A stretch of 64,000 nt of DNA. It comes from Cymodocea nodosa. Taxonomy: Eukaryota > Streptophyta > Magnoliopsida > Alismatales > Cymodoceaceae. This document shows positions 1 through 64,000 of this stretch, one piece after another. The translations under genes were made by a program, and so were the position numbers. The first letter of the stretch is position 1. The number at the start of each line of letters is the position of its first letter. The notes under the pieces are model-generated. The model did not search any database, was not told the DNA's origin, and saw only the letters and a list, made by a program, of their open reading frames with translations. The stretch covers positions 7,722,501 through 7,786,500 of the forward strand of contig CM072344.1 in NCBI GenBank assembly GCA_036874045.1, read 5' to 3'.

Positions 1-1120
1 CAGAGAAAAAGGAAAGAGTGAAAATTTGAATTTAACATATAATCACACTACCAGAGTAAATTATACTTTAAAGTGAATTCTGGAAAACAGATGTTTTGAG
101 TCTTTTTACAATGACTATAGGCATTGGGTAGCAGCATTTAAACACCACTGCAATTGGAAATCCATTAGACCAAACTTTGGAAGCAAACTAGACAAAAGTA
201 ACATTGCCAAAGGAGACAATAAGTTCTGTTGAAAGAATGCCTGTAAACGCAAGAAAGGGAGAGGAATATCAAAAATTACCACTGTAGTAAAAGGACGAAA
301 AATGATCATTTAAAAGCCATTTAAATGTTTTTCATCCTAATCCATTTGACTTTTGGAATAATGCATGAAAGCAACCAATTTTCTGTTTAATTAGTAATTT
401 TTCATGTTTTGAGTAGAAACAACCATTTCTTTTTGCTTTTGGCCGTTTAAATGATCAGTTTTTGACTTTATTGCCTTCATCTATTGAATTGCTTTCATTG
501 ATATAATTTCAGTATTTTGATAATCTATTTTTCTGTTTATAACTTTAATTTTATTTGTTTAAGTATACATTCTTGAATGACTATTAAAAATAACAAAAAT
601 ATGTTTTTGAAATTGCATTACATGCAATCAAATTATAATTTGTTTTATTCAATTATTTTGATGGTTGTGATGCTTCTATTTTGTAGATATATTTCCATTA
701 AAATGTTTTAGATCTTTCTTGGATATCTAATCAGTTCCAACAAAGCTCTGGTTAAGTCCTATAAAGCATTGGGTGTACCAAGTTGTCATTGCCCAAAAAA
801 TAGGCAAGTGATGCCTAGGTACCTGCCTTAACTATGGCTTTAATATTTCTTTATATATTGATAATGTCCATTGATACTTTCTTAAGATTAATGCATGTAT
901 AATAATGCAATATTATTTAGTAATGCTTTATTTTTTCAATATAAATCATAAAATATGAATGAATCTAAAAGAATGACTAATTAATCAAGGCAGGTCACTT
1001 GGTACCCTAATAACCTTTCATCGCAAACACTTGAAAGTGGCAAGTAGAGAATAAATAAAACTAAAAAACAATCTAAGCAAGAAAACAAATATGATAAAAT
1101 GATAAGAAATTAGAGCCCAT
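1..1120. other. Unassigned AT-rich DNA
   Basis: I see no convincing gene, LTR or RNA gene here. Open frames are short and lack recognisable motifs. The stretch is AT-rich like the rest of the window and may be intergenic sequence or very old transposon debris. Confidence 0.4.
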
Positions 1121-1121
1121 T

Positions 1122-1336
1122 ACAGCACACATCATTTGACTCAACCAATGTAATGAAATGGCTTTGACTCATATTACAAACAATACATAGCTTTGACTCA
1201 TATTACAAACAATACATACATGGTAGAGATCCCAAAGCCATTGGTGGTAAGATCAATCTCTACTATTTTTCTATTGTTTGTATTATGAGTTAGAGCCATT
1301 TTATTCCATTGGTTGGGTCAAACAATGTGTGCTATG
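1122..1336. mobile_element. MITE-like inverted repeat
   Basis: The outer arms (about 1122-1185 and 1272-1336) are imperfect reverse complements over roughly 65 bp, including agcacaca...tcaaccaatg on the left and its complement on the right. The inner part repeats the pairing (tggtagagat against atctctacta), so most of the 215 bp can fold on itself. A 30-bp stretch of the left arm is tandemly duplicated (about 1161-1220). There is no coding capacity. The size and symmetry fit a non-autonomous DNA-transposon derivative. I could not define a target duplication or assign a superfamily. Confidence 0.6.
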
Positions 1337-1360
1337 TTAAGAAATATTCTCTAGGCAGAA

Positions 1361-2200
1361 TGTTCATATTAGATTTTGATGATGAAAAACTTAGTATAAA
1401 ATTAAAGATTAGACAAATACATACATTTAAGTCTCCATATGTTCTATGAACATTCAATCACTTTGGTTGTTAAGTATCCGTAAACCAAAGGATGATTTAT
1501 TACACTAACAAAAGCATAGGGAATAAGTCTCTGAATATACTAGACATATTCGGTCACTTAGGTTGTTAAGTATCCATAAACCAAAGGATGATTTATTACA
1601 CTGACAAAAACATAGGAAATAAGTCTCCAAATATACTAAGTATCTTCGATCACATAGAAAGATAAGTATCCATAAATTAAACAGTGTATAATTGATGATG
1701 GACGAAAATAGAAGTTAAGTCTCCAGATATGTTAGACATTTTCGGTCACATAATAGTTTAGTATCTGTGAACTAAATTGTGTATGGTTAAAGAACGAAAA
1801 CTTAAAAGTTAAATTTCTAGATATTCTAGGAATCTTCAGATATATAGACCGATAAGTGTCCATCAACAAAATGATTAAGTGTCACTCAATAAAAACATTT
1901 CTTTGAACACTTTAAGACTCTTTCAAACACTTAAATCATTATCCATTAACTAACTTGAAATGTTTTATAAAAAGAAAACTTGTGTCTAACTCTCTAATTA
2001 TTCCAAGTATATTCAATCATATACAGAGTTATATGCCTATCATCTTGACTAATTTATATACTAACTATTCGTGCATTTTCTTCTTTCAACCTGCAAGCAA
2101 ATTTTAAGGACTGATTAATATTATCTATTGAAACTTTTTAATGTCTTGAATTATTGTAGATTTTGCAGGTCATATTATAGGTTGTTACAACCACTTTAAG
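1361..2200 (+). repeat. Presumed 5' LTR of element A
   Basis: It begins with TGTT and the ...GATTTTGATGATG stretch typical of the copia LTRs here. Most of its first 500 bp is a tandem array. The 3' boundary is uncertain because I find no primer-binding site; gag-like coding begins near 2215. Confidence 0.45.
1429..1870 (+). repeat. Tandem repeat, 96-bp period, about 4.6 copies
   Basis: Units start with aagtctc or a variant at 1429, 1525, 1621, 1717 and 1811, giving spacings of 96, 96, 96 and 94 bp. Each unit contains a 'tcggtcac' region followed by 'taagtatccgtaaac' or a variant. The first two units are nearly identical and later ones diverge progressively. The array lies in the presumed U3 region of LTR A and contains the same TATCCG-type words that fill the other LTRs. 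Confidence 0.85.
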
Positions 2201-2214
2201 GAAAGCATATTAAA

Positions 2215-3040
2215 AATGGCAAGAAGATATGATGCAATCAATTTTATAGATTGAAAAATCATGAATGATTTAGAAACTTTGCAGCATATAAAATATAATA
2301 ACGAGACAATTGATAAAAGCATATTAAAAAATTTTAACGAAATGTTTATCATATTTATAGTTAACTAATTTCCTTATCTTTAGTGTTGGTTGTTTCTCTA
2401 TGTAGAATTGCATATGAAGTTTGACATGTTCTGAAAATGACTTATGAAGAAACAAATCAAGTTAAAGAAACTAAAATAAACATTCTACTAAGAAAATATG
2501 AAATGTTTAAAATGAGAGAAAAAATCTATTACTGATATGATGTCTGGATTCATTGAAATGATTAATAACTGAAAAGTTGTAAGAAAAAATTTTCTATACG
2601 TGAGTAGATATCAAAAGTACTGAGAAGTCTTACAACTGAGTGAAAATAAAAATCTACTTTCATTCAAGATACAAAGGACTTGAAGATATATACACTAGAA
2701 GACTTGTAGGAAATCTTACAAATGAAAGACTAGAAAAAGGAGGAAAGAGAAACCTTTAAAATGTTAGGAAGGAAGAAAGAAATTACTTTAGAAACTTAGT
2801 CTAAAAAATCAACTAAAAATCTACTTGAAAAGCTAACATATGTGATAAGGAAATTCTAGAAGAAAGGGAATAATAATCTTAAAAGTGAAAAATTTTCAAC
2901 TTCTACTTGTTTGAACTGCAACAAACATGGTCATTACCAAAAGAACTGTCCACTCCTAAAGCAAGAAAACAAAAAGAAGGAAAAGCAAAAAAAATATTAT
3001 AAGAAAGATACATTTAGAAAGAATAAAACTTTTCTAGTGA
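2215..3040 (+). pseudogene. Copia gag (element A), decayed
   Basis: Translation in shifting frames resembles the UBN2-type gag of copia elements C and D, including the stretch matching 'VKETKINMLIHKYQLFKM' of D. A nucleocapsid zinc knuckle, CLNCNKHGHYQKNC (C-x2-C-x4-H-x4-C), is intact at 2908-2949, followed by a Lys-rich tail. Numerous stops and frameshifts rule out a full Gag. The family role is capsid formation and RNA packaging. Confidence 0.7.
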
Positions 3041-3960
3041 CATAAGATGACTCCAATACATTTAAGACATCAGTAGATTCAAGTTCTAAAGGATCTGATT
3101 CAGAGTCATCAAATAAGAAAGAATTGGCTAATATGTGTTTTATGACACATATAGATGAGGTACATTCTAATTCAAATATTATTTCTGATTCAAATAATGA
3201 TTCTAATATATTTGAAATTAATGAAAAGGATTATAATAAACTATTAAAAGAGTTTAATAACTTGAAATTTGAATTTGAAGCTGTTTAAGAAAAACTCAAA
3301 AGAAGTAATAAATTAGTTAGAAGATTAGAAAAAGAGAATGAAAGTTATTATCTGAATTGAAAAAAATAAAAGAATCTACTTATGAAAATAATCCAAAAAT
3401 ATATAAAGTTTGTAGAAAGAAAATTAATGAATTGGAAGTAGACTTAACTAGATTAGCTACTAATGAAAACAATAAAAATCAAAATGATCTGGTTGCTAAA
3501 ATAACTAAATTAGAAAATGATAATGTTGAATTAGTTAATGAAGTCAAAAGACAATTTGAAAGAAATAGACAACTACAAAGTGAATTATTTAATATAACGT
3601 GTGAACTGAAAGAAAGATCTACTGAAAAGAATCTGTTAAAGAACGAAAATTTTAAATTAGAAAAAGAAAATGATAATTTGAAATATAAACTGATGTAATT
3701 TACTAAAGATGACAAAACTTTATGTAAAATAATTAATAGTCAAAAGATATTTAGTGATAAAACTGAAATTAGATATGTTGCATCTTCTTCATCTTATTCT
3801 GCTGAAAATGATTCATTTGTGAGTAAAAGAGACTCTTATGGCAATGAATTTTTGAAATCTATATCTAACAGTAAGTGTATTTATGTTATGAAAAATAAAA
3901 TTAATAAAAATAAACTTTGGATGTCTAAAAAGAATAGATTTAACATTTTTATTGCTAACT
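3041..3960 (+). pseudogene. Gag-pol linker with coiled coil (element A)
   Basis: The clearest piece is an open frame at 3357-3698 rich in Glu, Lys, Asn and Leu with heptad-like spacing, a likely coiled coil. Coiled-coil linkers at the matching place occur in element C (38143-38613) and element D (51827-53107), between the zinc knuckle and protease. This arrangement is usual in SIRE-type copia elements. The function of the linker is not established. Flanking sequence is interrupted by stops. Confidence 0.6.
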
Positions 3961-4029
3961 TCAATGGACTTAAGAAACATTGAATACCAAAAACAATGAT
4001 TTTGACTTAGCTTATAGATTAAAAATAAA

Positions 4030-5560
4030 TTAGCAAGATAGGTTATAATTGCAAGGCATTAAGCCACATGACTGGAGATAGAACTATCCTACTGAACATT
4101 AAAGAAATAAATAAAGATATTGTTAAATTCAGCAACAATCCAAAAAGGTAACATTGTAGGAATAGGTTTTGTTAATATTTTTGATAAAGTAACTATAGAT
4201 GATGTCTTATTAGTTTTAATATTAGAACATAACTTAATTAGTATATCTCAATTAACTGACAAAGACTTTACTATTTTATTTAAAGCAAATAAATATTTTG
4301 TTATTGATGAAAAATCTAATGAAATTAAATTTATTGTATCTAGAAAAGGTGATATGTGCTTCTTAAATCTGCCTAATAATGTGTTGAATATTGATTCTTG
4401 TTTAATAGTCTTTAATGATGATACATGGTTATAGCATAATAGATTAGAACATGAAATAGTTAAATAAGTTAGCAAATAAGAATCTAGTTGAAGATCTACC
4501 TAAGATTAAATTCAAGAAGCACAAGACTTGTGGGATATGCAAATTGGGAAAACAAAAGAAAAACTCATTTAAGACTAGAAAATTAGTTATGAAAAAAAAA
4601 AATTTAGAGTTAATTCACATGGATATTTTTAGACTTACTAGAACAGCAAGGTTAGGCGGAAAGAAGTATATCCTAGTATTAATTAATGATTACTCTAGAT
4701 TTACTGAAGTAATATTTATTGTACACAAAAGTGAAGTAGTTGAATTTAAAAAATTCTACAAGAAAGTGCAAAATGAAAAATAGTTAACTATACAGAGAAT
4801 AAATAATGATCATGATGGAAAATTTGAAAATAAAGAGATGAATAAATTTTATGAAGAACTAAGTATAGATCATAAATATCCATTTTCTAGAACTCTTTTA
4901 CAAAATAATGTTATTGAAATGAAAAATAGATATCTTTAAGAAATAACCAAAACAATGATAAATGAACATAATATTGCTTATTATTTTTAAGTTAAAACTG
5001 TTAACACTGCATGTTATGTGTTAAACAAAATTTCAATTAGATCTATTCTAGAGAAAACACCTTATGAAAATTGAAATGGAAGACTACCCAAAATCTCATA
5101 TTTGAAGTCTTTTGGTTGCACTACTTCATATTAAATATAAAGGACAGTAAAGGCAAGTTTGAAGTTAAATCCGATGAAGGTATATTTCTCGGCTACTCTT
5201 CTAGACATATAGAATATTCAATAAAATTAGTAAAGTAGTTGAAGAATCTATGCATATTAGTTTTGATGAAAATTCCAAAGTTGATTCTATATCTAAAAGA
5301 AAAGCAGTTAGAAGTAGTGACAATGATGAGCAATTAATACCAAATAAATCTCAAAATAATCCTCCTACCACTAATCGTTCCCAAGAAACTAAATTTTTTT
5401 CTCACCATCCTAGAGAACTAATTATTGGAGATGTTTATAAGGGTGTGCAAACAAAATTCAAGGTAAATATGAGTGGATAATATACTTTTCTTTCAGAAAT
5501 TGAACCTAAAAATATCAATGAGACAATTGATGATGAATTTTAGGTAAATATGTAGTTTGT
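4030..5560 (+). pseudogene. Copia protease-integrase (element A), decayed and truncated
   Basis: A protease trace is visible near 4060 (ALSHMTGDRT, matching the SxHMTG part of the protease start). The pre-integrase region lies at 4120-4434, and integrase with its LxHMDxF and DYSRF motifs at 4544-4783. The integrase C-terminal linker (HHPRELIIGDVYKGVQTK) is at 5250-5480, and a final match to the DDEFW motif at about 5530-5545 has TAG in place of Trp. RT does not follow. It is non-functional: many stops, and the integrase core lies in several frames. Confidence 0.75.
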
Positions 5561-5569
5561 CCCTTAATG

Positions 5570-5947
5570 AAAGGCATACTTGAGCTTTCACCCCCGTTTA
5601 CACAACAGAGCCACCCCCAGATAAGTTTCTCAAAAGCCACGATGACTCTCAAGAGCAGAGCAGGACAATAGACATGTGGAGAGTAGGTAAGTTCAGAAGA
5701 ATACTCTTAATAAGTGTTAGGAACAGAACACAATTATACAACTAAAATCGGAGAACATAACCTAATGCTCAATAAAATCAGCCTCAGAAAGTACAAAGCC
5801 AAAGAAAACGCTTTAATGCCGGATTGATAACATTGGATGGCAGAAACACCCACCAAAGACATGAAATAAAGCCCATAGTCATCATCGAATTCCAGAAAGA
5901 TGTCAAAAAGTTCTAGAACAGCGTACAAAAAAGAGAAACTTCCGTAC
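5570..5947 (-). other. Retained intron sequence of the LLPH-like fragment
   Basis: Immediately after the exon, on the minus strand, there is a good splice donor (G|GTACGG at 5948/5947). About 350 bp of sequence follows with no coding resemblance to the expected Lys/Gly-rich second exon. I therefore read it as intron, which argues against a processed retrocopy. The far side abuts the broken copia element A. Confidence 0.45.
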
Positions 5948-6185
5948 CCAAGCCAGTGGAGACAGATATCGTTGGGGCGTTATAAGCAGAATCCAACATT
6001 TCGTCGTCCCCATTCCCATCAGCATCATTGCTTTCCTTGGTCCGCACTGGGACCTTAGGAGCAGCAAAGGCGGTTTCAAGAGCGGCGAGTTTGGCGGCTT
6101 CCTTCTTGTCGTAGAACGGCTCCACCAGTTCTCTCCTGATCGCCCTCAGCCTCTTTTCCCTCTTGGACCGGAGGGATTTAGCCAT
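5948..6185 (-). pseudogene. LLPH-like nucleolar protein, first exon only
   Basis: The exon starts at ATG 6185 and encodes MAKSLRSKREKRLRAIRREL, then VEPFYDKKEAAKLAA, a Pro/Val patch and an acidic stretch (DADGNGDDEM). The N-terminus matches the plant relatives of LLPH ('learning-associated protein' homologue), small basic nucleolar proteins linked to ribosome biogenesis. It ends at a GT donor after 79 codons plus one base. The Lys-rich C-terminal exon expected in the family is not found on this strand within 5 kb downstream; copia element A lies there instead. The base composition is clearly less AT-rich than its neighbours. Most likely a gene broken by a transposon or a rearrangement. A very long intron, with exon 2 outside the window, cannot be excluded. 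Confidence 0.7.
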
Positions 6186-6202
6186 CACGCCGCCAATTAG
6201 GA

Positions 6203-6213
6203 ACTAGGGTTTT
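6203..6213 (-). promoter_or_regulatory. Telo-box-like element in the LLPH 5' leader
   Basis: On the minus strand this reads AAACCCTAGTT, 18-28 bp upstream of the ATG. AAACCCTA telo-boxes are common in promoters and leaders of plant ribosomal-protein and ribosome-biogenesis genes, which fits the identity of the exon. Confidence 0.55.
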
Positions 6214-6289
6214 GGCGGTAGCAAAGGCCGGAGAAGAAAACCAGTAGTATATGTAACCGGGTTAAATGTAGCTGAGTTTCATTGGAAAA

Positions 6290-7080
6290 AATATCTGTCA
6301 TAAAGGAAAAGTTCTGAAACTTTTTGATTTAGAGAGTGTTTATATCAGAAAAATTTAAAAAAAAATTAAAAAAAGTGAGAAAATTTATAGAAAAAAGAAA
6401 GTAAAAAAAGGCATTTTCTTTTTCTTTTGTTATTTACCTCTACTGAAAAATTATAAAATTTAAAATTTATATTTTTATGTATAAGTAAAAATTTGAAAGA
6501 AATATAATTTAAATTTTAATGAGTATATAAATGTAATTAACCTTACTTTTCCTTAAATATTATGAAAATGACCCTGTGAATAAGAAGGAATCCAACCAAC
6601 TAATTAAGAAAGTTGTGTGGTTAATAATCCCTTCCATTGATAAAGTTGATCTTTATGGGCTTTTATTGTTTATCTTATTAAAATTAAGAATTTGTTAGTG
6701 CATGACAAAATATTCAAACACAAAGAAAATGAAAAGTTTAGAATTATTAGAAATGGAATATTTGAAAAGTCAAAATTCTTAAGAAGTTTAGTACATGTCT
6801 TAGAAAGTTTAGTACATGTCTTGGAAGCATACATAATTTAGAAAGACTTGTTTGAGGTAATTTAACTATACTTCAAATTATATAATTATTATGCTCTTAA
6901 ATTTACTACAAGTGCATAAGTTCAAATCTAATTAACTTGTAAATATGAGTTTGTCCTAAGGAGCGAGAAATTTGGTTTAGATTCCTAAATATAACACTAC
7001 TAAATTAATTCTCCATCAAATGATTATCAAAGTCTCATTTTGTTATTTTCTTAAGTCTAATATATCTAAAATGTAACTAA
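6290..7080. other. Unassigned AT-rich DNA
   Basis: Very AT-rich with A and T runs and no coding evidence. It lies between the LLPH fragment and the repeat-bearing spacer of element H. It may be host intergenic DNA or the decayed end of H; I cannot tell which. Confidence 0.35.
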
Positions 7081-7089
7081 TGAATGTAG

Positions 7090-7560
7090 TCCATTGATAT
7101 TAGGTTAACCAATGGACTTACTTCATTGGTAAACTCTTTAACATTTTTTTCATTATTTTTCTTTCCATTCACGATACAATACTTAACACAAAATTGCATG
7201 CATATTGAAGTTGATAAAAAACACAACATTGGAAAACAAAGATATCATCACAATTCACATTGATTTCATAGATAGATAAGGTGTTAACATAATGTGATCA
7301 AATAAAATCTTATTCGTAGAGAAAAGAATAATTGCTCTACTAATTTCATAGATTAACTTCATTGGTTATAACTAACTCAATGGAGTTACCTTAGTTATTA
7401 TTCCTAATTTAATGAACTAACCTCATTGAGTTAACAATTAACTCAACAGACTAACTCAAACTTCTAATCCTTAACTCTACATATTAATTTCATTAAGTTA
7501 CAGATAACTCAACAGAGTAACTCCATAGAGTTAACACTTAGGCAATTTTCCACTAATAAA
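7090..7560 (-). repeat. Hairpin-bearing spacer of element H
   Basis: This stretch holds several diverged AGTTA/TAACT inverted motifs (for example gagttaacaattaactcaac and gttacagataactcaacaga). On the minus strand it follows the accessory ORF end, exactly as the spacer at 19915-20110 does in element B. Minus-strand wording such as 'taagtgttaactc' also matches B. It supports assigning this side to the same element as 26881-32587. Confidence 0.55.
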
Positions 7561-7896
7561 CATGCTTTTCAAATTAACTTATATACTTCATTTCTACATA
7601 ATATCAACATGATTACAATTAAATAGGTATTCATTCCTACAATTAAATTTACGTTGATATGGAAAAATCGATATCATTTCACTTCATTTTTAATTATCAT
7701 ATTTCACACAGTACCTTAATTCTTTAAACAAGTATATATGTATGGGATCTAAATACAACTTTGCATTAATTCCTTTCATTTTCAATCATTGTAAACAACA
7801 AGTTGATTCTCAAAAAAAACATATATATATATATATTTCAATTTTTGCATACAGAATATTTAGATATTGTATAATGCAAATAGATGATTAATATAT

Positions 7897-8338
7897 TTAT
7901 TTTCTTTTCCTTAATTCATCTACTTCCTTCTAGAACTTTTCCAATTATAATTCTAATTGATCTATATGATCTAAAGCTCTTGAGGGTTCTCCAAAAGGTA
8001 CAGTAGTAGAAGTGGTAGCATAATGCTCATAACTTCTGAGTTCTTTCATAAAGATGACTTTGGATCTAATCTTCTTTATTGTCCATCTTGTAAAATCAAT
8101 TCCTTCACTCATTAATACTAGTATCAAGTCTCCAAAGAATAGTTTCTTCTTTGTAGATCTGATCTTGGATAGGAATTTTATTAACAATTGCATACGTAGC
8201 CAACTTTACAAATTGATTTAGTTAAATATCATGACCATGTCTTTGATAGACATTTGTAATTAAAATGTTGGCTATCATATGTGTCTTTCCTTTCAAGTAC
8301 TTCATTTTATTTAGTAGTGGCACAAGAGGGTCGATGGT
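7897..8338 (-). pseudogene. Accessory 'FEFQGL' ORF, C-terminal part (element H)
   Basis: The minus-strand translation from 8338 reads DPLVPLLNKMKYLKGKTHM, then ANILITNVYQRHGHDI, then KKLFFGDLI and FTRWTIKKIRSK, and ends DELRKRK-stop at 7897. It aligns along its length with the C-terminal 150 residues of the accessory ORF in element B (17262-19490). The upstream part continues at 26881-28550, so the ORF was split by the gypsy LTR insertion starting at 8339. Joining the two flanks restores reading across the site (C-L-A-I | D-P), and a 5-bp duplication marks the insertion. Function unknown. It has frameshifts and is not functional. Confidence 0.8.
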
Positions 8339-10825
8339 TGTTTAGAATGAAAAAGTGCATAATATTAACGGTTAAATAATGGGTAATTGCATAGTATTTA
8401 GTTTATCATATGAGAATTAAGCCATTATGTTATAATTGCACTATTATTTGCTTTAATGAAAGAATCTGCATAATTTTAGGGAATTAATGTTAATTAAATA
8501 CATTTCTACACTATCGGTGAGTTACAAGCTTTTTAATTCCTAAGTATTTGAATTGTCTGTTATTTAAGAGAGTTACATTTCATGTACCAAATAGTTACGT
8601 TTTAAATGCTTAAAGAATATTTTATTATTTTCTAGAATATATGTGTTGAAACATTAATACATGACTTAAGTGGATTTTTGGTAAGTTAGATGCTAACTAT
8701 CCAAAATGTGTTTAAGCATTAGATAATTAGGTTTGCAAGTATCTGAAATACCTTTTTATTATAAAACTGACTAAGGACACGTGTCGCAATCTAGAAACTT
8801 GACTTAAGTTATCTTTCAGAAGGTTAAGTGCTAACTATTCAAAATACATGTGAGTTTCGAATACTTATAGTTGTAACTATCTGAAACATCTGAACTCGTT
8901 AAGTTAGAATTATGCACGTGTTGAAATTAAATGCTTTATTATGTCACATGAGCTGCACATGTATAACTCATTAAGTTAGCATAACTATACACATTGAATT
9001 ACTTGAATATACACTAAGGTAACACGTTGTGTTAGTGTTATAAGCTTATAAGTTATTTCTTTATTGTACGTATTTTATAGTTAAATCAACGAAGTAAGTC
9101 TATTGAGTTACACTAACTCCATAGATTATTTATTTTCTAACATGCCACTATAGTAGTTGTAGAAATAGAAAATTCGAAGGAAAGCCATGATTACACGTAT
9201 CACGTAAGAATTAAATCGTGGAATAAAGAAGAAATCACCATCATTGATATGAATGAAGGAAATCCAACTGATCATTTAAGTAGAAACAGTTACTACTGAA
9301 AGAAATATAAAAGAAGAGGAGAAAGACGAAGGAAGTGTGTGTGAGGTGGAGGACCACGCTAATTGTAAGAAGTGTCGGAAGTTCTCTGAAGCTCCACAAC
9401 ACCACCAAAATCACCAACCATCAAAGGTCTATGAAGATACTTTTTAGATGTCGGGTTGATTCTGAGCCAAACACAGTGACTAACAACCATTGTGAGGAGT
9501 GATCCATCGCAGGAAGGGAAGCCATTTTCACCAAGCACCGACTCATATCTTAGGAGATCGTAAAGCTTCTAGCTTTGGTTTCGAGTTGATGCTAGTATGC
9601 TAAAGAGGAGATCAACTTACAAGTCTTGGTTCACGATTCTATAGGGAGAGGAGGTAAGATTGTAAGTGATTAAGTTTTCAATGGTATAATCGCATCGCAT
9701 GTAGTGACAGAAGTTTTTACTGTCAATAGAAATTTTTACATTTCACCTTTCATTCATCTTCAGAAACATATCAAAACAAAATACCAAAAACAACTAATTT
9801 TCTATGTTTACATTTGTATTAAAGTATTGTCTTATTTGTTTTGTATCGTGATTAATGTTATCAATGTTAGTATTATGAATGTTTTATGTTTGTTTGATTC
9901 AGAATATAGAAAATAGTTTTATTATTTACTAAAATTGATTCGTCCAAGATATTTAAATATCATAATAGTTACTGTTTAAAATATCTGAATGTTAGTGTTG
10001 CTTAATGACAAATCTCAGATTAATTAACATTAAAAAGCTTAATTGATGTTATTTACATTTTATGGAATTGCCCAATAGATGGCTGAATTTCCTTGTGAAT
10101 AACAATATTTAACTAGAAATGTAGGCTCGTAGAGTTAACTTAAATCCATGAGGTTAGTTTGTTGAGTGTTTAGAATGAAAAAGTGCATATTATTAACGGT
10201 TAAATGATGGTTAATTGCATAGTATTTAGCTTATCATATGAGAATTAAGCCATTATGTTATAATTGCACTATTATATGCTTTAATTGAAGAATCTGCTTA
10301 ATTTTGGGGAATTAATGTTAATTTAGTACATTTATGAATTGTCGGTAAATTGCAGGCTATGAAATTCTTAAGTATCCGAAAATGCATTTGAGCATCGGAT
10401 AGTTATACTTGTAACTCTCCGGAATGTTATTTTATGTTTAAACTGCTGCTGACACGTGTTGAGAGCTGGTAGATTTACTTACGTTATAACTTGTTAAGTT
10501 AGTATAACTGCACGTGTTGAGTTACATGAAAATACACTAAGACAACACATTAGGTTAGCGTTATAAACTTAAGTTGTTATTTTTGCACGTGTTTTATAGT
10601 TAAATCAACGAAGGAAGTCCGTTGAGTTATCTGTAACTCCACGGACTATATATTTTCTAATATGCCACTATAGCGGTTGCAGGAACAGACAATTGGAAGG
10701 AAAAATCATGTTTGCACGTATCACGCAGGAATTCAATCGCGTAGGGAAAAAGAAATCATCGCCGTTGATCTAAAGGAAGGAAATCCAACTAACCATTCTA
10801 GTAGAAGCAGTTACCACTGAACAAA

Positions 10826-10832
10826 TATAAAA
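10826..10832 (+). promoter_or_regulatory. TATA box of LTR B
   Basis: TATAAAA in the context aaatataaaag. It is conserved at the same place in the other plus-strand gypsy LTRs (near 9303, 25460 and 43993), followed in each by a purine-rich tract and a GC-richer leader. Confidence 0.6.
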
Positions 10833-11674
10833 GAAAAGAAGAAAAAAAAAAAAGAGTGTGATCGATGGACGACCAGTGTATACAGAGGAGGAGCACCGAG
10901 CTTTCTACAGATAGTATCGGCGATTCTCTGAAGTATCACACCAACCATCGTATCACCACTATAATCACCAATCATCGGAGGTCTGTGAGGATACTTGCCT
11001 GATGTCAAGTCGATTCCGAGCCAAACATAGTGCTTGACAACTACTGTAAGCAGTGATCGCGTCGGAGGAAGGGAAGACATTTTCACCAAGCGCCGACTCA
11101 TATTTCAGGAGATCGTAAAGCTTTTAGCCTTGGCTTTGGGTTGATGCCTGTATGCTAAAGAGGAGATCATCTTGCAATTCTAGACTCGTGATTCTATAGG
11201 GAGAGGAGACAGAATTGTAAGTGGTTCAATTTTCAGTGGTATAATCGTGTTACAAGTAGTGTTGGAAGTATTTACTGTCAAGTGAAATTACTTTACATTT
11301 CACCTTTCGCCCATCACATCAAAACAAAAATACCAAAAACAATTTATCTTTGTTTGTATGTTGTATTTGAGTGTTGTATCATGATTAATGTTATCTGTAT
11401 CAATTTTATGATTGTTTTATGTTAGTTTTAATTTTACAGTTTACTGAAATTGGTTTGTACAAAACAACTTAAAGATTTTAATGGTTACTGTTTGAATCAT
11501 CTGAATGTTAGTATTGCATAATGATAAATCCAATGTTAACTAGCATTAAAAAGCTTAATTGATGTTATTTACAATCTATGGAATCGCCCAATGGTTGGCC
11601 GAATTCCTTTGTAATTAGCAGTATTATAAAGAAGAGACAGGCTCGTAGAGTTAACTTAAGTCCACGAGGATAGT

Positions 11675-11733
11675 CTGTTGAGTTATCCATAACTCAACGA
11701 ACTTAGTCCGTTGAGTTAATTGTAACTCAACGG
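11675..11733 (+). repeat. Paired hairpins at the end of LTR B
   Basis: Two adjacent inverted repeats. The second (11708-11733) is perfect: arms ccgttgagtta and taactcaacgg with a 4-nt loop. The first (11675-11700) has arms ctgttgagtta and taactcaacga. The same units recur in every spacer between the downstream ORFs of element B. Confidence 0.85.
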
Positions 11734-12013
11734 AGTGCTTATTGAATATAAATTTGAATTGTTCACAATCAAACATTTCTTAAATTCGTCAGCAATTCCC
11801 TATGGGATCGACCTGTACTTGCACACTGATATAATAGACACTATGCACTTGCAGTTAAAGTAGAAATTGGAATTAATATCTAAATTGTATTAAAGGTTGT
11901 TTGTTTAATTCTAAAAGAAAGAATAGGCATAAAGATAAATTAACTAAGTAAAAATAGAAGTAACAAATCCAAGTTTTTCTAGTGTAGTGCTGGGAAAACA
12001 CGAACAAGTTTTA

Positions 12014-12031
12014 TGGTGCCGCTGCTGGGGA
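12014..12031 (+). other. Primer-binding site of element B
   Basis: TGGTGCCGCTGCTGGGGA starts 7 bp after the 5' LTR. It differs by a few bases from the TGGCGCCGTTGCCGGGGA type usual in Athila and Tat elements, which pairs with tRNA-Asp. Confidence 0.8.
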
Positions 12032-12052
12032 ATTGAATTGAATTGAACTGAA

Positions 12053-13033
12053 TTGAATAGATATAAGCAACTGTTAGAGCTGTTTCATTTTAATAATCAG
12101 AGTTGTGTGTTTTCTTCTGTAATTGAGAATATGGCATATGCTTATGTTCAAAGATTTCTGAAACCTTTAATTAGCATATGTGAATTCTGTAATTCTAAAG
12201 GACATGACATTTCTGATTGTTTGAAATTGAGACATTTACAGATTGATAGATCCCATGAACAACAAATGAATTATCCTTAATATAATAGAGCCGAGTATGA
12301 GAATCCTATAGTTTAACCAACTAATGGTCAGTATAGAATGTGTAATATGATGAGAGACACTGAAGTTTGGGATAACTATGACAGATTGGAGCATAGTATA
12401 GAGCAAAATCTAGACAAACTAGAATACTTTGTGTGTCAACAACAAGAAGTCAACCAATTAAACTATAAGGAGGCATATTCAAAACCTAAACAGGATATAA
12501 TTTACGAAACTGAAAAAGCCATAAAGAAAATTGATCAAAAATTGAATGCAATGAAATTAGATGATCTAGAAACAAAATTAAAAGCATTAGACAAAAATGC
12601 AATGAAAATTATAATGTTATAAACCTGCACAACTTGCAAAATATACAACAAACAGAAAACACAAATGTAAGAGAATTTAAAGAATGCACTTTAAAACTAA
12701 AAACAATTGAAGATCATAATCACGAAAATGATAAACAAAAACATCATGAAAGTAACGAAAATCTGGAAGATGTATGTGTAACATTAAGATCTGGAACTGA
12801 TATACCCCCAAGAACTCAAAATGAAAATGATATGAAGGTGGACAAGAGTTAAAATCAAAATGATAATGAAAATGTAATAGCTGAAAATCTAGAAATCACT
12901 GAAGAACAATTTGAATCTGCAATTGAAGCTAAAAATGATCAAACAAATCAACTGAAAGAAAAAGAGTCTTTGAAATCAAAATCTTTAGCACCCTATCCTG
13001 AAAGATTACAACAAACAATTCTTGAAAAATAAG
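12053..13033 (+). pseudogene. Nucleocapsid half of gag (element B)
   Basis: Starts just downstream of the primer-binding site. It contains a zinc knuckle, CEFCNSKGHDISDC (C-x2-C-x4-H-x4-C), then a Gln/Glu/Lys-rich region with coiled-coil character, and SKSLAPYPERLQQ, typical of the Athila gag-to-protease transition. The capsid domain expected before the zinc knuckle is missing here and is found instead at 20514-21785. One frameshift near 12610 and several stops (for example TAA after MNYP) separate it into pieces. A rearranged gag is a better explanation than a complete short Gag. Confidence 0.75.
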
Positions 13034-13785
13034 AAAAAATAAGAGAAATTTTTGAAAAAGTACAAGTTAACATTCCTTTGTTAGATCTATTGCAGAATAT
13101 GCCACCTTGTGCTAAATTTCTGAAAGATTGGTGTACTAAGAAAAGAGAGCGAAAAGTTCTTAGAAAGGTCTTTTTAGTTGAGCAAAGTAGTTACTTATTT
13201 CTGCCACAAATTCCTAAAAAGTTATCTGATCTTGGAATCCCTGTTATATCATGCACCATAGGAAATACCATTCTAGAAAGAACCTTAATAGACTTAGGTG
13301 CAGGTATAAATATTATGCCAAGTGATATATTTGCATCCTTAGGATTAGAAGGCTTAACTCCTACTAGTACGGTTATTCAATTGGCTGATAGAAGTATAAG
13401 ATACCCTAGAGGAAAAATAGAGGATGTCTTAATTAAAATCAAGAATTTTATATATCCTATTGATATTGTAATTTTGGATTCCCAACAAATTAAGCATAAA
13501 AATAGTGATACATCTTTAATTTTGGGAAGGCCATTTTTAGCAACATCAAGGGCTGTTATAAATTGTAAAACTAGGGTAATGAAGTTAGCATATGGTAATG
13601 AGGATACTCAATTAAATATTTTCAAACCAGAAAGGTTTGAGGAGTTAGAAATGTCCTTACATACCATAGACTTTTTAGAGGATGAAGGAGATATGTTAGA
13701 TGATGTGATTCAAGAAGAATTAAATAGGCAAATCAATTCTGAAACTTTAGAAGAAAGTGAAAGCATAAATATAGAAGGAGATTAG
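13034..13785 (+). CDS. Athila-type aspartic protease (element B)
   Basis: An open frame of about 250 codons without internal stop. NIPLLDLLQNMPPCAKFLKD leads into the retropepsin domain. The active-site loop is IDLGAGINIMPSDIF (Asp-Leu-Gly-Ala), as in Athila proteases, with a flap region and ILGRPFLATSRAVI near the C-terminal half of the domain. Retropepsins of this family cleave the element's own polyproteins. The frame is open from upstream gag and closes with TAG at 13783. It is followed by RT in a different frame after two stops. Confidence 0.85.
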
Positions 13786-14733
13786 GAAGAAATTAATTTA
13801 AAAAATGATGATGTTCAATTAGGAACTCTAGCTTTTGATGGGCAGCATTTAGAATTAAAACCTTTACCTCTTGAATTAACCTATATATTTCTGGAAGATA
13901 AACGGACCTGTCCAATCATTATTACTTCAGATTTGGAAAAGGATCAAATAGCTAAATGAAAAGAGGTAATAAAAAGTTATAAAGAAGCAATAGGATGGAC
14001 TATGACTAATATAAAAGGGTTAAGTTCAACTTTATGCTGTCACCACATATATTTAGAAGAGAATGCTAAACCTGTTAGAATTCCTGAGAGGAGATTAAAT
14101 CCAAACCTTAAGGAAGTAGTTAGGAAGGAAATATTTAAATGGTTAGATAATGATATAATATATCTGATTTCTGATAGCTCGTGGGTTAGTCCAATCCATG
14201 TAGTTCCCAAGAAATCAGGATTAATAGTTATTAGGAATGAGAGTCAAGACTTGATACCTACTAGAATTCAATCAGGCTGGAGAGTATGTATAGACTATAG
14301 AAAGCTGAATGTTGTGACTAGGAAAGATCATTTTCCCTTACCTTTTATAGATCAAATGCTGGAAAGATTAGCAGGGCAAAAATATTTTTGTTTCTTAAAC
14401 AGGTATTCTAGGTATAATCAAATTCCAATAGCATTAGAGGATCAAGAGAAAACAACTTTCACCTGTCCTAATGGAACTTATGCTTTTAAAAGAATGCCAT
14501 TCGGATTATGCAATGCACCAGCTACCTTTCAAAGGTGTGTGCAAGGCATATTTACTGGAATGACTGATGAATTTTTAGAAATATTTATGGATGATTTTAC
14601 TGTATATGGCAACTCATATGAAGTGTGTTTAAGCAATTTAGACCAAATATTAAAACGCTGTGTGGAAAAAAATCTGGTTTTAAATTGGGAAAAATGTCAC
14701 TTCATGGTTAAACAAGGAATAGTCTTAGGTTAG
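13786..14733 (+). pseudogene. Reverse transcriptase (element B), nearly intact
   Basis: Conserved RT blocks are in order: WVSPIHVVPKKSG, GWRVCIDYRKLN, FPLPFIDQMLERLAG, TTFTCPNGTYAFKRMPFGLC, then IFMDDFTVYG holding both catalytic aspartates. The family copies genomic RNA into cDNA. The upstream portion 13786-14001 has two stops. At 14725-14734 a tandem duplication of TTAGG (5 bp) shifts the frame at the RT/RNase H boundary. Repairing nothing else, the domain is otherwise open for 243 codons. Confidence 0.88.
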
Positions 14734-14735
14734 GG

Positions 14736-15506
14736 CATGTTGTTTCTAAAAAAGGGTTGGAAGTAGATAAAGCTAAAATAAAAGTAATTTCTAATCTACC
14801 AGAACCTAAATCAGTAAAAGATATTAGATCATTTCTAGGACATGCTAGTTTTTATAGAAGATTTATTAAAGACTTTAGCAAGATAGCTAGACCTTTAACT
14901 AATCTATTAAAAGATGTTCCATTTAACTTTGATAAAAATTGCAAGGAAGCATTTTTTAGACTTAAGACTAGCTTAATTTCAACTCCTATAATTCAAGCAC
15001 TTAATTGGAATCATCCATTTGAATTAATGTGCGATGCTTCTAATTTTGCTGTAGGAGCAGTGTTAGGACAGAAAATAGAAAAATCTCCTAGAGTGATTCA
15101 TTATGCAAGCAAAACCTTAAATGATGCTCAAGTTAATTACACAACTACTGAAAAAGAATTATTAGCTGTTGTGTTTTCTTTAGAAAAGTTTAGATCATAT
15201 TTGATTGGAGCTAAAGTAATAGTATACACGGATCATTTAGCTTTAAAACATCTAATAAAGAAAAAAGAAACTAAACTTAGATTGATCCGATGGATATTAT
15301 TATTGCAAGAATTCGATCTAGAAATTAAAGATAAAAAAGGTTGTGAGAATGTAGTAGCAGATCATTTATCAAGATTACAAATAGAAAAATCAAATATTGA
15401 AATTAAGGATAATTTTCCTGATGAACAATTAATGACCATCAACACAATGCCTTGGTATGCAGACATAGTTAATTACTTAGTTACTAGTTTAACACCTAAG
15501 GATTAG
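14736..15506 (+). CDS. RNase H domain (element B)
   Basis: Continues RT after the 5-bp duplication. The connection region has [20 protein letters not shown]. RNase H follows with [24 protein letters not shown] and [11 protein letters not shown], carrying the usual acidic residues Asp, Glu and Asp. It ends VVADHLSRL. The family removes the RNA strand of the RNA:DNA hybrid. It closes with a single TAG at 15504-15506 before integrase in a continuing pol. Confidence 0.87.
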
Positions 15507-16754
15507 AATAGACAGGATAAGAAATTGTTTTTCTCAAGAGTAAAATATTACTATTGGGAAGACCCTTACTTATTTAAGAAATGTCCTGATCTGATTTTAA
15601 GGAGGTGTGTTCCAGAAACTGAATATTCGAGCATATTGTCTTTCTGTCATGACCAAGCTTGTGGAGGACATTTTGGTTCAGGGAAAACTGCTGCAAAAAT
15701 TCTGCAATATGGGTTTTATTGGCCAACACTATTCAAAGATGCTCATAAATATTGCTTAAGTTGTTTAAGATGTCAACAAATAGGAAGAATATCAAAGAGG
15801 AATATGATGCCTCTTAATCCTATTGTTGAGGTTCAAATCTTTGATGTGTGGGGAATAGATTTTATGGGTCCATTTCTTATATCTAATCAATTTAATTACA
15901 TATTGTTGGGAGTGGATTATGTATCTAAATGGATAGAAGTTATTCCTACAAAAACTAACGATAACAAAGTGGTAATACAATTTATAAGAACAAATATATT
16001 TGCCAGATTTGGAATACGTAAAGCTATTATCAGTGATAGAGGAACTCATTTCTGTAATAGAAGTTTTGAAGCCTTAATGAAGAAATATGGAGTAAACCAC
16101 AAAATTGCAACATCATATCATCTGCAAACAAGTGGACAAGTAGAAAGTGCAAACAAACAAATTAAATTAATCTTGGAAAAAGTAGTAAATCCTACTAGAA
16201 CAGATTGGGCTAATAGATTGATTGATGCACTTTGGGCTTATAGAACTGCTTGTAAAACGAGCTTAGGTATGTCACCTTTTAGGCTAGTATATGGAAAAAG
16301 TTGTCATTTACCTTTTGAAATAGAACATAAAGCTTATTGGGCATTAAAAACTCTGAACACTAATTTAAATCAAGGTGCTGAAAATAGGAAAATGCAACTA
16401 ATTGGATTAGTAGAATTTAGAAATGAAGCTTATTCAAAGACTGTAAGAGAAAAAGAGAAAATTAAATTCTGGCTTGATAGAAAAATTATTCCTAAAAACT
16501 TTGAAATAGGACAAGAAGTATATCTTTATATGGCTAGACTCCATAACCATCTAGGGAAATTAAGATCTAGATGGGCAGGACCTTACATAGTTCGAAATGT
16601 TTATCCTTGTGGAGCTATTGAAATTGAAAATCCTAAAAATCAGAATATATTTAAAGTAAATGGACAAAGACTTAAACCTATTCTGAAAACACCAAAATGT
16701 TCCTTTGGAATTATAGAAGAAGTCAGAGTAGAGGACTACTCGAGTTTTACTTAG
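15507..16754 (+). CDS. Integrase (element B)
   Basis: About 410 open codons. The N-terminal zinc-binding module is visible ([12 protein letters not shown]...[12 protein letters not shown]). The catalytic core has [19 protein letters not shown] and [11 protein letters not shown], supplying the D, D and E residues. The C-terminal domain holds WAGPYIV. The family inserts the cDNA into the genome. The reading frame is complete to a TAG at 16752. Fully open over this length, it is the best preserved enzyme in the window. Confidence 0.9.
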
Positions 16755-17261
16755 TAAGAAATCAGTTTTTATGTTTATATATATATATATATATAATATT
16801 AAAAATATATATAAAACATAAAAATAGTTGCGGTTCAACCGAATGGATCCATCGGTATGACTGGAATAAAAAAAAAATTTATTTAGGTCTGATCGAAGCA
16901 TAGTATCGGTTAAACCTGTAAAAAAAAAAAAAAAAAAACTATTCTCTGTAATATTTTTATTATTATATTTGCTTGTACGGGGAGTCCGTTGAGTTACGCT
17001 TAACTCAATGAGCTTACTCTGTTGAGTCTTGAGTTAGTCAACGAGCTTATTCCGTTGAGTTACCTGTAACACAACGGAGTACTATAGCTAAGACCGCAGA
17101 TAAAATAGTAATATTTGGTTCGGGAAATGACCCGATTACCCACCTAAACTAAGTGCTTATTTAAACTAAAACCTAGGGTTTTGGGGGCATTATCCAACAA
17201 ATCATTTAGAATCTAGAACAGTAGAAATCAGAGCGATTACGTGCTGTTGTGTAACTCCACG
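16755..17261 (+). repeat. Spacer between pol and accessory ORF, with hairpins
   Basis: Non-coding. It contains an (AT)n run near 16777-16796 and a poly-A tract at about 16920-16939. Two hairpins of the CCGTTGAGTTA type lie at 16986-17010 and 17052-17077; the latter pairs ccgttgagtta with taacacaacgg. About 180 bp further on the accessory ORF begins at ATG 17262. Confidence 0.75.
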
Positions 17262-19490
17262 ATGATGAAGATGACGCCTGAATTCTGGGAAGATGTTGTT
17301 GATACATCAGAATTTCTGAAAGAATCAGAAGAGTGGCACACACGGTAGAAGATCAAAAATACGACAAGAGAGAAAGAGCTACAGAAGGTAGAATCAGAAC
17401 TTTTCAAGTTGAGAAGAGATTTAGTAGATATGGAGATATGAATACCTCAAATGATGGAAACACGAATCAGAGTGGCAACTGAAATTGTAGTAAGTAAAGA
17501 AAGACAAATAAGGCCAAGTAACGAAGTTGCCCTAGAATTAATCCAACGTAAGTCCCGACTTTGGTTCAAAAGATGAATCTGTAGACAAGCTAAACGGGTG
17601 ATTTGGGAGCAAGAAAGGAAAGCAAATGAAGAGGCAACTAAAGAACGGGAGGAACCAACTGCTGAAAGACCTGTTCCTGAGGAGCAACAGTCTGGACCTT
17701 TAGTTCCACCATTTAGGCCATTGGCACAAGTAGAAATGATGGGGCCTTCAACTAAAGAAGAAATAAGAGAATTTGCAGAACTGGTTCAAGTTGGGAAGAA
17801 CCAAGGAGAATCAGAAGATTTGGTAGTGGCTAAAGCACACCTGGTGTTTGATGCACTGTATAAAAAGAGGGCTACAGAAAAGTTGAAAGCCCAATATAAA
17901 ATCAAAGTGGAATAACATCACGCAGCTATTGCTAGAACTGCTGCCAAATCTGCTGCAAAAGAAGTTGAAGCTGGTCGTTCGAGTCCAGTAATTATAGGAA
18001 AAGTTAAACAAGAAGAGCCAGTACCTGTGGCTCGAAGGCCTGAAGAGCCTATTTTTATAGATTTAATTTCAGAAGATGAAGAGGAAGAACAAACACAACT
18101 AATTAGAAAAAAGAAAGGAAAAGAAAAAGTGCCTGAATATGAGGAAATTAAATCTGAAGTACCAATTTTTACAGGGCTTGTGGAGCAGATTTTTATCAAC
18201 TTGCCATCCGAATCTAAGGAGGAGTAGGAGGAGCAAAGAAAAGAAGAAAATCAGGCTGAAATTAGTCTGCAGCCTGTACAAGAAGAAACAGAAATTAGGG
18301 CAGAAACTGAATTGCCCGTGACTCCATCCCAATCTGTTACAGAATCAGAAAGAACAGTAACAGAACAGATTGGTAGTCTGGAGGAAGAAGAAAGAGTAGA
18401 AAATGAAGAGGCTGAAAGAAGCCATTTGGACAAAAATAATTTCATAGATTCCACTGAAGAGCAAGAAACTCTTCAGCAAATTATGGAAAGAATTCAAGAC
18501 AGAGTGGAGAGTTCTGCCAGCTCACCACCACAAACAGAAGCAAAAGCAAAAAGTCAGGAATCTGAAGAGAATGTCCAAATGCAGCTTATGCTAGAGGAAG
18601 AGCAAGAGCAAACCCCTCTAGAGTAACAAAGTCACCTTCCTGACCCGACTGAAACAACAATTTTGAATGAAGTACATTTTTGTAGTCAGGAAGCTTATAT
18701 CAAATACCAAGAAATAAGGGGTTACGATATTATTTACAGTAGACCAGTAAATTGGGATGGAATGCAAGAAATCAAAGATCTATTTGAATTCCAAGGTCTA
18801 ATGCAATTTATATCTCAAGATAGAGGGCATGTAGTATATGAGAATTTAGTGCCCTGTTTCTATGCAAATTTAAGATAAAGAGAAGGAGAATTAATTTCAA
18901 ACGTGGAGGAAGCTGATGTACAGATAACACCAGAGCTTCTCCACAACATATTTGGTTTTAAGAATGAAGGAACAAAAATTTTGGAGGATACAACTGTAGT
19001 TGAATGGATTGAGCAGCAAATTAAGGATTGTTTAGCTATCAATCCTAGTGTGCCATGATTAAACAGATTGAAGCATTTAAATGGTAAAGCACACATGGTA
19101 GCTAACATTCTAATTAAGAATGTCTATCAATGACAGGGCCATGACATAGAATTAAGTTAATTTGTCAAATGGGCCACGTATGCAGTTGTAAATAAAATCC
19201 AAATAAATTGGTCTATAGTTTTTGTCTCCAAGCTGAAAACAGTGAAGAAGAAATTATTTTATGGAGATTTGATTCCATTGTTGATGGTGGACTGTGTCGA
19301 TTTCACTAGATGGACATCAAAAAAGATTAGATCAAGAACCATTTCAGTGAAAGAATACAGAAATTTTGTAGCTGCAGAACTAGCAGTACCTTCTAGAGGA
19401 ATTACAGGAGCTGTAGAGAGGATCAATCAATTAGAGCAGCAATTAGAAAAACTCCAGAAGGAAGTAGATGAACTTAGGCATAGAGATTAA
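17262..19490 (+). pseudogene. Accessory 'FEFQGL' ORF (element B), 743 codons with in-frame stops
   Basis: One continuous frame from ATG 17262 to 19490 with ten in-frame stops but no frameshift. In order: an N-terminal charged region (TTREKELQKVESELFKL), a Glu-rich central part with two IF(I/V)(D/N)L repeats (EEPIFIDLISE near 18050; VEQIFINLPSE near 18185), and a more conserved C-terminal third beginning with YQEIRGYDI and DLFEFQGLMQF, then CFYANL, NIFGFKNEGTKI, INQLEQQLEKLQKEVDEL. Homologues lie in elements H, D and E. Its position after integrase is that of the env-like ORF of Athila elements, but I see no signal peptide or clear membrane segment. The C-terminal third resembles the uncharacterised 'putative plant transposon protein' domain. 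Function unknown. Confidence 0.8.
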
Positions 19491-20257
19491 ATTGTATTGT
19501 TCGTCTACTTATGTAAAATTATATGAAATTGTATGATGTACTTGTATTGTAATTGATTCATATTAATGAATGTAAATTTTTCAGATACAATTTTCATACG
19601 TGTTTTGAATGTGAAATGAATGGAAATTATTGAATATTATGTTATTGTGAAACTTTATGAATGAATATGTAACTGATTTACAATTTGCTGAATGACAGGA
19701 TAACTGCTGAAAAATTTCTACATGTTATAAGGTAAAATGTAAATTCTGCATAACATAAAATGACCTGCAATTTAAATCTTTATATAATGTTCAGATTTAA
19801 ATGTATTTTAATCAAAATAAGGCATTAATAACATAGATTTAACTTTATTACAGTTAGTAGAATGACAAAGAAAAAAAAAACACAGAATAGAAAACTTACG
19901 AGAGTAAAACTTAGTTGTTGCTAAGTGTTAACTCAAAGAAGTAAGTCCGTTGAGTTAACCGTAACTCCACGAGGTCAGTAATATAATATAAGGTCACTCC
20001 GTTGAGTTATCTATAACTCAACGAAGTTAGTCCGTGGAGTTAGCAACAGTAACCGACTGTGTTCTGTTGAGTAATTTGTAACTCAACGAGGTTAGTTCGT
20101 GGATTAAGCAGAACAATTATTCTTTTAACCACAAACGAAACTTCGTCGGTTTAGTAGTTACCAAAATTTGAAATTAGTAGTGGTACACATACCCATTAAA
20201 ACAGGAACCACGATGCACGTTGCAAGACACGTTCTTGCAACGAGATTTATTCACTTT
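19491..20257 (+). repeat. Spacer between accessory ORF and gag, with three hairpins
   Basis: AT-rich with no gene in the first 420 bp. Three hairpins follow at 19947-19972, 19999-20023 (ccgttgagtta / taactcaacg) and 20064-20089, within about 145 bp. These match the units at the LTR end and the other spacers of element B. Confidence 0.75.
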
Positions 20258-20473
20258 ATGGACGCGCAGTATATATATGAAATAGAATGTTATTTACGAG
20301 TTACCAGCACTTTTAAGAGAAAGGAGAAAGCCTTGGAGGAACTGGAAGGAGAAGCAGCTGATTCAACCTTCATCCGACAACAAATATTTATAGAATGGAA
20401 AGCTTCAGACTGGTATGTAATTAATCTTCTGTTATTTATTTATGAGCACATGGACTCGTTCTCTAAGCACTAA
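20258..20473 (+). CDS. Small ORF of unknown function (element B)
   Basis: Seventy-one codons from ATG 20258, encoding a moderately charged peptide (KRKEKALEELEGEAADS). A possible splice donor (G|GTATGT at 20412/20413) and a possible acceptor (tttcattgcag, ending 20513) bracket a 101-bp stretch before gag, but splicing them would run into a stop. I do not recognise it. It could be leader sequence of the displaced gag. Confidence 0.3.
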   Translation: MDAQYIYEIECYLRVTSTFKRKEKALEELEGEAADSTFIRQQIFIEWKASDWYVINLLLFIYEHMDSFSKH

Positions 20474-20513
20474 ACGATTAGTAAGAACACCTATCTAGGA
20501 ATTTTCATTGCAG

Positions 20514-21785
20514 AGAAGTACTGAAAAATTTTCTGAACTAAACTTTAACGAAATTCTTTGGGGTGTAGCTAACCTTTCTTTAAAAGAGAACGTAGAGATG
20601 GCTGCTCCATTAGAAAAACCATTAGGAGAGATTCTATATCCTGAATTAATTGATGAACCTTCATGTATTCGATTGCCAAACGTTGAGGGAGATAGGTTTG
20701 AACTGAAATCTAATTATATTAGTCAATTGCCACATTTTCATGGATTAGAAAGAGAGGATGCCTATTATTTCCTTAGAGAATTTAACGAAGTTTGTCAAAT
20801 GATGAGAATGCCGAACATGAGTATAGATGCTATTAAACTTAGATATATCCCTTTTGCTTTAAAAGATACAGCTAAGAGATGGTTATATACTTTGTCGCCT
20901 GATTCAATTTCCACATGGACTAAATTTTGCTCTGTTTTTCTAGAAAAATACTATCCAACACATCAAACGATTAAAAAGAAGAAAGAAATATTAATGTGTA
21001 GCCAAAAATAGGGTGAATCATTCTGGAAATATTTTGAAAGATTTAAAGATTTACTGACTCAATGTTCACATCATGCAATGAGTAAAGCACAATTAATAGG
21101 TATAATTTATGAAGGCATAGATGTTTCAACAAAATCTTTATTAGAATCTACTTGTCAAAATGGATTTTTAAAATTATGTAGTGAAGAAGCATGGGCATAT
21201 TTAGAGAATTTTGCAAAAAGAACTGCATAGTGGGAAAATTTGGCTGAAGCTATTGCAGATAAAAGATTATTACCAAGAGGAATGCATGAAATAGATTCCA
21301 ATACTATGCTTGAGGTGAAATTAAATGAATTAACAAAGAAAATAGAAGAGTTATCATTAAATCAAAAGCTAGCAGAAAAGAATACAAACATAAATGACTT
21401 AGATATTATTTATGCTAGAAACCAGAGAGATAACTTGGGAAATTCTTATAATCCTAATTGGAGAAATCACCTGAATTTATCTCGGAGAAACAACAATTTT
21501 CAGGGAGGAAAAAATATAAATGAGAAGAACATAAGTTATGAAGTATTAATTGAACAAGGAGCTAGAATAGAGAAATTAGAAAAGACAATCCAACAAGTAA
21601 ACAATCGTCTAGAATTTATATTTGGAAATGCTGTAAATCAAAATCAGAATAGAAATATACCACTTAGACAGAAGGAACCAATGGAAGTTAGACCTACTAG
21701 AGGATTGCCAATACAAGCTATACCTAATCTTGTCAATAGAACGGTTAATGAAATTGATACCTCTTCTGGGAGGGCAACTGAATGA
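20514..21785 (+). pseudogene. Capsid half of gag, displaced to the 3' part of element B
   Basis: One frame with two TAG stops (21009 and 21228). The first ATG is at 20598. It contains the retrotransposon gag core: HFHGLEREDAYYFLREFNEV, LRYIPFALKDTAKRWLYTL, WTKFCSVFLEKYYP, ESFWKYFERFKDLLTQCSHH, then EAWAYLENFAKRTA. The C-terminal part has LTKKIEELSL and NPNWRNHLNLSRRN, both usual in Athila Gag. The zinc knuckle that normally sits between those two motifs is absent; it is at 12053-13033 instead. Both stops read as CAG to TAG. This is the only capsid-type domain of element B, and its place after pol and the accessory ORF is very unusual. Confidence 0.85.
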
Positions 21786-21979
21786 AGCAGCATATCTGAA
21801 GCAACTATCTATATGTATATATGTTTTTATTTTTATTTTAAGTTAATAGTATCGTAGAGTTAATTTTTAACTCAACGAACTTAGTCCGTTGAGTATGCCT
21901 TAACTCCACGAGGGTGTGTAGTAGTTATGTTAATTTTTGTCTTTGCTAAATTTTTGTTTTTATTTTACAGAATCGACAA
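21786..21979 (+). repeat. Spacer between gag and F-box ORF, with hairpins and acceptor-like site
   Basis: Two hairpins of the family lie at 21853-21877 and 21886-21910. A pyrimidine-rich tract ending in ttttattttacag (to 21970) is followed 9 bp later by the F-box ATG. This is a good splice-acceptor context; whether it is used is unknown. Confidence 0.65.
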
Positions 21980-23119
21980 ATGGAATTAATGCAATTACCG
22001 TTGGATGCACAAAGGGAAATACTAAGTAACTTGTCAACTAAAGATCTATGCAGGATGTGTTGTGTATCAAAGGAAATTAAAGACTGTATTGAAGAAAAAT
22101 ATTTTCAGGGACTACAAGCTGCAAAAATGACTAAGATTAGAGATGGATTCATATGGAGGTCATTTAATCGTAGTTCAAAGACCCATGAATATCTGGCTAT
22201 GGAAGAAACTACTGGAATTCCAACTAATGCATTAGAAGGAATGAGTCATATTATAGGGATAGATGAAGGATTAATCATATACAAGACGAGACCAAGGTAT
22301 GCAAGTTTATCATTACCTGAGATTTTGATAAGAAATCCTATAACAGGAGAAGAATGTAATATAGGAAGACCTAATATATTTGAAGCACCAACTGAAAATT
22401 GTGGGTCAGCTTTAATATTTTCTGATAAAAATTCTGCAATTCCTGAAAAATTATATTATTGGAGACCTACAGGAAATTGGGGTGAAGATTTACGCTTAAG
22501 TGTGTATAATTTTCTGAACATATCTTGGAATGAAAACATTATAATATATCTAGGACAGAAATCATTAATTAACCAAACACATGTCATAATTGATGGTTAT
22601 ATTTATTTAGTCACGGAGATATCAATAGCATATAGATCTGATTTATACATAGTGAGCATAGACAGTTATGATGATTATATAGAAATTTTACCTGTACCGA
22701 GTGAAATAGCTAAACCACCATCTGAAAAATTTAATAAAATTCAAATAGGAATTTGGTATAATGAAGAAGATGATCCTACTTTATGTCTGATAAGATGGTG
22801 GGATGAACTGATGAAATTTCAAATATAGATTATGGAAGACATGAATGAATGGAAGTAGGAAGAGGAATATATTGAAATAGATGTAGAAATAGAAACTGCT
22901 ACATTACCCTGGAACCAAAAAGGATCCCTTTCTGCATTACATATCATTAATGGTAATACACTCGTATTTGGAATTTATAATATATTGCATGTTTACAAAT
23001 TAAAAAGGACCAAAAACTGCATTAAAACAGAATTAATAGCAAGAATAACTATGCCTAAAAAGTTTGCTTGGACTGATACATTTATTCCATTTGTTTCTAC
23101 TTTTCAATCATGTTCTTAA
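21980..23119 (+). pseudogene. F-box protein ORF carried by element B
   Basis: From ATG 21980, 282 codons to the first TAG, then the same frame continues through a second TAG to 23119 (380 codons). Residues 5-45 form an F-box: LPLDAQREILSNLSTKDLCR followed by MCCVSKEIKDCIEEKY, matching the LPxD...EIL..L..K.L.R...VSK pattern. The remainder (IRNPITGEEC, YWRPTGNWGED) looks like an F-box-associated region. Plant F-box proteins recruit substrates to SCF ubiquitin ligases through SKP1. It lies between displaced gag and the polypurine tracts, inside the LTRs. It has no obvious intron, as expected for capture through RNA. The long largely open frame suggests recent capture or selection. A diverged retrotransposon-adapted F-box family is equally possible. 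Confidence 0.75.
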
Positions 23120-24877
23120 GCTGTGATTTTGTGTGTTTAATGTTGTGTATTCTGCATTTATTTTTAGAAAAGAAAAAAAATTTGAAGTTTTTCATGTTCA
23201 ATTTATAAAAAAAAAAAAACAAACAAACAAAACAAAATATCAATCCAGTTTGTTGGTATCTATTCTGGGAAACCAACTGGCTTGCTTGTGAGCCACCAAA
23301 GGCATAGAAGTCTGGGTTCCACACAAGACACTGATTTATAAATACCTGTTAAATGTTATTTTGTTTTATATTCTGGGATTATCTGGGAATGAAAAGTTTT
23401 TCAGAATCAAAAATCGGAATATGCAGAAAGAGATACAAATGGAACAAGGTATGTAACCAATTACTTATCCTGAATTTTAAATCAAACAAAACTTTATTCA
23501 TGCCTGCTACAATTACTGTACTTATTGTCAAATCTTTTACATTGAGGACAATGCAAAATGTAGGTATGGGGGGGAGGTAATTAAAGTAACAGCCATGTAA
23601 GTTTGTTAATTAAAGGAATTAAAATGGTACTGTAAAGTTTTGAGGAAATTGAAAATTTTTATGAACTTGCTGTAACTATCCGATAATTGAGACTGTAAAA
23701 TTTTTATAAACTGCTTGAATGTTATATTTAGAAGGCTATAGAAAATGCTATAGAATTTATTATTTATGTAAATCTAGATATAGTATCTTATGATTTTTCT
23801 GAATTTCATGAGTTTAACAGTTTCACGATTTTAAAATGAAATCAGAATATTTAATGCTTAATCAGAAAATTATCTGAAATCCTGGAGAAGTTGAGATGTG
23901 AATTCTAGATTAAATGAAACACATATGATGAAAGATACATTTACTTTGACTGATTGAACTTGTAGAATGATTTTTGTGTAGATCTTATTAAACTACAGAT
24001 AAAGTATGAACTTATTGTTATGGATTCATATCTTTAGTAAATGATAGAAGCAGGATTATATGAGATTGGTGTTTTATTACATCTGTATTAATGAAATACG
24101 TGCATATATAGTATGTGATTAATGCTTTGTTTTGTGTGTGCATTTATTTTTATAAAAACAAAAAAAAAATATTAAGAGTTTATTGACTTGTTTGATCACG
24201 AGCCTTTTGTACTTGAGCAGATAGGTATGTAAGGATTGTTGACCTAAAAAAGGACTCTGAAAATCTAGCAACCTATGATCTTAATCAGATCTAGGATTGT
24301 TGACTGAAAGCTCGTTACATGGGTACATTAGAAAGCTCTTGCATGATTCAAGCTTGTCAAATTAACTTTTAAAGTACAAAAAAAAAAAAAAACATATACT
24401 GTTTTGAAAAGATACAAGTGTTTTGTGAAATACAGATATCTTATGAATCGAGTATATTTTCTGTTATCTAGAATTGCTGAAATATGAATTTGGAATTGAC
24501 TTTTGAAGTTGTTTAATGGAAATACAATTCTTTATTCTACTTGTCTTAATCAAATTGAATTGGATTGTACTTTAATTTGTATGTTGTTGAAATTTCTTCT
24601 AGAAAAACTTATTGGAAAATTCAGGATTACAGATGATAAAAAGAAGAACAAACGATAATATAATTAACACCTATATGAAGATGATATACTTTGTATGTAA
24701 TTTACATATATTCTAAATATCTTTGCTGGTTGATTACTGAAACATACAGAATATATGTTTATGCTAAATAGAAGAAAACAAACAAAAGGGGGAGAATTAA
24801 TTCTAGTACTTTTTGAAAGACCAATTAATTAGATCTTAGTTTGCTAAGGGACTAGCAAAATTTAGGTATGGGGGAAG
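23120..24877 (+). other. 3' untranslated region of element B with two polypurine tracts
   Basis: No coding sequence. It contains A-rich runs and repeated aggattgttgac phrases (about 24232 and 24294). A first polypurine tract, ggtatgggggggagg at 23563-23577, follows ttgaggacaatgc, wording typical of Athila/Tat 3' regions. A second, ggtatgggggaag at 24865-24877, directly abuts the 3' LTR and is the likely primer for plus-strand synthesis. Another purine run, aaaagggggagaa, at about 24785 looks like the copia type. Confidence 0.7.
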
Positions 24878-26659
24878 TGTTTAGAATGAAAAAGTGCATA
24901 TTATTAACGGTTAAATGATGGTTAATTGCATAATATTTAGCTTATCATATGAGAATTAAGCCATTATGTTATAATTGCACTGTTATATGCTTTAATTGAA
25001 GAATCTGCTTAATTTTGGGGAATTAATGTTAATTTAGTACATTTATGAACTGTCGGTAAAATTACAGGCTGTGAAATTTTTAAGTATCCGAAAATGCATC
25101 TGAGCATCAGATAGTTATACCTGTAACTCTCCAAAATGTTATTTTATGTTTAAACTGCTACTAACACGTGTCGAGAGCTGGTAGATTTACTTAAGTTAGC
25201 ATAACTATACGCATTGAGTTACATGAATATACACTAAGGTAACGCGTTAGGTTAGCGGCTTATTTCTTTATTGCATGTATTTTATAGTTATTTTCCAAAA
25301 TGCCACTGTAGCGGTTGTAGGAACAGACAGTTGGAAGGAAAAACCACATTTGCATGTATCACGCAGGAATTCAATCGCGCATGGAGAAGGAAGCATCGCC
25401 GTTGATCTGAAGGAAGGAAATCCAACCGATCATTCAAGCAAAAGCAATTACTACTGAAGAAATATAAAAGAAAAGAAGAAAAAAAGAAGAAAGTGTGATC
25501 GATGGACGGCCAGTGTATACAGAGGAGGAGCATCGAGCTTTCTACAAACAGTATTGGCGATTCTCCGAAGTATCACACCAACCATCGTATCACCACCATA
25601 ATCACCAATCATCGGAGGTTTGTGAGGATACTTGCCTGATGTCGGGTCGATTCTGAGCCAAACACAGTGTCTGACAACCACTGTGAGGAGTGATCGTGTC
25701 GCGGGAAGGGAAGACATTTTCACCAAGTGCCGACTCATATTTCAGGAGATCGTAAAGCTTTTAGCCTTGGCTTCGAGTTGATGCCTGTATGTTGAAGAGG
25801 AGATCATCTTGCAATTCTGGACTTGCGATTCTATAGGGAGAGGAGACAGAATTGTAAGTGGTTCAATTTTCAGTAGTGTAATTGTGTTGCAAGTAGTGTT
25901 AGAAGTATTTATTGTCAAGTGAAATTACTTTACATCTCACCTTTCGCCCATCACATAAAAAAACAAAAATACCAAAAATAATTTATCTTCGTTTGTATGT
26001 TGTATTTGAGTATTGTATTGTTGGTGTTGTATCGTGATTAATGTTATCTATATCAGTTTTATGATTATTTTATGTTAGTTTTAATTTTACAGTTTATTGA
26101 AATTGGTTCGTACAAAACAACTTAAAGATTTTAATGGTTACTGTTTGAATCATCTGAATGTTATTATTACATAATGATAAATCCAATGTTAACTAGCATT
26201 AAAAAGCTTAATTGATGTTATTTACAATCTGTGGAATCGCCCAATGGTTGGCCAAATTCCTTTGTAATTAGCAGTATTATAAAGAAGAGACAGGCTCGTG
26301 GAGTTAACTTAAGTCCACGAGGATAGTCCGTTGAGTTATCCATAATTCAACGAACTTAGTCCGTTGAGTTAATTGTAACTCAACGGAGTGCTTATTGAAT
26401 ATAAATTTGAATTGTTTACAATCAAATATTTCTTAAATTCGTTAGCAATTTCCTGTGGGATCGACCTGTACTTGCACACTGATATAATAGACACTGTGCA
26501 CTTGCAGTTAAAGTACAAATTGGAATTAATATCTAAATTGTATTAAAGGTTGTTTGTTTACTTCTAAAAGAAAGAATAGGCATAAAGATAAATTAATTAA
26601 GTAAAAATAGAAGTAACAAATCCAAGTTTTTCTAATGTAGTGTTGGGAAACCACGAACA
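24878..26659 (+). repeat. 3' LTR of element B
   Basis: About 1.78 kb, TGTTTAG...CGAACA. It matches the 5' LTR closely, including the TATA box near 25460, the leader and the two end hairpins (26322-26381). It is slightly shorter through small deletions in U3. Confidence 0.85.
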
Positions 26660-26875
26660 CACTTGTAGTTAAAAATACAAATTGGACTTAATATCTAATT
26701 TGTGTAAATGTTGTTTGTTTATTTCTAAAAGAATTTATTAATATAAGCATAAAAATAAATCAAATAAGTTTTCCACACTCTAAAAAAGTTTTTTAGCACC
26801 GTTGCTGGGGAATCAATCAAGTTCTCTAGTGCCATTGAATAGACAAGTTTTTTATTTAACTTTTCACACTAAACA
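26660..26875 (+). repeat. Right end of the host gypsy LTR, with an internal PBS-like sequence
   Basis: Begins cacttgtagttaaaaatac, matching the tail of the other gypsy LTRs, and ends ctaaaca before the target duplication. It contains tagcaccgttgctggggaa (26794-26812), nearly a primer-binding site. An alignable but diverged version exists inside the 43008-45233 solo LTR, so it is LTR sequence here. Element B lacks this stretch inside its LTR. Confidence 0.6.
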
Positions 26876-26880
26876 ATGGC

Positions 26881-28550
26881 CAAACACTATTTTACTTCAT
26901 GTTTTGTCCATTCAAGAGTAGTTGTCTCTTCCAAAATTTTTTTTCCTTCAATTTTCAATCTAAATAAGTTGTGAAGGAGCTAAAGTGTGATTTGTATATC
27001 AACCTCTTCCACATTTGAAATTAAATTTTCATTCTTCTCTCTCAAGTTTGTATAAAAACTAGACACTAAATTCTCATATATTGCATGCCCATTTGTCTTT
27101 GGAATTAATTTTAGTAGGCTTGGAATTCAAATAGTTCTTTGATATCCTCCATTCCAATCTAATCAACTAGCCTACTATATAAAATATCATACCCCTTTAT
27201 TTCCTGGTATTTTTTGTATACTTTTTGACTATTTAAAATGAACTATATTCATAATTGTTGCTATAGAGGAGTCACGAAATTGAATTTCCATTTCTTGCTC
27301 CAAAGGGGTTTGTTCTTCAAGTTCCTCCTTAATTTGTTGATTTTGTTGCTGAAGAGAAAAGCTATCTAGAGATTCCTATTCTTCAATTTTTATTTATGGT
27401 GGAGAGCTTGCAGCACTTTCCACATTCTTTGCCTTTAAATGATCTAGATATTCTTGAAGAGTTTCATCCTCTACATTGGAATCTATTAAACTATTCTTTT
27501 CAATTTCTGTGATTTCTTTTTCAGCTTCTTCTTCCTCCTCTCCAAACTCCATAGTTAATGTTCTTTTTATATTAGTGGAAGATTTGGATGCAGATTTGGG
27601 TATATTTTCTTCTACCCTTTTAGTCTCTTCTTCTTCTTCCTCTTCTTCTTGCTGCTCTACCTACTGCTTTTCCTACTACTGTAGTTCTTCCTCCTCATCT
27701 AATAACAAATCAATGTATATGGGCTCTTTTCACTCTCTTGTAGAAATTGTAGGCTCTTGCTTAATTTCTAAAGCCTCTATCACTACTTTTCCTTTCCTTT
27801 TTATTAATTGTGCTTATTTTTCCTCTTTTTCTGATAATAAATCAAAAAACATGGGCTCCTCATGCCCTTTTTTCACAATTTCAAGCACTTTTTGCTTAAT
27901 AATTATTGGCCTCGAAGGACAAGCTTTAGATTTTCTTGGTGTAGTAACTGGTGTTACTCCAATTTCTACATGATATTGCTCCACCTTAATATCATAATGG
28001 GCTTTTAATTCATCTTCTACCCATTTCTTCTTCATGACATCATATAAAAATAGGGCTTTAGCAAAAGCCATAGATTCATCATCCCCTTGCTCTTTACAAA
28101 GCTAAATCAATTTGTCAAATTCTTTCTTTTCTTCCTCTAATTCTAGACACAAAAATTGAACTTGTCTTACGTGTCTCCTATCATATTGAAGTTTCAGGTT
28201 GTTCCTCCTCTTGTTGTTGTTCTCTACTTATGTATTTTTCCACATGATAAGCTATTTCCCTAAGGAAACATAGCTTGGCTTTATGCCTAATCAATTCTAG
28301 GGCAACTTCGTTATTAGGTCTTATCCTTTTTTCCCTATTAACAATGATTTCAGTTGCCACTCTCATTCTAGTTTCTAAAATACTAGGTTTTCTTACATTC
28401 AAATCTACCATCTTTTACATCAAGTGAAAAATATGTTCTTCTACCTCTTGAAGCTCTTTTTCTCGAGTTGTGTTTTGAATCTTTTTTCTAGAATGCTGTT
28501 CAATTGTTTGTGAAGTTAAATTAGAAAACCTATATTGTTCAATCAGACTT
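26881..28550 (-). pseudogene. Accessory 'FEFQGL' ORF, N-terminal and central part (element H)
   Basis: The minus-strand translation parallels the accessory ORF of B in order: IQNTTREKELQEVEE, ETRMRVATEII, NNEVALELIRHKAKL, LEEEKKEFDKLI, DELKAHYDIKVEQYHVEI, EEPMFFDLLSE, a Glu-rich stretch, DETLQEYL, EQTPLEQE, ILEETTTLEW and finally CLAI. Frameshifts and stops are present. The remaining C-terminal part is at 7897-8338. Plus-strand open frames here, such as the Ser-rich one at 27476-27973, are shadows of the Glu-rich region. Confidence 0.8.
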
Positions 28551-30318
28551 TGTCTATTGTATATATTAATAAATTCTTTTAAGCTAACAAACAACTTTTC
28601 ACACAAATTAAATATTAAGTCTAATTTATGTTTTTAACTGCAAGTGCACAGTGTATATTGTATTTGTGTGCAAGTATAGGTTGATCCCACAAAGATTGAG
28701 TAAGAATTGTGTACTATTTTAATTTTTATGCTATAGTTTATATATGTTCAATTAAGCACTTCGTTGAATTATTGTTAACTCAATGAACTTAGTTCGTGAA
28801 ATTATACCTAACTCAACGAACTAACTTCGTGGACTTAACTTAACTCCACAATCTTACCTTTCCAATTAAATACTACTATTCATAGAGGAATTCGGCCATC
28901 TAAGGGGTGGTTCCACGGAATGTAAATAACATCAATTAAGCATTTTAATGTTAGTCAATCTGAAATTTGTCATTAATCAACACTAGCATTCAGATATTTC
29001 GAACAATAACCATTAAGATTTTTAAGTATTCTACACAAATCAATTTTAGTAAATAATAAAACTATTTTCTATTTTTCAAATCAAACAAACATAAAACATT
29101 CACAATAATGACAATGATAACATTGATCACGATACGAAACAAATAATACAATACATTAATACTAAGTGTAAACATAGATAATTAGTTATTTTTGGTATTT
29201 TTGTTTTGATATATTCTTGAAGATGAACGAAAGGTGAAATATAAAAATCTCTATCGATAGTAAGAACTTCCATCACTACATGTGACGCGATTACACTACT
29301 AAAAACTTAATCACTTACAATCTTGCCTCTTCTCCCTATAGAATTGCGAACCAAGACTTGTAAGTTGATCTCCTCTTCAATATATTAGCATCAACTCAAA
29401 ACCAAGGCTAGAAGTTTTACAATCTCTTGAGATATGAGTTGATGCTTGGTGAAAATGGTTTCATTTCCTACAACGCGATCACTCCTCACAATGGTTGTCA
29501 GTCACCGTGTTTAGCTTGGAATCGACCTAACATTTGGAAAGTATCCTCATAGACCTTTCATGGTTGGTTAGTGATTTTTGGTGTTGTTGTGGAGCTTTAG
29601 GGAACTTCTGATGTTTCTTGCAATTAGCACGGTCCTTCACCTTCACACCCTCCTCACACACTTTTTTCTCTTCTTTTATATTTCTTTCAGTAGTAACTGC
29701 TTTTGCCTATATGATTGGTTGAATTTCCTTTATTCGTATCAACGATGGTGATTTCTTCTTCATTCCATGAGTTAATTCCTATGTGATACGTGCAATCATG
29801 GTGTTCTTTCGTATTTCTTGTTTCTACAATTGCTATAGTGGTATATTAGAAAATAAATGGTTCGTGGAGTTAGTGTAACTCAACAAACTTACTTTATTGA
29901 CTTAACTATAAAACATGCGCAATAAAGGAATAACTTATAAGCTTATAACACTAACACAACACATTACCTTAGTGTATATTCAAGTAACTCAACGTATATA
30001 GTTATGCTAACTTAATGAGTTAAACATGTGCAGTTCACGAGACATAATAAAGCATTTAATTTCAACATGTGCATAATTCTAACTTAATGAGTTCAGATAT
30101 ACAACTTATAGTTTTACTCGCTAACTCAACGAGTTCTCACGTGCTCTTTTTATACCTTTAAACCTGTAACTCAATGAGTTGGGACATGATCTTTCAACAA
30201 AAAGAACACTAACTCAATGAGTTGTTACTATGCATTTGTACATAATATAAATATATGCAAATAAAATAGATCATGCTTAATGCTATAAAACCACACTTAA
30301 ATCAGGTTTTCAAATCAT

Positions 30319-32139
30319 TGTTAGGACTCTAGTATTTTGATAATGCAAAAACCTGTGTGAGGAAACGAAATTGTATTTCATAGATTTGATAGCTCAGCAA
30401 AAGATCAGAAAGTAGACGAATAGATGGAGAAAGTTCTAGAAGATACTGCTATAGAGCTATAGGAAAATCGGACAGTTACAGGTCTAAGTATCCGAAGAGT
30501 AAAGCAGCAAAAATACCATCAGATAGTAAGAAGGATAACTATCCGATTTTACAAAGCCTTTGGAGAGTTAAATAATCGGATAGTTAAGAAAGATTGAATG
30601 ATCGGAAAGTTAAGGAGTTAACTATCCGAAAGCTTAAAGGACTTTTCAGAGAGTTAGAAAGATAACTATCCGACTTTTTCAGAGAGTTACAGGTATAACT
30701 ATCCGAAAGTTAAGTCATTCAATTAACCACGTGTAGAAATACAGAACGAAAGCTTAAAGGACTTTTCGGAGAGTTAGATAACTATTCGAGTTTTCTTTTC
30801 GGAGAGTTAGATAACTAATCGAGTTTTTCAGAGAGTTACAGGTATAACTTTCCAGCACTTAAGTCATTTTATTACGCACGTGCAGAATGGAGAAGCCGGC
30901 AATTAAAAGCTTAAAAGGAAAAATCGAAGAGATAGATAACTATCCGAAATTTCAAGAGAGTTTCGGTGAGTTACAGTTAACTATCTGAAACTTAATTCAT
31001 TGAATTTCTCACATGCAGAATTCCAGACAGTAGTTCAAATGGGTTTTCAGAGAGTTAGAAAGATAACTATCCAAAAAATGGGAAGTTTCGGTGAGTTACA
31101 TTCTTAACTATCTGAAACTTAAGTTATTCTTTTATGCACGTGCAGAATTGAAGAGACAGCAATTAGAGGCTTAAAAGAAAAATCGAGAGTTACAGTAGTT
31201 AACTATCTGAAAGTCAAGAGCTCTTTTTGGTGAGTTAAAATAAATGTCTCCGAATACTTGACATTTCACGTGAGCAACTTAAAATCCTCACGTGGCATAG
31301 ATAACAGGATATGAGTAAAGAATCGATAAGTTATGGATGCATTTTGGCAAGTTATTTATATAACCATCCGAAAGCCAAAGATTATCGGAATGTTACTTAC
31401 TGAACATCAGATAGAACGGTAACTTACCATATTTAGGTCTAATTACTTAGCAAGTATAGTAGAATAAATCCGTTGAGGAGAAAATATGATCATTGGATAT
31501 TCAAGCATATATACAGTCAGATCATTCAGTATTTGGTAAGAGCTAAAGTGTGAGATTTTAGATACAATTACATACAGAAATACAATATACATTGCATATC
31601 AATTACTGATATAGAAGAAAGCTCAAATTCAGTTCAACATAGAATCGATTGAAAGTTGGATTTTACAAGAAGATTCTTAAAGCTCTCCATGTGCTGAAAG
31701 TCTGATCCAAGAAGGATCATTTGGTTCGTGGCTTCAACCTTAAAGCTTTATTCAGTTGTTGGTTTGAGTTTCGACCTAAAAACTCAAGAGGTTGGTTTTC
31801 TGGAGTTTATACCTTAAAACTTCTGAGTGTTGGTTTTCTAGAGTTTATACCTGAAAACTTCTGTGTGGTTGGTTCTTGCTTCGACTTGAAAGCAAGTGTG
31901 TAAGTATTGAGACACTTAGTGAAGCTCAAGTGACTCTTGGGGGTGGACTAGCCATGTTGGTGAATCACCTAAAATTCCCTTGTGTTTCTTACTTTTGTTT
32001 TCGCTGTGCATGTTTGGTATTTTTGTTTAGTACTTGTGTAAACTGATTAATCAAATTAGTTAGAAAATTTAGTAAAAAGTTTTAATTACTCATTGATCAC
32101 CATTCACCACCCCTCTAGTGAAGCCACACGTTCCTAACA
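30319..32139 (+). mobile_element. Solo copia LTR (element C family)
   Basis: 1,821 bp from TGTTAGGACT to TTCCTAACA, flanked by ATCAT (30314-30318) and ATCAC (32140-32144), a target duplication with one mismatch. Removing it restores continuity of the gypsy LTR of H as judged against 8780-8815. It carries many TATCCGA / GAGTTA inverted motifs (about 30480-31210), CACGTG boxes, and a hairpin array downstream of its promoter region. No internal element sequence is present, so it arose by LTR-LTR recombination. Confidence 0.85.
31724..31905 (+). repeat. Tandem hairpin array in LTR leader (solo copy)
   Basis: Five repeat units of about 36 bp, most introduced by GTTGGTT or a variant. Each unit is a short inverted repeat around an ACCT-type loop: gagttt / aaactc, gagttt / aaactt (twice, with G-U pairs), and cttgctt / aagcaag. 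The stems differ between units while pairing is largely retained. The same array occurs in both LTRs of element C. Confidence 0.75.
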
Positions 32140-32595
32140 ATCACGACATGTGTCCTTAGTAAGTTTTATGATAAAAAGATATTTCAGATACTTGCAAACC
32201 TATCCGATGCTCAAACACATTTCAGATAGTTAGCATCTAACTTACCAAAAATCCACTTAATTAATGTATTAAGGTCAAAACATGTGTACTCTAGGAAATA
32301 ATAAAGTATTCTTTAAGTGTTTAAAACATAACTATCCGGTACATGAAATGTAACTCTCCAAAATAATAAACATTTTGGATACTTAGGAATTACAAAGCTT
32401 GTAACTCACCGACAGTGCAGAAATATACTTAATTAACACTAATTCCTTGAAATTATGTAGATTCTTTCATTAAAGTATATAATAATGCAATTATAACATA
32501 ATGACTTAATTCTCATATAATAAGCTAAATATTATGCAATTAACCATTATTTAACCGTTAATATTATGCACTTTTTCATTCTAAACACTTCCCCT

Positions 32596-32862
32596 TATTA
32601 GGACTATTGTATTTTGATAATGCAAAAACCTGTGTGAGGAAACAAATTGTATTTCACAGATAAGACAGTTCAGCAAAAGATTAGAAGGCAGATAAGTTGA
32701 TACAGATAGTTTAGAAATTGCTATAAAATAAAAACAGGAAATTAGAAGGTTACTCGGCTTAAGTATCCGAAAGAAATGAATCTTCGATGAATTACAGGCT
32801 TAAGTATCTGAAGAGTCAGTTTAAAACAGTAGAAACACCGTTGGATGATTAAAAGAATAACT
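32596..32862 (+). repeat. Truncated copia LTR, left piece
   Basis: Begins TATTAGGACTATTGTATTTT, a mutated version of the TGTTAGGACTCTAGTATTTT start of the 30319 LTR, and follows the same sequence until interrupted by element C at the TAACT target duplication. The right piece resumes at 41532. Confidence 0.7.
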
Positions 32863-34683
32863 TGTTAGGATCGGTAGGCTCACTAGAGGGGGGGTGAATG
32901 GTGAAAATGTGTAGTTTTTAAAATTCTTTTGATGTTGAATCAAATGATTCAACAGAAATGTAATGAGATGAAATTAAACAAATGCAAATCAGAATGAAAA
33001 GAAACACACAACAAATTTTTAGGTGGTTCACCAACTTGGCTAGTCCACCCCCAAGATTCACTTGAGCTTCACTAAGTGTTTCAACACTTACACACTTACT
33101 TTCAGGTTAAAGCAAGAACCAACTATACAGAAATTTTCAGGTATAAACTTTAGTAAATCAACCTCTAAAGTTTTCAGGTCGAAACTCAAACCAACACTAA
33201 ATGTAGCTTTTAGGTTGAAGCCACGAACCAACAACTTGAATCTTTCAATCAGAGTTTTGGCGCATAGAGCTTTTTCTATAGTAGGTCTTTAGAATATTCT
33301 TCACTGTTTGCAGACTTGAGTGTAATTGGAATTGGAGTGTAGCTCACTATATGTGGTATATCCGTTATCTCTGTATTTTCCTTTCTTAAACTCCTCATAT
33401 TTATACCAAAGGTATAACGATCATATTTCTCTATCAACGGATGTATTCTGCTGTACTTGATTAGACACCAGTCAAATATGGTAAGTTACCGTTCAGAAAG
33501 TTATTTCAAGATGTCTTACCGATTTTCCTAACCTTTCGGATAGTTAGCTATGTAACTCTCTAAAGAAAATCTGTAACTCACCGAAAGATCACTTAAACCT
33601 TTCTGCCAAGTAGGATTCCAGAATATTTACTGCGAGCTATCATTTAGTTAGATACTTATAACTGTAACTCACCGAACAGTTATATAACTGTCAGATAGTT
33701 GGCTACAATAACCCTTTGTTAACTTTCCGATTGCTTCAATTCAGCATGTGCATAAAAGGCTAACTTAAGTTTCGGATGGTTATCTCTGTAACTCACTGAA
33801 ACACTTTAGGATTTCGGATAGTTATCTTTCTAACTCTTCGAAAACTTATTTGAGCTTCTCTTTGGAATTCTGCACGTTGGAAATTCAATAACTTAAGTTT
33901 CAAATGGTTATCCCTATAACTCACTGAAACACTTCAGGATTTCGGATAGTTATCTTTCTAACTCTCCAAAAACTTATTTGAGCTTCTTTTTGGAATTCTA
34001 CACATGGGAAATTTAATGACTTAAGTTTCAGATAGTTAAACTGTAACTTACCGAAACTCTCTTTGAAATTTCGGATAGTTATTTAACTCTCTGATTTTCC
34101 CTTTTAAGCTTTCAACTGCCGGCTTCTCCATTTTGCACGTGCGTAATAAAATGACTTAAGTTTCGAAAAGTTATACCTGTAACTTACCGAAAATCTCAAA
34201 TAGTTATCTAACTCTCCGAAAAGAAAACTCGGATAGTTATTTAACTCTCCGACAAGTCCTTTAAGCTTCCGTTCTGTATTTCTGCACGTGATTTATTGAA
34301 TGACTTAAGTTTCAGATAGTTAGCCTTTCTAACTTTCCGATTATCCTTTTTCTTTCAGATAATTAACTCCTTAACTCTCAGATCATTCAACCAACTTAAT
34401 TGTCTGATTATTTAACTCTCCGAAGGCTTTGAAAAATTTGGATAGTTATCCTTCTAACTATCCGATAGTCTTGCAGCTATTTTACTCTTCGGATACTTGG
34501 ACCTGTAACTGTTCGATTTTCCTGTAGCTTTAAGGCAGTATCTTCTAGAACTTCCTCCATCTGTTCGTCTATTTAGAATTTGTTCTATCTACCTTCTGAT
34601 CTAATGCTGCTTTGACTTAACCGTGAAATACAATATGTTTCCTCACATAGGTTTTGCATTATCAAAATACTTGGGTTCTAACA
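32863..34683 (-). repeat. 3' LTR of element C
   Basis: 1,821 bp, on the minus strand TGTTAGAACCC...GATCCTAACA. The upstream two-thirds (about 33480-34530) is packed with hairpin-forming words, for example tttcggatagtta and taactctccgaaa. A TATAAAT on the minus strand near 33400 is followed by the leader hairpin array at 33097-33203. Confidence 0.88.
33097..33203 (-). repeat. Tandem hairpin array in LTR C leader (3' copy)
   Basis: Four units spaced about 35-38 bp, as at 39971-40100. Compared with the other LTR, changes in the stems mostly preserve pairing on the sense (minus) strand through G-U wobble, for example cttgcttt facing aaagtaag. An open frame of 76 codons antisense to the element runs across both copies, but I regard it as a by-product of the repeats. 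Confidence 0.7.
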
Positions 34684-34698
34684 ATCTCCCCCTTTTTG
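34684..34698 (-). other. Polypurine tract of element C
   Basis: On the minus strand caaaaagggggagat, immediately next to the 3' LTR. A further copy of the tract type (gacaaaaagggggagaag) lies about 280 bp inside, near 34960-34977, and a shorter one near 34850. Confidence 0.8.
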
Positions 34699-35078
34699 AT
34701 AATGACAAAAAAACCTTTACATTTATTTACATGTATTTCACTCCCTAGTGTATTTCTATACATTTAGTCACATAAAGAACCAAATAAATAGGAATTAATC
34801 AAGACTATACTAACGTGCAGGGATTCCTCCCCCTGACTTTGTATTATCTTCTCCCCCTATCTGTGTGCTGAGAATTTCTTCATCTCTTTTAATAATTCTC
34901 TTACAGTTCTTGTTGGAAATACTGTAAGGGACATATACTTTACTAATTTCCAAAATCTTCTCCCCCTTTTTGTCATTATATAAAAAGGTGAGGATAGTAA
35001 AACTGATATTGAATATATCTTGCACGAGTAAGTTAGCAGAAAACAAGCTCCCATATGGTGAGCTTGATAAAAAAATAT
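34699..35078 (-). other. 3' untranslated region of element C
   Basis: Contains repeated purine-rich tracts (gggggaga on the minus strand at about 34850 and 34965) and no convincing gene. The overlapping open frame at 34810-35100 lacks recognisable motifs. Confidence 0.5.
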
Positions 35079-36550
35079 TTAAAGATCTAGTAAAGAACAT
35101 ATGCCTAGATTTCTTCTAATATGATTAAAAGTTGATTCATTTAAAGGTTTGGTGAAAATATCTGCAAGTTGATTTTCTGTTGGCACAAACTTAAGTGAGA
35201 TGTTCCCTTTTTCCACATGATCTCTTAGAAAATGATGTCTAATCTCGATATGCTTGGCTCTGGAATGAAGTACTGTATTCTTAGATAGACTAATTGCACT
35301 ACTGTTATCACAAAATATGATTGAGTTTTGAATTTTCAGTCTGTAATCTGCTAGAGTTTGCTGCATCCAAAGAATTTGGGCACAGCACAGTCCTACTACA
35401 ATATACTCGGCTTCAGTAGTAGATAAAGCAATACAATTTTGTTTCCTACTAAACCAGGAGATTAAAGAATTTCCAAGTAGTTGACAAGTACCACTAGTGC
35501 TTTTTCTGTCAGATCTGCTACCTGCATAATCTACATCACTATAGCTTGTTAAAATCAAATTACTGTCAACTAAGTAGAATAGTCTCAAATCTTTTGTTCC
35601 TTGTAGATATCTGAAAATCCTTTTGACTGATTTCAAGTGAGATTCCTTTGGTGATGCTTGAAATCTAGCACACAAGCATACACTGAACATAATATCTGGC
35701 CTGCTAGCTGAAAGGTATAACAGGGATCCAATCATACCTCTATATTGCTTTTGATCCACTACAACACTTGAATCATCCATTTCCAGTTTAATACTTGAAC
35801 TCATTGGAGTATTTGTAGGTTTGATGATTTCATAACCAAATTTCTTCAACATCTCTTTATAGTACTTGTCTTGGTTGACAAAAATTCCATTATGCACTTG
35901 ATGAATCTGTAATCCCAAGAAAAACTTCAACTCTCCCATCATGCTCATTTCGAATTTATTTTTCATCAAATTCTGAAATTCATGACAGAGATCTTTTAAA
36001 GTGGCTCCAAAGACTATATCAACAACATAAATTTGTACAATCAAAATATGCACATCAAAAGTTTTGATAAACAAAGTGTTGTCCACTTTGCCTATAGAGA
36101 AATTGTTTCCAGTTAAAAACTTTTTCAATTTCTCATACCAAGCTCTGGGTGTCTATTTTAGACCATAAAAAGCATTTCTTAGTTTGAAGACATGATTCAG
36201 CTTGAATTCATCTTCAAATCCAGGAGGTTGTTTGACAAACACTTCTTCTTGAATTTCTCCATTTAAGAAGGTACTTTTCACATCCATATGAAACAATCTT
36301 ATCTTCATACTACTTGCAAAAGCAAGCAACATTCTGATAGTTTCAATCTTGGCTACGGGAGCAAAAGTTTCTTCATAGTCAATACCTTCCTATTAATTAT
36401 AGCCTTGAGCAACTAATCGAGCTTTATTTTTGAGAATATTACCTTCTTCATCTAATTTATTTTTGAAAATCCATTTAGTTCCAATGATGGATTTTCCTAC
36501 AGGTTTTTCTACTAGTTCCCAAACATTATTTTTCTAGAACTGATTTAATT
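35079..36550 (-). pseudogene. Reverse transcriptase-RNase H (element C)
   Basis: The N-terminal RT part (36129-36550) has several stops, including GLK-stop-TPRAWYEKL. From 36128 an open frame of 349 codons covers the RT C-terminus and all of RNase H: FEMSMMGELKFFLGLQ, TPMSSSIKLEMDD, YRGMIGSLLYL, SRPDIMFSV, HLKSVKRIFRYLQGT, TTEAEYIVV, FCDNSSAISLSKN, ADIFTKPLN. The catalytic YVDD box reads YVVD, so one essential aspartate is lost. The RNase H part looks complete. It closes at 35079 in GICSLLDL. Confidence 0.88.
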
Positions 36551-38141
36551 CTTCCTACATAGCCATTGTCCAATAGGTATCCTTACATGCTTCATCTACT
36601 AATTTTGACTCTATTTCTAACACAAATGCACAAAAATTGTAGATATCTTGTGCTTTGCTTCTAGTTTGTACCCCTTTAGATATATTTCCAATAATTTGTT
36701 TCTCGAGATGATCAGATCTAAACTTCCAACTATTATGATTCTGATATCTATTGTTGAGATTCTGGTATGACACTTGTGAATTGAGTTTCTGCTTGCAGTT
36801 ATCATCTTCAAAGTATTCATTTTCACTATCATTTTTAATCTTCAACTTTTTGAAATTCTGGATCAGATCATCATCAAACTGAACATTTATACTTTCCTCC
36901 ACTCTTCCATCTTCAGCAAAATATACCCTGTAAGCTTTGCTTCTAGAGGAGTAACCAACAAGTATGGTAGGTTCAGACTTTGCATCAAACTTGTCTTTAG
37001 CATTTCCTGTATTTAAGACAAAGCATTTGCATCTAAATGTCTTATAATAGCCAACATTTGGAGTTTTATTGAACCAAATTTCAAAGGGTGTCTTATTCAA
37101 TATGGATCTAATGTGTGTTCTGTTGGAAATGTGACAAGCTGTTCCTAAAGCTTTTGTCTAGAGAAATTTAGGTAGATTCGTGGCATTTAACATAGTTCTA
37201 GCCATTTCTTGTAATGTCTTATTTTTCCTTTCTACTACTCCATTTTGAGCAGGAGTTTTAGGACAAGAGAATTCATGTAGAATTCCAAATGAATTGCAAA
37301 TGTTTTCAAATTCTCCTCCATGATCACTTCTGATTTTCTTCATTGTTAGTTCCTTCTGATTTTGAACTCTTATGTAGAAATTCTTGAACTCATTGCAAGT
37401 TTCATTTTTATGTGTCAAAAATATTACCCAAGTTAATCTAGAGAAATCATCAACAATAACAAAGGTATATTTTTGACCCTCAAGACTTGAAACTTGAGAG
37501 GGACCAAATAAATCCAAATGTAACAGTTCCAATGGCCTTTTGGTGGTAAAAGCATTTTTGCTGTGAAGGGCAGTTCTCTTCTGCTTCCCTAGCATACACT
37601 CACTACATACTCTATCTTTCTTAAAAGTGAGTTTAGGTAGACCCCTAACAAGATCACCTGTGGATAGTTTCCTGATATTCTTCATACTGATATGGCCAAG
37701 TCTTCTATGCCACACCCAATCATCTTCACTAGTTGCTACCAAACAAGAATTGCTTGCAAAATTTTCACATGGAAAGTTTAATGTATAAATTGAGCAATTT
37801 CTAAAACTAGTAAATTTTGTTTCATTCGAGGTTGGATCAATAATGAAACAATTTTCAGCATTAAAAGAAATAGTATAACCTTTATCACATAATTTTCCTA
37901 CACTTAACAAATTTTGTTTTAATCCATTTACATGTAAGACATTCTCAATTATACCATTTTCCGATGTAATATTTCCTATTGCAATTATTTTACACTTTTC
38001 ATTATTTCCAAACTTAACAGATCCTGAACTTAAGTTTTTAACAAAGTCAAGAAAACTTTTCTTACCTATCATATGCTTTGAGCATCCATTGTCCACGATC
38101 CATTTAGTTGAACGTGCTTGAAACTCCTTGTCACTTTGCAA
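36551..38141 (-). pseudogene. Protease-integrase (element C)
   Basis: One frame interrupted by a TAG at 37155-37157 (PKFL-stop-TKALGTACH, where Trp is usual). Protease begins KWIVDNGCSKHMIGKKS, with Asp-Asn-Gly where copia proteases usually have Asp-Ser-Gly. Pre-integrase carries WHRRLGHISMKNI and CSECMLGKQKR (H-H-C-C). The catalytic core has LHLDLFGPSQV, RSDHGGEFEN and NGVVERKNKTLQ, giving the D, D and E residues. The C-terminal part includes FEIWFNKTPNV and the linker QIIGNISKGVQTRSK. Near-complete, but not translatable through. Confidence 0.88.
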
Positions 38142-38142
38142 A

Positions 38143-38640
38143 TCATATTGAAATTAAAGTTTTTGGTACCCAAATCTTCTTGGGTCTAGTAGAGTTAGTC
38201 CTTAAAACATTAAATCTATTGCCTCTTGGCAGCCACATATGACCTGATCTTTGTTTGATGGAAAACACAATGGTGCCATCTCTATAAGATCGAATCACTC
38301 CACCACAATGAGGTATTTCCTGTGGTGTAGCATACCCTAGGCCATATTTATTCCCATTTGATCGTTGAGATCCTATTATTTTATTTAATCCTTTTTGACC
38401 TTGAGTAAATTTACATATGGTATCTTTCAAATCTGATATAGTAGTTAATAGATTTTTATTTTCATCTTTTAATTCAATGTTAACACAACTATACTTATCT
38501 AAATTTGATTTTAGATTTCTATTTTCAACTATAGTTGATTCTAATTCAGCAAATGAATTTTCTAAGCAATGATTTAATCTTTTAATTTCTTTCTTAAAAT
38601 CTCTACACTTCACATATAAATTATCTACAATAGACAGAAG
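38143..38640 (-). pseudogene. Gag-pol coiled-coil linker (element C)
   Basis: 156 open codons in a different frame from gag and PR. A Leu/Glu/Asn-rich coiled coil (KKEIKRLNHCLENSFAEL) is followed by GNKYGLGYATPQEIP, then RPKKIWVPKTL just before protease. The same layout is seen in elements A and D. Single-base frameshifts at both edges separate it from its neighbours. Confidence 0.75.
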
Positions 38641-38651
38641 ACTGTTTATGT

Positions 38652-39689
38652 CTAAATCATCATGCTCATTTTCTGAACAAGAGGAAGTAGAGCATACCTC
38701 TTGTGCTGCAAAACAAACATTAGTTGCAGCTTCATCTTCAGAATCTGACGAACAGCTTGAAGAGTGTCATCCCACGTAGCTTTGAGAGCCATCTTCTTTT
38801 TGTCCTTCAATCTCTTCTTCTTATCTCCTTGATCCTCTTTTGTCTGAAATGGACAAAAGGTCTGTATGTGCCCTTGCTTTTTACATTTGAAACATGTAGG
38901 GACAGTTCTTTTAGAAGAGTTGGGCTTATTCTTTTTCTTCATAAACTTTCTGAAGTTCCTTACCAACAACATGATCTCATCATTATCTGAGCTTGGAGCT
39001 TCTTCTGTAGATGGAAATGCTATTTGATTTTTCTTTTCAGTTTTCTTTTCAACAACTCCTTCTTGCTCTTTCTAGTCCTTCATCTGAACTTTGTGAGCCA
39101 GAAGATTGCCCAACAGTTCTTCAATTGTGTAGTTGTTGAGATCCTTGGAATCTTGAATAGATGTAGACTTCTGTTTCCACTCAACAGTTAAGCTCCTCAA
39201 GATCTTCTGTACCTATTCACGTGAAGAGAATTCCTTTCCCAAGCCTTTCAAACTGTTAATGATTTCAGTAAATCTTGAAAACATTTTAGTTATGTTTTCA
39301 TTGCCATTCATTTTAAATAGTTCAAGTTTTCTCAACAGGATACTGATTTTTGTATCCTTAACTTGGCTTGTACCTTCGTGAGTAACTTGAAGGATTTTCC
39401 AAGCCTCATGAGCAGACTTACATGTAGATACTTTATTATATTGATCAGGAGTTAGTGCACAATAAATGGCATTCAACCCTCTAGTATCCAACTAGATGGG
39501 TTTCTCATCCTCCTCAAACCAGTTCATAACATCACTGGTTGGAAGTGTAGTTCCAAGAACAACAATCTTCCAGAGTTTAACATCAGAACTCCTAAGGAAG
39601 CACTCCATTCTATTCTTCTAATAGTTATAATTGGAACCATCGAATAGAGGAGGTCTGTGAATGTTTTGTCCCTCAGCAAATTGAGCCAT
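38652..39689 (-). pseudogene. Copia gag (element C)
   Basis: Start ATG at 39689 (MAQFAEGQNIHRPPLFDGSN). UBN2-type Gag core: GLNAIYCALTPDQYNKV, AHEAWKILQVTHEGTSQVKD, ITKMFSRFTEIINSL, LVQKILRSL region, then a zinc knuckle CFKCKKQGHIQTFC at about 38860-38901. In-frame stops include TAG at the YWK position and before LDTRGL. Gag forms the virus-like particle and binds genomic RNA. Its start lies 40 bp inside the primer-binding site. Confidence 0.85.
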
Positions 39690-39726
39690 AAATCCAAATG
39701 GTTAAATCTTATGAAGGATTAACCAA

Positions 39727-39739
39727 GCTTTGATACTAA
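39727..39739 (-). other. Primer-binding site of element C
   Basis: Minus-strand TTAGTATCAAAGC just inside the 5' LTR, close to TGGTATCAGAGC, the complement of initiator tRNA-Met used by most plant copia elements. Confidence 0.75.
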
Positions 39740-39740
39740 T

Positions 39741-41526
39741 TGTTAGGATCGGTAGGCTCACTAGAGGGGGGGTGAATGGTGAAAATGTGTAGTTTTTAAA
39801 ATTCTTTTGATGTTGAATCAAATGATTCAACAGAAATGTAATGAGATGAAATTAAACAAATGCAAATCAGAGAGAAAAGAAACACAGCAAATTTTTAGGT
39901 GGTTCACCAACTTGGCTAGTCCACCCCCAAGATTCACTTGGGCTTCACTAAGTGTTTCAACACTTACACACTTGCTTTCAGGTCAAAGCAAGAACCAACT
40001 ACACAGAAGTTTTTAGGTATAAACTTCAATAAACCAACCTCTAGAGTTTTCAGGTCAAAACTCAAACCAACACTGAATGTAGCTTTTAGGTTGAAGCCAC
40101 GAACCAACAGCTTGAATCTTTCAATCAGAGTTTTGGCGCATAGAGCTTTTTCTGCAGTAGGTCTTTAGAATATTCTTCACAGTTTGCAGACTTGAGTGTA
40201 ATTGGAATTGGAGTGTAGCTCACTATATATGGTATATCCTTTATCTCTATATTTTCCTTTCTTAAACTCCTCATATTTATACCAAAGGTATAATGATCAT
40301 ATTTCTCTATCAATAGATGTATTCTGCTGTACTTGATTAGACACCAGTCAAATATGGTAAGTTACCGTTCAGAAAGTTATTTCAAGATGTCTTACCGATT
40401 TTCCTAACCTTTCGGATAGTTAGCTGTGTAACTCTTCGAAGAAAATCTGTAACTCACCGAAAGATCACTTAAACCTTTCTACTAGGTAGGATTCCAGAAT
40501 ATTTACTACGAGCTGTCATTCAATCAGATACTTATAACTGTAACTCACCGAACAATTATATAACTGTCGGATAGTTGGCTATAGTAACCCTTTGTTAACT
40601 TTCCGATTGCTTCAATTCAACATGTGCATAAAAGGCTGACTTAAGTTTTGGATGGTTATCTCTGTAACTCACTGAAATGCTTTAGGATTTCGGATAGTTA
40701 TCTTTCTAACTCTCCGAAAACTTATTTGAGCTTCTCTTTGGAATTCTACATGTGGGAAATTCAATGACTTAAGTTTCAGATGGTTATCCCTATAACTCAC
40801 TGTAACACTTCAGGATTTCGGATAGTTATCTTTCTAACTCTTCGAAAACTTATTTGAGCTTCTTTCTGGAATTCTACACGTGGGAAATTCAATAACTTAA
40901 GTTTCGGATAGTTAAACTGTAACTTATCGAAACTCTCTTTGAAATTTTGGATAGTTATTTAACTCTCTGATTTTCCCTTTTAAGCTTTCAACTGCCAACT
41001 TCTCCATTTTGCACGTGCATAATAAAATGACTTAAGTTCCAAAAAGTTATATCTGTAACTTACCGAAAAACTCGAATAGTTATCTAACTCTTCGACAAGT
41101 CCTTTAAGCTTCCGTTCTGTATTTGTGCACGTGATTTATTGAATGACTTAAGTTTCGGATAGTTAGCCTTTCCAACTTTCTGATTATCCTTTTTCTTTCG
41201 GATAGTTAACTCCTTAACTCTTCGATCATTCAACCAACTTAACTGTCCGATTATTTAACTCTCCGAAGGCTTTGAAAAATTTGGGAAGTTATCCTTCTAA
41301 CTGTCCGATAGTCTTGTAGCTGTTTTACTCTTCGGATACTTGGACATGTAACTATCCGATTTTCCTATAGCTTTAAGGTAGTATCTTCTAGAACTTCCTC
41401 CATCTATTCGTTTGTTTGGAATTTGTTCTATTTGCCTTCTGATCTAATGCTACTCTGACTTAACTGTGAAATACAATATGTTTCCTCACATAGGTTTTGC
41501 ATTATCAAAATACTCGGGTTCTAACA
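39741..41526 (-). repeat. 5' LTR of element C
   Basis: 1,786 bp, near-identical to 32863-34683 over most of its length with a few small deletions. A leader hairpin array is at 39971-40100 and TATAAAT on the minus strand near 40275. U3 hairpin words fill about 40340-41370. Confidence 0.88.
39971..40100 (-). repeat. Tandem hairpin array in LTR C leader (5' copy)
   Basis: Four hairpins at 39971-39992, 40006-40027, 40044-40063 and 40079-40100. Plus-strand stems are cttgcttt/aaagcaag, gaagttt/aaacttc, gagtttt/aaaactc, and gtagctt/aagccac (one mismatch, which becomes G-U on the sense strand). Loops share (C/T)AGGT. Units are separated by ACCAAC (GTTGGT in the sense direction). Confidence 0.8.
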
Positions 41527-41531
41527 TAACT

Positions 41532-42150
41532 ATCCGAAAATACAAGGCTTTTGGAGAGTTTAAAAGATAGCTAGTTGAATGATCGGAGAGTTAAGGTGCT
41601 AATTATCCTAAAGTTCAAGGAAATTGGAAAGTTAAGAAAGCTAACTATTCGAAACTTAAATCATTTAATTACCCACATGTAGAAATCCAGATAGAAGCTT
41701 AAAAGGATATCTCAAAGAGTTAGGAAGCTAACTATCCGAAAAACAAGAAGTTTCGAAAGGTTACAGATTTAACTATTTGAAACTTAAGTCACCCTATTAT
41801 GCATGTGTAGAAATAAGAAGATAGCAATCGAAAGCTTAGAAGAAGAATCAGGAGGTTACTATAGCTAACTATCTAAAAGTTGAAGATTTTTAGTAAGTTA
41901 ACAGTCATAACCATCCAAACTTAAGACACTTCACATGTATGCCTTAAAATCCCATGTGACATAGACAAAATGACTTAAGTAGATTTTCGGTGAGTTATGG
42001 TTATCCTTCAAAGAGTTACATAGCTAACCATCTAAAAATCAAAGGGAATCGAATGGTTACAAGTTGAATAGTATATAGAACGGTAACTTACTATTTTTGG
42101 GACTGACTACATAGTAAGTATAGTAGAAAACATCCATTAGAAGTGAATAT
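41532..42150 (+). repeat. Truncated copia LTR, right piece
   Basis: Continues the LTR begun at 32596: gttttggagagtt, gatcggagagttaagg and later tagtagaaaacatcc match 30500-31470 of the solo LTR. It breaks off at about 42150, well before the LTR 3' end. Confidence 0.65.
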
Positions 42151-42220
42151 GATTGTTTGGGGTTGTTAAGTTAATTCTTAAACTTGTCTAATTTGTTTTT
42201 ATGCTTATATCATTAATTAC

Positions 42221-45200
42221 TATAGGATCGTCTGTATCATAAGAGGAGGGGTGAATTGTGTCTTTAGTAATTAAAATACTAGTAGATAAAACAAGAGCAC
42301 AAAACACTCATAAATGTAATTCTATTTTTTATTTTTTATTTAAAGACAAAATTTACAATATCTTTTCAGCTTAATTCCCTTCTTGAAGGTTTTGATACAG
42401 TAATGTTCAATATACAATTCAAATAGAAAAACAAAGCTCTTATTCAAAACTAATTTTGAATTGTATAAAACCTGATCTTTATGCACATAGCTTCTTTCTT
42501 TCTCTTTACTCAGCTTCTGTATCTCTTCTTCTCTAGTTGTCAAATTTCCAGACTTCTTACATTTGCAGCTCCTTTTCTGAAATTGCTTGGAATTTCGAAC
42601 TTCTTCTAATGTTGGAGAATTTTTCAGAATATGAATATTCAAACTTAACTTTTCAGTTAGGGATCTAGATTGAATATTTAGACTTCATTTTTGAGATTGG
42701 GATCCTTTGTTGTAATGTAGCTCATATTCTCTATTAGTAGTCGAACTATGTCTTCACATTCAACATGTTCATCCACTTAATCCACAATCCATAATCCATA
42801 ATCCATGTACTAATTTTTTCTTTAATCCAAATTACTATCTATTTGAGTTTCCACTTTCTCCACTATAATTTGAATTTCCATGATCTCTTTTTGTAGATTC
42901 ATCGAGACTTTTATCTTCTTGGAGTGTTGTAGAATATCTTCTAAGTTTTCGATTTAGTCGAGCACTTATCCTTTAAGTCTTGTAAAAAGTTGAACACTGT
43001 TTAGAATGAAAAAATGCATATTATTAACGGTTAAATGATGGTTAATTGCATAATATTTAGCTTATCATATGAGAATTAAGCCATTATGTTATAATTGCAC
43101 TGTTATATACTTTAATTGAAGAATCTACTTAATTTTGGGGAATTAATGTTAATTTAGTATATTTCTGAACTATCGGTAAGTTGCAGGCTGTGAAATTCTT
43201 AAGTATCCGAATTTTCTAATATTTCGGACAGTTATGTTTAACATACCAAACATATTTCGGATAGTTATGTTTAACAGACCGAACATGTGTCGGATAGTTA
43301 TGTTTAAATTGCCGAACAATTATGTTTTGAAAGAATATTTTATTATTTCCTGAAGTACATGTTTCAAAACCATAATGCATGACTTAAGTGAACTTTCGGT
43401 GAGTTATCTCTAACTATCCGAAATTGCAGCTGGGCATCGGACAATTACATGTATAACTCTCCGAAATCTCTTTTTATTTATAAAATAGCTGAGGACACGT
43501 GCCATGTTCTGGTAAAGTAACTTAAGTGGACTTTCGGTGAGTTATCTCTAACTATCCGAAATGCATCTGAGCATCGGATAGTTAGCTCTGTAACTCTCTG
43601 AAATGTTATTTTATGATTAAACTGCTGCTGACACGTGTCGAGATTTAGTAGATTTACTTAAGTTATATATCGGTGAGTTATCTTTAACTATCCGAAATGC
43701 ATCTAAGCATCAGATATTTAAGTTTATAAGTATCCGAAATGTACCTGAGCATCAGATAGTTAAATTTATGCACGTGTTTTATAGTTAAATCAACGAAGCA
43801 AGTCTGTTGAGTTATCTGTAACTCCACGGACTATTTATTTTCTAATATGCCACTGTAGTAGTTGCAGAAACAGGATAGTTGGAAGAAAAATCATGACTGC
43901 ACGTATCACGTAAGGAGAAGAAAGCATCGTCGTTGATATGAATGAGGGAAATCCAACCGACCATTCATGCAGAAGTAGTTACTACTGAAGAAATATAAAA
44001 GAAAAGAAGAAAAAGAAGAAAAGGGTGTGTGTGATTGATGGACGGCTAGTGTATACAGAGGAGGAGCACCGAGCTTTCTACAAACAGTATCAGTGATTCT
44101 CCGAAGTATCACACCAACCATCGTTACCACCACCATAATCACCAACCATCAGAGGTCTATGAGAATACTTTCTTGATGTCAGGTCGATTTCAAGCCAAAC
44201 ACAGTGCCTGACAACCACTATGAGGAGTGATCGTGTCGCGGGAAGGGAAGCCATTTTCATCAAGTGCCGACTCATATTTCAGGAGATCGTAAAACTTTTA
44301 GCCTTGGCTTCGGGTTGATGCCTGTATGCTGAATAGGAGATTATCTTGCAATTCTGGACTCGCGATTCTATAGGGAGAGGAGACAGAATTGTAAGTGGTT
44401 TAATTTTCAGTGGTGTAATCGTGTTGCAAGTAGTGTCAGAAGTATTTACTGTCGAGTGAGATTACTTTACATTTCACCTTTCGCCCATTTCCATGTTCAT
44501 ATTAAAACAAAATACCAAAAACAATTTATCTATGTTTGTATGTTATATTTGAGTGTTGTATTGTTTGTGTTGTATCATGATTAATGTTATCTTTGTCAAT
44601 GTTGTGATTGTTTTATGTTGTTTTAGTTTTACAGTTTACTGAAATTGGTTCGTTCAAAAGACTTAAAGATTTTAATGGTTACTGTTTGAATTATCTGAAT
44701 GTTAGTATTGCTTAATAATAAATCCAATGTTAACTAACATTAAAGAGCTTAATTGATGTTATTTACAATCTGTGGAATCGCCCAATGGTTGGCCAAATTC
44801 CTCTGTAAATAGCAGTATTAAAAAGAAAAGACAGGCTCGTGGAGTTAACTTAAGTCCACAAGGTTAGTCTGTTGAGTTAGCCATAACTCAACGAACTTTG
44901 TCCATTGAGTTAACTGTAATTCAACGGAGAGCTTATTGAATATATAAATTTGATTGTTGACAAACGAATAGTTCTCAAACTCTTCAGCAATTCCTTGTAG
45001 GATCGACCTATACTTGCACACTAATACAATAGACACTATGCACTTGCAGTTAAAGTACAAATTGGAATTAATATCTAAATTGTATTAAAGGTTGTTTGTT
45101 TACTTCTAAAAGAAAGAATAGGCATAAAGATAAATTAACTAAGTAAAAACAGAAGTAACAAATCCAAGTTTTTTTGGTACGTTATTGGAGATCTAATTAG

Positions 45201-45673
45201 ATATTCTAGTGTCGTGCTGGGAAAACACAAACAAACACTTATTTGTAACTCTTCGAGTTTTTGCACCTGCAAAACATAGCAAACTTATCTGTTTATTAGT
45301 CATTTGATAAAACTCGAAGACTTATCTATCCATGCGTATAAAAACTCGAACAGTTATCTAACTATTCAATTTTCATTACCGAACGCACATGGAAAACACG
45401 TGACAACTTAAAACATTAAAAACACACGTGCAGATAACTTAACTATACGAGTTTTTAACATACACTATTTGACAAAAATGAAACGTTAACTATCCGAAAG
45501 TTTAATTATCGAAAATCTAACTCTTCGGAAAACTTTAACTTATTCGACATAAAAATGAAACTTTCCGATAATCTGTTAACTATTATACTTAGAGAAATAT
45601 ACTTAGAGAATATTATTTAGACTTATTTAAAAACTTTAATAAAGCATATATCATCATAACAAAATTCCTAACA
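42221..45673 (-). repeat. 3' LTR of element E (copia type), interrupted
   Basis: On the minus strand it starts TGTTAGGAATTTTGTTATGA at 45673 next to a polypurine tract and ends ...CACCCCTCCTC...GATCCTATA at 42221. The net length is about 1.22 kb once the solo gypsy LTR 43008-45233 is removed. The start resembles LTR D (TGTTGAGTAATTTTGTTTTGATGATG). It contains ACTCGAACAGTTAT / TAACTCTTCGAGT-type inverted motifs. A 10-bp repeat (ccataatccataatccat) lies near 42787. Open frames inside it are not genes. Confidence 0.65.
43008..45233 (+). mobile_element. Solo gypsy LTR
   Basis: 2,226 bp from TGTTTAGAATG to ...CACAAACA, flanked by a perfect AACAC target duplication (43003-43007, 45234-45238). It is the fullest gypsy LTR in the window. 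U3 has three nearby 'tcgga(t/c)agttatgtttaa' words (43235-43310) and several tttcggtgagtta / taactatccgaaa hairpins (about 43393-43710). TATA is near 43993. End hairpins lie at about 44869-44930. Confidence 0.88.
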
Positions 45674-45688
45674 ATCTCCCCCTTTTTG
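45674..45688 (-). other. Polypurine tract of element E
   Basis: Minus-strand tcaaaaagggggagat beside the LTR, the same form as in element C. A second copy (caaaaagggggagaag) lies at about 45728-45744. Confidence 0.7.
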
Positions 45689-45985
45689 ATGATGTCAAAA
45701 CTTAATAAGTCAAAAATAATCTATCTCTTCTCCCCCTTTTTGGCATTATAAAAAAGTAAATAAAATGTAAGGAAGAAAAAGATTCTAAGTACATATCATT
45801 CAAAAAGATATTTTTAAACATGCATAACTGTCATGGATTAAGCATAAACTGTTTAAATATAAACAGTGAAAAATAATCACATGAGTATTAAATGCAGTAA
45901 ACAGTTTACATAATATTTTTGGTAACAAATTTCAATACATAAATTATGTAATACATAATTTGTATAATCACAAGCCTCTTTGTCT

Positions 45986-48574
45986 TCAAAAAATACTGAT
46001 CAGAGTGTCTAAAATTTGCTTTGCAATTTCTGTACTTACTATGTTTATCTGATCAATTACTGCATGATCTAAATTATTTTGTGAAACTTGTGATGGTTGC
46101 TGTAAAAATTCAGTATGGATGTCTGTATGTATACCTGTATTTGTATCTATTTGTGTACCTGTATTTATATCTGTATGTATACTGGTATTGATATTTGTAT
46201 GTTACTATTGTTTTGAAAATTGTGTTGATTGTTGTTGTTGCTGTTGTGACTATGTTTGCCTATCCTGTTGTTGTCAGACTATAGGTGTATTTGTTGCCTG
46301 GTATTTTTGGAGTTCCTTTGCAGAGAAAGATCTTGATTTTAATCTTTTCTGTGACCAAGGTGTAATATCTATTTAACTTGCCACAATTCTCAAAATCATA
46401 TCACCATAAAATAATTTACTCTACAAATGTAATATATGAGAAATAAAAATATCATACCAGTTCACCTGTATATGGTTAATTAATGCATATGTAGCATAAA
46501 GACAACATCTGCCAACTTCTACACCATGACCAAACCTCTGAAACAATGAAGCATGTAGTAATTTTGCAATAAAACGTGCTTAGCCATTTAAATCATTTAG
46601 TAATCTCATTTGTTTGTTGGTAGTTGGATCTTTGGCTAAAGTTTGAATGCCCCATCCCAAATGATAAACCTATTTTCTTTCTGATAATTTAACTCCTTCA
46701 TTTTTCAGACCAAGTATTTGATAAAGTAAATTTGGAGTTAAATATATGTCATTTTCTTATATATTGGAAACAAGAATACCTTCTTCCACTATTAAGTTTG
46801 AATAACAACAACTAATGAGTTTTGGTATAACGAGATGGCCTGGCTATTGTGGAAGTAGAGTCAACAAGCCTTGAAATTCAAACATTTCTCGTATATGTGC
46901 CATCCCTTCAAACTTGACTAGTCTTGAATATAAATCTGTAAAAGTTTTATATGTTTGAAATTTGTCATAACATGAACTATTTTTGAACCATAATAATGTA
47001 TTTTCGTCTAAACTCTATTCAAGATTAGGTATTTTCCTGTCATGATATTTTGACCTGGGACTTGTTTCAACATTATCAGCAGCATCTATATTTTCAGATC
47101 TTTCAGAATTGGTGGAATTTCTATCAAAACTAGTATACATGTCTGAAATATTTGTTATTGTCGTATCAATAATCTACTAAAATTCTTCTGTTTGTTCTTC
47201 TGGAAACATGTCAGTAGCAACAATATCTGTATCAATCTGTCTATCAGCAACATGTATGTCTATAATTGATCTATACAACAACTGTCTCTGTATGAAAGAA
47301 TGTTGTATATCTGTTTGTATAATAGAATCATCCTGTATTTCTGAAATTTCTATTCTTGAGACATAGGTAGTGTGATATTCAATCTGTAACTGTGTATGTT
47401 GTTGATTATATACATTTATCAACAAGTATATTATATACTGTAACAGACATAACCATATGTATAAACTGTAGTATAAGCAACTATACCAAACATCAAAATT
47501 TGCTATCTAAGATACAATTAGAGGAAGAATATCTATACATTCCTCTTTAGATGAAATATCTTCAACATTCATAGACTCAATGTCTATATTATCAAAAATA
47601 TCATCAAAATTGATATCATCTGTATATGTATCATCAAAATTTCCTACATGTTCTCTTTCCGTAGAAAAAGAATGTGTGCTTGCAGCATGATGTGAAAAAT
47701 TGTCCATTGTATTAAAGGATACATTATGCACTAATGTGACACAATACTTTAGAGTGTATGCTTGTAATCCAATATTTGTCACATTGGTTGGGATTCCTGA
47801 CACAAATGTTTGTCCAGCTTCTACAATGGAACATAGTTTTCTATTTTTCAATGATTCTTCTTTTTGCTGCATTATACCTTTTACACCTGTAGTTAGTCCA
47901 AAATATTCTAATGTCTTTTTCTTTTTCTAACTATATGTCTGTAGTGTTTCTAGTTGTTCAGGAGGCTCTAAAATTTTCTTAATTTCTCCTGTTAAAGGCA
48001 CCTGTGGTCGTGATGGTCCTTCACCATGATGCCTAGGTGGTAATAATGGAATATAGAGTTTTAAGCTCTCCACCTCTGCCATTTTTAGTTGATAAACTCT
48101 TTGTCCTTCACTTCGAAGGCTCATTTTGCTAATGGCAATTTTCTGTTCATTTATATACTGTTGAATGTCATCTAAAACAGTCAAGGGAAAATAATGTTGA
48201 GAATACAATGTTTCTAATTCCCTATTTGTATTTTCTATCATTGGTCCCCATTTCTTTCTATAATAAGTGATAGACTGTACCAATTTTTCAGGTATCTATC
48301 TAGAACTTGTAACAACCACAGGGTTAGGTTGTAAAGTTCGTTTCCATAGTTGTAATGCGGAAAGTTCAGTCTATTTTAGTCAAAACTGTGTTTCAGCATA
48401 ATTGCGAATAAACTTCCAATAGAAATTTTTCTCATCTTGAACAGCTTTTCTAATTTCATGCAGTATTTCATTTGTAAAAGTGTACCTTGAATAGATGTCG
48501 TTGAATTCATTTTGCATTTTCTGAAGTTCCAACTCTCTTTTCTACACTTTTGTCATTCTACCACGTCCTGACAT
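45986..48574 (-). pseudogene. Accessory 'FEFQGL' ORF (element E), 863 codons with in-frame stops
   Basis: Start ATG at 48574 (MSGRGRMTKV) and stop at 45986; every recognisable segment is in the same frame. In order: a charged N-terminus with KRELELQKMQNEFND, GPMIENTNRELETLYSQHYF, a central acidic region (TDDINFDDIFDN), then the conserved part: MFEFQGLLTLLPQ, NLLYQILGLKNEGV, ARFIAKLLHASLFQRFGHG, CCLYATYALINHIQVNWYDI, SKLFYGDMI. It ends with a Gln-rich tract and a Thr/Ile repeat (HTDINTGTQIDT). Stops are mainly TAG. The conserved region aligns with element D (54250-55000) and, more distantly, B and H. Only this ORF remains between a copia-type LTR with polypurine tract and a truncated gypsy-like LTR. 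Function unknown. Confidence 0.82.
46105..46270 (-). repeat. Short-period repeat and Gln tract in accessory ORF E
   Basis: On the plus strand, variants of tgtatttgtatctgtatgtatacc recur with a period near 12/24 bp, encoding Thr-Asp-Ile-Asn-Thr-Gly-like repeats on the minus strand. Next to it is (gtt)n coding for Gln. The C-terminus of the element D homologue has a similar Gln tract. Confidence 0.6.
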
Positions 48575-48886
48575 TGTCGATTAAGCTTCGCTGTGCACTA
48601 TAGAATTTAGTGGAAGTAAAGATTATGAAACTAGGGTTTTACCAAGGTAGAAACATGAAAGGTTATTAGTAAAACATTTATAACTCTTCGAGTTTATAAA
48701 TGGATAAACGGATTCAATAATTGAAATCATAAATATAAGATCTGTTACTGGTAAATAACTCGAGTGCTTACAATAACTGTACGAGTTTTACAACCGACAA
48801 AAGCATACTGATATAAACATAACTGTTCGAGTTTCAATAAAGTCGAAGAGTTAAACATAACTGTTCGAGTTTCAATTAAGACATTA
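48575..48886 (-). repeat. LTR-like remnant upstream of accessory ORF E
   Basis: Contains three or more actcgaacagttatg / taactcttcgagt motifs and leads into the 57322-57715 gypsy LTR part once element D is removed. It represents a truncated LTR or leader. Confidence 0.5.
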
Positions 48887-49164
48887 TAAAGTGTTGAGTA
48901 ATTTTGTTTTGATGATGTATGCTAAATGGAAATAATCATATTTGCTCAATTACTATTGCTTGTGAAAAGAAATTAAAATCATCAATTAATACAGAAAAAG
49001 CTTACTGATATAAATACTTGTCTGTATTGGATTTGAAGTTAATAACTAGTTGTTTCATTGCATTAATTTCTCATTTAGCTAAACGTTAAGTCAACATGTG
49101 TTTTTATTGAAAAACATGATATGTTTTAAAGTTATATCTTCTGTATCATGAACAGTGCACATTT

Positions 49165-49785
49165 AGACAACTCGTTAAGTTAGAGTTTTATTTGTATAGA
49201 GGTTACGTGAGAACTCGTTAAGTTAGAGGCTTAAAGGTTAAAATAGGTCACGTGATAACTCGTTAAGTTAGTGAGTAAAAGAAGAGACGAACTCGTTAAG
49301 TTAGTGTTATACACGTGGTGAAATTATAAGTTACGAATGTTGTATTGTATCACGTGAGGTGCACATGTTTAACTCATTAAGTTAACATAACTAAACGCGT
49401 TGAGTTGCTATATTGAACATTAAGGCAACGCGTTAGGTTACTGTTATAAACTTAAGTTGTTATTTTTGCACGTGGTAAAATTCTTATTATAAAAATATTT
49501 GTTTATTATTGAATCGGTGAATTAGAGTTTTTTTTTTCCGAAGACTTACAGTCGTAACTATTCGAAAGGTAACTTAAGTCATGTTTTCAAGTCTTGACAT
49601 GTGTCTCACTGTTTTATAATATAAAGAGTTTTTCGGTGACTTACATCCATAACTATCTGAAACTTAAACTATTTTTGGTGAGTTATCATTTAACCTTCCG
49701 AAAGAAAGGTTAAGCTGGTTCGTTGAGTTAGCATAACACCACAGACATAGTTTGTTGAGTTATCTACAGTACTTGTCACGTGTAA
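49165..49785 (+). promoter_or_regulatory. G-box and GTTAAGTTA cluster in LTR D U3
   Basis: CACGTG occurs near 49251, 49312, 49352, 49468 and 49776, interspersed with AACTCGTTAAGTTAG units. G-boxes are sites for plant bZIP and bHLH factors. The arrangement is repeated in the 3' LTR (about 55832-56450). Stress or ABA response is inference only. Confidence 0.55.
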
Positions 49786-50104
49786 TGGCACATGTGGAAC
49801 TCGTTAAGTTAGAAATGTTAAATTATATATATATACTTGTGTTACTTGTTTAGTTAACATTAAAGTAACGACTTCTTATTACATGATGATGAAAATTTTT
49901 TGGACGAGAAAGTTTATTTTGCAGGAAAATTTTCAGAGATCCAAGACTGATGATTAAAGAAAATTCGAAATATAAACGTGTGTTAGAACGTGTGTTTCGA
50001 TGAAGGAAAAAGAAAAGACGTGGAGAAGTGGAAAACTGGTAGTGATTAAACATGAAGGATATGCATGAAAGAAGATACAATATAAAAGGCATAGAATTCT
50101 CATT

Positions 50105-50200
50105 GATCAAACCATACTTACACACAAAATGAAAAATCTTTTCAAGGATCAAACCATCCTTGCACACCAAAAGAAAAATCTTTTTCAGGGATCAAAAACA
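50105..50200 (+). repeat. Direct repeat of 42-43 bp in the LTR D leader
   Basis: Units begin gatcaaa at 50105, 50147 and 50190 and include gaaaaatctttt. The 3' LTR has the same repeat at about 56772-56865. It lies just downstream of the TATA box, hence in the transcribed leader. Confidence 0.75.
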
Positions 50201-50650
50201 CCTCTTTCGGGCAAAATCTCTCAAGTGGAAGAAAATTCAGTGAAGTAGAAAAGGTTAAATTTATGTCGTTGAAGATTTGAAGTATCAAGTGAAAGCAAAT
50301 TCGGTGAAGCAGAGAGAGACAAGATATTCATAACTGAAGAATTCCTGAAGAAGAAAGAAGAAGAAGAAGAAAGATCTCAAACAGGGAGAAATGTTTTAAA
50401 TTCTGCAAATTTGTTTTCTCTGTTTGTAGTTATGAAATTGTATAGATGAAACATGGTATCGAAATATAATTGCATCTACAATTCTTGAGGAGAATTGAAT
50501 TGTATATTGTAATTGAAACCTTGAATAAAAATGATTTTTTGAAAATAATATCTCGACTTGTTTTTGAGTTTTAAAGTTTCAATTATATTTCAGAAAATAT
50601 TAAAAATACAAAATTCACCCCCCTCTTGTGCAGCCATACGATCCTACAAG

Positions 50651-50662
50651 TGGTATTAGAGC
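50651..50662 (+). other. Primer-binding site of element D
   Basis: TGGTATTAGAGC, 2 bp after the LTR, one base from the TGGTATCAGAGC complement of initiator tRNA-Met. Confidence 0.85.
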
Positions 50663-50848
50663 TTTGTTAATAATCTTTGATATAAAATTTATACCAACTT
50701 ATTTAATATCATTGCTTATTCTACCTTCCTTGTTTTTAAATAGAAATTAATATCTGAGCATACGTTTAACTTTCTTGATTTAAGGCTCAAGTTGTTTTAA
50801 AGCTTTTAGACTGTTTAAAATCAAATAGGTTGAAAAATCTAAGGTAAG

Positions 50849-51793
50849 ATGGCTACTGGAAATGGTAATTTTTCTTTATATGAAGGCCAAAATCTTAATC
50901 GTCCTCCTTTATTTGATGGAATACATTTTGAATATTGGAAATATAGGATGACTGTTTTTCTTCAAAGTATAGATCATAAGTTGTGGTTCATGATTTCTAA
51001 ACCATATACTCCGTTAACTACTCCTTATAATACTTGGACAATTACTGAAAAAGAAAATGAAACTCTGAATGCTAAGGGCTTAAATATTTTATTTTGTGCA
51101 TTGAGTTATGAACAGTTCAGTAAAGTGTTGGCATATAAATCTGCTTATAAGGTGTGGCATGCATTAGAAGTTTCACATGAAGGTACTTCTCAAGTTAAAG
51201 AGACTAAAATAAACATGTTGATTCATAAGTATCAACTCTTTAAGATGCATGAAGACTAAAATGTTTCTGAGATGTTTTCCAGATTTTTTGATATCATAAA
51301 CTGTTTAAAATGTTTAGGAAAGAATTTTGAACAGAAGGATTTGGTGAGGAAAATTCTTAGATCCCTAAGTTCTAAATGGTCTCAGAAAGTAACATCAATT
51401 GAGGAATCACGAGATTTAAATGTTTATACCATGAATGAACTTATAGGAAATTTAACAGCTTATGAAGTTCAATTAAATGAATCACTGAGTCACAACAAAC
51501 TAAAAATGAAGAAAGAAATAGCCTTCAATATTAATTTAGATTCTGATATATCTAATGATTCTGACCAGGATTTGATTTTGCTGACTAGGAAATTCAAGAA
51601 AGCATGGAAAGCTAGGAAACAGCAAAGGAATAAAAATGATGAACCCTCAACGTCAAAATCACTAAATGACAAGAATTCTTCATCCAAAAAGTATGTATGT
51701 TACAACTGTAAGAAACCTGGACATCTTTCTCTAGATTGTCCTATGAGGAAAAATGAAAAGAAAAGTAGGACAAATAAGAAGAAGACGGCTTAG
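50849..51793 (+). pseudogene. Copia gag (element D)
   Basis: Start ATG 50849 (MATGNGNFSLYEG). UBN2-type core: RPPLFDGIHFEYWKYRM, GLNILFCALSYEQFSKV, VKETKINMLIHKYQLF, DLVRKILRSLSSKW, and a zinc knuckle CYNCKKPGHLSLDC (C-x2-C-x4-H-x4-C) near 51701-51742. The only interruption is one TAA at 51257 (Gln expected) before the TAG at 51791. The frame continues through the linker to 53107. Confidence 0.88.
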
Positions 51794-53107
51794 AAAACTC
51801 AGAAAAAGTTTTACAAGAAAAAGGCTTTGAAGGTCACTTGGGATGACACATCTAAAGAGTCTGAATCTGAGGAATCAACATCAAAATCTTCACATTCAGA
51901 AGGAAAACAAGAGTTAGAAGACGTTGCTCATGTGTGCTTCATGGTAGATGAGTCTGAGGTAATATCTGATCCTGAAAGTCATTCATATTTCAACTTTGAT
52001 GAATTATTATGTGTTTATCATGCGTTATTACAAAAACTTAAAATATGTAAAGTGGAAAATAAGAATATTAGAAAATCTTCATCCATTATGGAAGAAGAAA
52101 ATTGTTTCCTGTCTAATACTTTAGAAAAGTTTAAATGTGATAATGAAAATCATGCTAGAGATTTGCAAAACTTTAGATTTAATGAATGTATCTTGCACGA
52201 ACAAATATAGAATATAAATGCTGTAAAATTAAAGATAGAATCTGAAAATGAAATGTTGAGAAACAATATAAATGAACTTGAATTAGAGATAGATAAATTA
52301 AAACTCAAAGAGCAAGATTTAAATTCTACCATTGAGAAATGGAATTTATGTCAAACTAAGTTAGACAAACCAACTAGTACCCGTTCGGTGTCTTATAAAT
52401 TTGGCTTAGGATTTGATTATCCTGAATATCTTGAATCTCAAGCCAATAAAGGATTTATTAGTTGCAGTTCAAGTAAATCTAAGACTAAAATTCCTTTTAT
52501 CATGAAACAAGGTAATAAATATGTAGAAGTAGGTACATCAAGGGATGAATCATGTAGTAATAATATAAATCAATGTGATTTGTCAAATTGTACTTCTAAC
52601 ATGACTATAAATGTTTCTAAAAATCTTGTTTCTTGTTCTGAAAATTCAGTTTCTAATGTTTCTAAAATATCAGACAATTGTAGTAAACTGAAAATTCAGA
52701 AACCTGAGCATGTAATTCAATACATTGGTATTAGACCAATTACTCATTCTACATGTGATAAAACTAAAAATTCTTGTGCAGAAAAAGATTTTGTATGTAC
52801 GGAAAATGTTAATACAAGTACAAAATCTTGGTATGAACTTACTAAAATGTATGAGCATGACCAAAATAAATTAACATCTGATAAAAATCTGTTTGGTCTT
52901 GATTATACTACATCTGAAAACAAAAAGAATGATTGTAAAAGTAATAATGCTATATGTGAGTATGAAGTTAATGATAAATCAATAGTACTTACAACTAATA
53001 ACAATATAAATGATAATGTTAAACTATTTTTAAACAAAAAGAAGAAATATGCGTTTAATGAACTTGGTCCTAAACCACATTGGGTACCAAGAAAAAGATT
53101 TTCTTAA
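51794..53107 (+). pseudogene. Gag-pol linker with coiled coil (element D)
   Basis: Same frame as gag, with only two TAG stops (51791 and 52208). Ser/Glu-rich start (KESESEESTSKSSHSEG), coiled coil (ELELEIDKLKLKEQDL), then SYKFGLGFDYPEYLES and a long Asn/Ser/Cys-rich region, ending GPKPHWVPRKR. This corresponds to the 'YGLGYATP...IWVPK' linker of element C but is much longer. Role unknown. Confidence 0.75.
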
Positions 53108-53933
53108 TTTGTGTTGCAGGAGGAAACAACATCAAAATGGATCTTGGACAATGGAGCGTCAAGTCACATGACCGGACGGAAAAGTCTATTACAAAATTTT
53201 ACAAATACCATGAAAGGAAGTGTAACATTTGGAAACAAAACAAAGATAAAATCATAGGTATGGACAATGTTCAAATAACTCCTACTTGTGTTATTTCGAA
53301 TGTACTATATGTAGAAAACCTAGGATTTAATTTGCTGAGTGTCGTAAAAGATAAAGGTATATTTTTAAATCAGGAAAAATATGCAGATGAAATGCTTAAG
53401 AAATTTAATTTTAATGATACAAGGATTCGAGGAACTCCGATGAGTACTACTTTAAAGTTAGATATTGATGACATAGGAAAATCTATAGATCAAAGAAAAT
53501 ACAGAAGTATGATTGGTTCTTTACTTTATTTGACTGCTAATAAACCTGATATTATGTTTGCTGTGTGTATTTGTGCTAGATTTCATTCTAATCCTAAAGA
53601 ATCACACTTAATTACAGTTAAAAGAATATTTAGATATATACAAGGAACTAAAAATTTCGAACTGTATTATTCTAAGGATAGTTCAATAGATCTTATAGGA
53701 TATACTAATGCTGATTATGTAGGATCTAAATCTGATAAAAAGAGTACTAGTGGCACATGTCAATTATTGGGAAATAATTTGGTGTCATGGTTTAGTAAAA
53801 AGCAAAACTGTGTAGCACTTTCTACTACAGAAGCTGAATATGTTGCTGCTGCACTGTGTTGCACTCAGATTCTGTGGATAAGGCAAACTTTAGAAGATTT
53901 TGGATTATCTTATGATACAACTGAGATTTATCT
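53108..53933 (+). pseudogene. Protease fragment fused to RT/RNase H C-terminus (element D)
   Basis: Protease starts at 53135 (KWILDNGASSHMTGRKS) with Asp-Asn-Gly at the active site as in element C. A frameshift near 53250 leads to ENLGFNLLSV. The sequence then jumps directly to the RT C-terminal region (KGIFLNQEKYADEMLKKFNF) and RNase H (MIGSLLYLTANKPDIMF, TTEAEYVAAALCCTQILW). All integrase and the RT catalytic core are missing, an internal deletion of roughly 2 kb or more. RNase H itself stops after TTEIY at about 53930, where accessory ORF sequence takes over. Confidence 0.87.
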
Positions 53934-55108
53934 ATACAAAATGAGCAATTACAGATAGATACACCAGTTGTAGAATTTGTGGAAAAATTGAACTTTGAAC
54001 ATTCTATAGAGGCTGAATAGATGAATGTTGAGCATATTGACAATGTTCATAACACTGTTGAAGCAAAAGAATCAAGCTTACCTGAGTAGCTTTAAGATAA
54101 TATTTTGGAAGAGGAACAACGTGACATTCATTTTGAAGAAGAGGTTCCTGAAGACGAATTAAACTCTGAATCACAGCTTCAGGTATCACCTTCTTTGTAT
54201 ACAATATTAAAAATTCAAGGTAATGCAATTCATTTTAGATTCTAAGAAGCATTGTAGAAATACAATAATCTGATTACATGTTAGATTTTGCATGCTCGTC
54301 AAATAAAATTCAGAAATTTGATGGAAATAAGAGATTTGTTTGAGTTTCAAGGCCTCATTAAATTCTTGCCAGTAGGAACGAAATGGAAGCAATACACAGA
54401 GCTTATTGCAGCTTTTTATAGCAATCTGGTCAAGAATGGAAATTTTCTGAAAACTCCAATAAATGAATAGGAGTTTATATTGTCTCTTGAGTTAATTTTT
54501 GAAGTTTTAGGATTAAAGAATGAAGGTGTTGTTGTTACCAATAGATTTGACATGATAAGACAACTGGAATGGAACATTCAGTCTTTATCAAAAATTCCAG
54601 ATGTATATTCTAAAATGAGATTAATGGAAAATCAGAATGCATAGGCAAGGTTTATTGCAAATATATTGCATGCAAATTTATTTCAAAGAGTTGGACACAA
54701 TTTGGAAGTTAGTAGAAGCTGTTTATATGCAACTTATGGCCTGCTGAATAGAATTCAAATAAATTGGTTTGATGTTTTTATGTCTCAACTACAGCATATG
54801 AGTTCAAAGTTATTTATGGTGATGCTGTATATAGAATCCTTGCAAGCCAATTGACTTTATCTGACTGGCCCTCTGAAACTAAAGGCATGAGAGCATTTAG
54901 TGTCAAAGATTTGCAAAAATTCCAGGCCATGCATAATTCTCAACGACAACAACAACAACAACCTGATACAGACCATATACAACAACAACAACAAAGTTAT
55001 TCAGTTCAAGTAGAACAGCAAACCTAGCTACCTCCTGACTTAGATGTAGTGTTTAACGACATCAAAATGATATTAGGCATCTAGGAGATAAAATATGTAA
55101 TGTTATAA
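53934..55108 (+). pseudogene. Accessory 'FEFQGL' ORF (element D), 5'-truncated
   Basis: Begins in the middle of the accessory protein directly after truncated RNase H. Segments: EQLQIDTPVVEFVEKLNFEH, MNVEHIDNVHN (compare ESMNVEDI in E), IRDLFEFQGLIKFLP, LIAAFYSNLV, VLGLKNEGVVV, ARFIANILHANLFQRVGHN, CLYATYGLLNRIQINWFDVF, SKLF, then after one frameshift near 54812 FSVKDLQKFQAMH and a Gln tract. It ends at 55108. Several TAG/TAA stops occur. The sequence is closest to the E copy. The junction with RNase H suggests acquisition by recombination or a deletion that joined the two. Confidence 0.82.
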
Positions 55109-55558
55109 GTGATATACTTAGGAGGGGTCGATAACTGTTTTTGTTTGTCTCTGAATACAAAATGTAATGTTTGTATTACTTGTTTGATTCATTAAACAAT
55201 ACATTTTTCTGTAAATGTGTTCAATTATTATTCTTGTTTACATAAATCGTTGTTGTAATTCTCTTATATATATATATATATATATTCTCTATAATTATCT
55301 TTTTGATTAATGACAAAAAGGGGGAGAAATATTATAAAAAGATGATTATGATCTTAATTGCATATATATATTATAAAAGGAGATGTTATTTAAATGGTTA
55401 TTGTAATTTGACAGATGATAATTAGAAAACTGATACTTATATAATTATTGACATCTGGGAGTTTTAGTTCTGAGAGGTAAAATTTACACAAACAATAGAA
55501 ATAAGCTTAAGTCATAATTGATTTAATATGGTTTTGTCATCAACAAAAAGGAGGAGAT
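55109..55558 (+). other. 3' untranslated region and polypurine tracts of element D
   Basis: Contains an (AT)n run (about 55266-55284), an internal tract acaaaaagggggagaa (55313-55328) and the LTR-proximal tract aaaaaggaggagat (55545-55558). As in elements C and E, there are two tracts. Confidence 0.75.
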
Positions 55559-57316
55559 TGTTGAGTATTTTTGTTTTGATGATGTGTGCTGAATGAAAAT
55601 AATCATATTTGCTCAATTACTATTGCTTGTGAAAAGAAATTAAAATCATCAATTAATACAGAAAAAGCTTACTGATATAAATACTTGTCTGTATTGGATT
55701 TGAAGTTAATAACTAGTCGTTTCGTTGCATTAATTTCTCATTTAGCTAAACGTTAAGTTAATGTGTGTTTTTATTGAAAAGCATGATATGTTTTAAAGTT
55801 ATATCTTCTGTATCATGAACAGTGCACGTTTAGACAACTCGTTAAGTTAGAGTTTTGTTTGTATAGAGGTCATGTGAGAACTCGTTAAGTTAGAGGCTTA
55901 AAGGTTAAAATGGGTCACGTGATAACTCGTTAAGTTAGTGAGTAAAAGAAGAGACGAACTCGTTAAGTTAGTGTTATACACGTGGTGAAATTATAAGTTA
56001 CGAATGTTGTATTGTATCACGTGAGGTGCACATGTTTAACTCATTAAGTTAACATAACTAACCACGTTGAGTTGCTATATTGAACACTAAGGCAACGCGT
56101 TAGCTTAGCGTTATAAACTTAAGTATTTATTTTTGCATGTGGTAAAATTCTTATTATAAAAACATTTGTTTATTATTGAATCGGTGAGTTAGAGTTTTTT
56201 TTTCGGAGACTTATAGTTGTAACTATCCGAAAGGTAACTTAAGTCATGTTTTTAGGTCTTGACACGTGTCTCACTAGTTTTATAATATAAAGAGTTTTTC
56301 GGTGACTTACATCCGTAATTATCCGAAACTTAAACTGTTTTCCGTGAGTTATCGTTTAACCTTCCGAAAGAAAGGTTAAGCTGGTTCGTTGAGTTAGCAT
56401 AATGCCACGGACTTAGTTCGTTGAGTTAGCTATAGTACTTGTCACGTGTAATGGCACATGAGGAACTTGTTAAGTTAGAAATGTTAAGTTATATATATAT
56501 ACTTGTGTTACTCGTTTAGTTAACATTAAAGTAATGACTTCTTATTTTACGATGATGAAAAATTTTTTGACGAGAAAGTTTATTGTGCAGGAAAATTTTT
56601 AGAGATCCAAGACTGATGATTAAAGAAAATTTGAAATATAAATGTGGGTTAGAACATGTGTTTCGATGAAGGAAAAAGAAAAGACGTGGAGAAGTGGAAA
56701 ACTGGTAGTGGTTAAACATGAAGGATATGCATGTAGTGAAGTTACAGTATAAAAGGCTTAGAATTCTCGTTGATCAAACCATCCTTGCACACAAAATGAA
56801 AAATCTTTTCAAGGATCAAACCATCCCTGCACACCAAAAGAAAAATCTTTTTCAGGGATCAAAAACACCTCTTAAGGCAAAATCTCTCAAGTGGAAGAAA
56901 ATTCAGTGAAGTAGAAAAGGTTAAATTTATGTCGTTGAAGATTTGAAGTATCAAATGAAAGCAAATTCGGTGAAGCAGAGAAAGACAAGATATTCGTCAC
57001 TAAAGAATTATTGAAGAAGATAAAGAAGAAAAAGAAAGATCTCAAACAGGGAGAAAAGTTTTAAATTCCGCAAATTAGTTTTCTCTATTTGTAGTTATGA
57101 AATTGTTTAGATGATGATACATGGTATCGAGTTATAATTGCATCTACAATTTCTGAGGAGAATTGAATTGTATATTGTAATTGAAACCTTGAATAAAAAT
57201 GATTTTATGAAAACAATGTCTTGACTTGTTTTTGAGTTTTAAAGTTTCAATTATATTTCAGAAAATATTAAAAATACACAATTCACGCCCCTTTTGTGTA
57301 GCCATACGATCCTACA
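55559..57316 (+). repeat. 3' LTR of element D
   Basis: 1,758 bp, closely matching the 5' LTR along its length with scattered single-base differences and tiny indels. TATAAAA at about 56748. It ends GATCCTACA, followed by the TAAAG target duplication. Confidence 0.92.
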
Positions 57317-57321
57317 TAAAG

Positions 57322-57715
57322 CAATGAAATTCAACACGTGCATAATTCTAACTTAAGGTGTTCAGATATTTTCGGATACTTATAAACCTAACTATCTGAT
57401 ACTTAGATGCATTTCGAAGAGTTACCAGATAACTTACTGAACATTCACTTAAGATATGCATTTAGGCTTTGACACATGTACTTCAGGAAATAATAAAATA
57501 TTCTATTGATCATTTAAAACATAATTGTCCGATATATATACAATATAGTCTTCCGAAATCACAGAAAATTCGGATATTTAAGAATTAAAAAGCATGTATT
57601 TTATCAATAGTTTAGAAATGTATTGAATTAATGTTAATTTCCTGAAATTATGTAGATTCTTTCATGAAAACATATAATAGTTCATAAGAGTTGAATTATT
57701 ATATGAGAAATTGCT
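57322..57715 (-). repeat. Gypsy LTR U3 fragment
   Basis: The minus-strand reading matches the first 400 bp of gypsy LTRs (for example 8400-8950): gaatctacataatttcagg, catttctaaactattg, tatccgaattttctg, cttaagtgaatgttcagtaagtta. The first 60 bp of the LTR are missing. It joins 48886 when element D is removed. Confidence 0.7.
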
Positions 57716-58540
57716 CCTCCTACATAAATGTAGTGTAAAGAATCTATGACATACTTAAACTGGGTTGCCAAGCCCCAAGTAGATTTGGTTTTAAAAGGTC
57801 AAATAGCTTACTTAAAAAGGATGCTAAGCCTTAAATAGATTTTAGTCTCTCTATTTTTTTTAAAATATGAATTAAATACAGAAATAAGTAGTAGATTTAA
57901 CAATTTAGACTTTCTGGCTTTTATCTTATTTAGTTTACAAAAGAAAATTCATAAAGATATACCTTCAGGAACTTAAAAGAATTCAATAATGAGTACATGA
58001 ACTTAAGACAATAAATATTGTACATTATGTGTAAAGAGTAGATAATAACAAAAGAAAATAACAAAGATTATATGCATAGATTATAGTAGGATTGTTATAA
58101 TACCTTGAAAAAGAAATTAAGCTTGAGTACATTGCCCCTTTTTTTTGTTTATATTCATATATATATATATATTTTATGTATTACCTCCCACAATATCATC
58201 TTTTTACGTGATCACAATCCCTTGCTTAAGGGAAAGATAACCAGTTACTCAATGACAAGTGAGAACAGGTAATTTTTTTATTTATTTAAATAATTGTAAT
58301 CTAAATTACTTGCAAAATGAGTTTTCAGTCAGCACATCCCAAACTAGTTGGTTTAAGTGACTAGAGTTTAAGATCCCCCAACGGACTTAATTACTCAAGT
58401 AATTGCAGAAAAAAACAAAACAAAAAAAAATAAAACAAGATAGTAAATTAAATTAGAGGCAACCGCAAGACTTAATTTTTCTAACAGAATGTTAATAACT
58501 TTCCTTTAATAAAAAGTACATATGTAACGCTTTTATGTGT
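57716..58540. other. Unassigned AT-rich DNA
   Basis: No gene recognised. It contains an (AT)n run near 58157-58172 and A-rich tracts near 58410-58435. It could be internal debris of a gypsy element. Confidence 0.35.
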
Positions 58541-60130
58541 TGTTAAATTAAACGGCAAAAGCGCAAATTTTACATTTATAACCGCAAGCACACGGTGCCC
58601 ATTGTAATAAGCATGTGCAAGTACGGGTCGAATCCACAAGGAGTTTGTCTTAAATAATTTTATTAAAATAATTATCTAATTAAATATCCACATTAAACTA
58701 ATTCATAATTACTTAATATTAATATACAAATTTCGTAACACAATTAAGATTTATAAGATTACCCCAAAATCCAATTAGTTATGATAAGATATTAAAGAAA
58801 TCAATGAGTATTAATCCGGAAATCACAGAATTTATGCTCGAATTTTAACTCCAATAAATTCCAACTTGAACGTTTAAAAATCCAGAATAAATAACGGTTG
58901 GAAAGATCCTCGGAATATCTTTCAAATGGAAGTGATTTCGTGGATTAACACAAATTAAAACGCTGGAAATATCTTATTTAAGAAAGGGGCGCAGATGGTT
59001 ATGGAAACTTTCCAAAAACGCACCTTCGGTGCAAAAATCATATCTCCGTCAAATCTTCATGAAATGCTACGAAATAAGCGCGCCTTGAAAGTAGATCCAT
59101 TACAATAACAAGGAAAATTTACAGAACTGAATTCCACAAAATACACGATGCAAGCACAGCACAGGCGTCGAGCTCAAAATTAGCACTCGACAAAGACTCA
59201 AAACCGCTGATACCTTCACAAAATAAAATCGAAAATCTTCAGAAAACATTCTAAAAAATTCTAAAACTTTGTAAACTTATTCGACATTCATTATACTTAC
59301 AAAACGAAACAAAAAAACCGAATTTATAGATGACAAACAAGTAGATATAATTCGAATAAAAACTACTAACAATCTGGCCATCTAAGAACGGAAAACTACC
59401 TTCATAATTCACATCATCACATTCATTCACACTAAACATATAATATGAACTCAATCCTGATATCAATTAACATCAAAACAGTATGTGATCTTTAATATAG
59501 AACATTTGAAACAAAGATTTATGTATAGAATTTCATCCTTCCACATACTCAAACTATACTCATACATATAAAATTGTAAAACATGAAAACTAGTATGAGG
59601 ATCTCTCCTTTCCATCATACCTTTTAATCCTCCACGTTTCTTCAAGCAATGACTCCCCAAAGTCCTTGAAATCGATGCTCCATAGGGCTGTCACCACTTG
59701 TAGCACGTCCAAGTGAAGCTTCTAAGGTTGCCTTGAAGAAGAGTGGTGCACGTCCTCAAGATCTTGCCTCCAAGACCCACAACTTTGGCTTCCACATCTA
59801 AGAATGGTGCTTCCGATGACTCAACCCTGAAGATCCTAACCTTTTGCTCCACTCCAAATCAGTCACACGAGCCTCCCAATCCACCAAGATGAACGTCCAA
59901 GGAGATCCTAACGTATGGCCGTCTGAATTGAAGAGAAGGTGTCTTCTAGGAGGAGTGGAAGACGCCAAAGCTCACCATTCTTGAAGGGAGCTTGTTCAAG
60001 ATCAAGGGGAAGATGGGACTTTCCGGATGAAGATGCTGGAATGGCTGGAACCGTCGGCTGCAATGTGTTGGAAGAGGAGGAGATAACCTACAATTGAGTG
60101 GTCAAACACTTTAAATACTCTAGGCTTTTG
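58541..60130 (-). repeat. Diverged Athila-like LTR (probable)
   Basis: On the minus strand, the stretch around 58575-58645 (ttcgacccgtacttgcacat, then a short gap and gtgcttgcggtta) is homologous to the gypsy LTR ends elsewhere in the window (gatcgacctgtacttgcaca...cacttgcagtta). A TATA-like TATTTAAA near 60113-60121 on the minus strand precedes a markedly GC-richer region (59630-60090), as expected for a promoter and leader. Neither LTR limit could be fixed. Short open frames here look spurious. Confidence 0.45.
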
Positions 60131-60957
60131 TTGCTTGGGCTCCAATAAGTTGCATCCAATGGCCCACATTTTTTCCTCTTTAATCTATCTTGATTTCATG
60201 ATTTATTGACCTATAAAACTCAAAACCAAGTTGGATGCACATATACATTGAATATAAATCATATGATGCAAATATAGTATACATGCATGCATGAGTTGCC
60301 ATATATGGAAAGTTGCCAAATTAGGAAGGTTTTGGTCTACAACTTTTTCACATGTACATACATGAATTACTTAAAGTTCTTTAGTTTAACATCATATTTA
60401 AGTGATTTGGCAATCATACAATGTATATAAAGTCATACATTGAAGAATTATAAGAATTATGTCTAATACAAGGGCTATTGATTAGGTGTTTAATTGATAA
60501 AGGATAAATTTGTACATTATCAACTATTTAATCCCTAATTCATGCATATGTCTAAAAATATGATTTTCATGTAATCCTTTATAAGAACATATATAATGAT
60601 GAATTATAATCCTTAACATGCATGAATTAACATATATAAAATGCACAAATTGATACTTTACAACATACTTTCTATGTATTTTCCTGTTAAAATCTCTGTA
60701 ATAGCATATACATAAGTAACAAAAATACAGTTGGCACTCACATTAAATCAATTTAACTTTCCTTAAGTAATCTTTTCTGAATTTTTCTTAAATAAATTGA
60801 CTTCAATAAAAATCAGAATTTCATAAATTCTTAACTACCAAAAAACTGTAATTTTAAAATAGATATTTTGTTTTGTTTTTTTAATAATAATAAAGACATT
60901 AAATTCTAAAACTACCTTTATAACAAACCAAAATGCAATGAACAAGAAAATTTAAAC
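60131..60957. other. Unassigned AT-rich DNA
   Basis: Very AT-rich. It lies between the probable Athila-like LTR and the end of element F. No 3' LTR or polypurine tract for F was recognised. Confidence 0.35.
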
Positions 60958-61975
60958 ATCAGATAACCTACAGAGACTAAGTTCTAATTGTAATTTTAAA
61001 AAAGTATTTTCATTTAAGGGTTTTGTAAATAGATTTGCTAATTGTTTTGTGGTAGGAACAAAATTTAATACTATTTTTCCTTTTATAACATTATCTCTTA
61101 GAAAATGATGTCGAACTTCCATATATTTTGCTCGTGAATGTAAGATAGGATTTTTAGATAAACTTATTGCAGAACTACTATCATAGAAAATCTTAATTGG
61201 TTCATAGTCTAAATTAAAATCCTTTAAAGTTTGTCAGATCCACAGGATTTGAGCATAGCAATGTGCGGCAGCTATATATTCAGCTTTAGTTGTAGATAAT
61301 GCTACACAATTTTGCTTTTTGATAAATCATGACACTAAAGAATTTCCTAATAATTGACAAGTGCTACTAGTGCTTTTTCTTTCAGACTTACATCCTGCGA
61401 AATTAGCATCACTATAACCTACTAAGTTTAAAGAACTATGTTTAAAGTAAAACAATCCGAAATTGATGGTTCCTAATAGATATTTAAAAATTCATTTAAT
61501 AGCAAGTAGGTGTGATTCCTTAGGATTAGATTGATATCTAGCACAAGTACATACACTAAACATAATATCTGGTCGGCTAGCTGTTAAATAAAGTAATAAA
61601 CCAATCATACTTCTATATTGTTTTACATATACAATTTTTCCAGAGTCATCTTTATCCAACTTGGTGATAGTACTCATTGGTGTATTCTTTGTTTTAGTGT
61701 TGTCTAAACCAAACCTCTTTAATAAATCTTGAGTATATTTTTCTTGTGAAATAAAAGTACCCTAATCTAATTGCTTAATTTGTAAGCTTAGAAAAAATGA
61801 TAGTTCACCCATCATACTTATTTCAAATTGATTACTCATGTCTTTCGAAAAGGACTCAACTAATTTATCATTTGTTGCTCCAAATATGATGTCATCTACA
61901 TAGATTTGAACTACCAATATATCTTTTTCGATCTTCTTGATAAAAAGAGTGTGATCTGCCTTTCCCATAGAATAC
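60958..61975 (-). pseudogene. RT C-terminal half and RNase H (element F)
   Basis: Contains HTLFIKKIEKDILVVQIYVD with the intact catalytic YVDD (61880-61910), FEISMMGELSFFLSLQ, YRSMIGLLLYLTASRPDIM, then RNase H in interrupted frames with EVRHHFLRDNVIKGKIVLNF and LANLFTKPLNENTF at the end (about 61000). Stops and frameshifts are scattered; a frameshift near 61975 separates it from the N-terminal RT part. Confidence 0.82.
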
Positions 61976-62390
61976 CCTTTTTCTATAAGGAATTTAGATA
62001 ATCTCTTATACCAAGATCTAGGGATTGTTTATGGCCATATAGTGCCTTCTTAAGCTTATAAACATACTCAGGATGTTTTGAATCTTCAAAACCTGGAGGT
62101 TGTTTTACATACACTTCTTCTTTTATATATCCATTTAAAAAAGCAGTCTTAACATCCATTTGATATAATTTGAAATCCATATAATAAGCATATGCTAACA
62201 AAATTCATATTGATTCTAGTCTAGCAATAGGAGCAAATGTTTCATCATAGTCAATTCCTTCCTCTTGCTTGTATCCTTGAGCAACTAATCTAGCTTTATT
62301 TTTAACTATATGTCCATCTTGATCTACTTTGTTTCTAAACACCCACCTTGTTCCTATTATGGATTGATTTTCAAGTGGTGGAACTAGATC
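61976..62390 (-). pseudogene. RT N-terminal part (element F)
   Basis: Minus strand: [51 protein letters not shown] (usually GLKQAPR). The upstream [13 protein letters not shown]-like region lies near 62220-62270. The family's first catalytic aspartate (in MDVKTAF) is present. Confidence 0.82.
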
Positions 62391-63860
62391 TCATACCTTA
62401 TTTCTTATAAATTGATTTAGCTCATCTTGCATATCTAAATACCAAAATTCATCTTCTAAGGCATCTTCAATTTTCTTAGGTTCTAGTAAAGAAACAAATG
62501 AATAAGCACCACAAATGTTGATTATTGATGACCTAGTCCTAACTCTTAGATTAGGATCGCCTATTATCTGATCGATAGGATGAGATGAAGCATAACGCCA
62601 ATTTCTATGTTGTTCCATATTTTCTATAGGTATGACATTATTTTCTTCTAAATTTTCATCATTTAAGTTTATATTTCTTATTCCGTCAAATAATCTCTTA
62701 ATTTCTCTATCAACATCATTTGATACCATTTCTGGGAGAATTTTTGAGTCAAAGTTTTCAGCATGTTTAACATTCAAATGAGAATTTTCATGAAATTTTA
62801 CATGTAGGATTTCCTCAATGGTTTTTGTTGATTTATTATAAACTTTATATGCCTTACTTCTAATGGAATAACCAACAAAAATACCTTCATCTGATTTGGC
62901 TCTAAATTTGTCTATTCGTTCCTTAGTGTTTAAAATAAAACACATACAGCAAAAGGGTTTTAAATAACTTATTTTGGGAACCCTGTTATACTATATCTCA
63001 TAAGGAGTTTTATCTAAAATTGGTCTTAGATGTACTCTATTTATAACATAGCATGTTGTATGAACTGCTTCTACCTAGAGAAATAGGGGTAACTTATTCT
63101 CATTTAACATGGTTCTGGACATTTCCTGAAGTGATTTGTTTTTACGTTCTACTATCCCATTTTGTGAAGGAGCTATTGGAAATGAGTACCTATGATCTAT
63201 GCCTAATTCTTCACAAAAGGTGTCCATTTGATCACTATCAAATTCTGTACCATAATCACTTCTAAGTTTTTGAATTTTAACATTTTGCTCATTCTGAACT
63301 TTATTACAGAATATCTTAAATATTTCAAAAACTTTAGTTTTATTAGCTAAAAAATAGACCCAAGTCAATCTAAAATAATCATCAACTAGTACAAAAGCAT
63401 AATGTTTACCTCCTAGACTGGTTGTCCTAGTAGGTCCAAATAAATTCATATGCACTAGTTCTAATACTCTTTTGCTTGTTATTTCATTTAAACTTTTAAA
63501 GGATGTTTTATGTAATTTACCTAGTTGACATGCATCACACATAAACTCTTTTGAGTACTTAATACTAGGTAAACCTCTAACTAGATTCTTTTGAGACAGT
63601 TTTTGTAATAATTTTAAATTTGAGTGTCCTAGCCTTCTATGCCATAAAATAACTTCATCTGATTTTGCAATTAAGCAAGCATTATCTTTAATAATATCAA
63701 AAGGCAAATTCAGAATACAAACAGATCCTTTCTTGTATGCAGTGAATAAAATTTTGTTTGTAGATATGTCCATAATTTTATAGGAATCTTTTTCAAAAAT
63801 TACTCTGTAAAACTTCATTAAAACAAGAACACTTAATAAATTAAAACCTAAGTTTTCCAT
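62391..63860 (-). pseudogene. Integrase (element F)
   Basis: Zinc-binding module WHRRLGHSNLKLLQ and CDACQLGKLHK, core with LVHMNLFGP (the first catalytic Asp is Asn here), RSDYGTEFDS and NGIVERKNKSLQ, followed by the C-terminal GYSIRSKAYKVYN and the linker QIIGDPNLRVRTRSS. A TAG replaces Trp after LPLFL at about 63073. Two segments in the same frame are separated by about 110 bp with stops. Confidence 0.85.
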
Positions 63861-64000
63861 TAATAAGACATCATTTATAAACCATTTCTCATTTACTTGA
63901 ACCTTGCCAGACCTAAGGATATTTGTTTTGCTTTTACTTCCAAAGGTAACTTGTCCATTCTTGGTCTTTGTTATTTCTATAAGTAATCGTATATCTTCAG
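63861..64000 (-). pseudogene. Protease C-terminal part (element F), cut by window end
   Basis: Minus-strand reading GQVTFGSKSKTNILRSGKV, then VNEKWFINDVLLMENL, corresponds to the copia protease tail that precedes the LLSV motif. The active site lies beyond the window. Confidence 0.65.

What the first reader, a model, noticed from the sequence alone, without database searches (positions are those of the whole stretch)
17262..55108. One accessory protein family in both Ty3/gypsy and Ty1/copia elements
A long ORF with shared landmarks (FEFQGL, F-Y-x-N-L, G-[FL]-K-N-E-G, I-[QN]-x-N-W, K-[KL]-[LF]-F-Y-G-D) is present at 17262-19490 in an Athila-type element, at 26881-28550 plus 7897-8338 in a gypsy-LTR-associated remnant, and at 45986-48574 and 53934-55108 beside copia LTRs and copia polypurine tracts. 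Four loci, two superfamilies. The resemblance is read directly from the translations. Exchange between superfamilies is inference; independent capture of one host gene or mis-joined elements are alternatives. The family role is unknown, and env-like function is not supported by any visible signal peptide.
Basis: partly seen in the sequence, partly recalled or inferred. Interest (0 to 1): 0.9.

Follow-up and report, generated by a model that had tools for sequence, protein, structure and literature searches.

The report
Accessory gene shared by two retrotransposons
In one plant genome, two anciently separate kinds of jumping gene (Athila-like Ty3/gypsy elements and Sirevirus-like Ty1/copia elements) carry related versions of the same extra gene in the place where retroviruses keep their envelope gene, which suggests that the gene moved between them and is probably not an envelope.

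Summary
The four places share a ~235-residue domain (phmmer A against C 177.5 bits, against D 117.1; best shuffle 9.8), and they are not nesting artefacts. K2 (48892-57316) is a copia element with paired LTRs, a 5-bp TSD and an iMet-like PBS; the domain lies between its RNase H and 3' LTR. The 45986-48574 copy (minus strand) lies between pol and 3' LTR of a larger Sirevirus-type element, E. Of the loci read genome-wide (window copies of A and C included), 28 of 30 E-type copies end in the same Sirevirus LTR, 5 of 5 K2-type copies in the K2 LTR, and 29 of 30 Athila-type copies are followed by Athila gag and/or an F-box ORF; 3 of 3 extended ones have gypsy RT-RH-INT upstream. The tree separates an Athila from a Sirevirus clade. 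Diverged copies hit Pfam Transposase_32 below its cut-off. No transmembrane-like stretch was seen in the open Athila-type frames examined. Athila ORFs with this domain are known; a Sirevirus relative was not found in the papers searched. Function and direction of transfer are inferred. Side finding: this Athila family carries capsid gag and an F-box ORF 3' of pol.

The parts
10165..26659 (+). G1, Athila-like Ty3/gypsy element with LTRs about 10165-12006 and 24876-26659 (88.5% identical); PBS TGGTGCCGCTGCTGGGGA after the 5' LTR; PPT GGTATGGGGGAAG before the 3' LTR
13078..16754 (+). G1 pol: protease 13078, RT 14002, RNase H 14757, integrase 15525-16754 (gypsy order)
   Evidence: Pfam hits, (the protease hits are below Pfam's cut-off)
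17262..19490 (+). accessory copy A: charged N-terminal arm, conserved domain about 18666-19367, C-terminal coiled-coil-like tail (my reading); 10 internal stops
20499..21782 (+). capsid-type gag frame (Retrotrans_gag, 2 internal stops) 3' of pol and of the accessory gene
   Evidence: same order in 21 of 30 genomic loci
21950..23116 (+). F-box frame of the same element (2 internal stops)
   Evidence: PF00646; downstream of the accessory gene in 9 of 30 loci
26875..28550 (-). accessory copy B, N-terminal part and first half of the domain (frameshifted, Athila-type)
7878..8338 (-). accessory copy B, second half of the domain; separated from the rest by G1 and a lone Athila-type LTR 8339-10164
42249..64000 (-). 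E, Sirevirus-type Ty1/copia element; left (3') LTR 45673-42249 interrupted by an Athila-type LTR about 42998-45233; right (5') LTR outside the window (L009:991-2160)
60955..64000 (-). E pol: integrase 63998-63078, SH3-like domain, RT 62390-61497 (frameshifted), RNase H 61491-60955 (copia order)
45986..48574 (-). accessory copy C, conserved domain about 47035-46295; in-frame stops
45672..45737 (-). Sirevirus PPT signature: two AGGGGGAG octamers, the last followed by AT and the LTR start TG
   Evidence: motif from PMC2829016
48892..57316 (+). K2, Ty1/copia (Sirevirus-type) element; LTRs 48892-50648 and 55559-57316 (93.7%), TSD TAAAG on both sides, PBS TGGTATTAGAGC; inserted inside E
50843..52207 (+). 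K2 gag (Retrotran_gag_2, CCHC), followed by a coiled-looking extension (my reading)
53626..53935 (+). K2 truncated RNase H; integrase and RT not found between gag and RNase H
53938..55024 (+). accessory copy D, conserved domain about 54246-54851, Q/N-rich tail; in-frame stops and a frameshift
32862..41526 (-). K1, Sirevirus-type copia element without the accessory gene; four AGGGGGAG octamers before its 3' LTR

Best explanation
It is one retroelement accessory module: a domain of about 235 residues, a divergent relative of the plant 'Transposase_32' (PF20167) proteins. It sits in sense between pol and the 3' LTR, the place of the so-called env-like ORFs, in an Athila-like Ty3/gypsy family and in at least two Sirevirus-type Ty1/copia families of the same plant. 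SHOWN: homology; position and orientation in each type; stable association with each superfamily in the loci read; constraint on the domain. INFERRED: the domain passed between the two superfamilies once, long ago, by template switching or mispackaging when their RNAs met in one particle, and was then inherited within each lineage (a ~370-bp LTR block shared by K2 and some Athila-type LTRs is a second, weaker sign of exchange). INFERRED and least certain: the protein is not an envelope but a soluble factor that helps the element inside the cell. My best single guess is counteracting host silencing or guiding the element's RNA-protein particle, by analogy with plant mobile domain proteins. My split: shared module 0.95; one transfer between superfamilies rather than two captures 0.6; anti-silencing or particle-factor role 0.3. 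The overall figure is for the module plus transfer, with function left as a lead.
For: Homology with shuffle control. K2 bounded by LTRs and a TSD, with copia PBS. E bounded by LTRs, with the Sirevirus PPT/attachment signature. Athila type: 150 scored of 12127 candidates; of 30 loci read (the 30 best matches, window copy included), 29 followed by gag and/or F-box; 3 of 3 with gypsy RT-RH-INT upstream. C type: 150 scored of 12114; of 30 read (again the best, window copy included), 28 followed by the E-type LTR, 26 with the AGGGGGAG octamer, 17 with the exact AGGGGGAG-AT-TG junction; 2 of 2 with copia RT-RH upstream. D type: 150 scored of 11282; 5 of 5 read, all from outside the window, followed by the K2 LTR with the octamer just before it. 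Tree: Athila clade 97/94, Sirevirus clade (C plus D) 93/83. PF20167 gave 14 hits in the genome; by sequence and tree 11 are A-like and 2 are D-type (their surroundings were not read); in hmmscan one of each scored E 4.7e-9 and 4.4e-6. Domain mean dN/mean dS 0.26 (A, 30 copies) and 0.41 (C, 30 copies) against 0.61 for the A-type N-terminal arm (28 copies). Highest 19-residue hydropathy mean 1.21 among the six longest open Athila-type frames. K2 and Athila-type LTRs share a ~370-bp block at 72-73%, same orientation; the reversed K2 LTR matches none.
Against: Only one plant genome could be searched. The scored copies are the best 150 by similarity and the loci read are the top of those, so mixed arrangements could be missed and dN is biased low. 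The Sirevirus clade has moderate support (93/83), and the root rests on one very long branch (L075), which the tree program flags as unsure. No host or donor gene was found or excluded, so two captures from a common source are possible. The N-terminal arms of A and C show no similarity beyond short chance matches. 2 of 30 C-type loci (L051, L059) lack the copia LTR and run into gypsy pol fragments; 4 of 30 C-type loci hold stretches of Athila-type LTR (nesting). L003, an Athila-PBS locus of another family, has a 105-bp D-type accessory piece at its edge (not followed up). The E-type LTR, of which 1170 bp were tested, does not share the K2/Athila block. The window copies of A, C and D give no PF20167 hit; the only Pfam hits were one weak unrelated family each for A (E 0.036) and C (E 0.29), and an intact 710-aa A-type frame gave none at E<=1. 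Nothing bears directly on the biochemical role.
Confidence: 0.62

Rival explanations
1. Independent capture: the Athila ancestor and the Sirevirus ancestor each took the domain from the same host gene or from a third mobile element, with no exchange between them.
For: A diverged PF20167 member (L075, C7:15000938-15001411) stands next to an RVT_3 RNase H-like ORF and shows none of the four LTR types probed within about 1.4 kb downstream, so other carriers may exist. The domain alone is shared; the N-terminal arms are not. Plant mobile domains are thought to have been captured by MULEs from host genes twice (PMC5418596, passages).
Against: [quoted passage not shown] K2 and some Athila-type LTRs also share a block.
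Confidence: 0.33
2. Nesting or mis-joining artefact: Athila fragments lie inside copia elements by chance.
For: The window is heavily nested; 2 of 30 C-type loci run into gypsy pol fragments and 4 of 30 hold Athila-type LTR stretches.
Against: 28 of 30 C-type and 5 of 5 D-type copies have the copia LTR at a near-constant distance; 2 of 2 C-type have copia RT-RH upstream in the same sense; C and D form their own clade.
Confidence: 0.02
3. It is a true envelope gene of plant endogenous retroviruses in both superfamilies.
For: Position and sense match the env-like ORFs described for Athila-lineage elements and for Sireviruses (PMC7264820, part 1 of 3 read; PMC3414828, passages).
Against: No transmembrane-like stretch in the open Athila-type frames examined; relation to Transposase_32; highly charged arm. 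C and D types were not examined for hydropathy.
Confidence: 0.05
4. The protein is a gag- or capsid-related structural helper (particle assembly) rather than an anti-silencing factor.
For: In the Athila family it sits before a 3'-located capsid gag in 21 of 30 loci and carries a coiled-coil-like tail (my reading).
Against: In K2 gag is in the usual 5' place and the accessory gene stands alone before the 3' LTR.
Confidence: 0.25

Closest known systems
Transposase_32 / 'putative plant transposon protein' (PF20167), reported in a sunflower Athila additional ORF (PMC11728184, passages)
   Same: Sense additional ORF of an Athila element; diverged copies of the A-like and D types hit the model with E 4.7e-9 and 4.4e-6.
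   Different: Below the curated 45-bit cut-off; the window copies give no hit to it; here also in Ty1/copia.
Athila ORF-1 (PF03078), found in 16% of Athila elements (PMC6317226, section 13 read)
   Same: Accessory ORF domain of Athila elements; PMC11728184 calls PF20167 related to it.
   Different: PF03078 found nothing in this genome, but its controls were silent too, so this is weak evidence.
Sirevirus eORF-3'F / env-like ORF (PMC6317226 section 13; PMC3414828 and PMC2829016 passages)
   Same: Position and sense match C and D, and PPT octamers cluster after the gene.
   Different: [quoted passage not shown] no link to Athila is stated in the parts read.
Plant mobile domain (PF10536) shared by gypsy elements, MULEs and host MAIN/MAIL1 (PMC5418596, passages)
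   Same: A TE accessory domain shared between unrelated element classes.
   Different: No PF10536 hit for A, C or D.
Bdelloid rotifer ORF3 genes shared between LTR and Penelope-like elements (PMC5408684, abstract)
   Same: Same kind of pattern: one extra ORF type in very different retroelements.
   Different: Different genes (GDSL esterase, DEDDy exonuclease) and animals.

Membership tests
Transposase_32 (PF20167) | score over the curated 45-bit cut-off | tested here: not met
   Window A, C, D domains: no hit to it. One A-like genomic copy 36.8 bits, one D-type 27.1 bits; the diverged L075 44.1 and 45 bits, marked over the cut-off.
Transposase_32 (PF20167) | recognisable homology to the family | tested here: met
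   13 of the 14 PF20167 hits in the genome (E<=1e-3) are accessory-type by sequence, 11 A-like and 2 D-type; the A+C+D profile scores L075 at 69 bits against 9.6 for the best of 2000 shuffles. No C-type copy hit the model directly.
Athila ORF-1 (PF03078) | match to the PF03078 model | tested here: inconclusive
   0 matches in the genome, but nothing rang in the control genomes either; no hit in hmmscan.
Sirevirus (elements E and K2) | copia order with gag, integrase, RT, RNase H | tested here: met
   E: integrase, RT, RNase H; its gag was not found in the flank read. K2: gag and RNase H, integrase and RT missing. Together they cover the set, neither alone.
Sirevirus (elements E and K2) | AGGGGGAG octamers before the 3' LTR, last one followed by AT/TG | tested here: met
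   E: two octamers, exact AGGGGGAG-AT-TG junction. K2: terminal AGGAGGAG (one change) plus AGGGGGAG at 55319; 5 of 5 other K2-type copies have the exact octamer just before the LTR.
Sirevirus (elements E and K2) | place in an RT tree of plant copia lineages | not testable with these tools
   No plant reference RT set available.
Athila (element G1) | gypsy pol order PR-RT-RH-INT and a sense ORF between pol and 3' LTR | tested here: met
Athila (element G1) | Athila-type PBS | tested here: met
   G1 PBS differs at 3 of 18 bases from a recalled pattern that has 298 exact matches in the genome; 7 of the first 8 such places adjoin a G1-type LTR. The PBS type itself is recalled.
Athila (element G1) | gag 5' of protease | tested here: not met
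   Capsid gag lies 3' of the accessory gene; only a region with a weak zinc-knuckle match precedes protease.
Retroviral or env-like protein | transmembrane helix | tested here: not met
   Highest 19-residue hydropathy mean 1.21 among the six longest open Athila-type frames; only hydropathy was computed, and not for C or D.
Retroviral or env-like protein | signal peptide | tested here: inconclusive
   The true protein start is not known; the open frame read may lack it.
Plant mobile domain (PF10536) | match to the PF10536 model | tested here: not met
   No hit in hmmscan of A, C, D; the one genome search for it did not complete.

The most novel reading that the evidence does not exclude
The so-called envelope-like genes of two plant endogenous retrovirus lineages, Athila (Ty3/gypsy) and Sirevirus (Ty1/copia), descend in part from one exchangeable non-envelope gene, which passed between the superfamilies together with LTR sequence, and which both use to counter the host inside the cell.
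Probability: 0.3. Interest if true: 0.85.

Novelty: new variant of a known kind. Interest (0 to 1): 0.68.

Why it matters
Extra ORFs in plant LTR elements are common, but those of Sireviruses are described as largely unrelated to each other and of unknown origin (PMC6317226, PMC3414828). A domain shared by Athila and Sirevirus elements gives a common thread, argues that this 'env-like' slot holds an exchangeable accessory factor, and makes the old question of its origin and role testable with intact copies and a sequence profile.

Tried and rejected
Nesting artefact: rejected. Envelope: no supporting feature in what was examined. A Pfam scan of the window copies gave no relevant family, which at first looked like an orphan; the PF20167 search of the genome changed that. 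The search of 5.8 billion proteins (46 candidates, none at E<=10), of solved structures and of viral contigs found no relative. PF03078: nothing. PF10536 (asked once) and a genome search with L075 did not complete. Five literature searches bore on a Sirevirus link; none of the listed papers, as far as title, abstract start or passages read show, states an Athila-Sirevirus accessory homology. Most subscription papers are not held. Two other literature searches were for the Pfam names and for Athila, F-box and gag order (no listed paper held the word Athila).

A first dN/dS run on C-type copies used 15 of 30 and was spoiled by length differences; it was repeated on an alignment of all 30. The probe called accC_dom was by mistake cut two bases out of frame; it served only as a position marker, and the C-type domain itself was taken from the coordinates.


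Full report
WHAT IS THERE. The window is a stretch of nested LTR elements in a genome of 374.6 Mb held as 28 contigs; by its elements it is a plant's. A self-comparison gives: G1, a Ty3/gypsy element (LTRs about 10165-12006 and 24876-26659, 88.5%); K1, a copia element on the minus strand (LTRs 32862-34683 and 39740-41526, 92.5%); K2, a copia element on the plus strand (LTRs 48892-50648 and 55559-57316, 93.7%); and several lone Athila-type LTRs. G1 has gypsy protease, RT, RNase H and integrase in that order. K2 has the target duplication TAAAG on both sides, an iMet-like PBS and a purine tract before the 3' LTR.

THE 45986-48574 COPY. It is on the minus strand. About 250 and 300 bp after its stop come two AGGGGGAG octamers, the second followed by AT and an LTR beginning TGTTAGG. 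Sequence fetched beyond the window shows the matching LTR on the other side, at L009:991-2160 (92.5% and 88.3% identical in two pieces), while the left LTR is interrupted by an Athila-type LTR. Copia integrase, RT and RNase H lie at 63998-60955 on the same strand. So C belongs to a larger element, E, into which K2 has inserted. The octamers and the AT/TG junction are the published Sirevirus signature (PMC2829016, passages). K1 carries the same signature, with four octamers, but has no accessory gene: about 400 bp separate its RNase H from the LTR, and no accessory probe matches there.

HOMOLOGY. The domain spans about 235 residues. A-C is 38%, C-D 44%, A-D 33% identical by BLASTP; phmmer scores of 177.5 and 117.1 bits compare with 9.8 for the best of 4000 shuffled targets. 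Mean identity over 61 rows (30 A, 30 C, window D) is 39% A-C, 34% A-D and 45% C-D. The N-terminal arms are not alike.

GENOME-WIDE TEST. Searches with A, C and D each found more than 11,000 first-look candidates, of which the tool scored the best 150; these are the best matches, not a random sample. Of 30 A-type loci read with 1.5 kb flanks (one of them the window copy), 21 are followed by the capsid gag ORF of G1 and 9 by its F-box ORF (L023 has both, L011 neither), and none by the octamer or a Sirevirus LTR. Three A-type loci extended upstream all have gypsy RT-RH-INT in the same sense. Of 30 C-type loci (one of them the window copy), 28 are followed by the E-type LTR about 560-680 bp after the domain, 26 have the octamer and 17 the exact junction; the two without the LTR (L051, L059) run into gypsy pol fragments, and four hold Athila-type LTR stretches, one of them the window copy. 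Two C-type loci extended upstream both have copia RT-RH in the same sense, about 2 kb before the accessory gene. Of 5 D-type loci read downstream, 5 reach the K2 LTR with the octamer just before it.

FAMILY. The window copies match no relevant Pfam family. But Pfam PF20167 (Transposase_32) finds 14 places in the genome: by sequence 11 are A-like, 2 are D-type, and one (L075) is more diverged and reaches 45 bits. Their surroundings were not read, except 1.4 kb after L075. Three of the 14 were given to a full Pfam scan; all hit PF20167, and the A-like one also a weak unrelated family. The accessory profile scores L075 at 69 bits; the best of 2000 shuffles reached 9.6. I therefore call it a divergent relative, not a member by the curated cut-off. 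PF20167 has been reported in a sunflower Athila additional ORF (PMC11728184, passages).

TREE. With L075 as outgroup, A-type and A-like rows form one clade (97/94) and C plus D another (93/83). 28 rows were used: 6 of 30 A-type loci, 7 of 30 C-type loci, D from the window and all 14 PF20167 hits. The program flags L075 as a very long branch, so the root is unsure.

CONSTRAINT. Mean dN over mean dS in the domain is 0.26 for 30 A-type and 0.41 for 30 C-type copies, against 0.61 for the A-type N-terminal arm (28 copies), 0.49 for the 3' gag (21) and 0.78 for the F-box ORF (9) in the same loci. The copies were chosen by domain similarity, which lowers the domain's value. TAG is the commonest stop in C-type domains (60 TAG, 13 TAA, 9 TGA) and less markedly in A-type (14, 10, 7), as expected if methylated CAG decays to TAG; that is an inference.

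LTR BLOCK. K2 LTRs and Athila-type LTRs share a block of up to about 370 bp (72-73%) in the same orientation, best with the 28586-30300 LTR and shorter (64-180 bp) with the others, a shorter inverted match, and a repeated AACTCGTTAAGTTAG motif (6 in each K2 LTR; 4, 2 and 1 in three Athila-type LTRs; none in E, K1 or the 42998 LTR). The reversed K2 LTR matches nothing. K1 shares only 29-98 bp with the 42998 LTR. This may be exchange, or a shared insertion.

HOW IT MIGHT WORK. The longest open A-type frame (710 aa) has no transmembrane-like stretch, is strongly charged (100 K/R, 136 D/E) and ends in a coiled-coil-like tail (the coiled coil is my reading). C and D end in Q/N-rich tails. That does not look like an envelope, though the true start and the C and D types were not examined. 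The nearest parallel is the plant mobile domain, shared by gypsy elements, MULEs and host silencing proteins, for which its authors speculate on an anti-silencing use by MULEs (PMC5418596, passages). I take an intracellular role, anti-silencing or particle-related, as likeliest, but nothing here tests it.

NOVELTY. [quoted passage not shown] Searches showed no paper linking the Athila and Sirevirus ORFs. Sharing of extra ORFs between retroelement classes is known in rotifers (PMC5408684, abstract). Hence 'new variant of a known kind'.

Noticed in passing
window 12007-24875; L010-L039; L002, L004, L006, L007, L008: The Athila-type family carries its capsid gag ORF (20499-21782) downstream of pol and of the accessory gene (21 of 30 loci), while protease starts about 1.1 kb after the PBS with only a region holding a weak zinc-knuckle match before it (5 of the 8 PBS loci read, out of 298 PBS matches). 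To my knowledge a split and moved gag is very unusual for a Ty3/gypsy element.
   Followed up: partly
window 21950-23116; [quoted passage not shown] possibly a captured host gene, with weak constraint (dN/dS 0.78, 9 copies).
   Followed up: partly
window 48892-50648 and 55559-57316 against 8339-10164, 28586-30300 and 10165-12006: LTRs of the copia element K2 and of Athila-type elements share a block of up to ~370 bp and a repeated AACTCGTTAAGTTAG motif.
   Followed up: partly
L075 with L094, C7:14999500-15001500 minus strand: A diverged, open PF20167 domain is followed directly by an RVT_3 RNase H-like ORF, with none of the four LTR types probed within about 1.4 kb downstream: perhaps a third carrier of the domain.
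   Followed up: partly
C1:9573931-10690357, D-type hits: Seven D-type copies with the same features (298-aa open frame, one TAG; scores 382.0 or 380.8 bits) are listed in one orientation within about 1.1 Mb of contig C1, five of them about 120-150 kb apart; perhaps a large tandem repeat or an assembly feature.
   Followed up: no
L003:2914-3018: A short D-type accessory piece (91%) lies at the edge of an Athila-PBS locus whose protease is of another family (44%).
   Followed up: no
window 2410-5477: Decayed copia gag and integrase remnant on the plus strand.
   Followed up: no
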